From IMG/VR virus record IMGVR_UViG_3300042549_004369, positions 1 through 44,565 of that record: a stretch of 44,565 nt of DNA; one strand, 5' to 3'. A model generated the notes under the pieces. It ran no database searches. It saw only the letters and a program-made list of their open reading frames with translations, and was not told the DNA's origin. Made by a program: the position numbers and the translations under genes. Numbering within the stretch: position 1 is the first letter of the stretch; each line of letters begins with the position of its first letter. This document shows positions 1-44,565 of this stretch, in pieces. Source of the DNA: a virus.

Positions 1-1
1 A

Positions 2-967
2 GGTGTTGACAATGTGATCTTGTTTGAATTTGTTAATCAAGATCAAAAGCCTGTGAACATCACAGGATCAGAATTACGATTCAAGTTGATCAATCTAGCA
101 GGTACTGCTCAGTTGATTGAAAAAGACATGGTCATTATTAATGCACAGTACGGCCGTGCCAAAGTCACGTTAACCTCTGCTGAAACTTCTGAATTTCCAC
201 CAGATCCAAGCAGCTATAGTATTGAACGTGCCAGTGGCAATCTAGTAGAAGCTGTGTTTGTGGATGCGCAAGCCCAGGCTCGTGGTGATGTGGACATTGT
301 AGACAGCGTAAAGCCTGCTTTTGTGCCTAGCCAATTGGTGACTATACCTAACATCTACGGGCCAGAAGCATTCCTAGATCCTGTATTCAGTGCCAACTAC
401 CCAGACTGGGCATTAAATCCACCAGGCGCATATGGAAATGTTTACAATGATCCACAACGATTCAGTAGCCATGTAAACAGTAATGGTTCTAGCTTGACTA
501 CGTTTCAGATGGAGATGGATCATTTCACTGGCAATGTCAAGGCACAAGGTGCTCAAACATATGAATCAGTCTGGGTTGATGTTACTGAACAACAAAGTTA
601 CTACAACAAAACTGGTACAGACTATATCAATGTATTAGGATATCATCCTTTGTTAAGACTTGTGGCAGATCAATGGCCGGGCACAGAACAGGTACAATTA
701 GCCACAGCCACAGCGTATGGTGCAAATGGTGTAATTACATCTATCACAGTGACGCAGTCTGGATATGGATATCTAGCACCACCGCGTGTGAATATTATTG
801 GCCTGGGTGCAGGTGCTGTAGCCGAAGCAGAAATTGAAGGTAACTCAGTAAGTGCCATAAATGTTATTAATGGTGGGCAAGGGTATGTATCCAATCCACA
901 ACAAAGCAATCAGATTGCTGCGGTCAGTCTCAATCGTGGAGCCATTACAAGCATACTAGTTAGATGA
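2..967 (+). CDS. Phage virion structural protein, C-terminal part (5' end outside window)
   Basis: The frame is open from base 2 with no stop upstream, so the gene probably begins before the window; the GTG at 14 lacks a convincing Shine-Dalgarno. The first ~100 residues read like the beta-rich N-terminal domain of phage baseplate/tail-fibre proteins (VNITGSELRFKL, then a predicted beta sandwich). The last ~90 residues hold two copies of a Gly-rich unit (SGYGYLAPPRVNI, GGQGYV), a module common in T4-like structural proteins. It overlaps the next gene by 4 bases (ATGA). Function beyond 'virion component, probably tail or baseplate' is inference. Confidence 0.6.
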   Translation, partial: GVDNVILFEFVNQDQKPVNITGSELRFKLINLAGTAQLIEKDMVIINAQYGRAKVTLTSAETSEFPPDPSSYSIERASGNLVEAVFVDAQAQARGDVDIVDSVKPAFVPSQLVTIPNIYGPEAFLDPVFSANYPDWALNPPGAYGNVYNDPQRFSSHVNSNGSSLTTFQMEMDHFTGNVKAQGAQTYESVWVDVTEQQSYYNKTGTDYINVLGYHPLLRLVADQWPGTEQVQLATATAYGANGVITSITVTQSGYGYLAPPRVNIIGLGAGAVAEAEIEGNSVSAINVINGGQGYVSNPQQSNQIAAVSLNRGAITSILVR

Positions 968-1698
968 AATATAAAAAAATTGTAGGATTTGGTGATTCGT
1001 GGATGTATGGTGACGAGTTGTTGGATCCAGAGTTGGTGCTAACCCACTCAGATGCACACTCATGTTGGATACAAAATAATACATATCGAACTAATCATAA
1101 TTTTTTAGGCTTGCTTGGTAAACATTACAATGTGCCTGTTGAAAATTTTGGCATCCCGGGTGGCTCAATGCAAAGTTCAATATGGACATTTCAATGGTGG
1201 TTGGACCATGAACCCAACCCTGAAGAATGTTTGGTATTGGTAGGACATACAGATTCAGACAGACTTAGTTTTTATAATCCCAATCATCGCAGTTACGATA
1301 ATGATCCGCCTTGGAACAAGTTTATACATTCCACATGGGTAGAATTTGGAAGCAGTGTAGTACCTGAAGAATTCCGCACAATGATTAAACAACAATTGGT
1401 ACTGACCAACTGTGCAGCACTGTCAAGATTGAATTATCAACAGACTGTGATGTTTTTTGACGGAGTCTCTGCTAGACATAACATACCCATTATGCAATTT
1501 CACGTCATGCCTGCCGAGTGCGAAATGAAAAATACTCCTACTATAATTTGGCCCGGCTTTGCAACTACACTTTGGTTCCGAGACCATCCAGGAAATCGAA
1601 ATCGTGAACTGATCAAAGCAGGCGGTCATCCCAACGAGATTGGGCATGTAATGATTACTGAAAAGTTGATTTCTACCATAGACTCTGCTACAATGTAA
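964..1698 (+). CDS. SGNH/GDSL-like hydrolase
   Basis: 244 aa. The N-terminus carries the block I motif GFGDSWMYG with the candidate nucleophile Ser, a following GIPGGSMQSS resembling block II, LVGHTDSDR in the place of block III, and a C-terminal GGHPNEIGH resembling the block V catalytic Asp/His region. SGNH proteins are esterases, lipases or carbohydrate deacetylases; in T4-like phages they occur beside structural genes and may trim acyl groups from surface glycans or modify virion proteins. The start overlaps the preceding gene by ATGA, indicating translational coupling. The substrate cannot be told from sequence, and the block V Asp is not in its usual DxxH spacing, so catalysis is likely rather than certain. 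Confidence 0.6.
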   Translation: MKYKKIVGFGDSWMYGDELLDPELVLTHSDAHSCWIQNNTYRTNHNFLGLLGKHYNVPVENFGIPGGSMQSSIWTFQWWLDHEPNPEECLVLVGHTDSDRLSFYNPNHRSYDNDPPWNKFIHSTWVEFGSSVVPEEFRTMIKQQLVLTNCAALSRLNYQQTVMFFDGVSARHNIPIMQFHVMPAECEMKNTPTIIWPGFATTLWFRDHPGNRNRELIKAGGHPNEIGHVMITEKLISTIDSATM

Positions 1699-1700
1699 GG

Positions 1701-2678
1701 ATGCTAGACATCCTTGGATATTTGCCGGCGAAACGAAAATCTACTCCGTCGGGCTGGGTAAGTTTCAACGCAGTATGTTGTCAACATAACAGCAGTACCA
1801 AAGACACACGCAGCCGCGCTGGCCTTAAATCTTCAGAACAAGGTTGGACATATCATTGCTTCAACTGCAACTACACCGCTAGCTTTATCCTTGGCCGTAC
1901 ATTAAGTTATAAGGCCCGCAGGCTCTTGGGTTGGATGGGTGTGCCCGACGCTGAAATTGATATGCTGAACTTAGAAAGTCTAAGACATCGGGGCATATAC
2001 GGCATCATCGACGATAGACAACGTACATTTGATGTACTAGCAGGCATAGAGTTTACTGAACAAGAACTACCTCCACTTACTGAGTTGTTGACCGACAATA
2101 ACGAACTTAGAAAGTATCTACGTAATCGACAAGTACCCGAAGATTACCCTGCGTTGATCTTTAAGAATCATAGCAACCATCGACCGGCAGTGATCATACC
2201 ATTTACACATCACAGTCGTGTGGTAGGGCACACTGAGAGGTACTTGGATAACAAAAAACCCAAATATATTAGCAATAGCCAACCAGGTTATGTGTTTGGT
2301 ACAGATTTGCAGCATAATGATTGGACCAATGTAATTGTGACAGAAGGCGTATTTGATGCCCTGTGCATTGGTGGCCTAGCTGTGATGCACAGTACAATAT
2401 CTGATCAGCAGGCTAGATTGATTCGCAGTTTAGGTAAAGAGATTACTGTGGTACCAGACCAGGACCTAGCAGGTATGGAACTTGTGGACCGTGCTGTGGA
2501 ACTAGGATGGGCAGTAAGTATGCCACCTTGGCCTGCGGACATCAAGGATGTGAATGACAGTGTGGTTCGTTACGGTCGGCTTGCAACTCTACTAACTATA
2601 TTTGAAAATCGTGAAACCAGCCGAATCAAAATAGAAATGAAAAAAAGAAATCTTTTAAAGAAACTCAATGATGAATAA
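1701..2678 (+). CDS. 61: DNA primase, T4 gp61-like
   Basis: 325 aa, close to T4 gp61 (342 aa). The N-terminal zinc-binding region has C26/C27 and H29 followed by C53 and C56 (YHCFNCNY). A TOPRIM-like core follows: VIVTEGVFDAL supplies the conserved Glu and VVPDQDLAGM the DxD-like acidic pair used for metal binding. In T4-like phages this enzyme makes the short RNA primers for lagging-strand synthesis and works with the gp41 helicase, encoded one gene downstream. The ATG follows the upstream stop codon by two bases. The last 11 bases overlap the next gene. Confidence 0.85.
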   Translation: MLDILGYLPAKRKSTPSGWVSFNAVCCQHNSSTKDTRSRAGLKSSEQGWTYHCFNCNYTASFILGRTLSYKARRLLGWMGVPDAEIDMLNLESLRHRGIYGIIDDRQRTFDVLAGIEFTEQELPPLTELLTDNNELRKYLRNRQVPEDYPALIFKNHSNHRPAVIIPFTHHSRVVGHTERYLDNKKPKYISNSQPGYVFGTDLQHNDWTNVIVTEGVFDALCIGGLAVMHSTISDQQARLIRSLGKEITVVPDQDLAGMELVDRAVELGWAVSMPPWPADIKDVNDSVVRYGRLATLLTIFENRETSRIKIEMKKRNLLKKLNDE

Positions 2679-3741
2679 ATTTACCAATCTAGACCAATTT
2701 AGAAAAACTGGCGATGTGTTTACAATGTCCTATATCTATTCAGGCATCGCAGCATATTTTTCGCAACAAAACAAATTCAACCAACTGGAATTTACATCTA
2801 GCGCAAATACTATTTTCTGTAGAGATTGGGATACCAATTTTGTTGATAGCGATCCCACTGAACAAAAATATTTTGGACTTGTGAATGAAGCACACATTGA
2901 TTATTGGTTTCCGGTTGAAGAATGGAAGAATGTCATATTGATAACTGGTCACGAACATGTTCGTTATTATCCAAATAATATCAAAAGTATAGGATTTAAT
3001 CGATGGGACATAGTGATTCAACAGAACTTCTCTAATCCAGTGGTACGCAATGAAGTCAATCGTCAAGAACTATCAATAGCCGAATATGATGTGTTGTGCT
3101 TGGTCGGTCGACCAAGAGATCATAGACTTGAATTTTTATTGAATTTGCAATGCAACAGTAGCGGACTCAAGATTGTGACTGACAGTAATCAACAGATCTT
3201 GGATACAGAATATCGCACCACAGCATTGGGATTTGAATCTTTTTTTAACAAATGTGATATTGACAAATTTAATTCTTACCAGGGATTTTCCAGTTTCTAC
3301 CAGGCCGAGGATAAAATTTATCTAGACCACCAACCGCACAAGGACATGTATGGGTCTTGTAGAGTCAATGTGGTACTAGAAACCACTGTGTATGATGTGA
3401 AAAAACCTTTTCTGAGCGAAAAGACTTGGAAAGCATTAGCGCATCGTAGACCATTTGTGATACTTGGAGATACCAACAGTATATCTACATTGAAAGAAAA
3501 GGGATTTAAAACTTTTGGTAATTTCTGCGACGAATCATACGACTCTGAACCAGATTTAAGCAAGAGAATCAAAATGGTAGCAGTGGCCATGCATCAATTG
3601 GTGTCTGCTTGTAAAACCCATGCCAACGAAATAGATAAAATTTGTAAGCACAATCAGGAATTGTTCTTTGATGCCAATCGAACTAATTCAGATCTTGCAG
3701 CATTTGGTAAGCTGTGTCTGGATGAATTGTATAATATATAA
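2668..3741 (+). CDS. Glycosyltransferase-like protein (paralogue A of three)
   Basis: 357 aa inserted between primase and helicase. I do not recognise a named family with certainty. The middle has LVGRPRDHRLEFLLNL and the C-terminal third VVLETT, FLSEKTWKAL, RRPFVILG, LKEKGFKTFG and DESYD. The order E-[ST], [ST]-E-K, P-F-V and a following Gly-Phe resembles the nucleotide-sugar half of GT-B glycosyltransferases such as GT10 fucosyltransferases. The same string recurs in the genes at 28350 and 38331 (minus). A role in glycosylating phage DNA, virion or host surface is inference. Start MM: either ATG at 2668 or 2671 could serve, as no strong Shine-Dalgarno decides. Confidence 0.5.
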   Translation: MMNKFTNLDQFRKTGDVFTMSYIYSGIAAYFSQQNKFNQLEFTSSANTIFCRDWDTNFVDSDPTEQKYFGLVNEAHIDYWFPVEEWKNVILITGHEHVRYYPNNIKSIGFNRWDIVIQQNFSNPVVRNEVNRQELSIAEYDVLCLVGRPRDHRLEFLLNLQCNSSGLKIVTDSNQQILDTEYRTTALGFESFFNKCDIDKFNSYQGFSSFYQAEDKIYLDHQPHKDMYGSCRVNVVLETTVYDVKKPFLSEKTWKALAHRRPFVILGDTNSISTLKEKGFKTFGNFCDESYDSEPDLSKRIKMVAVAMHQLVSACKTHANEIDKICKHNQELFFDANRTNSDLAAFGKLCLDELYNI

Positions 3742-3750
3742 GGAAAAATC

Positions 3751-5187
3751 TTGTTAAAAGACTACGGAATTGAAGTACAAAAGTTATTTCTGGAAATGAT
3801 GCTAGAGGACGCACAAGGCTATGTGCGTGTGCAGAACATTTATAATCCAGAGAACTTTGATAGAAGTTTGAGGCCAGCTGCTGAGTTTCTTAAAGAGCAT
3901 GGAGACAAATACAAAACACTTCCTGATCGAGCACAGATATCAGCCACAACAGGAGTGAAACTTCAACCAGTTCCTGAGCTGAATGAAGGACACTTTGAAT
4001 GGTTCATGAATGAGTTTGAAGCATTTACTAGACGTCAAGAGTTGGAACGTGCAATTCTCAAAGCAGCAGACTTGTTGGAGAAGGGCGACTATGATCCAGT
4101 AGAGAAGCTGATCAAGGATGCTGTGCAAATATCATTGACCAAGGATATGGGCACTGATTACTTTGCTGATCCCAAAGGACGCATCGAAAAGTATTTCAAC
4201 TCTGGCGGGCAAGTTAGCACAGGATGGCCGCAGATGGATAGGCTGCTGTATGGCGGGTTCAGTCGCGGAGAACTCAATATCTTTGCAGGTGGATCAGGAT
4301 CAGGTAAAAGTCTTGTGATGATGAACATAGCATTGAACTGGGTACAGTCAGGATTGAGCGGAGTATATATTACATTGGAGTTGAGTGAAGAACTTACATC
4401 TCTAAGAACTGATGCCATGCTCACAAACATGAGCACTAAAGATATTCGCAAGGACATTGATACTACAGAACTCAAAGTCAAAATGGTAGGTAAGAAATCT
4501 GGTAACTATCAAGTGAAAGGGTTGCCGGCTCAGAGCAACATCAATGACATTCGTGCTTACTTGAAAGAATATCAAATTCAAACTGGCAAGCGTGTGGACT
4601 TTGTAATGATCGACTATTTGGACTTGTTAATGCCAGTGAGTGCAAAGGTAAGTCCTAATGACTTGTTTGTAAAAGACAAGTATGTGAGTGAAGAACTGCG
4701 TAACTTGGCCAAGGAGTTACAGATACTAATGGTCACTGCATCACAGTTGAATCGATCAGCAGTGGAAGAAGTAGAATTTGATCACAGTCATATTTCAGGT
4801 GGTATCTCAAAGATCAACACAGCAGACAATGTGTTTGGTATCTTTACCAGCAGACAAATGAAAGAACGTGGCAAGTATCAAATTCAATGTATGAAGTCAC
4901 GTAGTTCAACCGGTGTAGGACAAAAGATTGACTTAGAATACGATATTGATACCATGCGTATTACTGACGCAGGAGGAGAAGATGGTGAAAACTCATTCCG
5001 GAAACCTAGCCTAATGGATTCAATCAAGGCAAAAACATCAGTCACTCCAACTGAGTCGACTGCTTCTGCCAGTGGGTGGGAACGGGCAAAACCCAAAGAC
5101 GGGCACGATCCTCTTGCTCCAAAAGTTTCCGCAGATGTACAAAGTACCAAACTCAAGCAATTGTTGGGTAAGATCAAAACAAACTAA
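3751..5187 (+). CDS. 41: Replicative DNA helicase, DnaB/T4 gp41-like
   Basis: 478 aa, the expected size for gp41. Residues 1-130 are the helical N-terminal domain. The RecA-like ATPase core has Walker A GGSGSGKS (about 180-187), Walker B FVMIDYLD (D288) and a downstream SQLNR with the Gln typical of DnaB motif 3. It unwinds the fork 5' to 3' as a hexamer and recruits the primase encoded just upstream. The start is TTG at 3751, chosen because AAGGA lies seven bases before it and the frame runs into conserved N-terminal sequence; the next ATG would cut about 15 residues. A low-complexity Ser/Thr/Ala linker precedes the C-terminal ~25 residues. Confidence 0.9.
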   Translation: MLKDYGIEVQKLFLEMMLEDAQGYVRVQNIYNPENFDRSLRPAAEFLKEHGDKYKTLPDRAQISATTGVKLQPVPELNEGHFEWFMNEFEAFTRRQELERAILKAADLLEKGDYDPVEKLIKDAVQISLTKDMGTDYFADPKGRIEKYFNSGGQVSTGWPQMDRLLYGGFSRGELNIFAGGSGSGKSLVMMNIALNWVQSGLSGVYITLELSEELTSLRTDAMLTNMSTKDIRKDIDTTELKVKMVGKKSGNYQVKGLPAQSNINDIRAYLKEYQIQTGKRVDFVMIDYLDLLMPVSAKVSPNDLFVKDKYVSEELRNLAKELQILMVTASQLNRSAVEEVEFDHSHISGGISKINTADNVFGIFTSRQMKERGKYQIQCMKSRSSTGVGQKIDLEYDIDTMRITDAGGEDGENSFRKPSLMDSIKAKTSVTPTESTASASGWERAKPKDGHDPLAPKVSADVQSTKLKQLLGKIKTN

Positions 5188-5192
5188 AAACC

Positions 5193-5200
5193 AATAAATA
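5193..5200 (+). promoter_or_regulatory. T4-late-type promoter octamer AATAAATA
   Basis: Matches the T4 late consensus TATAAATA at 7 of 8 positions, lies in the 33-base gap after the helicase stop and 20 bases before the ATG at 5221. A perfect palindrome AAGGGCCCTT (5205-5214) lies between; its AAGGG is the only Shine-Dalgarno candidate and would be paired if the palindrome folds or dimerises. Confidence 0.55.
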
Positions 5201-5220
5201 AGTCAAGGGCCCTTAACCAC

Positions 5221-5466
5221 ATGCAGAAACGAACTCGTAGCTTATTAGAAGAATTAGATTCTATGTATATTGAGCGTGAGCGCGACCTAGTGATAGAGAG
5301 CCGAGCTGCAAATATTATTGCTGGTGCTATTAATCTACTGGAACAGATTGATGCCTCCTATACCCAAGAACAAGCAGAAAATTTAACACGCAAATTACTC
5401 AATGCTATCCGTACTCGTGACGCAGGAAAATTTGCCAGAACAGTGAGGCGCAGTGATGCAAATTAA
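5221..5466 (+). CDS. Small charged alpha-helical protein, unknown
   Basis: 81 aa, almost entirely predicted helix with alternating charge (RERDLVIESRA, EQAENLTRKLL). No known motif. It follows a late-type promoter octamer and a palindrome, and its last 11 bases overlap the next gene, so the two are probably co-translated. Proteins of this size and place occur between helicase and structural genes in T4-like marine phages. I cannot assign a function; its late-type promoter suggests virion assembly or late metabolism rather than early takeover. Confidence 0.6.
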   Translation: MQKRTRSLLEELDSMYIERERDLVIESRAANIIAGAINLLEQIDASYTQEQAENLTRKLLNAIRTRDAGKFARTVRRSDAN

Positions 5467-7432
5467 ACAGCTACTTGAAGGTGGCAACGTATTCAAAACC
5501 AAATCGGGTGAACCATTAACCCAACGTATCAATCTGCAAGATGTGCCAGCCACAATTGACTGGATTGAACAAGTAACTGGCATAGACTTTACCACAGAAA
5601 AAGGCTCAGACGGAATCCCGTTACGCTGGTTGGGCAGCACTGGTAAAAAGCCCACGTCGGGCGACTTGGATTTAGCTGTGGATCTCAATGAAATCAGCAA
5701 AGAACAATTGGCTGCTATACTCACACAGTTTGTGCAAAGTCAAGGACTTGATCCTAGAGAATGGGTCAAAAAAAGCGGTGAAGTACATTTACGCACACCT
5801 ATTGGCGGAGATGCTAACAAAGGCTTTGTACAAACAGATTTTATGTTCTTTCCTAACTTGGATTGGGGACAGTTCTTTTATGCAGGTGGTACAGATTCAG
5901 CATACAAAGGTATGAATCGTAATGTACTCATGAGCAGCATAGCCAAACAACAGGGGCTCAAAGTAGGTGCCAATGGTATGTTTTCGCGTACATCGAATCA
6001 ACTGGTTGATGGCGGTATGGATCCTGACTATGTGGCCAGTGTGCTGCTAGGCCAAGGGGCCGACCGTGAGAATCTAAAGAACGTGGAATCTATCTATGCT
6101 GCATTAGCACAAGATCCTGCACGAGATACCAAGCTAGCCGACTTCCGTGAATATCTCTCACGTGAAGGACTACAAGAGCCTGCTACCACAGTCAAAGAAA
6201 ATGATGTGAATTTCCTAGCACGCCTGCGTGATCGAATTGTAAATCAAGGTATGATGCCATTGATTGAAACCAAGAAAGCATATGAACTATACGAACAAGA
6301 ACCTGCTGCTATAGGTGGCAAAGCCAAAGGCATTGAGCACCTGGAAGATTACATATTCCGTAGCGGAACAGCTGGAGTTGATCGAGCATTGGCCATTGCA
6401 GATTCATTCTACACCAATCCCAAAACTGGATCAGTAAAATGGGACGGCAAACCTGCTGTGGTGTTTGGTCGCAAACCAGAAACTGGTGAATTTGTGCTCA
6501 CCGATGATGCTGGATTCACTGCTGCTGGATACGATGGCTTGTTTACTAGCCCAGACGCTATTGCTGATGATATGGCTCGACGAGACGCTAATGCAGCGGC
6601 CAAAGGCAATGTGGCCACTAGAGTCAATACATTGTTGCCGGTGTATCAGACCATATGGCCTTATCTCGAAGCAGCTACCCCTACCAACTTCCGTGGGTTT
6701 GTCAAAGGGGATCTATTGTACATACAGACTCCTCCTACCGAAGCTGGCAACCTGGTATTTCAACCCAACACTGTGCAGTATCGTATTCCTGCCAACAGCA
6801 AGTTAGGACAGCAAATTGCCAACAGCGATGTGGGTGTAGCAGTGCATACCATGTATGAAGATGCAGGTGCGGCTAAACAACCTCTCAGTAGAGTTAAGTT
6901 TAATCCTGTACCTGGACTATTACTAATCGAACCAATCTATGCTAAACCAGTGCCAAAGAATGATGCCATAACAAAAGAGATTAAAAAGCTGTTACGTCAA
7001 AATCGAGCAGCATTAGACACATTGTTTAATCCAACAGAGCTGCGGGCCATGAAGATAACTGATTTGGCTAAACTTGCAATTGACTATATCAACAAACGTG
7101 TGGATCCTAATCATGCAGCATACACTGGAGATTTCGGCGATCTAGTACCAGGATTCTTGTCTTGGTTACAGCAGACCCAAACTCCGCAAAAAGTCAACAA
7201 CATTGCACAATACCTACGTAGCCCTACTTCAAATGAACAAGCATTAGCAGCAGCATTCTTGTTGTTTGAATTGTTGCATGATTTGAAACTGGATCTGTTG
7301 GGACAACTGGATGCGCAAGTACCAGGCAACGAAGGATGGGTGTTTGCTACCCCTGCAGGCTATGGTAAGGCTGTGAATAGATTTGATTTCACAGCTAGAA
7401 ACAAAGCAAGAAACAACCCGCCAACTGAGTAA
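5456..7432 (+). CDS. Two-domain protein: pol-beta-type nucleotidyltransferase plus ligase-like KWDG domain
   Basis: 658 aa. The ATG at 5456 is preferred over the GTG three bases earlier because GAGG (5445-5448) is seven bases upstream. Residues ~50-135 look like a pol-beta-superfamily nucleotidyltransferase: GST then SGDLDLAVD supplies D70 and D72, and VQTDFMFF supplies D128, the usual metal triad. Residues ~290-480 contain a second unit with HLEDYIF, then VKWDGKPAVVFGR (K328), resembling motif I (KxDG) of ATP ligases and nucleic-acid capping enzymes, and a GF.AAGYDG segment known in uncharacterised T4-like phage proteins. The C-terminus is helical. It could act on RNA ends, tRNA or DNA; the substrate is unknown. 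It overlaps the upstream gene by 11 bases. Confidence 0.6.
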   Translation: MQIKQLLEGGNVFKTKSGEPLTQRINLQDVPATIDWIEQVTGIDFTTEKGSDGIPLRWLGSTGKKPTSGDLDLAVDLNEISKEQLAAILTQFVQSQGLDPREWVKKSGEVHLRTPIGGDANKGFVQTDFMFFPNLDWGQFFYAGGTDSAYKGMNRNVLMSSIAKQQGLKVGANGMFSRTSNQLVDGGMDPDYVASVLLGQGADRENLKNVESIYAALAQDPARDTKLADFREYLSREGLQEPATTVKENDVNFLARLRDRIVNQGMMPLIETKKAYELYEQEPAAIGGKAKGIEHLEDYIFRSGTAGVDRALAIADSFYTNPKTGSVKWDGKPAVVFGRKPETGEFVLTDDAGFTAAGYDGLFTSPDAIADDMARRDANAAAKGNVATRVNTLLPVYQTIWPYLEAATPTNFRGFVKGDLLYIQTPPTEAGNLVFQPNTVQYRIPANSKLGQQIANSDVGVAVHTMYEDAGAAKQPLSRVKFNPVPGLLLIEPIYAKPVPKNDAITKEIKKLLRQNRAALDTLFNPTELRAMKITDLAKLAIDYINKRVDPNHAAYTGDFGDLVPGFLSWLQQTQTPQKVNNIAQYLRSPTSNEQALAAAFLLFELLHDLKLDLLGQLDAQVPGNEGWVFATPAGYGKAVNRFDFTARNKARNNPPTE

Positions 7433-7446
7433 TTTTTTGTCAGATT

Positions 7447-7454
7447 CATAAATA
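7447..7454 (+). promoter_or_regulatory. T4-late-type promoter octamer CATAAATA with downstream hairpin
   Basis: Lies in the 61-base gap before the gene at 7494. It is followed at once by a hairpin (AAGTG 7454-7458 with CACTT 7472-7476, extended inside by GG/CC) and then a clear AGGAG (7481-7485) nine bases before the ATG. An expected start near 7460 would fall inside the 5' arm, so late mRNA would lose this hairpin while read-through mRNA keeps it. Confidence 0.65.
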
Positions 7455-7493
7455 AGTGTAGGGCAAAAACCCACTTACTTAGGAGATTTTAAA

Positions 7494-7925
7494 ATGGCAG
7501 GATTTACAAAAACAAACGGAACTACCCAACCGGTATTCCACATGGACACTGCGAATGGTAACATTCAAGGTACAGCTAACATTGCAGCTACAGGCTCAGT
7601 TAACTTCCAAGGCCCTAAGCTGGACTTCTTCAGCTTGGTAGCTAACGGTGCGTTAACAACTTCCGCTAATGTCAATGGCTACATCAACAACCTGATGCAA
7701 GCTATTCAGACCAAAGCCACAGTGGCCATGTATCAGGTCAGCCCAGCAGCACCTACAGTGTTGAACTTGGCTGTGTATCCTACAGGCGCTTACACCAACG
7801 TTACATTGCTGGCTACTGCTAACACCAGTGCTACTGTAGCGTCTGGTGGTCAGAACCTGGAACTGAGCTCATGCGCAGGTAATGCTGTGTTTGTGACCAG
7901 CGCAACCAACTTTGCTCCAACCTAA
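7494..7925 (+). CDS. Small beta-rich virion-type protein, unknown
   Basis: 143 aa, rich in Ala, Thr, Asn, Gly and Val with no Cys until the C-terminus and few charged residues: a composition typical of abundant capsid-decoration or tail proteins. It stands as its own transcription unit, with a late-type promoter and strong AGGAG in front and a strong intrinsic terminator behind, which fits a highly expressed late structural gene. The start is firm (Shine-Dalgarno nine bases upstream). Which virion part it forms cannot be seen from sequence; a head decoration or tail-tube-associated protein are possibilities. Confidence 0.65.
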   Translation: MAGFTKTNGTTQPVFHMDTANGNIQGTANIAATGSVNFQGPKLDFFSLVANGALTTSANVNGYINNLMQAIQTKATVAMYQVSPAAPTVLNLAVYPTGAYTNVTLLATANTSATVASGGQNLELSSCAGNAVFVTSATNFAPT

Positions 7926-7946
7926 TTCTAGGCTGTAGTACAGAAC

Positions 7947-7980
7947 AAAAGCCTTGGATTAATTTCCAAGGCTTTTTTTT
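7947..7980 (+). terminator. Rho-independent terminator
   Basis: Stem GCCTTGG (7951-7957) pairs perfectly with CCAAGGC (7966-7972), eight-base loop, followed by a run of eight T. The four A before the stem can extend pairing with the T run. It closes the transcription unit of the gene at 7494. Confidence 0.9.
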
Positions 7981-7983
7981 GGC

Positions 7984-7991
7984 CGTAAATA
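7984..7991 (+). promoter_or_regulatory. T4-late-type promoter octamer CGTAAATA, four bases from the start codon
   Basis: Sits directly behind the terminator, so the next gene needs a new promoter. Only CCAT separates it from the ATG at 7996. If transcription starts six bases after the octamer, as in T4, the mRNA would begin at the start codon. Confidence 0.6.
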
Positions 7992-7995
7992 CCAT

Positions 7996-8406
7996 ATGAC
8001 AATGAGTATACAAATAACCACAGACTTTGATTGCAGACCCACTGGAGTTACTGGACATCTACGAGAAAACTTGCTGCCGTTTACGGATCAGCTAGGGCAG
8101 CAAGTGACAGATATCTCTAGTTGGGTACGCAGTCGCAACCAACAACGCAACTGGGAAACCATCATGCAGTTAATCGGCCTCTACACACAACCGGTAAGAG
8201 TTTCTCGTGTACGGGCCAAAGACCAACGTTGGCAATTTGAATTTGACACAGAGTTTGATGATGTATTTGCAGTTGACAATGATCCTGTAGGAAGACTACT
8301 GCAAGCATGCGATGGCGTACCTATTATCAACTATGTTGAACAGCAGTTAACTACACTATTGCGTCCAGATGTTAACATTTGGTTTGAACCATTAAACCAT
8401 AAATAA
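7996..8406 (+). CDS. Conserved-type phage protein, unknown
   Basis: 136 aa, soluble, with many Trp/Arg/Gln residues (SSWVRSRNQQRNWETIM) and an acidic FDTEFDDVFAVDND segment. No motif recognised. There is no Shine-Dalgarno before ATG 7996 or the in-frame ATG at 8002; the promoter octamer ends four bases upstream, so a leaderless mRNA is likely. Position at the head of a run of late genes (8.0-10.4 kb) with virion-type products suggests a structural or assembly role. Function unknown. Confidence 0.6.
   Translation: MTMSIQITTDFDCRPTGVTGHLRENLLPFTDQLGQQVTDISSWVRSRNQQRNWETIMQLIGLYTQPVRVSRVRAKDQRWQFEFDTEFDDVFAVDNDPVGRLLQACDGVPIINYVEQQLTTLLRPDVNIWFEPLNHK
8398..8405 (+). promoter_or_regulatory. T4-late-type promoter octamer CATAAATA overlapping a stop codon
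   Basis: The octamer contains most of the upstream stop codon (TAA, 8404-8406) and is followed by four bases (ACTC) and the ATG at 8410. CCAT (8397-8400) and ATGG (8410-8413) can pair around it, a weak 4-bp stem holding the start codon. Confidence 0.55.
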
Positions 8407-8409
8407 CTC

Positions 8410-8670
8410 ATGGACACTACAGATATTGAAAAGAAAAGTTTAGAGGCCCACGTTGAGCTTTGTGCCGAACGTTATCGTATGTTGGAACTCAAGATTGAAA
8501 CTGTTGAGTCCGGCATTGACTCAGTAAAAACCATGGTGGAGTCAGTGCATGATATGGTGCATACCATGTCAGCCAAACGCAATGATCAATTGATTGGCTG
8601 GGGTATTGGCGTTATTGGGTTTCTTGTGGCCACTGTGGGGTGGATGCTAAAACACTACGTATTACAATGA
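8410..8670 (+). CDS. Small membrane protein with coiled coil and C-terminal membrane segment
   Basis: 86 aa. Residues ~5-55 form a heptad-rich coiled coil (ALMLELKIETVESGIDSV-like spacing), and residues ~63-83 a single hydrophobic helix (IGWGIGVIGFLVATVGWML) close to the C-terminus. This layout matches the short coiled-coil plus tail-anchor proteins widespread in T4-like marine phages and recalls XhlA-type cell-surface proteins linked to lysis. No Shine-Dalgarno; a late-type octamer sits four bases before the ATG. The stop overlaps the next start (ATGA). A lysis-accessory role is inference. Confidence 0.6.
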   Translation: MDTTDIEKKSLEAHVELCAERYRMLELKIETVESGIDSVKTMVESVHDMVHTMSAKRNDQLIGWGIGVIGFLVATVGWMLKHYVLQ

Positions 8671-9158
8671 AAGCCAGTCGTAAATTGGCTGCATTGGCGG
8701 CAAAAGAGCTGCCGCTGCTTCTAGACAAAGTGATCATAGAAGATGGCAAGAAGTATCGAGCATTTGGCAAATACACTATACAACCTATTCCTGCAGGATT
8801 TCAAGTTCGCCTGCGTGATGATGACATTGGTACATTTTCGGGTACCAAATCTGCACTGGCTTGGTGCATAGCAGATAATCTAAATCATCTCAACTTGGCT
8901 AGACAAATAAAAGAATTAGACCAATCTATCATTAGATTGCGCAATGACATATATGTACGTCGTGCATTAGCTGATCGCACAGCAGGACACACATGGGAAA
9001 ACTTGATTAACAAAACAAGTGCTAGGCAAGAACATACTCAGGTCCTAGAAAAAGAACTAGCAAAATGTATAAATTTGGCTAAATACTGGCAACTACGAGG
9101 AAACTCAGATGAAACTAAACGAACTGGCCGTAACACGCCCCACACGACAAATCGCTAA
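8667..9158 (+). CDS. Phage protein of unknown function, helical C-terminus
   Basis: 163 aa from ATG 8667, chosen because it overlaps the preceding TGA as ATGA; an upstream GTG at 8640 would bury 30 bases in the previous gene. Residues ~30-75 look like a small beta domain (KYRAFGKYTIQPIPAGFQVRLRDD), followed by a long charged helix (ARQIKELDQSIIRLRNDIYV). The last 50 bases overlap the next gene. Similar small proteins accompany the structural genes of T4-like marine phages; no function is known to me. Confidence 0.6.
   Translation: MKASRKLAALAAKELPLLLDKVIIEDGKKYRAFGKYTIQPIPAGFQVRLRDDDIGTFSGTKSALAWCIADNLNHLNLARQIKELDQSIIRLRNDIYVRRALADRTAGHTWENLINKTSARQEHTQVLEKELAKCINLAKYWQLRGNSDETKRTGRNTPHTTNR
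9078..9085 (+). promoter_or_regulatory. T4-late-type promoter octamer GCTAAATA
   Basis: Lies inside the end of the upstream gene, 23 bases before the ATG at 9109, which has its own GAGG (9097-9100). The same octamer GCTAAATA stands before the tail-fibre gene at 12408. Confidence 0.5.
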
Positions 9159-10011
9159 AGTATTTGAAAGTCACTTTGACAAATCAGTCAAATTTGATAC
9201 TTTGAATCGCAAACAATTACACAGCATGTATCGCCAGGTGCGCGGCATGCTGGGCGAAGTGCGCAGCAGCCCTGCTCGCCATACTAGCGAAAAGAATCCA
9301 GCTTATCTCAAGCTCATGATGATGGAACAAGCACTTGCTGATCGTATCTATGAAGCAGAGATGGGTGCCACAGGCGGCGTGGCCCCTACTACTCCTGGTG
9401 CAACTCCTCAACAAGCTGCTGCCATGGCTGTGAAGCAAAAAATGGATCAGAAGAAGCAGGTGCAACAAGAACTGGACAATGCAAAGAAACAAGTTACAGA
9501 TTTGCAAAATCAACTCAACAGTCTTAACACTACTACTACAGTTCAAGAAACTGAACTTCGATTACGTGCGCAAGGATACGGTTATTATCTCAGCGAAGGC
9601 GAAGTACAACAAGCTCAAGTGGTGTTAGCTGCACAAGACATGGTTGACAAGATGCAGGATATGATCGAAGACAGCACAGAAATGCAGTTCAAAGAACTTC
9701 CAGCATTAGTTGATTCAATTAAGAACCAAATTGGGCCTGATCAAGCAGCACAGTTCAATAATGATGCACAAGCAGCATTAAGTGGGTTAGTGCAGAATTT
9801 GCAAGGCAGCAAGCAACAGCTAGAACAAGCATTAGGTGTTGTAACTGGACAAGGTCCTGTAGCAATGCCAGGTGCAGATACAGGTATGACACCTCCAGGT
9901 GGTGATATGGGATTAGCAGGTCCTCCTCCAGGCGAAGAAGAAATTGAAATCAGTGCCGAAGAACCAGCAATTGGTGGGCCAGCAGCCGCATTGGGTCGTG
10001 AGCGTAGATAA
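9109..10011 (+). CDS. Virion structural protein with coiled coil and Pro/Gly-rich tail
   Basis: 300 aa. The basic helical N-terminus (NPAYLKLMMMEQALADRIYE) resembles a conserved T4-like marine phage structural protein. Residues ~100-150 are a strong coiled coil (DQKKQVQQELDNAKKQV), another helical stretch spans ~165-245, and the last 55 residues are a Pro/Gly/Met and acidic disordered tail. The start has GAGG nine bases upstream and lies 50 bases inside the previous gene. Head-core or neck roles are possible; the family assignment comes from memory of related phages, not a search. Confidence 0.6.
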   Translation: MKLNELAVTRPTRQIAKVFESHFDKSVKFDTLNRKQLHSMYRQVRGMLGEVRSSPARHTSEKNPAYLKLMMMEQALADRIYEAEMGATGGVAPTTPGATPQQAAAMAVKQKMDQKKQVQQELDNAKKQVTDLQNQLNSLNTTTTVQETELRLRAQGYGYYLSEGEVQQAQVVLAAQDMVDKMQDMIEDSTEMQFKELPALVDSIKNQIGPDQAAQFNNDAQAALSGLVQNLQGSKQQLEQALGVVTGQGPVAMPGADTGMTPPGGDMGLAGPPPGEEEIEISAEEPAIGGPAAALGRERR

Positions 10012-10358
10012 TGCGAATCAATGAAGTAGAAGCAGACGCTACCACAGACAAACTCATGGCATTGGCCAGGTTTGCTGTGGGTAGAGCACAGGATACTTCA
10101 GCCAAGATGCAAATGCCGGTGCAGGCGTTTATCAATCGAGCACAAAGTATGGGCATAGATATCACTCCAGACACTTTGCAAACATTAGTTGGCCAACCAC
10201 CACTAAGTGGGTTAATTGAACCCATGAGCCCAAACGCTACAGAACTAACATTCAAAGGTGGTGATCAACCCGGCCCAGTCACAATGCCAGTGAATCAAGC
10301 ACAGGATATTGTGGCATCTGCTGCACAGTCAGCAATGAGAAAAGACCGCGGCATTTAA
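10011..10358 (+). CDS. Small late-region protein, unknown
   Basis: 115 aa beginning MRINEVEADATTDKLMALARF, mostly helical in the first half and Pro-rich in the middle (PDTLQTLVGQPPLSG). The start overlaps the upstream stop (TAATG), so the two genes are coupled. Similar proteins sit beside the coiled-coil structural protein in related phages, which supports a shared role in the particle, but no motif reveals what it does. Confidence 0.6.
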   Translation: MRINEVEADATTDKLMALARFAVGRAQDTSAKMQMPVQAFINRAQSMGIDITPDTLQTLVGQPPLSGLIEPMSPNATELTFKGGDQPGPVTMPVNQAQDIVASAAQSAMRKDRGI

Positions 10359-10382
10359 ACCTGCACAGACTGGTGCGCCTAT

Positions 10383-10390
10383 CATAAATA
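10383..10390 (+). promoter_or_regulatory. T4-late-type promoter octamer CATAAATA before the HNH gene
   Basis: Five bases (CTTGT) separate it from the ATG at 10396. Its last three bases are also the start of the 5' arm of the hairpin at 10388-10410. No Shine-Dalgarno is present. Confidence 0.6.
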
Positions 10391-10410
10391 CTTGTATGAA
10401 AAACAAGTAT
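10388..10410 (+). promoter_or_regulatory. Hairpin with the HNH start codon in its loop
   Basis: ATACTTGT (10388-10395) pairs perfectly with ACAAGTAT (10403-10410); the seven-base loop is ATGAAAA, i.e. the start codon. A transcript reading through from upstream would fold the start into the loop. A transcript started by the adjoining late octamer would begin near 10396 and lack the 5' arm. Confidence 0.65.
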
Positions 10411-10992
10411 GGTATACAAAAAATATGTTTATTCTGCGGTAACAAATTTATTACTAAGCCGCGGTTACTTGAATATTGTTCTCAACCGTGTAAAAATCCA
10501 CATAACAGACCAGGCCACATTCCATGGAACAAGGGTGTTAAACTCAATGATGACCAAAAAGCAAAACAAAACACATCGGGGCTTGCTAAAGGACATGGGT
10601 GGAACAAAGGTATTCCAAATGAAAGACAACGAGAAAAGTGGTTAATTGATAATCCTAACAAAAATGGTAAACTGAATAATCTCAGACCTAAAAACTATGT
10701 AGATGATAATTTCACTGCATACAAAAGAGAATGCCAGAAAGCAACTTATAGAACTGTGTATGCTATGAAAAAAGAAGGAACAGCTAAAATAACTGGAAAA
10801 AGGAAAACTGATTATCAACTTGATCATATCATTCCTTACAGGCAAGGATACACATTAGGTATAGATCCTACCGTAATTGGAGGAAGGAAAAATTTAAGGT
10901 ATATACTAGGAGAAGAGAATAGATCCAAATGGGATTATTTTCAATCTGACGATGTAGTAAAATCTATAATAGGAGATAAGTATGGCGTATAG
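10396..10992 (+). CDS. HNH homing-type endonuclease with zinc finger and NUMOD3-like repeats
   Basis: 198 aa. C11-x2-C14 and C28-x3-C32 form an N-terminal zinc finger. Two NUMOD3-like DNA-binding motifs follow (PWNKG at 43-47, GWNKG at 68-72), then the HNH core YQLDHIIPYRQGY (D143, H144) with N166 in GRKNLR and N175. This is the layout of free-standing phage homing endonucleases, which nick or cut DNA and spread themselves into related genomes. It is noticeably richer in A and T than its neighbours. Its last 11 bases run into the iscU start. The hairpin around its start suggests late-only translation, as known for T4 homing endonucleases. Confidence 0.85.
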   Translation: MKNKYGIQKICLFCGNKFITKPRLLEYCSQPCKNPHNRPGHIPWNKGVKLNDDQKAKQNTSGLAKGHGWNKGIPNERQREKWLIDNPNKNGKLNNLRPKNYVDDNFTAYKRECQKATYRTVYAMKKEGTAKITGKRKTDYQLDHIIPYRQGYTLGIDPTVIGGRKNLRYILGEENRSKWDYFQSDDVVKSIIGDKYGV

Positions 10993-11368
10993 TGAAGCTG
11001 TTCTCGATCATTATAATAATCCAAGAAATGTTGGATCTTATAAAAAAGACGAAGAGGGAGTCGGGATAGGACTCGTTGGAGCACCAAGTTGCGGTGATGT
11101 TTTGCAATTGAGCATAAAAGTAACTGATGGAATTATCACAGATGCAAGATTTAAAACGTATGGTTGCGGAAGCGCGATTGCGTCGAGCTCGCTTGTTACT
11201 GAATGGGTCAAAGGACGGACACTTGACGAAGCGGCAGCGATTAAAAATAGCGAGATTGCTTCTGAACTTGCCCTCCCCCCAGTTAAAATTCATTGTTCAA
11301 TACTTGCAGAAGATGCGATCAAAGCAGCAGTAATGGATTACAAGAGCCGACATGATCTCATTAACTGA
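10982..11368 (+). CDS. iscU: Iron-sulphur cluster scaffold, IscU-like
   Basis: 128 aa, the full IscU length. All ligands are present: GAPSCGD (C37), YGCGSAIASSS (C62), and H104-C105 in LPPVKIHC, with the conserved Asp at 39. The LPPVK motif (98-102) is the HscA chaperone recognition site, so the phage protein should be able to use host IscS and HscA/HscB, none of which is encoded here. It builds [2Fe-2S] clusters from cysteine-derived sulphur. It overlaps the HNH gene by 11 bases and iscA by 17 bases, forming a compact pair. Possible clients are phage or host Fe-S enzymes needed during infection. Confidence 0.9.
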   Translation: MAYSEAVLDHYNNPRNVGSYKKDEEGVGIGLVGAPSCGDVLQLSIKVTDGIITDARFKTYGCGSAIASSSLVTEWVKGRTLDEAAAIKNSEIASELALPPVKIHCSILAEDAIKAAVMDYKSRHDLIN

Positions 11369-11672
11369 CACTGCTGCTCGAAAAATAACTCAAACTATTC
11401 AACGTCGGGGTCGCGGAATTGGTATCCGGGTAGGGGTCAAAACAACAGGTTGCTCTGGGCTTGCTTATGTGTTAGAATATGTAGACACTGTGCAACCGGA
11501 CGATATCTGTATCGATTGCAACAACTGTAAATTGTTTGTTGACCCCAAAAGCTGTGCATATCTGCAAGGACTTGAAGTAGACTACACTAGGCAAGGGCTC
11601 AATGAGGGATTTCAGTTCAACAACCCCAATGAACGTGACCGATGCGGTTGCGGAGAAAGTTTTAGAGTTTAA
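11352..11672 (+). CDS. iscA: A-type Fe-S carrier, IscA/ErpA-like
   Basis: 106 aa, typical for the family. The three cluster-binding cysteines are C34 in TTGCSGLAY and C98/C100 in the C-terminal CGCGESF. A-type carriers pass clusters from IscU to apo-proteins. The gene starts 17 bases inside iscU, so the two are translationally coupled. The coding region of its C-terminal Cys motif also lies inside the following nuclease frame if that gene starts at 11602 or 11629. Confidence 0.9.
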   Translation: MISLTDTAARKITQTIQRRGRGIGIRVGVKTTGCSGLAYVLEYVDTVQPDDICIDCNNCKLFVDPKSCAYLQGLEVDYTRQGLNEGFQFNNPNERDRCGCGESFRV

Positions 11673-12390
11673 TTTGTACAATCCAAAATTTGATTACCAA
11701 GAAATACCCAGAGTCACAATAGACGGCAAACGCTTTTATGCCACACCTGATGGAAACAAGTTACCGTCAGTGACTACTATTCTTGACAAAACCAAAAGTG
11801 AAGAAAGCAAGGCTGCACTTCACAATTGGAGGCGTGCAGTTGGAGCCGAGAAAGCACAGCAGATCACCACAGAAGCTGCCAATCGTGGCACACGTATGCA
11901 CACATATCTTGAAGACTATGTGAAAAAAGGCTCAATCAAAGAACGTGGTACTAATCCATTTTCGTGGAGCAGTCACGAAATGGCCAAGACCGTAATACGT
12001 GATGGGTTGAAACATGTGAATGAATTTTGGGGTATTGAAGTTCCGCTATACTTTCCCAAAATATATGCAGGTACTACAGACGGTGCAGGATTACATCTAA
12101 ATGAAGAATCTATCCTGGATTACAAACAATCTAACAAGCCAAAAAAGCGTGAATGGATTGATAATTACTTTGTTCAATTGTGTGCGTATGCCGAAGCTCA
12201 CAACGAATTGCATGGTACCAAGATACGCAAGGGAGTGATCCTAATGTGTGTTAAGCCCGAACTTGATGCCAATCACAATATCATTAGCAAGCCGCAATAC
12301 CAGGAATTTGTGTTAGAAGGCGCTGAGTACGATCGTTATCGTGACTTGTGGTGGCGCAAAGTAGAAGAATACTACACCAAACACATTTAG
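11602..12390 (+). CDS. PD-(D/E)XK exonuclease-like protein
   Basis: 262 aa from ATG 11602; alternatives are ATG 11629 and TTG 11674, and homology to related phage nucleases seems to begin near LYNPKFDY, so the true start may be later. Motifs: SVTTILDKTK near the N-terminus, GTRMHTYLEDY (helix with the conserved Glu), YAGTTDG (catalytic Asp), ILDYKQS (the D/E-x-K motif) and YFVQLCAYAEA. This is the layout of RecB-type/MGME1-like exonucleases in T4-like marine phages, thought to act in recombination or degradation of host DNA. It overlaps iscA by up to 71 bases in another frame. Confidence 0.7.
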   Translation: MRDFSSTTPMNVTDAVAEKVLEFNLYNPKFDYQEIPRVTIDGKRFYATPDGNKLPSVTTILDKTKSEESKAALHNWRRAVGAEKAQQITTEAANRGTRMHTYLEDYVKKGSIKERGTNPFSWSSHEMAKTVIRDGLKHVNEFWGIEVPLYFPKIYAGTTDGAGLHLNEESILDYKQSNKPKKREWIDNYFVQLCAYAEAHNELHGTKIRKGVILMCVKPELDANHNIISKPQYQEFVLEGAEYDRYRDLWWRKVEEYYTKHI

Positions 12391-12398
12391 TTGCCTGA

Positions 12399-12429
12399 CT
12401 GATTCTGGCTAAATACAGCACAGAATCAG
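12399..12429 (+). promoter_or_regulatory. Hairpin enclosing a late promoter and hiding the tail-fibre Shine-Dalgarno
   Basis: CTGATTCTG (12399-12407) pairs perfectly with CAGAATCAG (12421-12429). The 13-base loop contains the octamer GCTAAATA (12408-12415). The Shine-Dalgarno AGGA (12428-12431) begins in the 3' arm, five bases before the ATG at 12437. A transcript started from the loop would begin near 12421 without the 5' arm and leave the ribosome site open. Confidence 0.7.
12408..12415 (+). promoter_or_regulatory. T4-late-type promoter octamer GCTAAATA
   Basis: Located in the 46-base gap before the tail-fibre gene and inside the loop of a 9-bp hairpin. Identical to the octamer at 9078. 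The expected start is near 12421, giving a leader of about 16 bases with AGGA exposed. Confidence 0.6.
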
Positions 12430-12436
12430 GACTCAC

Positions 12437-14023
12437 ATGGCAATAGTTCAAGTATCACGAATAACAAACCGTAAAGGTCTAGCAGAAAATCTGCCGCAAT
12501 TAGCTGGCGCAGAATTAGGCTGGGCAATCGACGAACGTCGACTATACATCGGCAATGGAACCTTGCAAGATGGCGCACCTGTAATAGGCAATACAGAAAT
12601 ACTCACTGAATACAGTGATATATTGCTAGTAGGCGGCGCATACACTTACAAGGGCACCGCAGCTGGATATACAGTACAAACAGGATCGTCGTCGGGCAGT
12701 CCGATTAGCATTCCACTGCAAAGCTGGTTAGATCAATTTGCCAGTGTGCTGAGCTTTGGTGCCGTGGGCGATGGTGTTACTGATGACACCGATGCTATCA
12801 ATCGTGCATTGTATGAATTATATTGCAGAGAACCAAATCCACAAATACGTAGATCATTGTTCTTTCCAGCTGGACGTTACTTGATTACTAGTTCACTTGA
12901 AATTCCGCCATATGCATTGTTATATGGTGAGGGAATTAACTCCAGCGTGATTGTGTTGGATGCAACTAGTGCCAGTCAATATGTGGCTGTGTACAGTGAC
13001 AGCTTGCAGCAAACTGGAGTAAACATTGGTAACAATGGTGCCACACCTCCAGTTGATATCACAATCTCTAACATGGGGTTTCAGGCACTGGGGTTGGCAG
13101 ACGTATTTTTGGTCGAAGATGCAAGCCAGTGTACATTCACAGATGTAAGTTTTTTAGGATCTCTTGTTGAAGCCGATCTAACAGATGCAATTGACAATGT
13201 AGCATGTATACATTTTAAGTCTACTGCAAGTTTGATCTGTAACAATATCACCTTTCGTCGATGCACATTTGGTGGTACTACCTGGGCATTTGAAACCCCC
13301 AATCAAGTACAAGGGGTATTGGTTACAGAAAGCACATTTGATACACATTATCAAGGTGTATTGCTAGGTGATCCAACACCAGTGAACGGTGGTCCTACTG
13401 GATTCCGTTTCTTGGGTAATGTGTTTGATAACATCTATGCCGAAGGCATCTTAATTGCTGCCAACACTGTAATGAATATTAGTGGTTACAATATGTTTTA
13501 TGATGTGGGAAATCATTTTGATGGAACTACATCGCCGGCCACAGCAGTAATTAATTTTGTAGGGCAAAACAATGTCAGCGTTGGTGACATGTTCCAACGT
13601 ACCACAATTTACGCTGGCACCTATCCTCGTATCAACATTAACAACGGTATCAACATAGCATTTGATGCTGCCAGTCAAACACAACAAGGTACGTATGTAC
13701 GGCAAACCGGTGCTACAGGAACATTACTTGACAACACAGCCGATCAAACTATCTTGACATTTAATGCCACAGCAATTAGAGCAGTGCAGATCAACTATAC
13801 CATAGTACGAGATGTTAATACCAGAACTGGAGTTTATACCATTGTAGCCGGCACCGACAGTGCAGGTACAAATATACAAGGATCAGACTCTGGTGTGCAA
13901 AATGTAGCACCCGGTGTTACTTTCAGTGTCAGCGAAACTGCTGGTATTGTGAGTTGGAAAGCTACTACCACTAACACTGGTGTTGCGGCTACTATTAACT
14001 ATTCAGTAACCAAACTTGCTTGA
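12437..14023 (+). CDS. Tail fibre / tailspike protein with beta-helix domain
   Basis: 528 aa. Residues 1-45 (NRKGLAENLPQLAGAELGWAID, RLYIGNG) are the phage N-terminal motif found in many fibre proteins. At ~110-125 stands FGAVGDGVTDDTDAI, the entry signature of pectate-lyase-type right-handed beta-helix domains, followed by helix turns rich in Asn, Thr and Val to about 420. The last ~90 residues form a Thr/Gly/Val-rich, probably trimeric beta domain. Such proteins bind, and sometimes cleave, surface polysaccharide. No catalytic residues can be named with certainty. The gene is preceded by the promoter-hairpin element and AGGA. Confidence 0.8.
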   Translation: MAIVQVSRITNRKGLAENLPQLAGAELGWAIDERRLYIGNGTLQDGAPVIGNTEILTEYSDILLVGGAYTYKGTAAGYTVQTGSSSGSPISIPLQSWLDQFASVLSFGAVGDGVTDDTDAINRALYELYCREPNPQIRRSLFFPAGRYLITSSLEIPPYALLYGEGINSSVIVLDATSASQYVAVYSDSLQQTGVNIGNNGATPPVDITISNMGFQALGLADVFLVEDASQCTFTDVSFLGSLVEADLTDAIDNVACIHFKSTASLICNNITFRRCTFGGTTWAFETPNQVQGVLVTESTFDTHYQGVLLGDPTPVNGGPTGFRFLGNVFDNIYAEGILIAANTVMNISGYNMFYDVGNHFDGTTSPATAVINFVGQNNVSVGDMFQRTTIYAGTYPRININNGINIAFDAASQTQQGTYVRQTGATGTLLDNTADQTILTFNATAIRAVQINYTIVRDVNTRTGVYTIVAGTDSAGTNIQGSDSGVQNVAPGVTFSVSETAGIVSWKATTTNTGVAATINYSVTKLA

Positions 14024-14442
14024 TGTGGTGTTCAACCTTTGAACAACGCTTGGCAGCGTGGAATTCGTTAAGAGACCGCGCCCGCATGTTGCCCAAGCCA
14101 GATGCCCTAGGCGCGATCAATTCCTGGTGGCAGCAAACTCCCTGGCGTGCATATCATCTACACTGGGACGATCAACCTGATTGGCCCGATCCCTGGCAAC
14201 TTTTGAGCGACAACATCTATTGTGATCTTGCTCGCGGGCTTGGAATCCTGTATACTATTACTGTGTTGGATCGTGATGATCTCCAGGACGCTGTGCTGGT
14301 TGATTCTGATCAGGGCAATTTAGTCCTGGTAGAGGATGGAAAATATATATTGAATTGGGACCAGTCTCTAGGGTTAAATATCAACCTACAGCAGAACAAA
14401 CATCACATTGCGCAGAGCGATGTAAAACAACAACTATATTGA
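14023..14442 (+). CDS. Conserved T4-like phage protein, unknown
   Basis: 139 aa from ATG 14023, whose A is shared with the preceding TGA (TGATG); a TTG at 14020 is less likely. Trp-rich: INSWWQQTPWRAYHLHWDDQ and WPDPWQLLSDNIYCDLARG, a pattern I associate with a conserved protein next to fibre or neck genes in marine T4-like phages. It is probably soluble. The coupling to the fibre gene suggests a fibre-related or chaperone function, which remains inference. Confidence 0.6.
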   Translation: MWCSTFEQRLAAWNSLRDRARMLPKPDALGAINSWWQQTPWRAYHLHWDDQPDWPDPWQLLSDNIYCDLARGLGILYTITVLDRDDLQDAVLVDSDQGNLVLVEDGKYILNWDQSLGLNINLQQNKHHIAQSDVKQQLY

Positions 14443-14446
14443 GTAT

Positions 14447-16768
14447 ATGACACAAATCACAGTTATTAAACGTAACGGAAGAAAAGAACAATTGAGCCTG
14501 GAAAAGTGGCAAACCCAAATTGCCAAAGTTTGTTCGGGCATTGCAGACGTAAGTCAAAGCATGGTAGAGATCAAAGCACAGATGCACTTTTATGATGGCA
14601 TTACTACCAAAGAGATCGATGGTATCACACTACGAGCCATTGTAGACTTGATTGACATAGAACACAATCCAGATGTTGGACATACCAACTATCAATACGT
14701 GGCAGGCAAGCAACGTCTTAGCATGCTGCGAAAAGATGTTTATGGATCCTATGAGCCTCCCCACCTGTATGAGATTGTGAAGAAAAACGTGGCCACTGGC
14801 TTGTACACTCCAGAACTGCTGGAATGGTATGACGAAGCTGACTGGAACCGTATGCAAGATATGATAGATCATTCTAAGGACGAACAATACGGCTATGCTG
14901 CAATTGAACAATTGATTGAAAAATATCTAGTAAAGAATCGTGCCACAAAGGAAACTTATGAAACTCCCCAAGTTCGTTACATGGTTGCAGCAGCTACAGT
15001 TTTTCACTCGGAAGACCCCAACACAGCCAGAATGCGATACATCAAAGAATACTATAACGCGGCTAGCGATGGCTTGTTTACTCTTGCAACTCCTGTGTTG
15101 GCCGGCCTTGGTACTCCAACAAAGCAATTTAGTTCTTGTGTGCTTATTCGCTCAGATGATGATCTTGATTCTATATTTGCGTCTGGGGAAATGATGGCAA
15201 AGTATGCCAGCAAACGTGCTGGCATCGGTCTTGAGATAGGTCGACTGCGACCGTTGGGTAGCCCCATTCGTGGTGGCGAAATCATGCACACTGGCATGAT
15301 ACCATTTTTAAAGAAATGGTTCGGCGACTTGCGTAGTTGCTCACAAGGAGGAATTCGTAATGCTTCTGCTACTGTGTTTTATCCCATTTGGCATCATCAG
15401 TTTGATGATCTTATTGTTCTTAAGAATAACCAAGGAACAGAAGAAACTCGGGTTCGACATATGGACTATGGAGTGGTACTTTCTGCCTTCTTCTGGAGAA
15501 GATTTAAAAACAAAGAAGACATAACATTCTTTGATCCAAACGAAGTTCCAGATCTATACGAAGCATTTTACAAAAACACCCAACGGTTTGAAGAACTGTA
15601 TGTGAAGTATGAAAAGCGTAAGGATCTTCGCAAGAAGACCATGAGCGCGGAAGAAGTATTCAAATCAGGCATACTAAAAGAACGCACAGATACAGGTCGT
15701 ATCTATCTAGTGTTCATCGACAATGTGATGAACCAAGGACCATTTGATCCTGAGTATCACACCATCTACCAGAGTAACTTATGTTGTGAAATCCTTTTAC
15801 CTACTAAGAGTTTTAAACGACTTGATGATGCTGATGGTCGAATTGCTCTTTGTACGCTGGGATCAATTAACTGGGGTGCGTTCCGCAATCCAGAAGACAT
15901 GCGTCGTGCTTGCCGTATTCTACATCGCAGTCTTAATAACATTTTGGATTACCAAGACTTCCTGAGTATTCAATCTAAACTAAGCAACGATGAAATCCGT
16001 CCATTGGGTATTGGTATCACTAACCTAGCATACTGGCATGCCAAACGCAACTTGAAGTATGGTGAAAAGGATGCTCTACACGAAGTCAAAGCATGGAGTG
16101 AACACCAAGCATTTTATCTAACTGAAGCCAGTGTTGAACTTGCCAAAGAACGCGGCAAGTGCCTAGGCAGTGATCACACACGTTATGGACAAGGTGTATT
16201 TCCGTGGGAACTCCGTGCCAATGGCGTTAATGAGCTTGCAGACTTTACGCCTGAACTTGATTGGGGAACTTTACGAGCTCAAATGAAAGAACACGGTGTT
16301 CGTAATGCTACACAAATGGCAGTTGCTCCTGTTGAATCAAGCAGTGTTGTTATTAACAGCACCAATGGTATTGAAATGCCCATGAGTTTGATCAGTGTAA
16401 AAGAATCCAAAGCAGGATCATTTGTACAAGTTGTTCCTGAATATCACAAACTAAAGAACAAGTATCAATTGATGTGGGAACAAAAAGATTGTGATGGTTA
16501 TCTAAAAACAGCCGCAGTGATTGCAGCGTATGTTGATCAATCAATCAGTACCAATACATTCTACAATCCTGCACATTTCCCAGATCGTAAAGTTCCTACC
16601 ACGTTGATTGCTAAAAATCTAATGCAATCACATGCGTGGGGCCTCAAGACCTTTTATTATAGCCTCGTGAATAAACAGGGTTCAAAAGCAGATGCAGAAG
16701 AAGCACCTGCCATGTTAGAAGCTATTGATTTTGACAACGAAGAAGATTGCGAAAGCTGCAAACTTTAA
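14447..16768 (+). CDS. nrdA: Ribonucleotide reductase class Ia, large subunit
   Basis: 773 aa. An ATP-cone-like N-terminus (ITVIKRNGRKEQLSLEKW) is followed by the catalytic barrel: C231 in SSCVLIRSDDDLDSI and C469 in IALCTLGSINW are the redox pair; N444, C446 and E448 in SNLCCEI are the radical-site residues; KTFYYSL near the end holds the two Tyr of the radical path. The C-terminal C768-x2-C771 receives electrons from glutaredoxin, encoded two genes on. It reduces ribonucleotides to deoxyribonucleotides for phage DNA synthesis. It forms an operon with nrdB and the glutaredoxin gene. No intron or intein interrupts it. Confidence 0.95.
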   Translation: MTQITVIKRNGRKEQLSLEKWQTQIAKVCSGIADVSQSMVEIKAQMHFYDGITTKEIDGITLRAIVDLIDIEHNPDVGHTNYQYVAGKQRLSMLRKDVYGSYEPPHLYEIVKKNVATGLYTPELLEWYDEADWNRMQDMIDHSKDEQYGYAAIEQLIEKYLVKNRATKETYETPQVRYMVAAATVFHSEDPNTARMRYIKEYYNAASDGLFTLATPVLAGLGTPTKQFSSCVLIRSDDDLDSIFASGEMMAKYASKRAGIGLEIGRLRPLGSPIRGGEIMHTGMIPFLKKWFGDLRSCSQGGIRNASATVFYPIWHHQFDDLIVLKNNQGTEETRVRHMDYGVVLSAFFWRRFKNKEDITFFDPNEVPDLYEAFYKNTQRFEELYVKYEKRKDLRKKTMSAEEVFKSGILKERTDTGRIYLVFIDNVMNQGPFDPEYHTIYQSNLCCEILLPTKSFKRLDDADGRIALCTLGSINWGAFRNPEDMRRACRILHRSLNNILDYQDFLSIQSKLSNDEIRPLGIGITNLAYWHAKRNLKYGEKDALHEVKAWSEHQAFYLTEASVELAKERGKCLGSDHTRYGQGVFPWELRANGVNELADFTPELDWGTLRAQMKEHGVRNATQMAVAPVESSSVVINSTNGIEMPMSLISVKESKAGSFVQVVPEYHKLKNKYQLMWEQKDCDGYLKTAAVIAAYVDQSISTNTFYNPAHFPDRKVPTTLIAKNLMQSHAWGLKTFYYSLVNKQGSKADAEEAPAMLEAIDFDNEEDCESCKL

Positions 16769-16787
16769 TAACAACAGAAATATAAAA

Positions 16788-17888
16788 ATGTCCACAGCAC
16801 AATACAACCTATCAACCAAAACAGACTATTTGAGTCGCAAGATGTTCCTGGATCCTGCAGGTCCAGTTACTATCCAACGCTTTGAAGAAGTCAAATATAA
16901 AAAGATTGCAGACTTTGAAGCAACAGCACGTGGCTTCTTCTGGCAACCTGAAGAGATTAGTCTAAGCAAGGATGCCAATGACTTTAAAGAAGCCAGCGAT
17001 GCAGTCAAACACATCTTTACCAGCAACCTGCTACGGCAAACGGCATTAGACAGTTTGCAAGGACGTGGTCCCACACAAGTATTCACTCCTGTTTGCAGCC
17101 TGCCAGAAGTAGAAGCATTGATGTACAACTGGGGCTTCTTTGAAACCAACATCCACTCAAAGAGTTACAGTCACATTATTCGTAACATCTACAACGTGCC
17201 CAAGGATGTGTTCAATACCATTCATGACACAACAGAAATCGTAGACATGGCATCAAGTGTGGGAAAATATTATGATGACCTACATAGAATTAACTGTGCA
17301 AAAGAATTGGGTCAACCAGTAGAAGAAATTGAACATGTTCGTGCAATCTGGATGGCATTGCATGCCAGCTACGCACTAGAAGCATTCCGCTTTATGGTAT
17401 CCTTTGCCACAAGTCTTGCCATGGTAGAGAACAAAATCTTCATTGGCAACGGCAATATCATCGGATTGATTCTGCAAGACGAATTGCTGCATAAAGGGTG
17501 GACAGCATATCTTATTAACCAAGTGATCAAAGAAGATAGTCGCTTTGCTGCTGCCAAAGAAGCTTGCGAAGCAGAAGTGTATCAGTTGTATATGGATGTT
17601 ATCCGCGAAGAGAAAGACTGGGCTGAATATTTGTTTAAAATGGGTCCAGTGATTGGACTCAACGCCAACATTCTCAAAGACTTTGTGGATTACACAGCAG
17701 TGGGTGCGCTCAAAGACATTGGTATCAAGTATCAAGCTGCTGCACCACGCAGCACACCAATTCCATGGTTCAACAAGCATTCGGACACATCGAAGAAACA
17801 AACTGCACTGCAGGAGAACGAATCGACTAACTATGTTATTGGCATCATGAGCGAAAGTTTAGACTACGACCAATTACCAGATTTATAA
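16788..17888 (+). CDS. nrdB: Ribonucleotide reductase class Ia, small (radical) subunit
   Basis: 366 aa from ATG 16788; an upstream in-frame start would lie inside nrdA. Diiron-site and radical residues are recognisable: D88 in ALDSLQGRG, E119 and H123 in FETNIHSKSYSHIIRN with the radical Tyr at 127, a Glu in LEAFRFM, and Glu/His in DELLHKGW. The first Glu-His pair is spaced E-x3-H here, where the standard motif is E-x2-H; see findings. The C-terminal peptide YDQLPDL is the tail that docks on NrdA. It lies 19 bases after nrdA and 8 bases before the glutaredoxin gene. Confidence 0.95.
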   Translation: MSTAQYNLSTKTDYLSRKMFLDPAGPVTIQRFEEVKYKKIADFEATARGFFWQPEEISLSKDANDFKEASDAVKHIFTSNLLRQTALDSLQGRGPTQVFTPVCSLPEVEALMYNWGFFETNIHSKSYSHIIRNIYNVPKDVFNTIHDTTEIVDMASSVGKYYDDLHRINCAKELGQPVEEIEHVRAIWMALHASYALEAFRFMVSFATSLAMVENKIFIGNGNIIGLILQDELLHKGWTAYLINQVIKEDSRFAAAKEACEAEVYQLYMDVIREEKDWAEYLFKMGPVIGLNANILKDFVDYTAVGALKDIGIKYQAAAPRSTPIPWFNKHSDTSKKQTALQENESTNYVIGIMSESLDYDQLPDL

Positions 17889-17896
17889 GGAAAACA

Positions 17897-18142
17897 ATGA
17901 GAGCTATAGTATGGAGCAAAGACAATTGCGCATTCTGTGATCAAGCCAAGGCTTTGTTAACACAGCGTAATATTGCATTTGAAGAAAAAAAGATTGGGCA
18001 TGGCTTTACTAGAGAGGATCTGTTAGAAGCAGTCCCTTCGGCAAGAACAGTCCCGCAAATTTTCGTGAACAATAACCACATCGGCGGGTTCACAGAACTA
18101 AGAAAATACATCGAAGAAACCGCTGGCGGATACGGAGATTAA
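17897..18142 (+). CDS. Glutaredoxin
   Basis: 81 aa, the size of NrdC/NrdH-type glutaredoxins. Active site C11-A-F-C14, then TVPQIFV with the cis-Pro and IGGFTEL, the glutathione-binding Gly-Gly. It reduces the C-terminal cysteines of NrdA. AAGGAAAA precedes the ATG. Gene order nrdA-nrdB-grx gives a complete reductase module. The CAFC active site lies between the classical CPYC of Grx and the CxxC forms in NrdH, so the reductant (glutathione or thioredoxin reductase) is not settled by sequence. Confidence 0.9.
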   Translation: MRAIVWSKDNCAFCDQAKALLTQRNIAFEEKKIGHGFTREDLLEAVPSARTVPQIFVNNNHIGGFTELRKYIEETAGGYGD

Positions 18143-18143
18143 A

Positions 18144-18758
18144 ATGTCAGAATTTACATCAGATTGGTTCACTTATGCCATTGATAATTTTAAATTGGTC
18201 AAGACTGCATTCATGGGGGATCGGAATCTTCAGCCAGGTTATATTAACAATATATTAGAAATTGGCAGTCACGAAGGCCGTAGCTCGTGTTGGATGTTAG
18301 AAAACATGCTTTCGGATTCAGGAACACTCATATGTATTGATCCGTTTGCTAATGATCATATCAATCCTTTTAGAGATGAAAGTTACGAAATGGATGAGGA
18401 AGTATTTGCTCGATTCCAAGCCAACGTAACTAAATCAAAAAAACCGCAACAAACAGTAAATGTCATGAAAGGGGCCAGCTACTATGCATTGGCCGATCTC
18501 ATAGCCCATCGAAAAACATTTGATTTTATATATGTAGATGGCAATCATCAAGCAGATGCTACATTAGCCGATGCTTGTATGTGTTTTGGATTACTCAATC
18601 CTGGCGGCTTCATGTTGTTTGATGACTACCTGTGGGATCATTTACCAGATGTGTTAGACAGAGGAAAAATGTCAATTGATGCATTTGTAAACATGTTCCT
18701 GCCCAACATCAATATATCCAGCATAGGTTATCAATTTTTAATACAAAAGAAAGCGTAA
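18144..18758 (+). CDS. Class I SAM-dependent methyltransferase-like protein
   Basis: 204 aa. NILEIGSHEGRSS is motif I (the SAM-binding Gly loop), TLICIDPF the acidic motif II end, FDFIYVDGNHQADATLAD a motif IV-like strand with Asp, and GGFMLFDDYLWDH motif VI. This matches the Methyltransf_24 group, often O-methyltransferases acting on sugars or small molecules. It is separated by one base from the glutaredoxin stop. With the glycosyltransferase-like genes and the UDP-glucose dehydrogenase it may take part in glycan modification; that link is inference. Confidence 0.7.
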   Translation: MSEFTSDWFTYAIDNFKLVKTAFMGDRNLQPGYINNILEIGSHEGRSSCWMLENMLSDSGTLICIDPFANDHINPFRDESYEMDEEVFARFQANVTKSKKPQQTVNVMKGASYYALADLIAHRKTFDFIYVDGNHQADATLADACMCFGLLNPGGFMLFDDYLWDHLPDVLDRGKMSIDAFVNMFLPNINISSIGYQFLIQKKA

Positions 18759-18761
18759 ATC

Positions 18762-19052
18762 ATGTTAATAGACAAAGGCGTTAGCGCAGGCGAAGTGGTC
18801 ACACTCAAACTCACATCAGGTGAGGAATTGGTAGCAAGACTCAATGAGGAAACAGCTACACATTATAAACTATCAAAACCTATGGTGATTGCCATGGGTG
18901 CCAAAGGTCCAGGACTCATGCCATACTTGTTTACAGTAGCACCGGACAAGGACATCAATCTAAGCAAAACCACAGTGACTGTGGCAGTGGCCAGCGATAA
19001 ATCATTTGCTGACCAATACATGCAAAGCACTACCAATATCCAGTTAGTCTGA
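18762..19052 (+). CDS. Small conserved phage protein, possibly Sm-like fold
   Basis: 96 aa. The N-terminal half GEVVTLKLTSGEELVARLNEE reads like the first strands of an Sm/LSm barrel, where a VxLxxG pattern is typical; the rest is a second beta stretch (KTTVTVAVASD). Related small proteins occur in T4-like marine phages without known function. An RNA-binding (Hfq-like) role is a structural guess only. The gene starts three bases after the methyltransferase stop and ends 28 bases before the next ATG. Confidence 0.55.
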   Translation: MLIDKGVSAGEVVTLKLTSGEELVARLNEETATHYKLSKPMVIAMGAKGPGLMPYLFTVAPDKDINLSKTTVTVAVASDKSFADQYMQSTTNIQLV

Positions 19053-19066
19053 TACGAATTTTTGCT

Positions 19067-19085
19067 CCCATAAATAAAACATGGG
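19067..19085 (+). promoter_or_regulatory. Late promoter CATAAATA (19069-19076) in a small hairpin holding the start codon
   Basis: CCCAT (19067-19071) pairs with ATGGG (19081-19085), and the octamer CATAAATA spans the 5' arm and loop. Four bases (AAAC) separate it from the ATG at 19081. There is no Shine-Dalgarno. This has the same layout as the sites at 8398 and 10383. Confidence 0.55.
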
Positions 19086-19296
19086 ACATAGATTTGTAAT
19101 CATGCGTCGTGATGTTATTGAAGTATACGATTGCTATGACGATATCCCAGATGACCTAGACCATGTGATAGAATTTCTTCCGGAGATCCCTCCAGAGCCG
19201 CATACTCGACAGCAGCACGAGGAAATTGATTCATGGCTAGGTCTCTTTAATAGACTTATGGAGAAGGCGTATGCGACCAGTAGCAAGATTGGGTGA
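19081..19296 (+). CDS. Small acidic protein upstream of the PAAR gene, unknown
   Basis: 71 aa: RFVIMRRDVIEVYDCYDDIPDDLDHVIEFLPEIPPEP followed by a helix. No motif known. It has a late octamer four bases before its ATG and no Shine-Dalgarno, so it probably lies at the 5' end of a late mRNA covering the PAAR and large structural genes. Its last 26 bases overlap the PAAR gene, suggesting that its translation opens the PAAR start. A tail-tip assembly role is inference. Confidence 0.6.
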   Translation: MGHRFVIMRRDVIEVYDCYDDIPDDLDHVIEFLPEIPPEPHTRQQHEEIDSWLGLFNRLMEKAYATSSKIG

Positions 19297-19558
19297 TAAA
19301 GGAGTTCCACATTGTAGTGGATTTAGTATTGCGCAAGGCAGTCCCACAGTATTTGTAAACGGAAAGCCTGCATCTAGACTTGGGGATCTTAGCACTCCTC
19401 ATTTGCGGCCAGGTACTCCGTGCAAGCCACACGTGGCTTCGATTTCAAGTGGAAGTCCTACAGTATTTGTAAACGGCAAACCACTGGCAAGAGTTGGCGA
19501 TGGACTTGCTGGCTGCACAGCAGTGGCTACTGGTAGTTCAGATGTATTTTCAGGATAA
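19271..19558 (+). CDS. PAAR-domain spike-tip protein
   Basis: 95 aa, the size of T4 gp5.4. Candidate zinc ligands H14 (VPHCSG), H44 (STPHLR), H54 (CKPHV) and C82 (LAGCTAV) fit the three-His one-Cys pattern of PAAR cones. The repeat GSPTVFVNGKP occurs twice (residues 23-33 and 61-71), also visible as a DNA-level direct repeat near 19340 and 19453. PAAR proteins sharpen the spike that pierces the outer membrane. It is translationally coupled to the upstream gene and sits three bases before the large structural gene. Confidence 0.85.
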   Translation: MRPVARLGDKGVPHCSGFSIAQGSPTVFVNGKPASRLGDLSTPHLRPGTPCKPHVASISSGSPTVFVNGKPLARVGDGLAGCTAVATGSSDVFSG

Positions 19559-19561
19559 GCA

Positions 19562-21484
19562 ATGGCCATTGGTATTTTAACTCCCTTACAAATGATTGCT
19601 GGTGCCACACTGAGCAATAACGGTGGCATTAAACTTGCCAACACCTGGACCAACAGTGTAAATTCATACACAGGTACAACATTACTCACACCTTTCTTTG
19701 CCGCAGTAGCTAATTCAGCTGCTGCTAATATCAGTGTTAACACACTGGCCAACATGTTTACATTTTGTTCGGCCACAGTTCCTGCCCTGGCTGACAATAC
19801 TCCTGCAGCCTATTTTAATTTGGGGATCAACATCTCTTCAGGATTCACTGGAGTGATTACTGCACAAGGCACAAAAGATCTTGGCAGCGGCAATGTCACG
19901 GTGTTTGCACAAGTATTTTCGGCAGCACAAGGATATGTGTCTGCCACAAATAATTATATCAATACCAGTATCAACAGCCAGACTTATCTAGGATCAACTT
20001 TTACCACAATGAACAGTTTGATCACTGGAAATCTAAGTGATGTGAACCTGGCCATGAGAGCATTTGGTACTGATCTAGCAGCATTGGGACAATTGATTGA
20101 TCTTGATAATCTTGGAAATTTTGGATCACCTGCTGCATTGTTACAACGGTTATCTTCATTGACCAATGTCACACCAGGTGTAAGCAATGCATTAATACAA
20201 GCAGGACTCAATCAGGCCAATATTGATGACATAGTGAATCCAAATGTCAATGTCAATGATAATTTGCAACGACTGGCATATCAGGGCATGTTGAATGTCA
20301 CAGGTACAGAATTGGAGCAGGTTTTGGTTGTGTTCGGGGTGTTAACTCCAAATATTAATACCATGGCTGACTTGTTGAATCCTGTTAAAATTTTCCCCAA
20401 CAGTTATCCAAGCCTTACAGTATCAACTTACAATCAAGATACATCAACTGTGCTTCGGGCCATTTATGATAACAATCAAGGTGCAGTAAATTCAAAACTA
20501 TTGATTTACTTGCCACGCTATGTGTTGATACTTGGTGGTAGCAATATGATCACATATCAACGATTGAGTTTGATCATACCCCCAGACCAAGCATTAGCTT
20601 GCAAAGCAATTCAAGTCAGTTTGCAGCAGATTAAAAATATCAACAACATGAGCCTAGCACAGTTGGCAACTGCATTTATTAACATGCAGACCACTCGAGA
20701 TCTTGATCTCATAAGTTCATTGACCACAGCAGTTCCGCCATCGGTAGCAGCATTTTATGCCAACACGTATGCAACTGGCACTGGCCCTGATGGAACTTTG
20801 GTCATAACTGATCTGTTGGGTGCAGCAGTTGGTGTACCGTTTACTAGTGATCTTACCAATGTTACTACTACTATCAACAGTATGACTTCGGCTGGTATCT
20901 TGATCACGTTAACTGGTACCTATGTGCAAATGCAAAACACAGTAAATGGTGTATATGATATGGGCAACACGGTAGTAATTCCGTCTGGGCCGGCAGCAGG
21001 CACGTATGGAAATGCTGATGCTGCGTTAAATGCATTGATCATTGTGGCGGCCAGCGAGGTTGCCGGAATTGAAAGTGCATACCCTGCACAAGCGTCGGTA
21101 TTAAACAGCAATTTTATTTCTATGGCTGCTAATCTCAACACAGAGATTAACAATCTTTCGTTGGCCAGTATAGACATAGCCAATTTGGATCCCAATGGCC
21201 GTGGACCGATTATGAGTTTTGTGCAGAATTTACCCGATTATGGAATTAATACAGAACAGAATGGTCCAGCGCAGTTTCTTGAATCCGTTGCTAATCTCAA
21301 CACACAAGGTGGACAGGCCATTGTGGCCTGCTTGAGAGAAGGTAAAAATGTATCTGTGTTAGATGGTGCTGGTGCCGGGCAAGACACAGTGATTCCTAGT
21401 ACACCTAGCGCAGTTCCTCCTCGTGCAATCTTGATTCCGAGCACATATTCTGAGGCAGAAGCAGCCAATTTAGTTGTAAAATAG
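19562..21484 (+). CDS. Large virion structural protein of T4-like marine phages
   Basis: 640 aa, low in Cys and Trp, rich in Asn, Ala, Thr and Leu, mostly helical in the first 450 residues (ATNNYINTSINSQTYLG; DLAALGQLIDLDNLG). The opening MAIGILTPLQMIAGA matches my memory of a large structural protein encoded beside tail genes in T4-like cyanophages. The position directly after the PAAR protein points to the baseplate or tail. It is unlikely to be an enzyme: no catalytic motif is seen. It ends 14 bases before the porin promoter's spacer. Confidence 0.65.
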   Translation: MAIGILTPLQMIAGATLSNNGGIKLANTWTNSVNSYTGTTLLTPFFAAVANSAAANISVNTLANMFTFCSATVPALADNTPAAYFNLGINISSGFTGVITAQGTKDLGSGNVTVFAQVFSAAQGYVSATNNYINTSINSQTYLGSTFTTMNSLITGNLSDVNLAMRAFGTDLAALGQLIDLDNLGNFGSPAALLQRLSSLTNVTPGVSNALIQAGLNQANIDDIVNPNVNVNDNLQRLAYQGMLNVTGTELEQVLVVFGVLTPNINTMADLLNPVKIFPNSYPSLTVSTYNQDTSTVLRAIYDNNQGAVNSKLLIYLPRYVLILGGSNMITYQRLSLIIPPDQALACKAIQVSLQQIKNINNMSLAQLATAFINMQTTRDLDLISSLTTAVPPSVAAFYANTYATGTGPDGTLVITDLLGAAVGVPFTSDLTNVTTTINSMTSAGILITLTGTYVQMQNTVNGVYDMGNTVVIPSGPAAGTYGNADAALNALIIVAASEVAGIESAYPAQASVLNSNFISMAANLNTEINNLSLASIDIANLDPNGRGPIMSFVQNLPDYGINTEQNGPAQFLESVANLNTQGGQAIVACLREGKNVSVLDGAGAGQDTVIPSTPSAVPPRAILIPSTYSEAEAANLVVK

Positions 21485-21502
21485 CAATTGTGATGCTATA
21501 GT
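21474..21502 (+). promoter_or_regulatory. Sigma70-type promoter of the porin gene
   Basis: TTGTAA (21474-21479), 17-base spacer, TATAGT (21497-21502). The -35 overlaps the last codons of the structural gene. A leader of roughly 50 bases with AAAAGGAAAA precedes the porin ATG at 21561. Confidence 0.7.
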
Positions 21503-21560
21503 AGCTAAGTAAGAGTGTGCCATTTGGTACATAACAACAACTTTTTAAAAGGAAAACTTC

Positions 21561-22460
21561 ATGAAGAAATATGCTTTACTACTGGCCCTGGCATTGGCCG
21601 CAGGTTTTGCTCAAGCACAAACCACCCCTCAAGTCAGCGTCTATGGCAAAGTGCGTGAGTATCAAGAATCTTATACTTTGGGTACAGCTAGCGCATTGAC
21701 ACGTTTGACCAATGATTCCAGTCGCCTGGGATTCAAAGCCTCAGCCGATGTTGGCAACGGTATCACTGCTAGTGCTGTGATCGAAACTGGTGTTGCATTG
21801 GACGCACCCAGCGCCACCACACTTGGTGATCGCGTTTCTGTGTTCAGTTTGAGCAACAGCTTGGGTTCCGTTGGTGTAGGCCGCGACAAGCACTCAGTGA
21901 CTCGTGTGTTGGATAACTATGATGCATTGGAAAATGCGTATGGTACATTCGCAACCACAATCCACAGCGCACAAGGTAGCCGTTTGCAAAACGCAGTATT
22001 TGTCAGCACAGCAACTGTGGCCGGATTCAAAGGTAACTACGTGATGGCCAATAGCGAAACCGCTGGTGTGACCAATGTACAAACTGCCAGCATTGATTAT
22101 GCAGCAGGCCCATTTGCTGCCACCTTGGCACGTTACGACAGCAGCACAAACAGCCAAAGCACTATCGTTGGTGCCAAGTACACCTTGGCTGCTACAGGTA
22201 CCACAGTGTTTGGAATGTATAGCGATGACACAGTGTCAGGTGTGAGTACCACAGGTAAGAGCGTGGGTGTTCGTCAAGCAGTTGGTCCACGTGTTACAGC
22301 GTTGGCCAGCTACGGCGAAACCAATGCTGGCGTAACTGCCAAGGCTGTTGGTGTGGCGTATTCAATGAGCAAGGCACTGACTGTGCATGGTCGTTGGAGT
22401 TCTACTGACGCTGCAACAGATGTCACACAATATGGCGTTGGTGTGGAATACAACTTCTAA
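21561..22460 (+). CDS. Outer-membrane porin, Gram-negative Porin_4-like
   Basis: 299 aa. Signal peptide MKKYALLLALALAAGFAQA, cleavage after A19. The mature part starts QVSVYGKV, shows RLTNDSSRLGFKASADVGNG and ASAVIETGV (the first strands of betaproteobacterial general porins), alternating amphipathic strands throughout, and ends YGVGVEYNF with the C-terminal Phe recognised by the BAM complex. Burkholderiales porins are usually about 330-390 aa, so loops are shortened here. It is a separate unit with its own sigma70-type promoter and terminator. Roles: extra uptake of small (perhaps anionic) solutes, or replacing the host receptor porin to block superinfection, as known for the phage PA-2 porin. 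Confidence 0.9.
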   Translation: MKKYALLLALALAAGFAQAQTTPQVSVYGKVREYQESYTLGTASALTRLTNDSSRLGFKASADVGNGITASAVIETGVALDAPSATTLGDRVSVFSLSNSLGSVGVGRDKHSVTRVLDNYDALENAYGTFATTIHSAQGSRLQNAVFVSTATVAGFKGNYVMANSETAGVTNVQTASIDYAAGPFAATLARYDSSTNSQSTIVGAKYTLAATGTTVFGMYSDDTVSGVSTTGKSVGVRQAVGPRVTALASYGETNAGVTAKAVGVAYSMSKALTVHGRWSSTDAATDVTQYGVGVEYNF

Positions 22461-22474
22461 ATTGCCAACTGTAG

Positions 22475-22495
22475 TTTGCGACAAAATGTCGCAAA
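22475..22495 (+). other. Perfect hairpin after the porin gene
   Basis: TTTGCGAC (22475-22482) pairs with GTCGCAAA (22488-22495), loop AAAAT. It lies 14 bases after the stop codon and before the terminator. It may stabilise the porin mRNA 3' end. Confidence 0.7.
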
Positions 22496-22503
22496 ATAAC
22501 CAC

Positions 22504-22531
22504 AAAAACCCTGCCCTGTGCAGGGTTTTTT
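22504..22531 (+). terminator. Rho-independent terminator of the porin gene
   Basis: CCCTGC (22509-22514) pairs with GCAGGG (22520-22525), loop CCTGT, flanked by an A run before and six T after, so A-T pairing can lengthen the stem. The region 22461-22617 holds only this, the preceding hairpin and the next promoter. Confidence 0.9.
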
Positions 22532-22558
22532 GTTGTAAAAATACCATAATTATTTTGG

Positions 22559-22587
22559 TTGACCAGAATTGCAAGATCGGCTATAAT
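22559..22587 (+). promoter_or_regulatory. Sigma70 promoter P1 of the early block
   Basis: TTGACC (22559-22564), 17 bases, TATAAT (22582-22587). The leader carries CCGGAG nine bases before the ATG at 22618. Confidence 0.9.
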
Positions 22588-22617
22588 ACATACATAAACA
22601 GCAACATACCGGAGCAC

Positions 22618-22809
22618 ATGATGGACCAGACACTTAAAGTAATCCCCAGCGTTGGCGAAGCAGGGTTTGACACTGAAGCTAGCCCGGGCAACGGACCATT
22701 TTATGTCAGGCTGTATGATGGGTCCTATGATGTCTGCGGCTTTGACACCATTGATGAAGCCTATGCAGAACTGTTAGATATCTCAACCGAAGTTGGTAAA
22801 ATCGGTTGA
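22618..22809 (+). CDS. Small early protein, unknown
   Basis: 63 aa starting MMDQTLKVIPSVGEAG. The longer open frame upstream runs through the porin end and its terminator and is not real; the start is set by the promoter P1 and the GGAG before 22618. Predicted beta-alpha layout (FYVRLYDGSYDVCGFDTIDEAYAELLDI), about the size of a small binding domain. A second strong promoter begins immediately at its stop. Early timing suggests host takeover, but no function is known. Confidence 0.7.
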   Translation: MMDQTLKVIPSVGEAGFDTEASPGNGPFYVRLYDGSYDVCGFDTIDEAYAELLDISTEVGKIG

Positions 22810-22834
22810 CCGGTATTGAGTTTTCGGTTATAAT
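22806..22834 (+). promoter_or_regulatory. Sigma70 promoter P2
   Basis: TTGACC (22806-22811), 17 bases, TATAAT (22829-22834). Its spacer differs from that of P4 (23639) at one base, showing duplication of a promoter cassette. The -35 overlaps the upstream stop codon. Confidence 0.9.
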
Positions 22835-22860
22835 ACATACATCGCAACAAGGAACACACT

Positions 22861-23190
22861 ATGATCGCACTAGACAACATTGAAAGCATCCATAACACCG
22901 CAACAGCCGCAGCCCGCAAGACTACTGAAGACTTTCTTGCCAAACACGGTGATCGCGATGCTTGCGGATTTGCTTGGGTCACGGTCTACGAAAAAGGATC
23001 CACCAAGTTGGGCCGTGCGCTGAAAGCCGTAGGCTTCAAGCCAGCATACGGTGGTGGCCTTCAACTATGGAACCCAAGTGGCAGCTGGACCCAATGCATC
23101 ACAGCCAAGGAAGAAGGTGCCCGCGCCTACGCTGATGTGCTACGCAAGTTCGGTATCGAGCAGGCCTACGCAGGAAGCCGAGTAGACTAA
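22861..23190 (+). CDS. Early protein, unknown
   Basis: 109 aa: N-terminal helix (IHNTATAAARKTTEDFLAKHG), a central DACGFAWVTVYEKGSTKLGRALKAVGF and GGGLQLWNPSG. No family recognised with confidence; proteins of this kind are seen in other large phages. It has its own strong promoter P2 and AAGGA before the ATG. Its codons (many GCC, CGC, AAG) are richer in G and C than the surrounding late genes, which may reflect selection for high early expression or a separate origin. Confidence 0.65.
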   Translation: MIALDNIESIHNTATAAARKTTEDFLAKHGDRDACGFAWVTVYEKGSTKLGRALKAVGFKPAYGGGLQLWNPSGSWTQCITAKEEGARAYADVLRKFGIEQAYAGSRVD

Positions 23191-23197
23191 GAATTGG

Positions 23198-23226
23198 TTG
23201 ACTGGTATTTCCCAAACTGCTATAAT
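23198..23226 (+). promoter_or_regulatory. Sigma70 promoter P3
   Basis: TTGACT (23198-23203), 17 bases, TATAAT (23221-23226), just after the stop at 23190. The next gene has CAGGAG before ATG 23260. Confidence 0.9.
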
Positions 23227-23259
23227 TAACATATAGACAGCAACACACAGGAGCACAAA

Positions 23260-23646
23260 ATGGGATACATGGATTGGAAAGCATCAGCAAAGATCGAAGA
23301 CATGGTTGGCAAGGTGTTCACTCGTGTGACGGGTGGAGTGGGCGACGGTGAGATGGTGTTCGAGAACGCAACCGAACGCTTCGTGTTCTTCCACTCACAG
23401 GATTGTTGCGAGAACGTGGACATCAACGACATTGCGGGTGACCTGCAGGACCTGTGTGGTGAGCCTTTGTGGATCGCTGTAGAAGTGTCTGGTGCTACCG
23501 AGCCAGACGAAGAGCACTACGAATCCTACACCTATACCTTCTACAAGTTCGCTACCCGCAAGGGCTATGTGGATGTTCGTTGGTTGGGAGAGTCAAATGG
23601 ATACTACTCCGAAGGTGTAAGCCTGGGACGCGAGCTGGTTGACTGA
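23260..23646 (+). CDS. Early protein, DUF7448-like
   Basis: 128 aa. The strings VFFHSQDCCENVDINDIAGD, then ESYTYTFYKFATRKGYVDVRW and GESNGYYSEGVS match my memory of a widespread phage/bacterial domain of unknown function (DUF7448). It binds neither a known cofactor nor nucleic acid as far as I know. It is probably a compact beta protein with a conserved Cys pair (DCC). It has its own promoter P3 and a GC-richer codon use like its neighbour, and the promoter P4 begins inside its last codons. Confidence 0.65.
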   Translation: MGYMDWKASAKIEDMVGKVFTRVTGGVGDGEMVFENATERFVFFHSQDCCENVDINDIAGDLQDLCGEPLWIAVEVSGATEPDEEHYESYTYTFYKFATRKGYVDVRWLGESNGYYSEGVSLGRELVD

Positions 23647-23667
23647 TATTGAGTTTTCGGTTATAAT
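23639..23667 (+). promoter_or_regulatory. Sigma70 promoter P4
   Basis: TTGACT (23639-23644), 17 bases, TATAAT (23662-23667). Near copy of P2: 16 of 17 spacer bases are identical. TTAGGAG precedes ATG 23696. Confidence 0.9.
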
Positions 23668-23695
23668 ACATTTTTAATTTAACTTAGGAGTTTTT

Positions 23696-24115
23696 ATGTC
23701 TTACACTTTCGCTGGTACTTCTGTTCTCAAAGGTGTTCTCAAAGTTCGTTTTGCCAACTCAGAGGCTCGTGCTAAACAACTGGCCAAGCTGGGCGATACT
23801 GATGTGAACATTGTGCCGCTGCCGTCCACCATGGACAAGGCAGGCGCAGTTGCATATCTGTTGGGACTGGCAGGGTTTGCTGACACTGATGCTGTGCGTG
23901 AAGCACTGCAAGCAGAAGTGGCTGTGAAGACTCGCCCTGCAAAGGCTGCAAAGACTGTGAAGCAGAAAGTTTCCAAGACTGTGACAATCAAGGCTCGTCC
24001 TACCATGGATTCCATCCGGGCCAAAGCGGCTAAGGCTCGCGCCGCAGCAGCCGAAGTGGTTGTAACTGAAGCAGAAGTTGACAGCCTAATGATGGCTGTG
24101 TTTGGTACCAAATAA
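23696..24115 (+). CDS. Early protein with Lys/Ala-rich H1-like tail, unknown
   Basis: 139 aa. Residues 1-75 form a small domain (TFAGTSVLKGVLKVRFANSEARAKQL...). Residues ~78-118 are Lys/Ala/Val-rich with PAKAAK and AKAAKARAAAAE, the composition of histone H1-like bacterial proteins; the last 20 residues are acidic/hydrophobic. The basic stretch could bind nucleic acid. It is expressed from the strong promoter P4 and followed by a hairpin. Function unknown; DNA binding is inference from composition. Confidence 0.65.
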   Translation: MSYTFAGTSVLKGVLKVRFANSEARAKQLAKLGDTDVNIVPLPSTMDKAGAVAYLLGLAGFADTDAVREALQAEVAVKTRPAKAAKTVKQKVSKTVTIKARPTMDSIRAKAAKARAAAAEVVVTEAEVDSLMMAVFGTK

Positions 24116-24127
24116 TCAACGTCCACA

Positions 24128-24148
24128 GGGCAGGTGCAATGCCTGCCC
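24128..24148 (+). terminator. Strong GC hairpin, terminator-like
   Basis: GGGCAGG (24128-24134) pairs with CCTGCCC (24142-24148), seven-base loop. It is followed only by GCCTTTACT, a poor U tract, so it may be a weak terminator, a processing signal or an mRNA-stabilising end. It separates the P4 unit from the gene at 24171. Confidence 0.55.
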
Positions 24149-24170
24149 GCCTTTACTATAAGGAATAGTC

Positions 24171-24524
24171 ATGTCAGGTTGGCTTGCAATTCAAAAAATT
24201 CGTAAATTGGAACAAACAGCAGACAGCCTCGGAATGAAGTTTGCTGCAACCAAGTATGAAAACAAGTATGGAGAACTTGTATCATTGATTCCGAAAGACG
24301 CTGACTCATTGCCTATCTACTGTCGTGATGCAGAATTGTTTTCTGGGTCATTGGAAGCTGCTGACTATTTCATGCGTGGTATTGAATGGGCACGTGATTA
24401 TGATCGCATGGTTATCGCCAAGGACACTGACAAGAAGCGTGACCGCAAAGAACAAGATGAGCGCAATCGTATTCTACTGCGCACACTCAAAGATGGCGTA
24501 ATGCCCTCTCTAGTGCAAACATAA
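24171..24524 (+). CDS. Early protein, unknown
   Basis: 117 aa, mostly helical. Segments: WLAIQKIRKLEQTADSLGMKF, a central DAELFSGSLEAADYFMRGIEWARDYDRM, and a very basic/acidic helix (KDTDKKRDRKEQDERNRILL). AAGGAATAG precedes the ATG. It is the first of a set of closely packed genes (24171-25656) without visible internal promoters. I recognise no family. Confidence 0.6.
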   Translation: MSGWLAIQKIRKLEQTADSLGMKFAATKYENKYGELVSLIPKDADSLPIYCRDAELFSGSLEAADYFMRGIEWARDYDRMVIAKDTDKKRDRKEQDERNRILLRTLKDGVMPSLVQT

Positions 24525-24525
24525 C

Positions 24526-24813
24526 ATGGCCAAGTTTACATTTTACTGCCGAGTGGATAGAGACTATCCTGAACGAGAAATTAAGGCAGGTGTCTATGCA
24601 TATAGATCCGAGCACGATCACCGTCGGTGCCAGCGGTTCGCCAGCGTGTACGCACCACTTATTCGGAATAGTAACAAAGTTTGGCGCCTGGGCCCACGCG
24701 GTGGTGTAAAGATTATCAAAAATCGCGATATTGGTAGTTATGGATATGTAACCACCAACGAAGAACAGATGAAAGAATTTGTCTGGATTAAATTACAAGC
24801 TCAAGCAGTATAA
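24526..24813 (+). CDS. Small basic early protein, unknown
   Basis: 95 aa, pI clearly basic, with many Arg and aromatic residues (FTFYCRVDRDYPEREIKAGVYAYR; KVWRLGPRGGVKIIKNRDIG). Begins two bases after the preceding stop, so expression is coupled. A basic beta-rich protein of this size could bind nucleic acid, but no motif proves it. Confidence 0.6.
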   Translation: MAKFTFYCRVDRDYPEREIKAGVYAYRSEHDHRRCQRFASVYAPLIRNSNKVWRLGPRGGVKIIKNRDIGSYGYVTTNEEQMKEFVWIKLQAQAV

Positions 24814-24823
24814 GGAGAAACAC

Positions 24824-25201
24824 ATGGGACTAGATATGTATGCGTATGCAGCCACACAAGCAAACGACAGTGCCACGCAAGGCAAATTGGTACAGCGTGA
24901 GATTGCATACTGGCGTAAGCATCCTAATCTGCATGGATGGATGCATCAACTGTGGGAACACAAAGGCTGTCCAAACGGCCATCCTGAAGATCAATTTAAT
25001 GGTACCGAACTAGAACTCACCTGGGAAGACCTTGAAGAACTTGAACGTGCAGTCACACACAAACAGTTGCCTGCCACTAATGGATTCTTCTTTGGCAACG
25101 ACAGTGACGATCACTATCGCGAACACGATTTGAAATTTGTGCGTGAAGCCAAAGCTGAAATATTCACTGGCCTAAAAGTATTCTACAACAGCTCATGGTA
25201 A
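24824..25201 (+). CDS. MGLDMY-type phage protein
   Basis: 125 aa. The ATG at 24824 has a strong AAGGAG and starts the MGLDMYAYA motif common to a family of uncharacterised phage proteins; the longer frame from 24779 lies within the upstream gene. It contains REIAYWRKHPNLHGWMHQLW, a His/Trp-rich helix, and NGFFFGNDSDDHYREHDLKF. The pattern of conserved His, Trp and Asp suggests a metal- or nucleotide-binding site but none is proven. Its stop overlaps the next gene. Confidence 0.65.
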   Translation: MGLDMYAYAATQANDSATQGKLVQREIAYWRKHPNLHGWMHQLWEHKGCPNGHPEDQFNGTELELTWEDLEELERAVTHKQLPATNGFFFGNDSDDHYREHDLKFVREAKAEIFTGLKVFYNSSW

Positions 25202-25656
25202 AGACAGTATTTTACGAAAAGATAGGACGCAAGTATACGCCTGTGCGTGAATACGATAGCCTTCTTATGGAATCGTTTCCTAAAGGTGCTCATCTTGTGA
25301 TAACACATCCAGGTGGGCGCAGCACTCGTTACAATATTGATCCCAACTATGCTGGATTGATTGCTGCCAGTCAAGTGGCCGAAAATGTTATGACCAAAGC
25401 CATGCAGATGGCTAGCGAGTTGAAACCACGGCAAACCCCGATCACGCCTGCTCAACAACGAGCTTGGAAGAAACTGGCTAAAGAGTTTGGTGACGAACTT
25501 TGCACACTGCAAGGACCCAGCGCACACGATATTGCACAGGCAGGAATCAATGCTTTACTTTCAGAAGCAGATGTGCTATACTCTAATCCAGCAGTACGTG
25601 ATGCCTACGAAAAGTTTCTATTCGTATGTGCATTAACCAAACAGAAAGCAGAGTAA
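25195..25656 (+). CDS. Early-block protein, unknown
   Basis: 153 aa. N-terminal beta region (TVFYEKIGRKYTPVREYDSLLMES, HLVITHPGGRSTRYNIDPNYAGL) then a helical region (ITPAQQRAWKKLAKEFGDELC). It begins 7 bases inside the preceding gene and ends four bases before the ligase ATG. Proteins with a similar start are seen next to ligase or nucleotide genes in other T4-like phages; no function is known. Confidence 0.6.
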   Translation: MVKTVFYEKIGRKYTPVREYDSLLMESFPKGAHLVITHPGGRSTRYNIDPNYAGLIAASQVAENVMTKAMQMASELKPRQTPITPAQQRAWKKLAKEFGDELCTLQGPSAHDIAQAGINALLSEADVLYSNPAVRDAYEKFLFVCALTKQKAE

Positions 25657-25659
25657 ATA

Positions 25660-27048
25660 ATGATTTATGAACCACTTGCACCATACACCATCGACGATGA
25701 TCGTTTCAAAGGCAATATGTCCTCAGGTTGGATAACAGATCTCAACAGTTCCGACAGTCGCATCCACAAAGAAAAAGTGATTGAAAAAGCCTTGATGGCT
25801 GCAAAATTGGGCAGTGCCGACGCACAGTCTTTTTTGTTCAATTGCTATCAAGCATACAATCCTTTCTATACCTTCCATGTGAAACAAGTTCCGGAGACTC
25901 AAGGTCTTACAGGACGTGATAATCCCTGGCCAATGTTTTGGGGCTTGTTGGAAAGCCTGCGCACCCGTTCCAGCACAGGACATGCAGCCCGTGACTTCAT
26001 GACTCGTGTGAGTGAAGAATTTGATAGTGAAGAATGGAACACAATCTGTGCGCCGGTGATACGCAAAGACCTGCGCTGTGGCATCAGTGAAAAGACATTG
26101 AACAAGGTGCTGGGCAACACACAATATCGTATTCCTGTGTTCTCATGCCAGCTGGCACAAGACTCTACAGATCGTCCGGCCAAGATGAAAGGAATCAAAC
26201 GCCTGGAAGTCAAACTGGATGGCGTGCGAGTAATTGCTGTGGTCACCCAAGGTGGTTGTACATTGTACAGTCGCAACGGTAAACAGTTTGCAAACTTTCC
26301 ACAGATTGCCGACGCTGTGATGGAATCACGTGCAGCACTAATAGCAAACTCTTCGCTGAAAGGCAGCTTCATCCTGGATGGTGAAGTGGTAGGAGAAAGT
26401 TTCCAAAAGCTCATGCGTCAAGCACATCGTAAGAGCAATGTCGAGACGTCCGACACGGTATATCACATCTTTGATGCCATGCCGTTGAACGAGTTTATGG
26501 AAGGGCATTGCAATGCCAATCAAGCACGACGGCTTGAATGGTTGGAACACAGTCGAGATCGACTGATGGCCACAGACTGTTTACGCATCATGCAAGGCAT
26601 TGACGTGGATTTAGACACTGCGGAAGGACATGACGTGATGAATCGTTATGCACAGGATGCAGTAAAGGATGGGTTTGAAGGCATCATGATCAAAGATCTG
26701 TCTGCACCTTATGAATGCAAACGATCCAGCTTCTGGATGAAATGGAAACCCACCATCACTGTGGATCTCAATATCGTGGGATTCGAAGAAGGAACTGGTC
26801 GCAATGCTGGCCGGTTAGGTGCTATAGTATGTGAAGGAGTTGATAATGACAGAAACATCAGAGTTAATGTTGGTAGCGGTTTGTCTGACAGCGATCGTGA
26901 TGAGTATTGGGCTTCCCGGGATCAGTTACTTGGTCACGTGGTTGAAGTTGAAGCGGACGCAGTTACGCAAAACCAAGACGGAACATACAGTCTCCGATTC
27001 CCAAGATTCATGAGATTCCGTGGTTTTGACGCAGGAGATAAACTATGA
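25660..27048 (+). CDS. 30: ATP-dependent DNA ligase, T4 gp30-like
   Basis: 462 aa (T4 gp30 is 487). Motif I VKLDGVRV holds the adenylated Lys, K185. Motif III-like region FILDGEVVG, motif IV GFEGIMIKD and motif V FWMKWKP follow; the OB-fold domain contains VGSGLSD, and the C-terminus VEADAVTQNQDGTYSLRFPRF carries motif VI-like residues. The N-terminal helical domain includes DLRCGISEKTLNKV. It seals nicks in DNA during replication and recombination. It begins three bases after the preceding stop and overlaps the next gene by ATGA. Confidence 0.95.
   Translation: MIYEPLAPYTIDDDRFKGNMSSGWITDLNSSDSRIHKEKVIEKALMAAKLGSADAQSFLFNCYQAYNPFYTFHVKQVPETQGLTGRDNPWPMFWGLLESLRTRSSTGHAARDFMTRVSEEFDSEEWNTICAPVIRKDLRCGISEKTLNKVLGNTQYRIPVFSCQLAQDSTDRPAKMKGIKRLEVKLDGVRVIAVVTQGGCTLYSRNGKQFANFPQIADAVMESRAALIANSSLKGSFILDGEVVGESFQKLMRQAHRKSNVETSDTVYHIFDAMPLNEFMEGHCNANQARRLEWLEHSRDRLMATDCLRIMQGIDVDLDTAEGHDVMNRYAQDAVKDGFEGIMIKDLSAPYECKRSSFWMKWKPTITVDLNIVGFEEGTGRNAGRLGAIVCEGVDNDRNIRVNVGSGLSDSDRDEYWASRDQLLGHVVEVEADAVTQNQDGTYSLRFPRFMRFRGFDAGDKL
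26846..27013 (+). CDS. Candidate nested small membrane protein inside the ligase gene
   Basis: A 55-aa frame, +1 relative to ligase. A perfect AAGGAG (26834-26839) is six bases before its ATG, better than the ribosome sites of most genes here. The product starts MTETSELMLVAVCLTAIVMS, continues hydrophobic to about residue 30 (one membrane helix) and ends in a basic, hydrophilic tail. That is a holin- or membrane-effector-like layout. It overlaps conserved ligase motifs, so it may be accidental. I keep it because signal, hydrophobicity and length agree. Confidence 0.35.
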   Translation: MTETSELMLVAVCLTAIVMSIGLPGISYLVTWLKLKRTQLRKTKTEHTVSDSQDS

Positions 27049-27278
27049 GCAAATTTAAAACCGTATACACAGAAGTTGAAGTTGATGTAGACATTAGTGA
27101 GTTTGAAACCGAGGATCTACTAGACGAACTAGAAGCACGTGGTCGACTGCCAGCTGATGCCGATGAGGATGCTAAAGCATTAATTGAAAAAATCTGGATG
27201 AAGCGTAGATTGGGCAAAGACAACTATCAAGAAGAATTGGGTCAGTTGATCTATCAAGTGCTCGGGCATGTGGTATGA
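27045..27278 (+). CDS. Small acidic protein, unknown
   Basis: 77 aa, coupled to the ligase by ATGA. The first half is strongly acidic (EVEVDVDISEFETEDLLDELEARG) and the second half a charged helix (IEKIWMKRRLGKDNYQEEL). No motif known. Overlaps the next gene by ATGA too, so three genes are translated in a chain. Confidence 0.6.
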   Translation: MSKFKTVYTEVEVDVDISEFETEDLLDELEARGRLPADADEDAKALIEKIWMKRRLGKDNYQEELGQLIYQVLGHVV

Positions 27279-27556
27279 TTGATCTAAACTTTTCAATTGA
27301 ATATCCCTTTAGCAATCGCTTTAAAATGCTAGCGTCAACTAGCAAACGGTTGACCAGGCATAAAGCAGTTGAAGCTAGTGCATATAAAACCACAAACATT
27401 ATCACGCTGTCACTCAGTTACTGTATCAGACAGGATCATGCAGGCTTACGCATAGTGCTTGGACTGATTGGGTACGAATGCCAATTGCACATTTACGATA
27501 CTCGTCACTGGAACGACGAAACCAACAGTTGGGCAACGTATGATCATTTATCTTAA
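27275..27556 (+). CDS. Small early-block protein, unknown
   Basis: 93 aa: LNFSIEYPFSNRFKML, TSKRLTRHKAVEASAYKTTNIITLSLSYCIR and GLIGYECQLHIYDTRHWN. It reads as an alpha/beta soluble protein with a conserved-looking YDTRHWND end. Coupled to the upstream gene by ATGA. No family recognised. Confidence 0.55.
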   Translation: MIDLNFSIEYPFSNRFKMLASTSKRLTRHKAVEASAYKTTNIITLSLSYCIRQDHAGLRIVLGLIGYECQLHIYDTRHWNDETNSWATYDHLS

Positions 27557-27599
27557 TTGGTTTTTGTTTTTAACAGCCCTGATAGGATGAGGCTGGTTG

Positions 27600-27782
27600 G
27601 TGTTTGAAGAACACATGACCGCAGCTGAATTCCGTAAGGAATGCTGTGCAGTTGGTGAGCATCAATATACCAAACCCATGCGATGGTTGAGCTTGCCCAA
27701 GCCCAATGCACCAAGCGTATGGATGGTCTCGCAGCATTGTGCTCATTGTGGTAATTACAAAACTTGGATAGAAAATGATTAA
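27600..27782 (+). CDS. Small putative zinc-binding protein
   Basis: About 60 aa. GTG at 27600 is preferred because GAGG (27589-27592) is seven bases upstream; ATG at 27615 and TTG at 27597 are alternatives. Cysteines in ECCAVGEHQ and a C-terminal HCAHCGN suggest a compact zinc site. The last eight bases overlap the next gene, which is itself a zinc-ribbon protein. Function unknown. Confidence 0.5.
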   Translation: MFEEHMTAAEFRKECCAVGEHQYTKPMRWLSLPKPNAPSVWMVSQHCAHCGNYKTWIEND

Positions 27783-28119
27783 CAACATTGATGACAGGAT
27801 TACCTGCCCGGCTTGTGCCAAGGAAATAAGTGTTCTAGCACGACGTTGCCCTCATTGCACAACTGCAATCGAAACAGTGGCTGTGTATAGTATTGCACCC
27901 CACACTCCCATGGCCAAGATCGTTGGATTTTTGTTCGGCCTGGCAGTTAGTATCATGGGAGGTGTGCTAGGCGCACATTTTGATATCAGTATAGTAACCA
28001 CAGTGATTGTGTGTATAGTGTCTGGTATAGGAGTTGAGTGGTTGATCAGCAGGCACGGATTAGGTAGAACACTGGTAACCACAATAGGTGACAATCAAAC
28101 CAGTATTAAACAACGATAA
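27775..28119 (+). CDS. Zinc-ribbon membrane protein
   Basis: 114 aa. An N-terminal zinc ribbon with two CPxC knuckles (CPACAKEI at 11-18, CPHCTTAI at 25-32) is followed by two hydrophobic helices (about 50-70 and 73-92) and a short polar tail. Bacterial proteins with this layout are membrane-bound and of unclear role; in a phage it could tie a host factor to the inner membrane. The start overlaps the preceding gene. Confidence 0.65.
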   Translation: MINNIDDRITCPACAKEISVLARRCPHCTTAIETVAVYSIAPHTPMAKIVGFLFGLAVSIMGGVLGAHFDISIVTTVIVCIVSGIGVEWLISRHGLGRTLVTTIGDNQTSIKQR

Positions 28120-28133
28120 CTTAGGAGTAAAAT

Positions 28134-28346
28134 ATGGCAACAGCAAAAACAGTAAACAAACTCAGCGACAAGCTGGTCAAAGTGAATGATAACTTCTCAA
28201 TCAACATGTACGACAACGGATTCATGGTTGAAATTGGTGGCCGCAACAAGAAAACTGATTACGTCAACGCCAAGATCTTATGTAACACACTGGAAGAAGT
28301 GCAGGCATTGGTAGCAGAAGCATGTGTTATGGAACGTGACAGCTAG
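28134..28346 (+). CDS. Small conserved-type phage protein, unknown
   Basis: 70 aa with a strong TTAGGAG before its ATG. KLSDKLVKVNDNFSINMYDNGFMVEIGGRNKKTDYVNAKILC reads as a short beta sheet followed by a helix (TLEEVQALVAEA). Related sequences occur in other T4-like marine phages as far as I recall. Function unknown. Confidence 0.6.
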   Translation: MATAKTVNKLSDKLVKVNDNFSINMYDNGFMVEIGGRNKKTDYVNAKILCNTLEEVQALVAEACVMERDS

Positions 28347-28349
28347 GTC

Positions 28350-29447
28350 ATGAATTCGCCTAATGTCGGACTCTATATAAATTACGAAACCAGTCATTTA
28401 TTAGAAAATCAATTTTCTCCAAATTGTAAAATATATCGAGATTATCTTGACGATCAAGATCGTGATGTATTTTTAAAATCCACACATGATCAATACATTG
28501 CAGTTTTGACCATGTTTCCCTTTCATGACGGATGGGCAGATCAAATTAACCCATTGATTGCTCGTTGTGATCATGTGTTTATAATCTGCACAGAAGTTTT
28601 ACTTCCTATTGTTGATTTTATCCAAGCTCATGATCATCACAACATCACTTATTATCTTTGTGGACATTTGAATTTTGAATTAAAACACAGTGCTGTACAT
28701 CAGTACATGTATTGGTTTGATAACACTACAGATTTTTATCGTAACTGGCTTCCTGAACTGTTGCATAGACTACATCCGTTCGACACAAAAAGATCGAGTT
28801 TTGATATCTTATTAGGATCTCGACGAGAGCACAGAAATTTCATATTTGAGCAGGCAATAAAAAATCCCGCATCTTACGTTCTGACATATTTTAAAAATCT
28901 ATTAAGTTGGAGACTGTTACAGCAATCTGAATGGGAACAGCAAGGAGTCAAGATAAATCAAACTCCAAGTATCACAGTGGAGAAAGTTGAGTATTACGGA
29001 CGTGAAATTAGTCTAAGTCAAATTATTCCGTTTAAGATTTATAATCAAACTGCATACTCTGTGGTTGCAGAAAGTGCTATACAAAATCACTTTTCACTGT
29101 TTTCAGAAAAAGTAGTCAAACCAATAATGGCACGTAGATTGTTTGTGATGTTTAGTGGAAAGGGATATCTAGCCAATTTAAGAAAATTAGGATTTCAAAC
29201 ATTTGGTAACATCATCGACGAAAGTTATGATGACTTGGATAACAACACTGAGAGATGGCAACATGCATGGGATCAAGTTGAGTGGTTAAATCAACAATCA
29301 CAAGAACTTGTACTAGAAAAGATACGTCCAATTGTGGAACATAATTTTTCAGTTATGATGAATACAGATTGGTATGGAATATTTAGACAACAATTAACGC
29401 AGGACTTTATTAATAATTTAATTACTACAGGAAAACAAAATGCTTAG
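28350..29447 (+). CDS. Glycosyltransferase-like protein (paralogue B of three)
   Basis: 365 aa, markedly AT-rich. Shares with the genes at 2668 and 38331 (minus) a middle motif (FDILLGSRREHRNF) and a C-terminal string: SVVAES, LFSEKVVKPI, RRLFVMFSG, LRKLGFQTFG, DESYD, then a helix ending HNFS. The N-terminal third (IYRDYLDDQDRD, HVFIICTE) is different, as expected of an acceptor-binding half. The layout fits a GT-B fold, with the Ser-Glu-Lys region as possible nucleotide-sugar site; this is inference. It ends eight bases inside the next gene. Confidence 0.5.
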   Translation: MNSPNVGLYINYETSHLLENQFSPNCKIYRDYLDDQDRDVFLKSTHDQYIAVLTMFPFHDGWADQINPLIARCDHVFIICTEVLLPIVDFIQAHDHHNITYYLCGHLNFELKHSAVHQYMYWFDNTTDFYRNWLPELLHRLHPFDTKRSSFDILLGSRREHRNFIFEQAIKNPASYVLTYFKNLLSWRLLQQSEWEQQGVKINQTPSITVEKVEYYGREISLSQIIPFKIYNQTAYSVVAESAIQNHFSLFSEKVVKPIMARRLFVMFSGKGYLANLRKLGFQTFGNIIDESYDDLDNNTERWQHAWDQVEWLNQQSQELVLEKIRPIVEHNFSVMMNTDWYGIFRQQLTQDFINNLITTGKQNA

Positions 29448-29739
29448 AAATCCACGTGACCTAACCAACGAAGAAATTGAAGAATGCATTGACGGTAGCA
29501 GCGATGTCGGCATGATACGTGAAATTATCTCCATGGAAGATGTGTACAATGAAGATAGCACACACTTGCATGAAGAAAACTTTGCCACACGTTTTGCTTA
29601 TGCAATCGAAGGCTTTATTGATGCAGATCCAGAAACCGAAGCCTGGTCCGAAGCATGGGATAACAACTACGAATGGGGCCTAAGCATTGCTGAAAATATC
29701 AATGATGTGTTGACCGTAGATGTTGACAGCACCGATTGA
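29440..29739 (+). CDS. Very acidic small protein, unknown
   Basis: 99 aa with 27 Asp/Glu, four Arg and no Lys. Predicted helical with aromatic residues in the second half (EAWSEAWDNNYEWGLSIAENI). Such charge and size recall DNA-mimic inhibitors (phage Ocr-like) or adaptor proteins, though no sequence relation is seen. It overlaps the preceding gene by eight bases. The consensus promoter at 29723 lies inside its last codons. Confidence 0.6.
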   Translation: MLRNPRDLTNEEIEECIDGSSDVGMIREIISMEDVYNEDSTHLHEENFATRFAYAIEGFIDADPETEAWSEAWDNNYEWGLSIAENINDVLTVDVDSTD

Positions 29740-29751
29740 AACTGCTATAAT
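29723..29751 (+). promoter_or_regulatory. Full-consensus sigma70 promoter of the transporter operon
   Basis: TTGACA (29723-29728), 17 bases, TATAAT (29746-29751): no mismatch to the sigma70 consensus. Expected start is near 29758, about 186 bases before the next ATG. Confidence 0.9.
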
Positions 29752-29757
29752 TACTAT

Positions 29758-29943
29758 GCATGGGCAAGGAGGTAGAGTAGCTCAATGGTGCTTGCGGGAT
29801 AGATCTCTAACCCGGGCCTGCAGGCATCCGTGGCATGTGAGCGTAAGTCTTTAAGGTTGCGACTAAGACCTCGATTGAAAAATCAAAACCAGGCTGGTAC
29901 CCTGGGAGTATGCCAAGAGGAATAATCTGGAAAGGATATGTAA
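29758..29943 (+). ncRNA. Structured leader RNA or small RNA, unknown class
   Basis: About 186 bases without a long open frame between the consensus promoter and the gene at 29944. Possible stems: GCAAG 29764-29768 with CTTGC 29791-29795; CGGG 29795-29798 with CCCG 29811-29814; palindrome GCCTGCAGGC 29816-29825; GTCTT 29847-29851 with AAGAC 29865-29869; GATT-GAAA-AATC with a GNRA loop at 29873-29884; CCAGG 29889-29893 with CCTGG 29901-29905. A perfect AAGGAGG (29766-29772) precedes a five-codon frame (29785-29802). The D-arm-like TAGCTCAATGGT does not extend to a tRNA. A riboswitch, attenuator or separate RNA are all possible. Confidence 0.5.
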
Positions 29944-30279
29944 ATGTCTATTGAAGTTGGGATCTCTGCGTCGAGCATGTCCGAATCACTCAATTCGCTT
30001 AAAGTAACGCCCTTGCCCATGCACCGTATTTTTGTGGAGATTGGCAGTACCGAGATTTGGTACAAGATCATTGCCGAAGCCAATCGTGAATTTGGTATTC
30101 GCGGCTGGAGCGGACAATCGGGTACCAAACGTCGGCTAGATCGTCAGAATCACATGTGGCCGTCTGCACTCAAAACCACCATACGTGTGTGGTTTGACGT
30201 GCCTGATGAAAAGTTTGCCACTTGGATTGCTATAAAGTATCCAGTAACTGTTCTAGCACCACCGGCAACCAAAATATGA
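29944..30279 (+). CDS. First gene of the transporter operon, unknown
   Basis: 111 aa. AAAGGA stands seven bases before ATG 29944; just ahead lies a start-stop pair (ATGTAA, 29938-29943). Sequence: MHRIFVEIGSTEIWYKIIAEANREFGIRGWSG, then a basic KRRLDRQNHMW and TTIRVWFDVPDEKFATWIAIKYP, suggesting a small alpha/beta domain. It overlaps potA by ATGA, so it is coupled to the transporter, but it is not a solute-binding protein (no signal peptide). A regulator or an unrelated passenger are both possible. Confidence 0.6.
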   Translation: MSIEVGISASSMSESLNSLKVTPLPMHRIFVEIGSTEIWYKIIAEANREFGIRGWSGQSGTKRRLDRQNHMWPSALKTTIRVWFDVPDEKFATWIAIKYPVTVLAPPATKI

Positions 30280-31280
30280 AACTATATGAATCTTTTGTAA
30301 AATTTGACCACGTTAACAAAAGCTATGATGGCAAAACTCTGGTGGTACAAGATCTATCTCTTGACGTTCGGCCAGGAGAATTTCTAACCTTGCTGGGCCC
30401 GTCAGGGTCGGGTAAAACCACTGCATTGATGATGCTGGCTGGATTTGAAAATCCCACCGCCGGTGAGATATATCTCAATGGTAATCCTATTGTACACATT
30501 GCGCCCGAGCATCGGAATATTGGCATGGTGTTTCAGAACTATGCCTTGTTTCCGCACATGACTGTGGCTGAGAATATAAGATTTCCATTAAAGGTACGTG
30601 GTATAGTAGGCAACACCGCTAATGATAAAATTACTGCTATATTGAGCAAGGTAGGACTAACAGGGTTTGAGAATCGTCGGCCATCACAACTATCTGGTGG
30701 ACAACAACAACGAGTGGCAGTGGCACGAGCATTGGTGTTTGATCCGCAATTGGTATTGATGGATGAACCATTGTCATCCCTGGACAAACAATTACGAGAA
30801 CAATTGCAATATGAGATCAAAAATCTACATAGAGCAACAGGTATCACGTTTGTGTATGTGACACATGATCAAACTGAAGCAATGTACATGTCAGATCGCG
30901 TGGCAGTATTTCATCAAGGACGTATACAGCAAATTGGCACACCATCTCAATTGTATGAATCCCCGGCCAATATGTTTGTGGCACAGTTCATTGGCGAAAA
31001 TAACATTATAAAATCTTTCAATAATCTACACAATGTTTGTGTTCGCCCTGAACGAGTTCAACTCGACCCGGTTGATGCAGTTGATATACTAGTCAACGGC
31101 ACTGTGCTCGATGTAACTTATCTAGGACGGTATATCCGCATACAGTTAGATTCATGTGGTCTTGACAATTTTACTGTGACCCTGGCAAATACTGGGCAAC
31201 TTTTAAATTTGCAAGTTGGAAGAATAGTCAAACTAGGATGGAATTTTGCTGATTGCCGCACATTCGCTCCAGCAGAATAA
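30276..31280 (+). CDS. potA: ABC transporter ATPase, PotA-like
   Basis: 334 aa; ATG 30276 overlaps the preceding TGA (ATGA). Complete ATPase: Walker A GPSGSGKTT (41-49), Q-loop Q87 in MVFQNYALFPHMTVAEN, signature LSGGQQQ (139-145), Walker B LVLMDEP (159-165), H-loop H197 in VTHDQTEAM, then a C-terminal TOBE-type domain (VRPERVQL, VLDVTYLGRYIRI). This is the CUT/polyamine (PotA/CysA/FbpC) group. It powers import by the two permeases encoded directly downstream. All catalytic residues are intact, so the gene is not decaying. Confidence 0.9.
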   Translation: MKLYESFVKFDHVNKSYDGKTLVVQDLSLDVRPGEFLTLLGPSGSGKTTALMMLAGFENPTAGEIYLNGNPIVHIAPEHRNIGMVFQNYALFPHMTVAENIRFPLKVRGIVGNTANDKITAILSKVGLTGFENRRPSQLSGGQQQRVAVARALVFDPQLVLMDEPLSSLDKQLREQLQYEIKNLHRATGITFVYVTHDQTEAMYMSDRVAVFHQGRIQQIGTPSQLYESPANMFVAQFIGENNIIKSFNNLHNVCVRPERVQLDPVDAVDILVNGTVLDVTYLGRYIRIQLDSCGLDNFTVTLANTGQLLNLQVGRIVKLGWNFADCRTFAPAE

Positions 31281-31284
31281 ATTT

Positions 31285-32472
31285 ATGAGTTTGACTCAAC
31301 ATACCCGTGCGTATGCACTAATTGCGCCATTGCTGCTTTTTGTTGTTGTGAGCTTTATCCTTCCGCTTGGAATGATACTGGTCAACAGCATTTATGATCC
31401 TGTGATACCCAATGGATTACCTCGTACTGTATCCGCACTTGAAACATGGGATGGTGCCCCGACTCAAGTTCCTCCTGAGCATGTGTATGCTGCGTTGGCA
31501 CAGGATCTCAAACAAGCAGTTGAACAACAAAAAATTGGTTCAATTGCCAATCGATTAAACATTGAAGAACCTGGGTTACGCACCATCCTTACTAGGACTG
31601 CAACACAACTCGATTATCAAATTACAGGCCCATGGGCACCTGCATTTGAAGCTGTTAATCCTGCATGGGCTCGCCCAGAAATTTGGGGTACAATAAGAAA
31701 TCTTTCATCATCTACCCATTTGTTGTTTTTCTTGTCTGCATTGGATTTACATCAATTGCCCGACGGGACTGTGGCAAGGAAACCTGAAGATCAACGTATC
31801 TATATCAAGATCTATCTACGCACCTTGGGAGTAGCAGCAACTGTAACTGCAATATGTATGTTGTTGGGATTTCCACTGGCGTATATGTTAGCGCACCTTA
31901 AAGAAAAAACAGCTAACATACTATTAATTTTGGTGTTGCTACCATTGTGGACGTCGCTATTGGTACGTACTACAATTTGGATGGTAATGCTGCAAAAAGA
32001 AGGAATAGTAAATTGGCTGTTACAACGTTTGGACATTATCTCTAGCCCAATGCAGTTGATATTTAATCAAAGTGGAGTTATAATTGCAATGACGTATATT
32101 TTATTGCCTTTTATGATTTTACCTATGTATTCAGCGATGCGGCAGATTCCTGCACAGTATGTGAATGCAGCACGATCATTAGGAGCCAGTTCAGCAACTG
32201 CGTTTTTTCGTGTGTACTTGCCACAATGCATGACTGGTGTTGGTGCCGGTATGCTATTGGTATTTGTTCTTTCTTTAGGATACTATATAACACCTGATCT
32301 GATAGGCGGGTCCACAGAACAAATGATCAGTTATTTTATAGCAGACAACATAGGCCGGTCCCTAAATTGGGGGCTAGCATCAGCCCTGTCTGTTATTTTA
32401 CTTGCTGCTGTGTTACCGTTGTATGTGGTATATGATCGTGTGATTAGTAACAATAGATTTAAAATTCAATAA
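31285..32472 (+). CDS. potB: ABC transporter permease, PotB-like with large periplasmic insert
   Basis: 395 aa from ATG 31285, four bases after potA. First membrane helix at ~11-33, then a ~140-residue periplasmic part (LPRTVSALETWDG, EHVYAALAQDL, PGLRTIL), then the permease core from ~178 with at least five helices. The EAA loop (YVNAARSLGASSATAFF, about 292-308) contacts the ATPase. E. coli PotB is ~280 aa; the large insert is typical of a proteobacterial polyamine/opine-type subgroup. The substrate is not proven: putrescine or spermidine, an opine or 2-aminoethylphosphonate are the main options. Confidence 0.85.
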   Translation: MSLTQHTRAYALIAPLLLFVVVSFILPLGMILVNSIYDPVIPNGLPRTVSALETWDGAPTQVPPEHVYAALAQDLKQAVEQQKIGSIANRLNIEEPGLRTILTRTATQLDYQITGPWAPAFEAVNPAWARPEIWGTIRNLSSSTHLLFFLSALDLHQLPDGTVARKPEDQRIYIKIYLRTLGVAATVTAICMLLGFPLAYMLAHLKEKTANILLILVLLPLWTSLLVRTTIWMVMLQKEGIVNWLLQRLDIISSPMQLIFNQSGVIIAMTYILLPFMILPMYSAMRQIPAQYVNAARSLGASSATAFFRVYLPQCMTGVGAGMLLVFVLSLGYYITPDLIGGSTEQMISYFIADNIGRSLNWGLASALSVILLAAVLPLYVVYDRVISNNRFKIQ

Positions 32473-32480
32473 ACTATATC

Positions 32481-33296
32481 ATGCAAATTGTTGGAAAAAT
32501 TTTACTTTATTTGATTGCTGCTGCGGTGTTGTTATTCTTGATTGCACCAATCCTACTAGTAATGCCATTGGCATTTACTCAATCGTCATATTTCCAGTTT
32601 CCAATTGAAGCATACAGTCTACGCTGGTTTGAAGAATTATTTAGTAGTCCAATTTGGTTACATGCCATATACAACAGCATTGTGATTGCATTGATGTCTA
32701 CATTACTAGCAGTATCTTTGGGCACATTGGCTGCAATGGGACTAAATCATAATGACTTGCCGGGCAAACGTTTTGTCATGGCAGTTTTAATCTCACCAAT
32801 GATTGTGCCAGTTGTGGTGCTGGCAGTTGGATCTTACTTTTTTTATTCTAAATTGGGCATTGCTAACAATTTATTGAGTATTGTGTTGATTCATGCAGTG
32901 TTAGGCATGCCATTTGTGGTGATCACCGTAACTGCTGCACTGGCTGGATTTGACATGAAACAAGTGTGGGCTGCACGTGGGTTAGGGGCATCTGCCTGGC
33001 AGGCTTTTTGTTATGTAATGTTTCCGGCAATTTGGCCAGGTGTGGTATCTGGTGCTCTATTTGCATTTGTTATGTCCTTTGACGAAGTAATTGCAGTATT
33101 GTTTTTGGGCGGGCCTGAGCAAACTACATTACCAAGACAGATGTGGGAAGGACTTCGTGAGCAACTGTCGCCGACTATTCTTTCAGCTGCGTTCGTGATA
33201 ATTTCTATAACCACAATTATATTGCTGCTAGAAACACTACGCCATCACAGAACTGTAAAGTACACAGTCACTGTGCCATTATTACCTGGTAAATAA
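32481..33296 (+). CDS. potC: ABC transporter permease, PotC-like
   Basis: 271 aa, standard PotC length. Six hydrophobic helices; the EAA loop is QVWAARGLGASAWQAF (161-176). SFDEVIAVLFLGG near the end matches the conserved PotC sequence (SLDDFVIAFFVSG-like). It completes the membrane part with PotB. No periplasmic binding protein (PotD type) follows: the next gene is a phage membrane protein behind a late promoter. The binding protein may be encoded elsewhere in the phage or supplied by the host. Confidence 0.9.
   Translation: MQIVGKILLYLIAAAVLLFLIAPILLVMPLAFTQSSYFQFPIEAYSLRWFEELFSSPIWLHAIYNSIVIALMSTLLAVSLGTLAAMGLNHNDLPGKRFVMAVLISPMIVPVVVLAVGSYFFYSKLGIANNLLSIVLIHAVLGMPFVVITVTAALAGFDMKQVWAARGLGASAWQAFCYVMFPAIWPGVVSGALFAFVMSFDEVIAVLFLGGPEQTTLPRQMWEGLREQLSPTILSAAFVIISITTIILLLETLRHHRTVKYTVTVPLLPGK
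33288..33295 (+). promoter_or_regulatory. T4-late-type promoter octamer GGTAAATA over the potC stop codon
   Basis: Overlaps the last codons of potC and lies five bases before the ATG at 33301, the same close spacing as at 7984, 8398, 10383 and 19069. It marks the switch from the early transporter operon to a late gene. Confidence 0.55.
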
Positions 33297-33300
33297 TCTT

Positions 33301-34857
33301 ATGTTTCTTAGTCTCATTACTTTAGCTGTGGCATTGAGCCTTAGCGTTATTGCTGCATATTACAGCATTGCTGGCCTGGCTGCTATATTTGCAGCGGCTG
33401 TGGTACCCATCATGATCATGGGATCTGTGCTGGAATTGGCCAAAGTTGTGGTCACATTGTGGCTGCATGAATACTGGTCACGCTGCCGCTGGTTGATGAA
33501 ATTATATCTAGTACCGGCTGTGGGCATGTTGATGTTGATAACGTCAATGGGTATCTTTGGATTCCTATCAAAAGCACACAGCGATCAAAGTCTAGTATCA
33601 GGTGACGTGATAGCAAAGATTGCTGTGTATGATGAAAAAATCAAGACTGAAAAGGAAAACATAGATGTTAGCCGTAAATCCCTTAAACAAATGGATGAAG
33701 CTGTGGACCAAGTTATGGGTCGTAGCTCAGACGAAAAAGGTGCAGACAAAGCTGTGGCTGTGCGCCGTGGCCAACAAAAGGAGCGTCAGCGCCTGCTTGC
33801 GGAAATTTCTGAAAGCCAAACACGCATTTCAGCACTTAACGAACAACGTGCCCCAATTGCCGCCGAAGTTCGCAAGGTTGAAGCAGAAGTAGGCCCAATC
33901 AAGTACATTGCAGCATTAATCTATGGAGACAATCCGGAGATTAATGTGTTAGAACGTTCTGTACGTTGGGTGATTATACTGCTGGTATGTGTGTTTGATC
34001 CACTGGCCATCATGATGCTGCTGTCTGCAACCGAAAGTCTCAAGTGGGCTCGTAAACCGCCAATGAAGGAAATATCCGAAGATGGGCACAAGACACCATG
34101 GTCTGAACCTGTAGTAGAAGAATATGTTAAATGGCCTGGGGGGTGTGGGCCTACTGAAACAGTAGCAGAAAAAGAATTTGATATCAATGATCATCCGTAC
34201 TTGTTTACACCGCCAGGGAATCGTACTCCGCCAGGCGTAGAACCTGCCCCAATACAAGTATATCGGCCCAGCGATCCAGAACTTGATCCTTGCTATAAAT
34301 GTGGTACACCATTGATGAATGCTCCGGGCATTGGTCCTTTTTGTCCAAATCGAGAATGTGATGTATCCGATGGACCATTCTTGCATGAACAGGAACCTAT
34401 CAAAATCAAATATATTTCACCAACTGCTCATCTCGAAAATGAGCATGACGAAGATGAAAGTGTTGAGATCAAAAATGCCAAATCACAATGGAAAGCTGAC
34501 AATCCTGGTGATACATTAAAACGCCATAGACGTTTGCTGGAAGTGGGAGTGATAGATCAACTGCCGTGGATAACGTATCTGGACAAAGCGCCCGAATCAG
34601 GGTTTGGCAACGTGCTTCCTGAACACGGAAACAAGGGCGACACATTTATGTCCACCATTGGCATTCCACATCGACTGTACAAACACAATGGATTTGAATG
34701 GATCAGAATTGACAATACTCAACAAGATAACTATACTTACGACACAGCTTATATTGATCACTTGATCAGTCAAATTGATCAAGGATTGTATGATCCTGAT
34801 CAACTGAGTGACAGCGAACGTGAACAGATTGAACAACGTATAACACAACCCAAATGA
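33301..34857 (+). CDS. Phage membrane protein with coiled coil and Cys knuckles
   Basis: 518 aa. Three hydrophobic helices in residues 1-90 ([39 protein letters not shown]), a long coiled coil at ~105-200 ([20 protein letters not shown]), another membrane helix near 222-243 and a polar C-terminal half with two cysteine knuckles (CYKCGTP; CPNREC) and repeated acidic patches. The [12 protein letters not shown] segment is one I recall from T4-like marine phage proteins of unknown function. It may anchor a complex to the inner membrane; a lysis or exclusion role is possible. Overlaps clpX by ATGA. Confidence 0.6.
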
Positions 34858-36056
34858 CCAAAGAAACATATACATCTTGCAGCTTCTGCGGCAAAAACAA
34901 AGACTCGGTAAAAAAATTAATTGTTGGAGAATACGCAGGTATCTGCAACGAGTGTGTGGATTTTTGCCAAGACTTACTCAAAGACGAGGCAGTGCCCTTG
35001 GCACCGCCTCCACCATCAGACAAGATGGATCCTGTTGCATTAAAGAATTATCTGGATCAATATGTGATCGGCCAACACGCTGCTAAAATCATGCTGGCAG
35101 TAGCCATTGTGAATCATTACAAACGCATCAGCAAGACCACAACAGAGCCTGAACTAGACAAAGCCAACATCCTGATGTTAGGACCCACCGGCTCGGGCAA
35201 GACCTTATTGGCCAAGAGTGTAGCACGATATCTTGATGTACCGTTCGCTATTGCAGATGCCACAAGCATTACAGAAGCAGGTTATGTAGGTGACGATGTG
35301 GAGAGCTTGATCAGCAGACTGTATGCAGCATCGGGCAATGACGTGGCCAAAACACAGCAAGGTATTGTGTTTGTGGACGAGATTGACAAGATTTCACGCA
35401 AAGGTGAAAGTACCAGCATCACACGGGACGTATCGGGTGAAGGTGTACAGCAAGCCTTGTTAAAAATGGTAGAAGGTACCATCTGCCGTGTGAGTGCCGG
35501 AGGCGGCCGCAAGCATCCCGGCGGTGAGATGATTGAGATTGATACCAAGAATATTTTGTTCATTGCAGGCGGTGCATTTGTAGGACTAGACAGCATTGTA
35601 AAGAATCGTGTGCAAGGCACAAGTATTGGGTTTAATGCGCGAGTAGAAGCCAACATGGATACAGATCTGGACATGACCACCCCGGACGATCTAGTGAAGT
35701 TTGGAATGATTCCAGAGTTTGTTGGGCGTTTTCCAAATTGGGTTAGTCTCAAAGAACTCTCAAAAGCAGACTTGATCCGCATCCTTACTGAAGTCAAGAA
35801 CAACTACATTGAGCAGTATCATTGGTTGTTTAAAGAAGATGGCGTGGAGTTGACCTTTACAGAACCTGCACTGGACCTCATTGCTGAACACACCCTGGCC
35901 AACAAAACCGGTGCTCGTGGACTGCATTCTGAACTGGAACGCACCTTGATTCCGCACATGTTTAATCTACGTCGCTACGCAAGCACAGGTATCAAGTGTG
36001 TGGAAATTGATCCTGCACAAGTGAACAAACCAACTGCATTAACTGGTACAGACTGA
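34854..36056 (+). CDS. clpX: ClpX, ATP-dependent protein unfoldase
   Basis: 400 aa, near the host length (424 in E. coli). Every working part is kept: the zinc-binding domain (C9, C12, C31, C34), Walker A GPTGSGKT (110-117), pore loop GYVG (143-146), Walker B IVFVDEID, the RKH loop (219-221), the IGF loop (258-260) that docks on ClpP, and the sensor-2 motif TGARGL. ClpX unfolds tagged proteins and feeds them to ClpP. No clpP lies in this window, so it probably uses host ClpP or works as a disaggregase. Coupled to the upstream gene by ATGA; hsp20 and clpS follow. Confidence 0.95.
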
Positions 36057-36060
36057 TGCC

Positions 36061-36297
36061 ATGTATATCGCATTTGATCTTGTAAATCAGCAGCACTGGA
36101 ATGATATTCAGGATGCATTAGATGAGTGGCAAGAAAAATACGATATACCTTTCCAAACCAAAACAGTAAAACTGGTCACACGAGTGGTGTTTGCGTCCGA
36201 CGAACTTTATAGTTTTTTTGCTCTAAGCTGGAATCCACCATATGCATATCTTAAAACATATCGAATAATTGAGCCAATGAAACTTGACCACTTGTGA
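36061..36297 (+). CDS. Small protein between clpX and hsp20, unknown
   Basis: 78 aa: YIAFDLVNQQHWNDIQDALDEWQEKYDIPF then YSFFALSWNPPYAYLKTYRIIE. It looks like a small alpha/beta domain. The ATG follows the clpX stop by four bases without a clear ribosome site, so it is probably coupled to clpX. No family recognised; the hsp20 promoter -35 overlaps its last codons. Confidence 0.55.
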   Translation: MYIAFDLVNQQHWNDIQDALDEWQEKYDIPFQTKTVKLVTRVVFASDELYSFFALSWNPPYAYLKTYRIIEPMKLDHL

Positions 36298-36312
36298 AAT
36301 TTGCTGTATAAA
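36284..36312 (+). promoter_or_regulatory. Sigma70 promoter of hsp20, -10 overlapping a perfect late octamer
   Basis: TTGACC (36284-36289), 17 bases, TATAAA (36307-36312). The -10 lies inside TATAAATA (36307-36314), the exact T4 late consensus, so the same site could be used by host sigma70 early and by the phage late factor later. Confidence 0.8.
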
Positions 36313-36314
36313 TA
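36307..36314 (+). promoter_or_regulatory. Perfect T4 late promoter octamer TATAAATA
   Basis: The only 8/8 match seen in the window. A hairpin (GTAGA 36320-36324 with TCTAC 36339-36343, plus CCC/GGG inside) begins about where transcripts should start; AAAGGAG (36368-36374) precedes the hsp20 ATG. Confidence 0.75.
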
Positions 36315-36381
36315 CACTTGTAGATGCCCATGGTGGGGTCTACATTATTCAGTCATACTTGCTTATTAAAGGAGAAACAAC

Positions 36382-36828
36382 ATGACAAAAACTCTACACC
36401 TACGTAGTTTCGATATCCCCGCTTTCAACAAATTTGGAATTGGTTTTGACAATGTGTTTGACGATCTAATGCGGGTCACACAAACTCAAAGTTCAACCAA
36501 CTATCCTCCACACAATGTGATCAAGACCGGTGACGACACAGTCACCATCGAAGTCGCTGTGGCAGGTTTTTCCGAAGGCGAAATTGATATCAGCTTGAAC
36601 AAACGATTGCTTACTGTAACAGGTACGCGAGCACGTGAAGCCGATGCTGACCATGAATATCTACATCGTGGCATTTCCAGCCGTGACTTCAAGCAGACAT
36701 TTCCGCTTGCTGAGCACGTGGAAGTGAATGGTGCAGCTATCAAGGATGGCATCTTGACTGTGTACTTGGAACGTAAAGTTCCTGAATCAGCCAAGCCGAA
36801 GAGTATTGCAATCACATACACTTCGTAG
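36382..36828 (+). CDS. Small heat-shock protein, Hsp20/IbpA-like
   Basis: 148 aa. An N-terminal arm (FGIGFDNVFDDLMRVTQ), then the alpha-crystallin domain: NYPPHNVIKTGDDTVTIEVAVAGFSEGEIDI, RLLTVTGTRA, HRGISSRDFKQTFPLAEHVEV and DGILTVYLERKVPE, and a short C-terminal tail. Hsp20 proteins hold unfolding proteins in an ATP-free manner and occur in many T4-like phages, possibly helping capsid assembly. It has a combined sigma70/late promoter and a strong AAAGGAG. Confidence 0.9.
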   Translation: MTKTLHLRSFDIPAFNKFGIGFDNVFDDLMRVTQTQSSTNYPPHNVIKTGDDTVTIEVAVAGFSEGEIDISLNKRLLTVTGTRAREADADHEYLHRGISSRDFKQTFPLAEHVEVNGAAIKDGILTVYLERKVPESAKPKSIAITYTS

Positions 36829-36836
36829 TATAATTG

Positions 36837-36869
36837 TGTAAATACAGTGGCAGGAATCACCCTGCCACT
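36837..36869 (+). promoter_or_regulatory. Late-type octamer TGTAAATA (36837-36844) followed by a 9-bp hairpin
   Basis: AGTGGCAGG (36846-36854) pairs perfectly with CCTGCCACT (36861-36869), six-base loop. The 5' arm starts two bases after the octamer. GAGG follows before the clpS ATG at 36884. Without a T tract it is not a typical terminator; a leader hairpin that a late transcript would partly lose is more likely. Confidence 0.6.
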
Positions 36870-36883
36870 CCAAGAGGAACCAT

Positions 36884-37192
36884 ATGTCAAACGCAGAAGC
36901 AGCAACTATTACCAAAACTAAAAAAGCCATCAAAGAGCCGCCTCTTTATCGTGTGATCTACATCAATGATAACACTACCACAATGGAATTTGTAGTAGAA
37001 AGTCTAGTAGAGTTCTTTGACTATACCATTGACACAGCTACACAGTTGACAGTGAGCATACATGAACATGGCCAGGCTATAGTGGCAGTATTGCCGTTTG
37101 AAATTGCCGAGCAAAAAGGTTATGAAGTTAAAGAAAGCGCACGTGAGCAGGACTTTCCTTTGCAAATCAAGCTAGAGCCGGATTCCAAATAA
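36884..37192 (+). CDS. clpS: ClpS, N-degron adaptor
   Basis: 102 aa, typical ClpS size. After a ~18-residue Lys/Ala-rich extension comes PPLYRVIYINDNTTTMEFV, the ClpS core; N28, D29, M34 and H60 match the N-degron pocket residues of E. coli ClpS (N34, D35, M40, H66). D36 of E. coli is Asn (N30) here. C-terminal EIAEQKGYEVKESAREQDFPL matches the ClpA-binding face. ClpS brings proteins with N-terminal Leu, Phe, Tyr or Trp to ClpAP; a phage copy could redirect host ClpAP. It shares the cluster with clpX and hsp20. Confidence 0.9.
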   Translation: MSNAEAATITKTKKAIKEPPLYRVIYINDNTTTMEFVVESLVEFFDYTIDTATQLTVSIHEHGQAIVAVLPFEIAEQKGYEVKESAREQDFPLQIKLEPDSK

Positions 37193-37193
37193 A

Positions 37194-37997
37194 TCAAGTT
37201 TTTACTTCAATACGTTTAGGATAGTAAGCATCTTGTCGATATGGTGTATCACCACGCCCACGACAGTTGTTTACAAATCTTATTCCTTCTACAGTTTTGT
37301 CCACATTGCCATGATAGTGGCCAAAACACCAGGTACTGATCTTGCGTTCAGTGTCATTGGTATGCACTAGATGCATGAGTCTATTGCCCATGTGATTAAA
37401 CTGTACAGTATTTTCTAGTTCTATATCATGACGAATCAATTGCGCACTGGGTACAGTGTGTGTGACAATCACAATCTTTTTCACGTCATTGTGTGTTTGT
37501 AAACGTTGCACACTGTTGACCAAATACGCAACATCACGCCTGCTCATGTCACTGATTTCTTCAGGATTGATCACATGTCCGGGCATCTTTTTAGCATACC
37601 AATCAGTTATGTATTGTTTACAATCGTCTCTGTTGATATTTTCATCTAGATCATATCCCCACCATCCATTGGTTCCTAATATAGCTACACCATCAATCAC
37701 ACACACATTGTCTTGAAGATAGGTAACTCGATTTAACCGATTGATACTGCGGGCTAGTTCTTGATAGCTTTCGCCTATTCTGTGATAGTTGTAAGTGTGC
37801 TCATCATTGCCATCTATGTAAAACACAGCCGCATAACAGTTGGCTAGATGCTTCAAACAGTTTCTCACTATTCTAGGATCTGAGCTTATGTCTCCAGCTA
37901 CCACACATACCGGGCTAGTAGGTTGGCCAGTCCAGTCAAATTCCCCAGGCCACGTCTCCAGATGTAGATCTGAAATTAAGTCGAATGTCATGCTCAT
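37194..37997 (-). CDS. Calcineurin-like metallophosphoesterase
   Basis: 267 aa on the minus strand. Metal-site motifs in order: DLISDLHLE (D10, H12), VVAGDIS (D36), IDGNDEH (N64, H67), IVTHTVP and CFGHYHGN. These are the five blocks of the superfamily, so two metal ions should be bound. Substrates in phages include nucleotides and nucleic-acid ends; the exact one is unknown. Its end lies one base from the clpS end (convergent). Its start faces the gene at 38022, with a late-type octamer TTTAAATA on its own strand six bases upstream. Confidence 0.85.
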   Translation of the reverse strand: MSMTFDLISDLHLETWPGEFDWTGQPTSPVCVVAGDISSDPRIVRNCLKHLANCYAAVFYIDGNDEHTYNYHRIGESYQELARSINRLNRVTYLQDNVCVIDGVAILGTNGWWGYDLDENINRDDCKQYITDWYAKKMPGHVINPEEISDMSRRDVAYLVNSVQRLQTHNDVKKIVIVTHTVPSAQLIRHDIELENTVQFNHMGNRLMHLVHTNDTERKISTWCFGHYHGNVDKTVEGIRFVNNCRGRGDTPYRQDAYYPKRIEVKT

Positions 37998-38003
37998 GAT
38001 ACA

Positions 38004-38011
38004 TATTTAAA
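38004..38011 (-). promoter_or_regulatory. Minus-strand late-type octamer TTTAAATA
   Basis: Reads TTTAAATA on the minus strand, six bases before the phosphoesterase ATG (37997). Same close spacing as the plus-strand leaderless cases. The AT-rich sequence makes chance occurrence possible. Confidence 0.4.
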
Positions 38012-38021
38012 AGGATTACAC

Positions 38022-38375
38022 ATGAACATAATATTTGGAGACTCGGCTGCACAACAAGCTCAAGAAAAATACATAGTATTAGAACTAGACACATTTCAAG
38101 TGGATCAACAACTGACCACTACCTATGCACTGGTTGAACAAGTGACATTGATGGAAATGCTTAGTTTGGATCAATTTAAAGAATTACATAGCAATCTACT
38201 GAAAGAATACCGCAAACGCAATTGGAAATATTGCGAAAATGCTATGGAGCATTTGATTGGCAAATGGAACGGTGAACTTGATACTTTTTACACAGTGTTA
38301 ACAGAACGTATTCAAGAACTAAAAACGCAATCACTGCCCGATGACTGGACTGGAGTTATTTTGCGATCTGCTTAG
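38022..38375 (+). CDS. Phage protein of unknown function, helical
   Basis: 117 aa starting MNIIFGDSAAQQAQEKYIVLELDTFQV, then helices (SLDQFKELHSNLLKEYRKRNWKYCENAMEHLIGKWNGEL). It resembles, from memory, a conserved small protein of T4-like marine phages. AAAAGGA stands before the ATG. Its last 45 bases overlap, tail to tail, the minus-strand gene ending at 38331. No function known. Confidence 0.6.
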   Translation: MNIIFGDSAAQQAQEKYIVLELDTFQVDQQLTTTYALVEQVTLMEMLSLDQFKELHSNLLKEYRKRNWKYCENAMEHLIGKWNGELDTFYTVLTERIQELKTQSLPDDWTGVILRSA

Positions 38376-39659
38376 TCTATGCTGTCTGAGTTGTCGAATT
38401 GATCTTTTCATATACTCAGATTTAAATTCTGAACTTAGTTTATTTCCAGCCCGCCAGATTTTTCTATACCGCCAAAACGTATCACCTAGATTTTCGTAAC
38501 AAAAATTTACTGCTTGATTAAGATTATGCTGTAACTCTTGGCTAACTTGATTCATGAATTCATCACTGAAAAAATGTTGACGGTTATACTCCGAAATACG
38601 ATTTATCTCTTGCCAGTCGGCAGCAGTTAAGTTTTGTATTTGTTGCATGGTCTTGATAATTTTTTCCATTCTCTTTATACAATCAGTTTCACCATCGTAG
38701 CTTTCATCAAATACTGAACCAAAAGTTTGAAATCCATACCGTCGCAGATAAGCCAATGCCCCCGGGCCTGCGGCCAACACAAACGGATGACCACATGCAA
38801 TGGGTCGTAGTATTTTTTCTGTGAGATGAATCTTGCTAGTATCAAACACTGTTTCTAACACCACACTGATAGCTGTGGTTGTGATATCAACTGTGTCGTA
38901 ATCTGCACTGGCGCTGGCAGCAGTGTTATTATCCGGGATGGCCAATAATCGGTGAGCATCTACTGCAAATTGAGGATTTTGTACTTGATAATCACAAAGA
39001 TGCACACCTTGGTTATTAACATGCTGTGTGCTGATATTGCATTGATTCAATAGATCGGCATTCAACAACAATTCCATGAATTTTAATCTATATTCTCTAT
39101 TGGGTGTCCAATCTCGGCAGTAAACTAAAAATGTTTTTTCTATTTGTTTGTGTTTGAGTCTAACATCATGTTGGGCAAATCTATACCAATCTCTGGCTAT
39201 CATGGCATGACTCCAGTAGTACGCCGGGCAGAATCCATTTTGAGAAAATTGCTCAACGTCCTCACTGTTCCATTCACTATGCAATAATATAGTCCAATCT
39301 TTGGCATCATAAAATGCATTGAGCCATGTGGGTTTAAATTTGGGATATCGATCAAGTCGAGAATAAAATCTTAACCAGTCAGATGTTAATACTGCTAAGT
39401 TTTTGTCATTTTGATTATAGTGTTTGATCAACTTAACTAGTCGATCCATATTATGATCAAATTGGTATTCGGAAAAATTCAAAGGTTCCTGATCATAACA
39501 TATCATGTCAGGAATCATTGCACTGTTATTATCGTAATTTTTAAAAATATTAAGGTCAAAAATATCTTTGCTGCCATGTGGACGGAATACATAAAGTATC
39601 ACTGGACGTTGTGCTAGGCCTTCTACCCAGTGATACAGATGATCTAAAGGAATATTCAT
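38331..39659 (-). CDS. Glycosyltransferase-like protein (paralogue C of three)
   Basis: 442 aa from the minus ATG at 39659; the open frame continues upstream but only as the antisense of the dehydrogenase gene, so that part is rejected. N-terminal half: ILYVFRPHGSKD, MICYDQEPLN, WTILLHSEWNSEDV, then LVYCRDWTPNREYRL. C-terminal string shared with the genes at 2668 and 28350: SVVLETVFDTSKIHLTEKIL, HPFVLAAG, LRRYGFQTFG, DESYD, NRQHFF. It is the longest of the three. The next gene on the opposite strand is a UDP-glucose dehydrogenase, which supports a sugar-transfer role by inference. Confidence 0.55.
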   Translation of the reverse strand: MNIPLDHLYHWVEGLAQRPVILYVFRPHGSKDIFDLNIFKNYDNNSAMIPDMICYDQEPLNFSEYQFDHNMDRLVKLIKHYNQNDKNLAVLTSDWLRFYSRLDRYPKFKPTWLNAFYDAKDWTILLHSEWNSEDVEQFSQNGFCPAYYWSHAMIARDWYRFAQHDVRLKHKQIEKTFLVYCRDWTPNREYRLKFMELLLNADLLNQCNISTQHVNNQGVHLCDYQVQNPQFAVDAHRLLAIPDNNTAASASADYDTVDITTTAISVVLETVFDTSKIHLTEKILRPIACGHPFVLAAGPGALAYLRRYGFQTFGSVFDESYDGETDCIKRMEKIIKTMQQIQNLTAADWQEINRISEYNRQHFFSDEFMNQVSQELQHNLNQAVNFCYENLGDTFWRYRKIWRAGNKLSSEFKSEYMKRSIRQLRQHRLSRSQNNSSPVIGQ

Positions 39660-40904
39660 ATGAAAAAAATTGGTTTTATTGGTATTGGGAAATTGGGACT
39701 GGATTGTGCCGAAGTCATGGCCGAGAAGCATGAAGTTAGAGGCTATGATATTTACCCACGTACCAGTGACTCGGTAAAAGTATGTGACATTAACGAGTTG
39801 GTTAACGAAAGCGAATGGATCTTCATTGCTGTACCTACTCCGCATGCAGAAGGATACGATGGTTCTGTACCTAGCAGCCACATGGAACCTAGAGATTTTG
39901 GGCACGATGCAGTGATCGACGCTATTCACAAAATCAATCAGCATGCCCGTGGTCCTAAGAAAGTGGTATTGATCAGCACAGTATTGCCTGGCACCACCCG
40001 CAGCAAGTTTATTACACTGTTGGATCCGGTGCATCAGTTCTTGTATAACCCATATCTCATTGCCATGGGATCAGTTAAATGGGACATGGTCAATCCTGAA
40101 ATGATAATGATTGGAACTGAAGACGGCAGTTTAACTGGTGTTGCGTCTGAACTCAAAGTATTATATGACACAGTGATGCAGAACAATCCACGTTACGAAA
40201 TTGGTACGTGGGATGAATGCGAAGCTATTAAAATCTTCTACAACACATTTATTTCGGCCAAAGTAGGACTAGTAAACATGGTGCAAGACTTTGCTATGAA
40301 GATCGGGCACATCAATGTCGATGTTGTAACAGATGCATTGGCCCGCAGTACCATGCGTATCATGGGTCCAAAATACATGACAGCGGGAATGGGAGATGCA
40401 GGTGCTTGCCATCCGCGTGACAACATTGCACTACGCTGGTTGGCACAAGAATACGAAATTGGCTACGACTTATTTGATACTGTGATGCATGCTCGGGAAA
40501 TACAAGCAGAAAACTTGGCAAAGTTCCTAATAGGTGAAAGTCAAGTCAATAACAACTTACCTATTGTTATTCATGGTAAAGCATACAAACCTGATGTGGC
40601 ATACTGTATTGGTAGCTATTCAACCTTGGTTGGGCATTATGTTGAGAAACACGGACACAAAGTAGTATATGTTGATCCATTGGCAGATGATCCAACCGAT
40701 GTAGTAGACCACATTGATGGTGCTGCAATATTCTTGTGGGCACACAACCGTAAAATCACATACGAATATACCGGTGATCAAGCTGATACACAACCTTATT
40801 GCAAAATACATATAGGCAGTGTTATTGTGGATCCTTGGCGCAAACTGTCACAGATCATGGATGGTATTGAAGTGGTCCATTATGGAAACACCCGTACAAA
40901 ATAA
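39660..40904 (+). CDS. ugd: UDP-glucose/GDP-mannose 6-dehydrogenase-like protein
   Basis: 414 aa. NAD-binding GFIGIGKLG at the N-terminus, AVPTP in the first domain, K191 in ECEAIKIFYNTFISAK, the catalytic Cys C250 in GACHPRDNIAL, and GKAYKPDVAY in the C-terminal domain. The family oxidises a UDP- or GDP-sugar to the uronic acid. The Cys motif is GACHPRD rather than the usual GxCFPKD, so substrate choice may differ. AAAGGA (39645-39650) lies nine bases before the ATG, within the opposing gene: the two start codons abut as CATATG. Confidence 0.85.
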   Translation: MKKIGFIGIGKLGLDCAEVMAEKHEVRGYDIYPRTSDSVKVCDINELVNESEWIFIAVPTPHAEGYDGSVPSSHMEPRDFGHDAVIDAIHKINQHARGPKKVVLISTVLPGTTRSKFITLLDPVHQFLYNPYLIAMGSVKWDMVNPEMIMIGTEDGSLTGVASELKVLYDTVMQNNPRYEIGTWDECEAIKIFYNTFISAKVGLVNMVQDFAMKIGHINVDVVTDALARSTMRIMGPKYMTAGMGDAGACHPRDNIALRWLAQEYEIGYDLFDTVMHAREIQAENLAKFLIGESQVNNNLPIVIHGKAYKPDVAYCIGSYSTLVGHYVEKHGHKVVYVDPLADDPTDVVDHIDGAAIFLWAHNRKITYEYTGDQADTQPYCKIHIGSVIVDPWRKLSQIMDGIEVVHYGNTRTK

Positions 40905-41403
40905 TGCCTGGGCCCGAGGGCATGTAAACCCTTGGTGGGGTCTACAGCATAGAGACCTTGGGTATATCAACGAACCATTTAATGATCGTGTGTCATTGAA
41001 CAAATGGCGTGATTTGGGTTATACCCAAAGCAGATTCACTGGCGATATGTATGATATGCGTAATGCTGCGCCAGACTGGGTTGACCAATTTCAAATGATA
41101 TTTCCGTTTGAACACTTTGCCTGGAGTTTTTACCGTATGCCGCCAGGATCTGTATTGCCTGCACACAGTGACACATACGATAGATTCAAATTGATACACG
41201 GTCTAGAATCCACACACTCTGTAGTACGCACTATTGTGTTTCTTGAAGATTGGGCTAGCGGTCACTATTTAGAAATGAATAGTCAACCAGTTACCAATTG
41301 GCGTGCAGGAGACTGGGTAAGCTGGCGCGATGATTTTGTGCATCTAGCGGCCAACATAGGACAAACTGATAGATATACGTTGCAACTTACCGGAACAGTA
41401 TGA
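40882..41403 (+). CDS. 2OG-Fe(II) oxygenase-like protein
   Basis: 173 aa; ATG 40882 starts 23 bases before the dehydrogenase stop. An iron-binding triad is visible: H95 and D97 in LPAHSDTYDR and H154 in DDFVHLAANIG, with R164 (TDRYTLQLTG) suited to bind 2-oxoglutarate. The core HYLEMNSQPVTNWRAGDWVSW is typical of the double-stranded beta-helix fold. Many T4-like marine phages carry such oxygenases; hydroxylation of a protein, nucleotide or sugar is possible. Overlaps the next gene by ATGA. Confidence 0.75.
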   Translation: METPVQNNAWARGHVNPWWGLQHRDLGYINEPFNDRVSLNKWRDLGYTQSRFTGDMYDMRNAAPDWVDQFQMIFPFEHFAWSFYRMPPGSVLPAHSDTYDRFKLIHGLESTHSVVRTIVFLEDWASGHYLEMNSQPVTNWRAGDWVSWRDDFVHLAANIGQTDRYTLQLTGTV

Positions 41404-42317
41404 AGATACACAGTTTTAATGAATGGGATCCACTGCGGTCCGTGGTAGTGGGGCGTGCTGATCATGCCAATTGGCCTACAAAAGATCCTGTGTTCCGTTC
41501 AGAAAGTGAACGCACACTGTGGAAAGAAACTCCACTACCGTCGGGCCCTGTGCCCGACTGGATCATCCAGGAAGCCAATCAAGACCTTGATCAACTGGTT
41601 GGCGTTCTTAGATCATTAAATGTAGAAGTATTCCGCCCTAATGATCTTGATTTTCAAGAGCATGACGGCATGTACAACTATTGTCCTAGAGACCGATTGT
41701 TGGTGTACGGGGATACCATTGTAAATCCTGCCATGATGTATCCTTGCAGAGACATGGAAATTGAATGTTACAAAGACATTGCAGATGCTGCTGCCAACTA
41801 TGTATTCATGCCTAGACATGAAGGCATGATACTGGATGCTGCCAACATAGCACGACTCAATGACAAATGGATCTTTTTAGAATCCGCATCAGGCAATCGT
41901 GCTGCATATGACTGGTTATGCAAGCAGTTTCCCACTGTGGATATTGAACTAGTAAACTTTTATGCCGGTGTACATATCGACTCAACCATAGTACCATTGC
42001 GTGAAGGTCTGGTATTGGTCAACAACAGCAGAGTCACTCCGGAAAACTTACCTCGTGTGTTAAAAGACTGGGACGTTATCTATTGTAATCATGTGGAGGA
42101 ACAAGAGTTTTATCAGTATCCATATGCAAGTAAATGGATAGCATTGAATATGCTGGTGGTAAATCCACACACAGTGATTGTGGATAAAAATCAACCCATG
42201 TTGATTGATTTCTTGGAAAAAAATAAATTCACAGTGGTACCCATGCAACTGCGACACAGCAGAACACTAGGTGGTGGATTCCATTGTGTTACTCTAGACC
42301 TGCATAGAGAGCCATGA
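41400..42317 (+). CDS. Amidinotransferase-like protein (glycine amidinotransferase family)
   Basis: 305 aa. NEWDPLRSVVVGRAD at the N-terminus, ILDAANI (D146), YAGVHIDSTIVPL (H192) and GGGFHCVTLDL (C296): the Asp-His-Cys triad of the amidinotransferase/deiminase fold, here with the FDAADF- and MHIDATF-like segments of glycine amidinotransferase. It could move an amidino group from arginine to an amine acceptor, or act as an arginine deiminase-like hydrolase. Compared with the ~390-aa animal enzyme it is short. Coupled to both neighbours by overlaps. Confidence 0.75.
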   Translation: MKIHSFNEWDPLRSVVVGRADHANWPTKDPVFRSESERTLWKETPLPSGPVPDWIIQEANQDLDQLVGVLRSLNVEVFRPNDLDFQEHDGMYNYCPRDRLLVYGDTIVNPAMMYPCRDMEIECYKDIADAAANYVFMPRHEGMILDAANIARLNDKWIFLESASGNRAAYDWLCKQFPTVDIELVNFYAGVHIDSTIVPLREGLVLVNNSRVTPENLPRVLKDWDVIYCNHVEEQEFYQYPYASKWIALNMLVVNPHTVIVDKNQPMLIDFLEKNKFTVVPMQLRHSRTLGGGFHCVTLDLHREP

Positions 42318-42859
42318 ACATTGCGTGGGTATTTGCTGAAAATACATTACTGCCTCCGACCACACCGGTACAGGCCATAAAAGATCTTGCACCTATTTGG
42401 GGCAGCTGGCGTACTCAACGAGGATACAACACAGACAATGTGGTATGCTGGAATTCAGAACAAGCTGCTAAGTTAGTATCACAAGGATATGCAAAGATCT
42501 GCAATTTGTATATTCCACAAGCAGTTTATACACAGTTAAAAGAACCCAAGGGTGTGCGAGCATTTGGTGGAGAGTTTGATATTGTGGTAGATTCGGTTGA
42601 CGACATTGTGGCTGTGCATTTAGTAGCCAGTGTAGCCGATGTGGTACTGATGGTTGGATTTGATCTAGAATCCAAACTTACCCCAAGTAGAATCAACTAC
42701 ATTGGACTGATCACCGAAGCCATACGTGCAAGCGGTAAACAATGGGTAGTGGTAGATCATCACACTGATCTTGCCGAATCCATCCAAAAACTTCCCAATA
42801 TCACTAGGGATATATTGCCAAATGTGTTACAATTGCTGGGTAACAACAACGGTGAATAA
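42314..42859 (+). CDS. Protein coupled to the amidinotransferase gene, unknown
   Basis: 181 aa beginning NIAWVFAENTLLPPTTPVQAIKDLAPIWGSWRTQRGYNTDNVVCW. The middle alternates strands and helices (FDIVVDSVDDIVAVHLVASVADVVLMVGFDL), a Rossmann-like pattern, ending in WVVVDHHTDL. I do not recognise a family. It overlaps the amidinotransferase gene by ATGA and precedes the UV endonuclease gene by two bases, suggesting a shared pathway with the first rather than the second. Confidence 0.55.
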   Translation: MNIAWVFAENTLLPPTTPVQAIKDLAPIWGSWRTQRGYNTDNVVCWNSEQAAKLVSQGYAKICNLYIPQAVYTQLKEPKGVRAFGGEFDIVVDSVDDIVAVHLVASVADVVLMVGFDLESKLTPSRINYIGLITEAIRASGKQWVVVDHHTDLAESIQKLPNITRDILPNVLQLLGNNNGE

Positions 42860-42861
42860 TT

Positions 42862-43884
42862 ATGCATCCTCGATTTGGTTTCTGCTGCAAATGGCTCAAT
42901 AACCCTGACGAAACTGGTGGAATGAAAGTCAACGCTGTTGACCGTGATATCAACGGTCGAAGTACCACAATGCGTTGGTTGCGTGAACACAAGGACGAAG
43001 CAGTACAGCGTCAGTGGGATATCATGAATCACAATGCTCGTGCAGCATTAATGATGGTCGAGCGTGTGGGTGCAATGGTCCCTGAACGTCGTATGGTTCG
43101 CCTGGGCAGTGAAATGCTACAAGGCTACACTGAACCCAGCTGGATTTCTTGGTGGCAACAGGCCGATGTGCAAGCGCATTGCGAAAAGATCTTTGCCCCT
43201 GTAGGTGAAGCTGCTCGTCGACTTGGAGTACGGCTCAGTTTCCACCCTGGACAGTTCTGTGTGCTAGCATCAGAAGCTGACGAAATTGTAGAACGCAGCA
43301 TCTTGGAATTTGAATATCATGCTGACATGGCTCGATGGATGGGTTATGGTGCATCATGGCACGATCATGGATTTAAGATCAATGTACATTTGTCGGGCAA
43401 AGGCGGCCCGTCAAAGTTCCTGCGCACTCTAGGTCGACTTACACCAGAAGCCAGGAATCTAATCGCTATTGAAAATGATGAGATGACAAATGGTATCGAC
43501 GTTACTTTACTTGTGGCTGAGCATTGCGCTCTTACGCTGGATATCCACCACCACTGGATCAACACCGGAGAATACATCACGCCTGCTGACCCTCGCTCGC
43601 GTCGCGTTTTGGAGTCTTGGCGTGGTACTCGTCCTGCTTTGCACTATAGTGTTAGTCGTGAAGACGTTTTGGTTGATCACAATCCCAATACTCGGCCCGA
43701 CCTTGAGCAACTCCTTGCAGCTGGATACCGCAAGCAAAAGCTGCGAGCTCATAGCGACTTCATGTGGAATCATGCTGTGACTGACTGGGCTGTGACCTTT
43801 GCTGAGGAGTGGGACATGCAGGTAGAAGCTAAAGGCAAAAACTTGGCCACTGATCAACTGCACCAACATTGGCTGAGTCTGTAA
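42862..43884 (+). CDS. uvsE: UV damage endonuclease, UvdE/UvsE-like
   Basis: 340 aa. A TIM-barrel repair nuclease: RFGFCCKW at the start, RLSFHPGQFCVLAS (metal-binding His), ILEFEYHADMARWMG, FKINVHLSGKGG, LIAIENDEM (Glu), TLDIHHHWINTG (His cluster) and RAHSDFMWN (His/Asp). These correspond to the three-metal site of Thermus UVDE. The enzyme nicks DNA 5' to UV photoproducts, useful for a phage in sunlit water. A candidate Pho box begins within its last codon. Confidence 0.9.
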   Translation: MHPRFGFCCKWLNNPDETGGMKVNAVDRDINGRSTTMRWLREHKDEAVQRQWDIMNHNARAALMMVERVGAMVPERRMVRLGSEMLQGYTEPSWISWWQQADVQAHCEKIFAPVGEAARRLGVRLSFHPGQFCVLASEADEIVERSILEFEYHADMARWMGYGASWHDHGFKINVHLSGKGGPSKFLRTLGRLTPEARNLIAIENDEMTNGIDVTLLVAEHCALTLDIHHHWINTGEYITPADPRSRRVLESWRGTRPALHYSVSREDVLVDHNPNTRPDLEQLLAAGYRKQKLRAHSDFMWNHAVTDWAVTFAEEWDMQVEAKGKNLATDQLHQHWLSL

Positions 43885-43896
43885 CATAATTGTAAT
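43879..43896 (+). promoter_or_regulatory. Candidate Pho box upstream of pstS
   Basis: Two 7-base direct units, CTGTAAC and TTGTAAT, separated by ATAA; each matches 5 of 7 bases of the PhoB unit CTGTCAT with the usual four-base AT spacer. A -10-like TAAATA begins 11 bases after it, the spacing expected of a PhoB-activated promoter. The first unit contains the uvsE stop codon. Confidence 0.5.
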
Positions 43897-43905
43897 ATTT
43901 GAGTG

Positions 43906-43913
43906 AGTAAATA
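43906..43913 (+). promoter_or_regulatory. Late-type octamer AGTAAATA / -10 region of pstS
   Basis: Could serve as the -10 of a Pho-box promoter or as a late-type promoter; it lies 26 bases before the GTG start of pstS, which has AAGGAG (43928-43933). Confidence 0.45.
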
Positions 43914-43939
43914 ACTGTATCACTAACAAGGAGATCACA

Positions 43940-44565
43940 GTGAAAAAACTCATTACGGTATTACTCTCAGTTGTTGCATTTTGCGCAACAGCACAGGAAA
44001 TCACAGGAGCCGGAGCAACATTTCCGGCTCCCCTCTATTCAAAGTGGGCTAGCGAATACAACAAATCGACCAACATTAAAATCAATTATCAATCAGTAGG
44101 ATCGGGTGCAGGCATCAAACAAATTGAAGCCAAGACCGTAACATTTGGTGCAAGTGATATGCCACTCACAGATGAGAAACTAGCAGCATCGGGATTGTTT
44201 CAATTCCCAACAGTGATAGGTGGAGTTGTTCCAGTTGTTAATGTTAAAGGTATCGAGCCAGGTCAGATGAAATTGTCAGGGCCTGTACTTGCAGATATCT
44301 TCTTAGGTAAAATTACCAAGTGGGATCACGCTGCTATCAAAGCATTGAATCCTACTCTAGCATTGCCAAGTCAAGATATCACAGTTGTTCGCCGTGCAGA
44401 TGGGTCAGGAACTACATTTATCTGGACTAACTATCTAAGCAAAGTAAGCAAAGAGTTTAAAGAAACTATCGGAGAAGGCACTGCGGTTAATTGGAAAACG
44501 GGTGCAGGCGGCAAAGGCAATGAAGGCGTTTCTGCTATGGTTAGACAACTTCCAGGCTCGTTGGG
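43940..44565 (+). CDS. pstS: PstS, periplasmic phosphate-binding protein (3' end outside window)
   Basis: 208 codons to the window end, about two thirds of the protein. GTG start with AAGGAG six bases before it. Signal peptide MKKLITVLLSVVAFCATA. Phosphate-site segments: GAGATFPAPLYSKW, QSVGSGAGIKQI, FGASDMPLT, VVRRADGSGTTFIW and GGKGNEGVSA, all close to the PstS consensus. It delivers phosphate to the host PstCAB importer. PstS is a known phage-borne gene in T4-like cyanophages. The start lies behind a candidate Pho box. Confidence 0.95.
   Translation, partial: MKKLITVLLSVVAFCATAQEITGAGATFPAPLYSKWASEYNKSTNIKINYQSVGSGAGIKQIEAKTVTFGASDMPLTDEKLAASGLFQFPTVIGGVVPVVNVKGIEPGQMKLSGPVLADIFLGKITKWDHAAIKALNPTLALPSQDITVVRRADGSGTTFIWTNYLSKVSKEFKETIGEGTAVNWKTGAGGKGNEGVSAMVRQLPGSL

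Follow-up and report, generated by a model that had tools for sequence, protein, structure and literature searches.

Porin, PstS and ABC importer genes of a freshwater phage as putatively separate uptake modules, with an importer related to creatinase-linked operons of the Comamonadaceae

The best-known nutrient genes of phages encode single binding proteins or enzymes. In cyanophages, the phosphate-binding protein PstS raises phosphate capture in the phosphorus-starved host, while the porin of the lambdoid phage PA-2 replaces host porins that serve as receptors. Among bacterial importers, the spermidine/putrescine transporter PotABCD of Escherichia coli represents a well-defined ABC system, and phage-encoded members of the same superfamily are gathered in the general families phrog_293 ('ABC transporter') and phrog_1577. 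The 44,565 nt stretch of viral DNA analysed here (the window) encodes a porin, an ATPase with two permeases and a PstS truncated at the contig end. A comparable pairing of a viral outer-membrane porin with an inner-membrane transporter is found in viruses of oxygen-minimum zones, where OmpL adjoins the nitrogen transporter genes glnK-amtB (available part of PMC8115048). These latter genes are adjacent and of Bacteroidetes origin, whereas the porin and importer of the window lie ~8 kb apart and belong to different families. The initial annotation had proposed that this combination was undescribed. This must be narrowed, given the reported porin-transporter pairing (PMC8115048), the PHROG families and the annotated permeases of Escherichia phages. 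The trio of porin, PstS and importer in one phage genome was, however, not found in the available parts of the literature covered, a scope outside which most subscription journals fall; within this same scope, which included PMC11366302, PMC10130141, PMC8594841 and PMC6802176, no such phage importer was found.

The uptake genes are surrounded by genes for a primase, a DnaB-type helicase, NrdA/NrdB, an exonuclease and a DNA ligase. A second IMG/VR record of 77.9 kb (G001) is 99.67-99.97 % identical to the window along the window's full length, with 0 differences in the importer. The domain matches and phage surroundings confirm that a single phage window encodes a porin, a periplasmic phosphate-binding protein and an inner-membrane importer; these are genuine genes carried by the phage. 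Its genome is incomplete, with G001 representing the longest stretch of it seen. The major capsid protein gp23, a mark of T4-like phages, is encoded in 4/21 records (three perhaps represent one phage and one match is partial). It was not found in G001 or in three larger records, G006 (157 kb), G012 (154 kb) and G037 (262 kb); the records are not known to be complete. The window forms part of a large freshwater phage, the host of which, judging from the donor clade of the importer, is probably a planktonic member of the Comamonadaceae.

The porin gene (21561..22460, + strand) encodes a 299 aa general porin of the Porin_4 family (PF13609; 69.1 bits, cut-off 27), with, by eye, a signal peptide and a C-terminal F. 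An AlphaFold model (mean pLDDT 70, at which the exact strand count is uncertain) has 16-17 strands and a helical loop 3, consistent with a 16-strand barrel for which channel formation is only predicted. Among the matches listed by Foldseek, the fold is shared with Omp32, the anion-selective porin of Comamonas acidovorans (Z 26; 2.5 Å; 269 residues aligned), but identity is ~22 %, the loops are shorter and the phage protein lacks ~50 residues (269 aligned of ~279 mature versus 330). The bacterial porins in five loci are likewise longer (337-351 aa). The porin occurs in 59 viral records of this phage group, most of which are fragments, while only distant bacterial relatives of the phage clade were found (best 2e-23 among 399 genomes); there was no match in GenBank phage records and no near DNA match. 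Twelve hand-picked pairs suggest purifying selection (w 0.09-0.21 in 11/12; w 0.43 in the pair with L015). Together, these data point to an old and widespread phage porin family that is hardly described in the literature searched; phage PA-2 was not named among the literature matches listed. A promoter-like site upstream of the porin (TTGTAA-17-TATAGT; 21474..21502, + strand) matches the consensus at 9/12 positions, and by eye sigma-70-like sites occur at the same place in the porin upstream regions of many relatives despite differing sequence.

The pstS gene (43940..44563, + strand) has a GTG start and is truncated by the contig end after the first 208 residues, while G001 encodes the full 331 aa. 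Its product was assigned to the PBP_like_2 proteins (PF12849; 113 bits, cut-off 27) and to the phage phosphate transporter subunits of phrog_5385 (6e-52), is found in 14/59 porin records (most of these being fragments) and bears a signature of purifying selection (w 0.06-0.10). Like cyanophage PstS and PHROG 5385 it is a phosphate-binding protein with a Pho box, and the 77.9 kb contain no BPD_transp_1 permease besides the two of the importer. It differs in belonging to what is probably a Burkholderiales phage and in occurring alongside porin and importer genes. A Pho-box-like direct repeat (43879..43896, + strand) lies 43 nt before pstS and matches at 11/14 positions, with 9/400 mononucleotide shuffles as good. 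The site is stronger in the relatives L020 and L031 (13/14 positions; 0/400 shuffles as good), and it is on these relatives that Pho control of pstS is based, the window's own site being weaker. The same test, applied to five pstS upstream regions (those of the window and L032 are identical) and seven porin upstream regions, revealed no porin site better than shuffles, which argues against common Pho control of porin and PstS. In a scan across the window, the best Pho-box site scored 11.7 against a highest shuffled maximum of 12.0 and did not lie at pstS; only the pstS upstream regions taken with those of relatives were informative.

The importer comprises three consecutive genes on the + strand, with domain scores above cut-off throughout: a PotA-like ATPase of 334 aa (30276..31280; ABC_tran PF00005 and TOBE_2 PF08402), a PotB-like permease of 395 aa with a long loop after the first helix (31285..32472; BPD_transp_1, PF00528, at residues 208-399 of a longer frame) and a PotC-like permease of 271 aa (32481..33296; PF00528). 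In the alignment, the ATPase retains by eye the Walker A, signature, Walker B and H-loop motifs, and with its two BPD_transp_1 permeases the set corresponds to a type I ABC importer. The domains and ATPase motifs thus uphold the initial statement that the functional motifs are intact, with the qualification that PstS is truncated in the window and that, relative to bacterial relatives, 29 residues of the regulatory TOBE region are deleted from PotA, which could impair the ATPase. Neither the window nor G001 yielded a PotD match, and G001 (examined among 23 records selected mainly by length) yielded no SBP_bac_8 domain; as the phage genome is incomplete, a binding protein could be encoded beyond the 77.9 kb covered.

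The cassette is flanked by two genes that are conserved in related phages, coding for a 111 aa protein on the left (29944..30279, + strand) and a 518 aa membrane/coiled-coil protein on the right (33301..34857, + strand). These genes are 1-2 bp apart in 14/15 loci that have both, and ~3.0 kb apart only in G001, as in the window. By eye, the last codons of permease 2 coincide with the former end of the 111 aa gene. A consensus sigma-70 promoter-like site (29723..29751, + strand; 12/12 matches, the second hexamer being preceded by TG) lies upstream of the gene preceding the importer, and a similar site is present in four of five related phages that lack the importer (L009, L013, L015 and L029), being weaker in L008. 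The importer cassette was thus inserted into an existing phage operon that is preceded by a strong promoter of the sigma-70 type. Of the strong host-type promoters initially ascribed to both porin and importer, that of the porin reaches only 9/12 matches, while the 12/12 site stands, upstream of the preceding gene.

The three importer proteins are 67-72 % identical to proteins of freshwater Comamonadaceae among the best 80 of 509 relatives (ATPase 69-71 %; permease 1 72 % to L042), compared to 42-58 % for alphaproteobacterial rows and L119. Among 250 genomes of the family, full-length identity above 47 % occurs only in the centre genome, which was itself chosen for holding the clade. The operon of the nearest bacterial kin is ordered creatinase-A-D-B-C, while the window has A-B-C without D. 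Loci were read for 23 of the best 80 and for the phage locus L003. Creatinase adjoins A-D-B-C in all twelve clade loci that reach upstream, which are closely related to one another, in 20/63 other, mostly alphaproteobacterial loci among the best 80 of 509 relatives (8 upstream, 12 downstream), and in 0/20 loci from a less closely related clade (~45 %) within the same family; in 43/63 more distant loci it is absent within the stretch covered. The enzyme of the clade matches the PDB creatinase 1chm (9e-181). No creatinase gene adjoins the importer in the window or G001, and none of nine pattern matches in IMG/VR viruses encodes a relative, with a query that catches close relatives only. A PotB tree (every sixth of 63 non-betaproteobacterial loci, matches over more than 350 columns, L056, L060 and L109 left out) places the window beside 16 creatinase-clade rows with support of 100/98; 15 of these are bacterial, two being the same gene, and one is phage L003. 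A tree of A+B+C for the 30/36 rows having all three genes places it inside the creatinase-linked clade (100/100), to the exclusion of the other sampled clades. The comparison with betaproteobacterial homologues that the initial annotation had suggested therefore sets the importer beside the Comamonadaceae, while the porin has only distant bacterial matches. With the ADBC importer of freshwater Comamonadaceae (L042-L056, L060, L109) the phage importer shares an orthologous ATPase and permeases, the A..B-C order and the long loop in the first permease. It differs in having no binding protein, 29 fewer TOBE residues, a position between phage genes and phage-like codon usage (GC3 0.34-0.35 versus 0.71-0.79 in host relatives). 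The donor of the cassette seems to have been a creatinase-linked operon in freshwater Comamonadaceae or in close kin of these bacteria. Separately, an amidinotransferase (41400-42317) was considered as a partner of a creatine importer, its family including the first enzyme of creatine synthesis, and was rejected: it is present in 12/23 records selected mainly by length, and 11 of these 12 lack a match to PF00528.

The initial annotation envisaged uptake parts for each envelope layer that jointly rebuild host nutrient import. Outer-membrane, periplasmic and inner-membrane components are indeed present and each bears a signature of purifying selection (for the importer, pN 0.19-0.21 versus pS 0.81-0.85), but they do not constitute a coordinated system, because distributions and promoters differ. 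The proposed co-occurrence search recovered the porin in all 59 records, PstS in 14 and the importer in one (by PF00528; most records are fragments), and among the modules the Pho box is found at PstS only. Porin, PstS and importer are thus best regarded, on sequence grounds, as three separately acquired modules.

An importer confined to one of 59 porin records might also suggest that phage and bacterial DNA were joined into a chimera during assembly, a possibility which the initial annotation had itself raised. This is extremely unlikely, as G001 (possibly from the same sample as the window) is identical across both importer junctions, the cassette boundary fuses with codons of a phage gene and the GC3 of the importer is phage-like rather than host-like. 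The same restriction to one lineage of the phage group, the PotA deletion and the absent D gene would suit a transient cargo without benefit that is heading for decay, which we consider distinctly improbable: the three frames, which span 3 kb, have remained open despite nearly saturated synonymous sites, pN/pS is ~0.25 and the codon composition has shifted fully. With regard to the porin, a short-looped phage protein may replace host receptor porins and so block superinfection, with no relation to nutrients. Retention of the barrel in a protein shorter than Omp32 and the bacterial porins would fit such a role, as would the 45/59 porin records (many of them short fragments) without a PF00528 or PF12849 match; the direct adjacency of porin and pstS in five records favours uptake and leaves this role doubtful.

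The importer was initially named PotABC, and a true polyamine importer would supply spermidine for DNA packaging and translation. It shares the importer type and domain layout of E. coli PotABCD, each of its three proteins has a polyamine model as best NCBIfam match, and PotA falls only narrowly below the subfamily model TIGR01187 (335.5 bits; cut-off 355.6). Furthermore, the host binding protein matches two PDB entries that are named as polyamine binders (8jv1, the best match, spermidine/putrescine-binding, 3e-66; 4eq7, titled polyamine-binding, 4e-45), and polyamine enzymes are encoded by viruses (available part of PMC9992855). However, all other cut-offs are missed widely (PotA 344.5 versus 482; PotB 173.1 versus 348; PotC 142.3 versus 326), there is no PotD, the D proteins of host and phage reach no more than 26 and 30 bits where the PotF model demands 636, the match between the host binding protein and the putrescine binder 7xjm is weak (5e-6), and the relatives occur in a creatinase context. 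A polyamine importer is consequently unlikely, and the PotABC name was abandoned in favour of membership in the creatinase-linked clade. The host binding protein further matches PDB entries for a GABA sensor and for mannopine and agropine binders, so that substrates other than creatine may be transported.

Our preferred reading of three separate modules, in which the importer boosts an influx of creatine-like nitrogen through the host binding protein, with the porin acting in general uptake and PstS in that of phosphate, has in our judgement roughly an even chance of being correct. The porin, long resident in the phage group, would maintain or change outer-membrane permeability as host envelope synthesis declines, and PstS, under a PhoB-type promoter, may by analogy with cyanophages raise phosphate capture in a phosphorus-starved host. 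A permease/ATPase cassette of a creatinase-linked operon, minus the binding protein, has been inserted into the phage operon behind the sigma-70-type promoter, and its surplus copies could dock the periplasmic binding protein of the host. From the genomic context, that is the adjacency of creatinase in the bacterial relatives, we infer for the importer a substrate and function whereby more creatine, or a small nitrogen compound like it, would enter the cell, which host creatinase and sarcosine enzymes might convert into usable nitrogen and carbon.

An importer of the same clade is encoded by a second, different freshwater phage (G002, IMGVR_UViG_3300027971_002725), which has no further DNA match with the window. 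Its gene order is D-B-C-A, with its own binding protein, and it appears more recent (GC3 0.51-0.57; 80-87 % identity to hosts). The G002 relatives L234 and L235 encode D alone, a phage-specific binding protein. Only the PotB tree parts the window from L003, without rejection of a single clade (p 0.136), while the A+B+C tree joins them weakly (79/87); the differing gene order and D presence of the window and L003 importers argue for two captures but prove nothing. Tentatively, and with somewhat less than even confidence, freshwater phages may assemble ABC importers from separable parts, comprising the permease/ATPase only (window and G001), the binding protein only (L234 and L235), or the matching permease/ATPase directly behind D (G002), and the occurrence of the creatinase-linked clade in two lineages would make animal-derived creatine a nutrient drawn upon by phages. 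An importer engine without a receptor in one lineage, and a receptor with and without an engine in the other, make it testable which part limits uptake; if the substrate is creatine-like, phage replication would be linked to animal-derived nitrogen. Beyond this specific clade, the window's ATPase matches phrog_293 at 7e-92 and its permeases match phrog_1577 at 2e-56 and 9e-50. GenBank records filed as phage include 29 that match permease 1 and 45 that match permease 2, all below 60 % identity; among the matches listed (29 for permease 1 and 15 for permease 2) most are unannotated, while in two records of Escherichia phages the match, of ~30 % identity, is annotated as a spermidine/putrescine permease.

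The 44,565-base IMG/VR virus record encodes a primase, DnaB-type helicase, ribonucleotide reductase, exonuclease and DNA ligase. The interval 21474-44565 holds a porin (21561-22460), an ABC ATPase with two permeases, and residues 1-208 of PstS (43940-44563). A second record, G001 (IMGVR_UViG_3300042868_005641; 77,874 bases), shares 99.67-99.97 % identity with the window across its full length, shows no differences within the importer sequence and includes the complete PstS (331 aa). Given this agreement, a phage/bacterial chimera is very unlikely, and the transporter genes are truly phage-borne, as initially annotated.

The importer, with intact motifs, comprises a PotA-like ATPase (A; 30276-31280) and two permeases (B, 31285-32472; C, 32481-33296). 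PF00528 occurs in only one of 59 porin-bearing viral records (G001), and also in G002, a second phage. The genes flanking the importer, of 111 aa (29944-30279) and 518 aa (33301-34857), are separated by 1-2 bp in 14 of the 15 loci containing both (five of the 14 give nearly equal figures and may represent one phage), the exception being G001. By eye, the last codons of permease 2 coincide with those that ended the 111-aa gene before the insertion. A perfect sigma-70-type promoter-like site lies upstream of the 111-aa gene, with similar counterparts in the importer-free loci L009, L013, L015 and L029 and a weaker one in L008. Since this site is kept in importer-free relatives, the cassette is inserted behind a pre-existing, predicted phage promoter.

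The proposed identity as a PotABC polyamine importer could not be upheld, as the proteins miss every NCBIfam polyamine cut-off, mostly by wide margins, with PotA falling just under the subfamily model TIGR01187 (335.5 versus a cut-off of 355.6). The nearest relatives occur in freshwater Comamonadaceae (up to 72 % identity), followed mostly by Rhodobacteraceae (44-48 %; best 80 of 509 in a species-genome scan); among 250 genomes of the family, 70 % is reached in the centre genome alone, the next full-length proteins sharing 42-47 %. The Comamonadaceae operon is ordered regulator-creatinase-A-D-B-C, where D is the substrate-binding protein. Creatinase is present in all twelve loci which extend upstream (17 loci; the contigs of the other five start within the operon) and matches the creatinase structure 1chm at 9e-181, while the adjacent regulator is nearest to GbdR, below the model cut-off (278.5 versus 480). 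Among 63 further loci, nearly all alphaproteobacterial, creatinase lies within the flank in 20 (eight upstream, twelve downstream) and is absent from 43, and it occurs in none of 20 loci of the about-45 % clade of the same family. Host D best resembles 8jv1, called spermidine/putrescine-binding, followed by a GABA sensor, 4eq7 (titled polyamine) and proteins that bind mannopine or agropine; 7xjm, which binds putrescine, ranks far behind, and D falls far under the PotF model (26 versus 636). The most plausible substrate would be a creatine-like compound.

In the window, B begins at 31285, just past the end of A at 31280. No D-like protein was found in the window or G001, nor was any SBP_bac_8 protein found in G001 or 19 other porin records examined. 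Compared with the hosts and phage locus L003, the ATPase (30276-31280) lacks 29 residues of the regulatory TOBE region, a deletion which might relieve feedback regulation of the enzyme or harm its function.

G002 (locus L003) encodes a phage DNA polymerase and exonuclease, and its importer is ordered D-B-C-A. Its A, B and C share 80-87 % identity with Comamonadaceae proteins and its D only 60-61 %, but 92-95 % with the D of two related phages, L234 and L235. In both, D directly abuts DNA which in G002 comes after A, and A, B and C were not found in the 8.8-kb record of L234 or the whole 104-kb record of L235. Parsimony would have B-C-A joining G002 behind a resident D, although the same arrangement could have arisen through loss of B-C-A from L234 and L235. 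The D proteins form a phage-specific clade (L003 8875-9939, L234 4154-5218, L235 5001-6062). Phage D is under strong purifying selection (dN/dS 0.04-0.06) and differs from host D at several otherwise conserved positions (e.g. SWGG to GPGG near the N-terminus), so its ligand may differ. L003 also encodes a TctC-type solute-binding protein (15670-16608) and an SPFH/Band 7 protein (7790-8647).

The two phages may have captured the importer separately or only once: the window and G002 importers are placed apart in a PotB-only tree, but a single clade is not rejected (p 0.136), and an A+B+C tree, in which the window has a long branch, unites them (79/87). The importer's third-position GC is highest in the host-type locus L042 (0.71-0.79), intermediate in G002 (0.51-0.57) and lowest in the window (0.34-0.35), where four other genes have 0.36-0.46. 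Against L042, pN is 0.19-0.21 and pS 0.81-0.85. The window cassette has probably been maintained functional in phages for long.

Searches identified the porin in 59 viral records: 26 with the porin itself as query, and 58, of which 33 were new, with nine aligned phage porins. In 19 of the first 26, the porin directly follows one and the same 640-aa gene, which is preceded by NrdB in 18 of the 19. Of 399 Burkholderiales genomes (the order of a Rhodoferax genome), five have porin-profile matches at 1e-20 or better, the top one being partial (2e-23), and eleven genomes with the importer's nearest relatives gave a single weak match (2e-6). With so many viral and so few, distant bacterial matches, the porin seems to represent a phage clade of long standing. 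Purifying selection acts on it, with a dN/dS of 0.09-0.21 in 11 of 12 pairs and 0.43 in the remaining pair. Its AlphaFold model (mean pLDDT 70) shows 16-17 strands, the third loop being helical, and among solved structures the anion-selective Omp32 of Comamonas acidovorans comes closest (Z 26, 2.5 A, 269 aligned of 330). The phage porin is ~50 residues shorter, thus its loops are probably trimmed. Phage porins as such are already known to databases, since BFVD contains entries labelled OmpC porin that come from uncultured Caudovirales phages. A porin is also known from phage PA-2. Four sigma-70-like sites (each 11/12) precede small genes just past the porin (22559-23667), perhaps an early gene region.

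PstS, known from cyanophages, occurs in 14 of the 59 porin records, most of which are fragments (9/27 and 5/33; one of the 27, G002, falls outside the porin set), and directly adjoins the porin in five (G017, G018, G021, G023 and G700), the first three seemingly one phage. Across its residues 1-208, dN/dS is 0.06-0.10. Upstream of pstS lies a Pho-box-like repeat, matching 13/14 positions in L020 and L031 (0/400 shuffles as good), and 11/14 in L030 (5/400) and the window (9/400). No Pho box was found in seven porin upstream regions tested. A UvdE-type UV damage endonuclease (42862-43884), above the Pfam but below the NCBIfam equivalog cut-off, adjoins pstS.

The porin, PstS and importer, initially read as one whole-envelope uptake system, would rather work in parallel. 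In the host that we infer for this phage, the importer would supply extra permease and ATPase served by the host's own binding protein, bringing in a creatine-like compound from which host enzymes could derive nitrogen; the porin may keep up outer-membrane influx or alter receptors, and PstS would serve for phosphate. A viral porin adjoining amtB is already known (PMC8115048), as are viruses with polyamine enzymes (PMC9992855, the main text of which lacks the word "transport"), and the main text of a freshwater phage survey (PMC6802176) mentions no porin, pstS or transporter. PHROGs includes families matching the ATPase and permeases. Among Escherichia phages, two records contain a permease annotated for polyamines, with 30 % identity.

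The window further encodes a near-complete Clp set of ClpX (34854-36056), an HSP20 chaperone (36382-36828) and a ClpS adaptor (36884-37192), with two ClpP-like proteases in G001 (L039 13717-14289 and 17006-17590). An amidinotransferase (41400-42317), found in 12 of 23 related records, is related to StrB1 and L-arginine:glycine amidinotransferase (PDB 1bwd, 1e-60) and retains the stretches around what we take to be the catalytic Cys and His. Three diverged proteins (2668-3741, 28350-29447 and 38331-40034) match the same places in related loci, as well as several places in a different phage record, G708.
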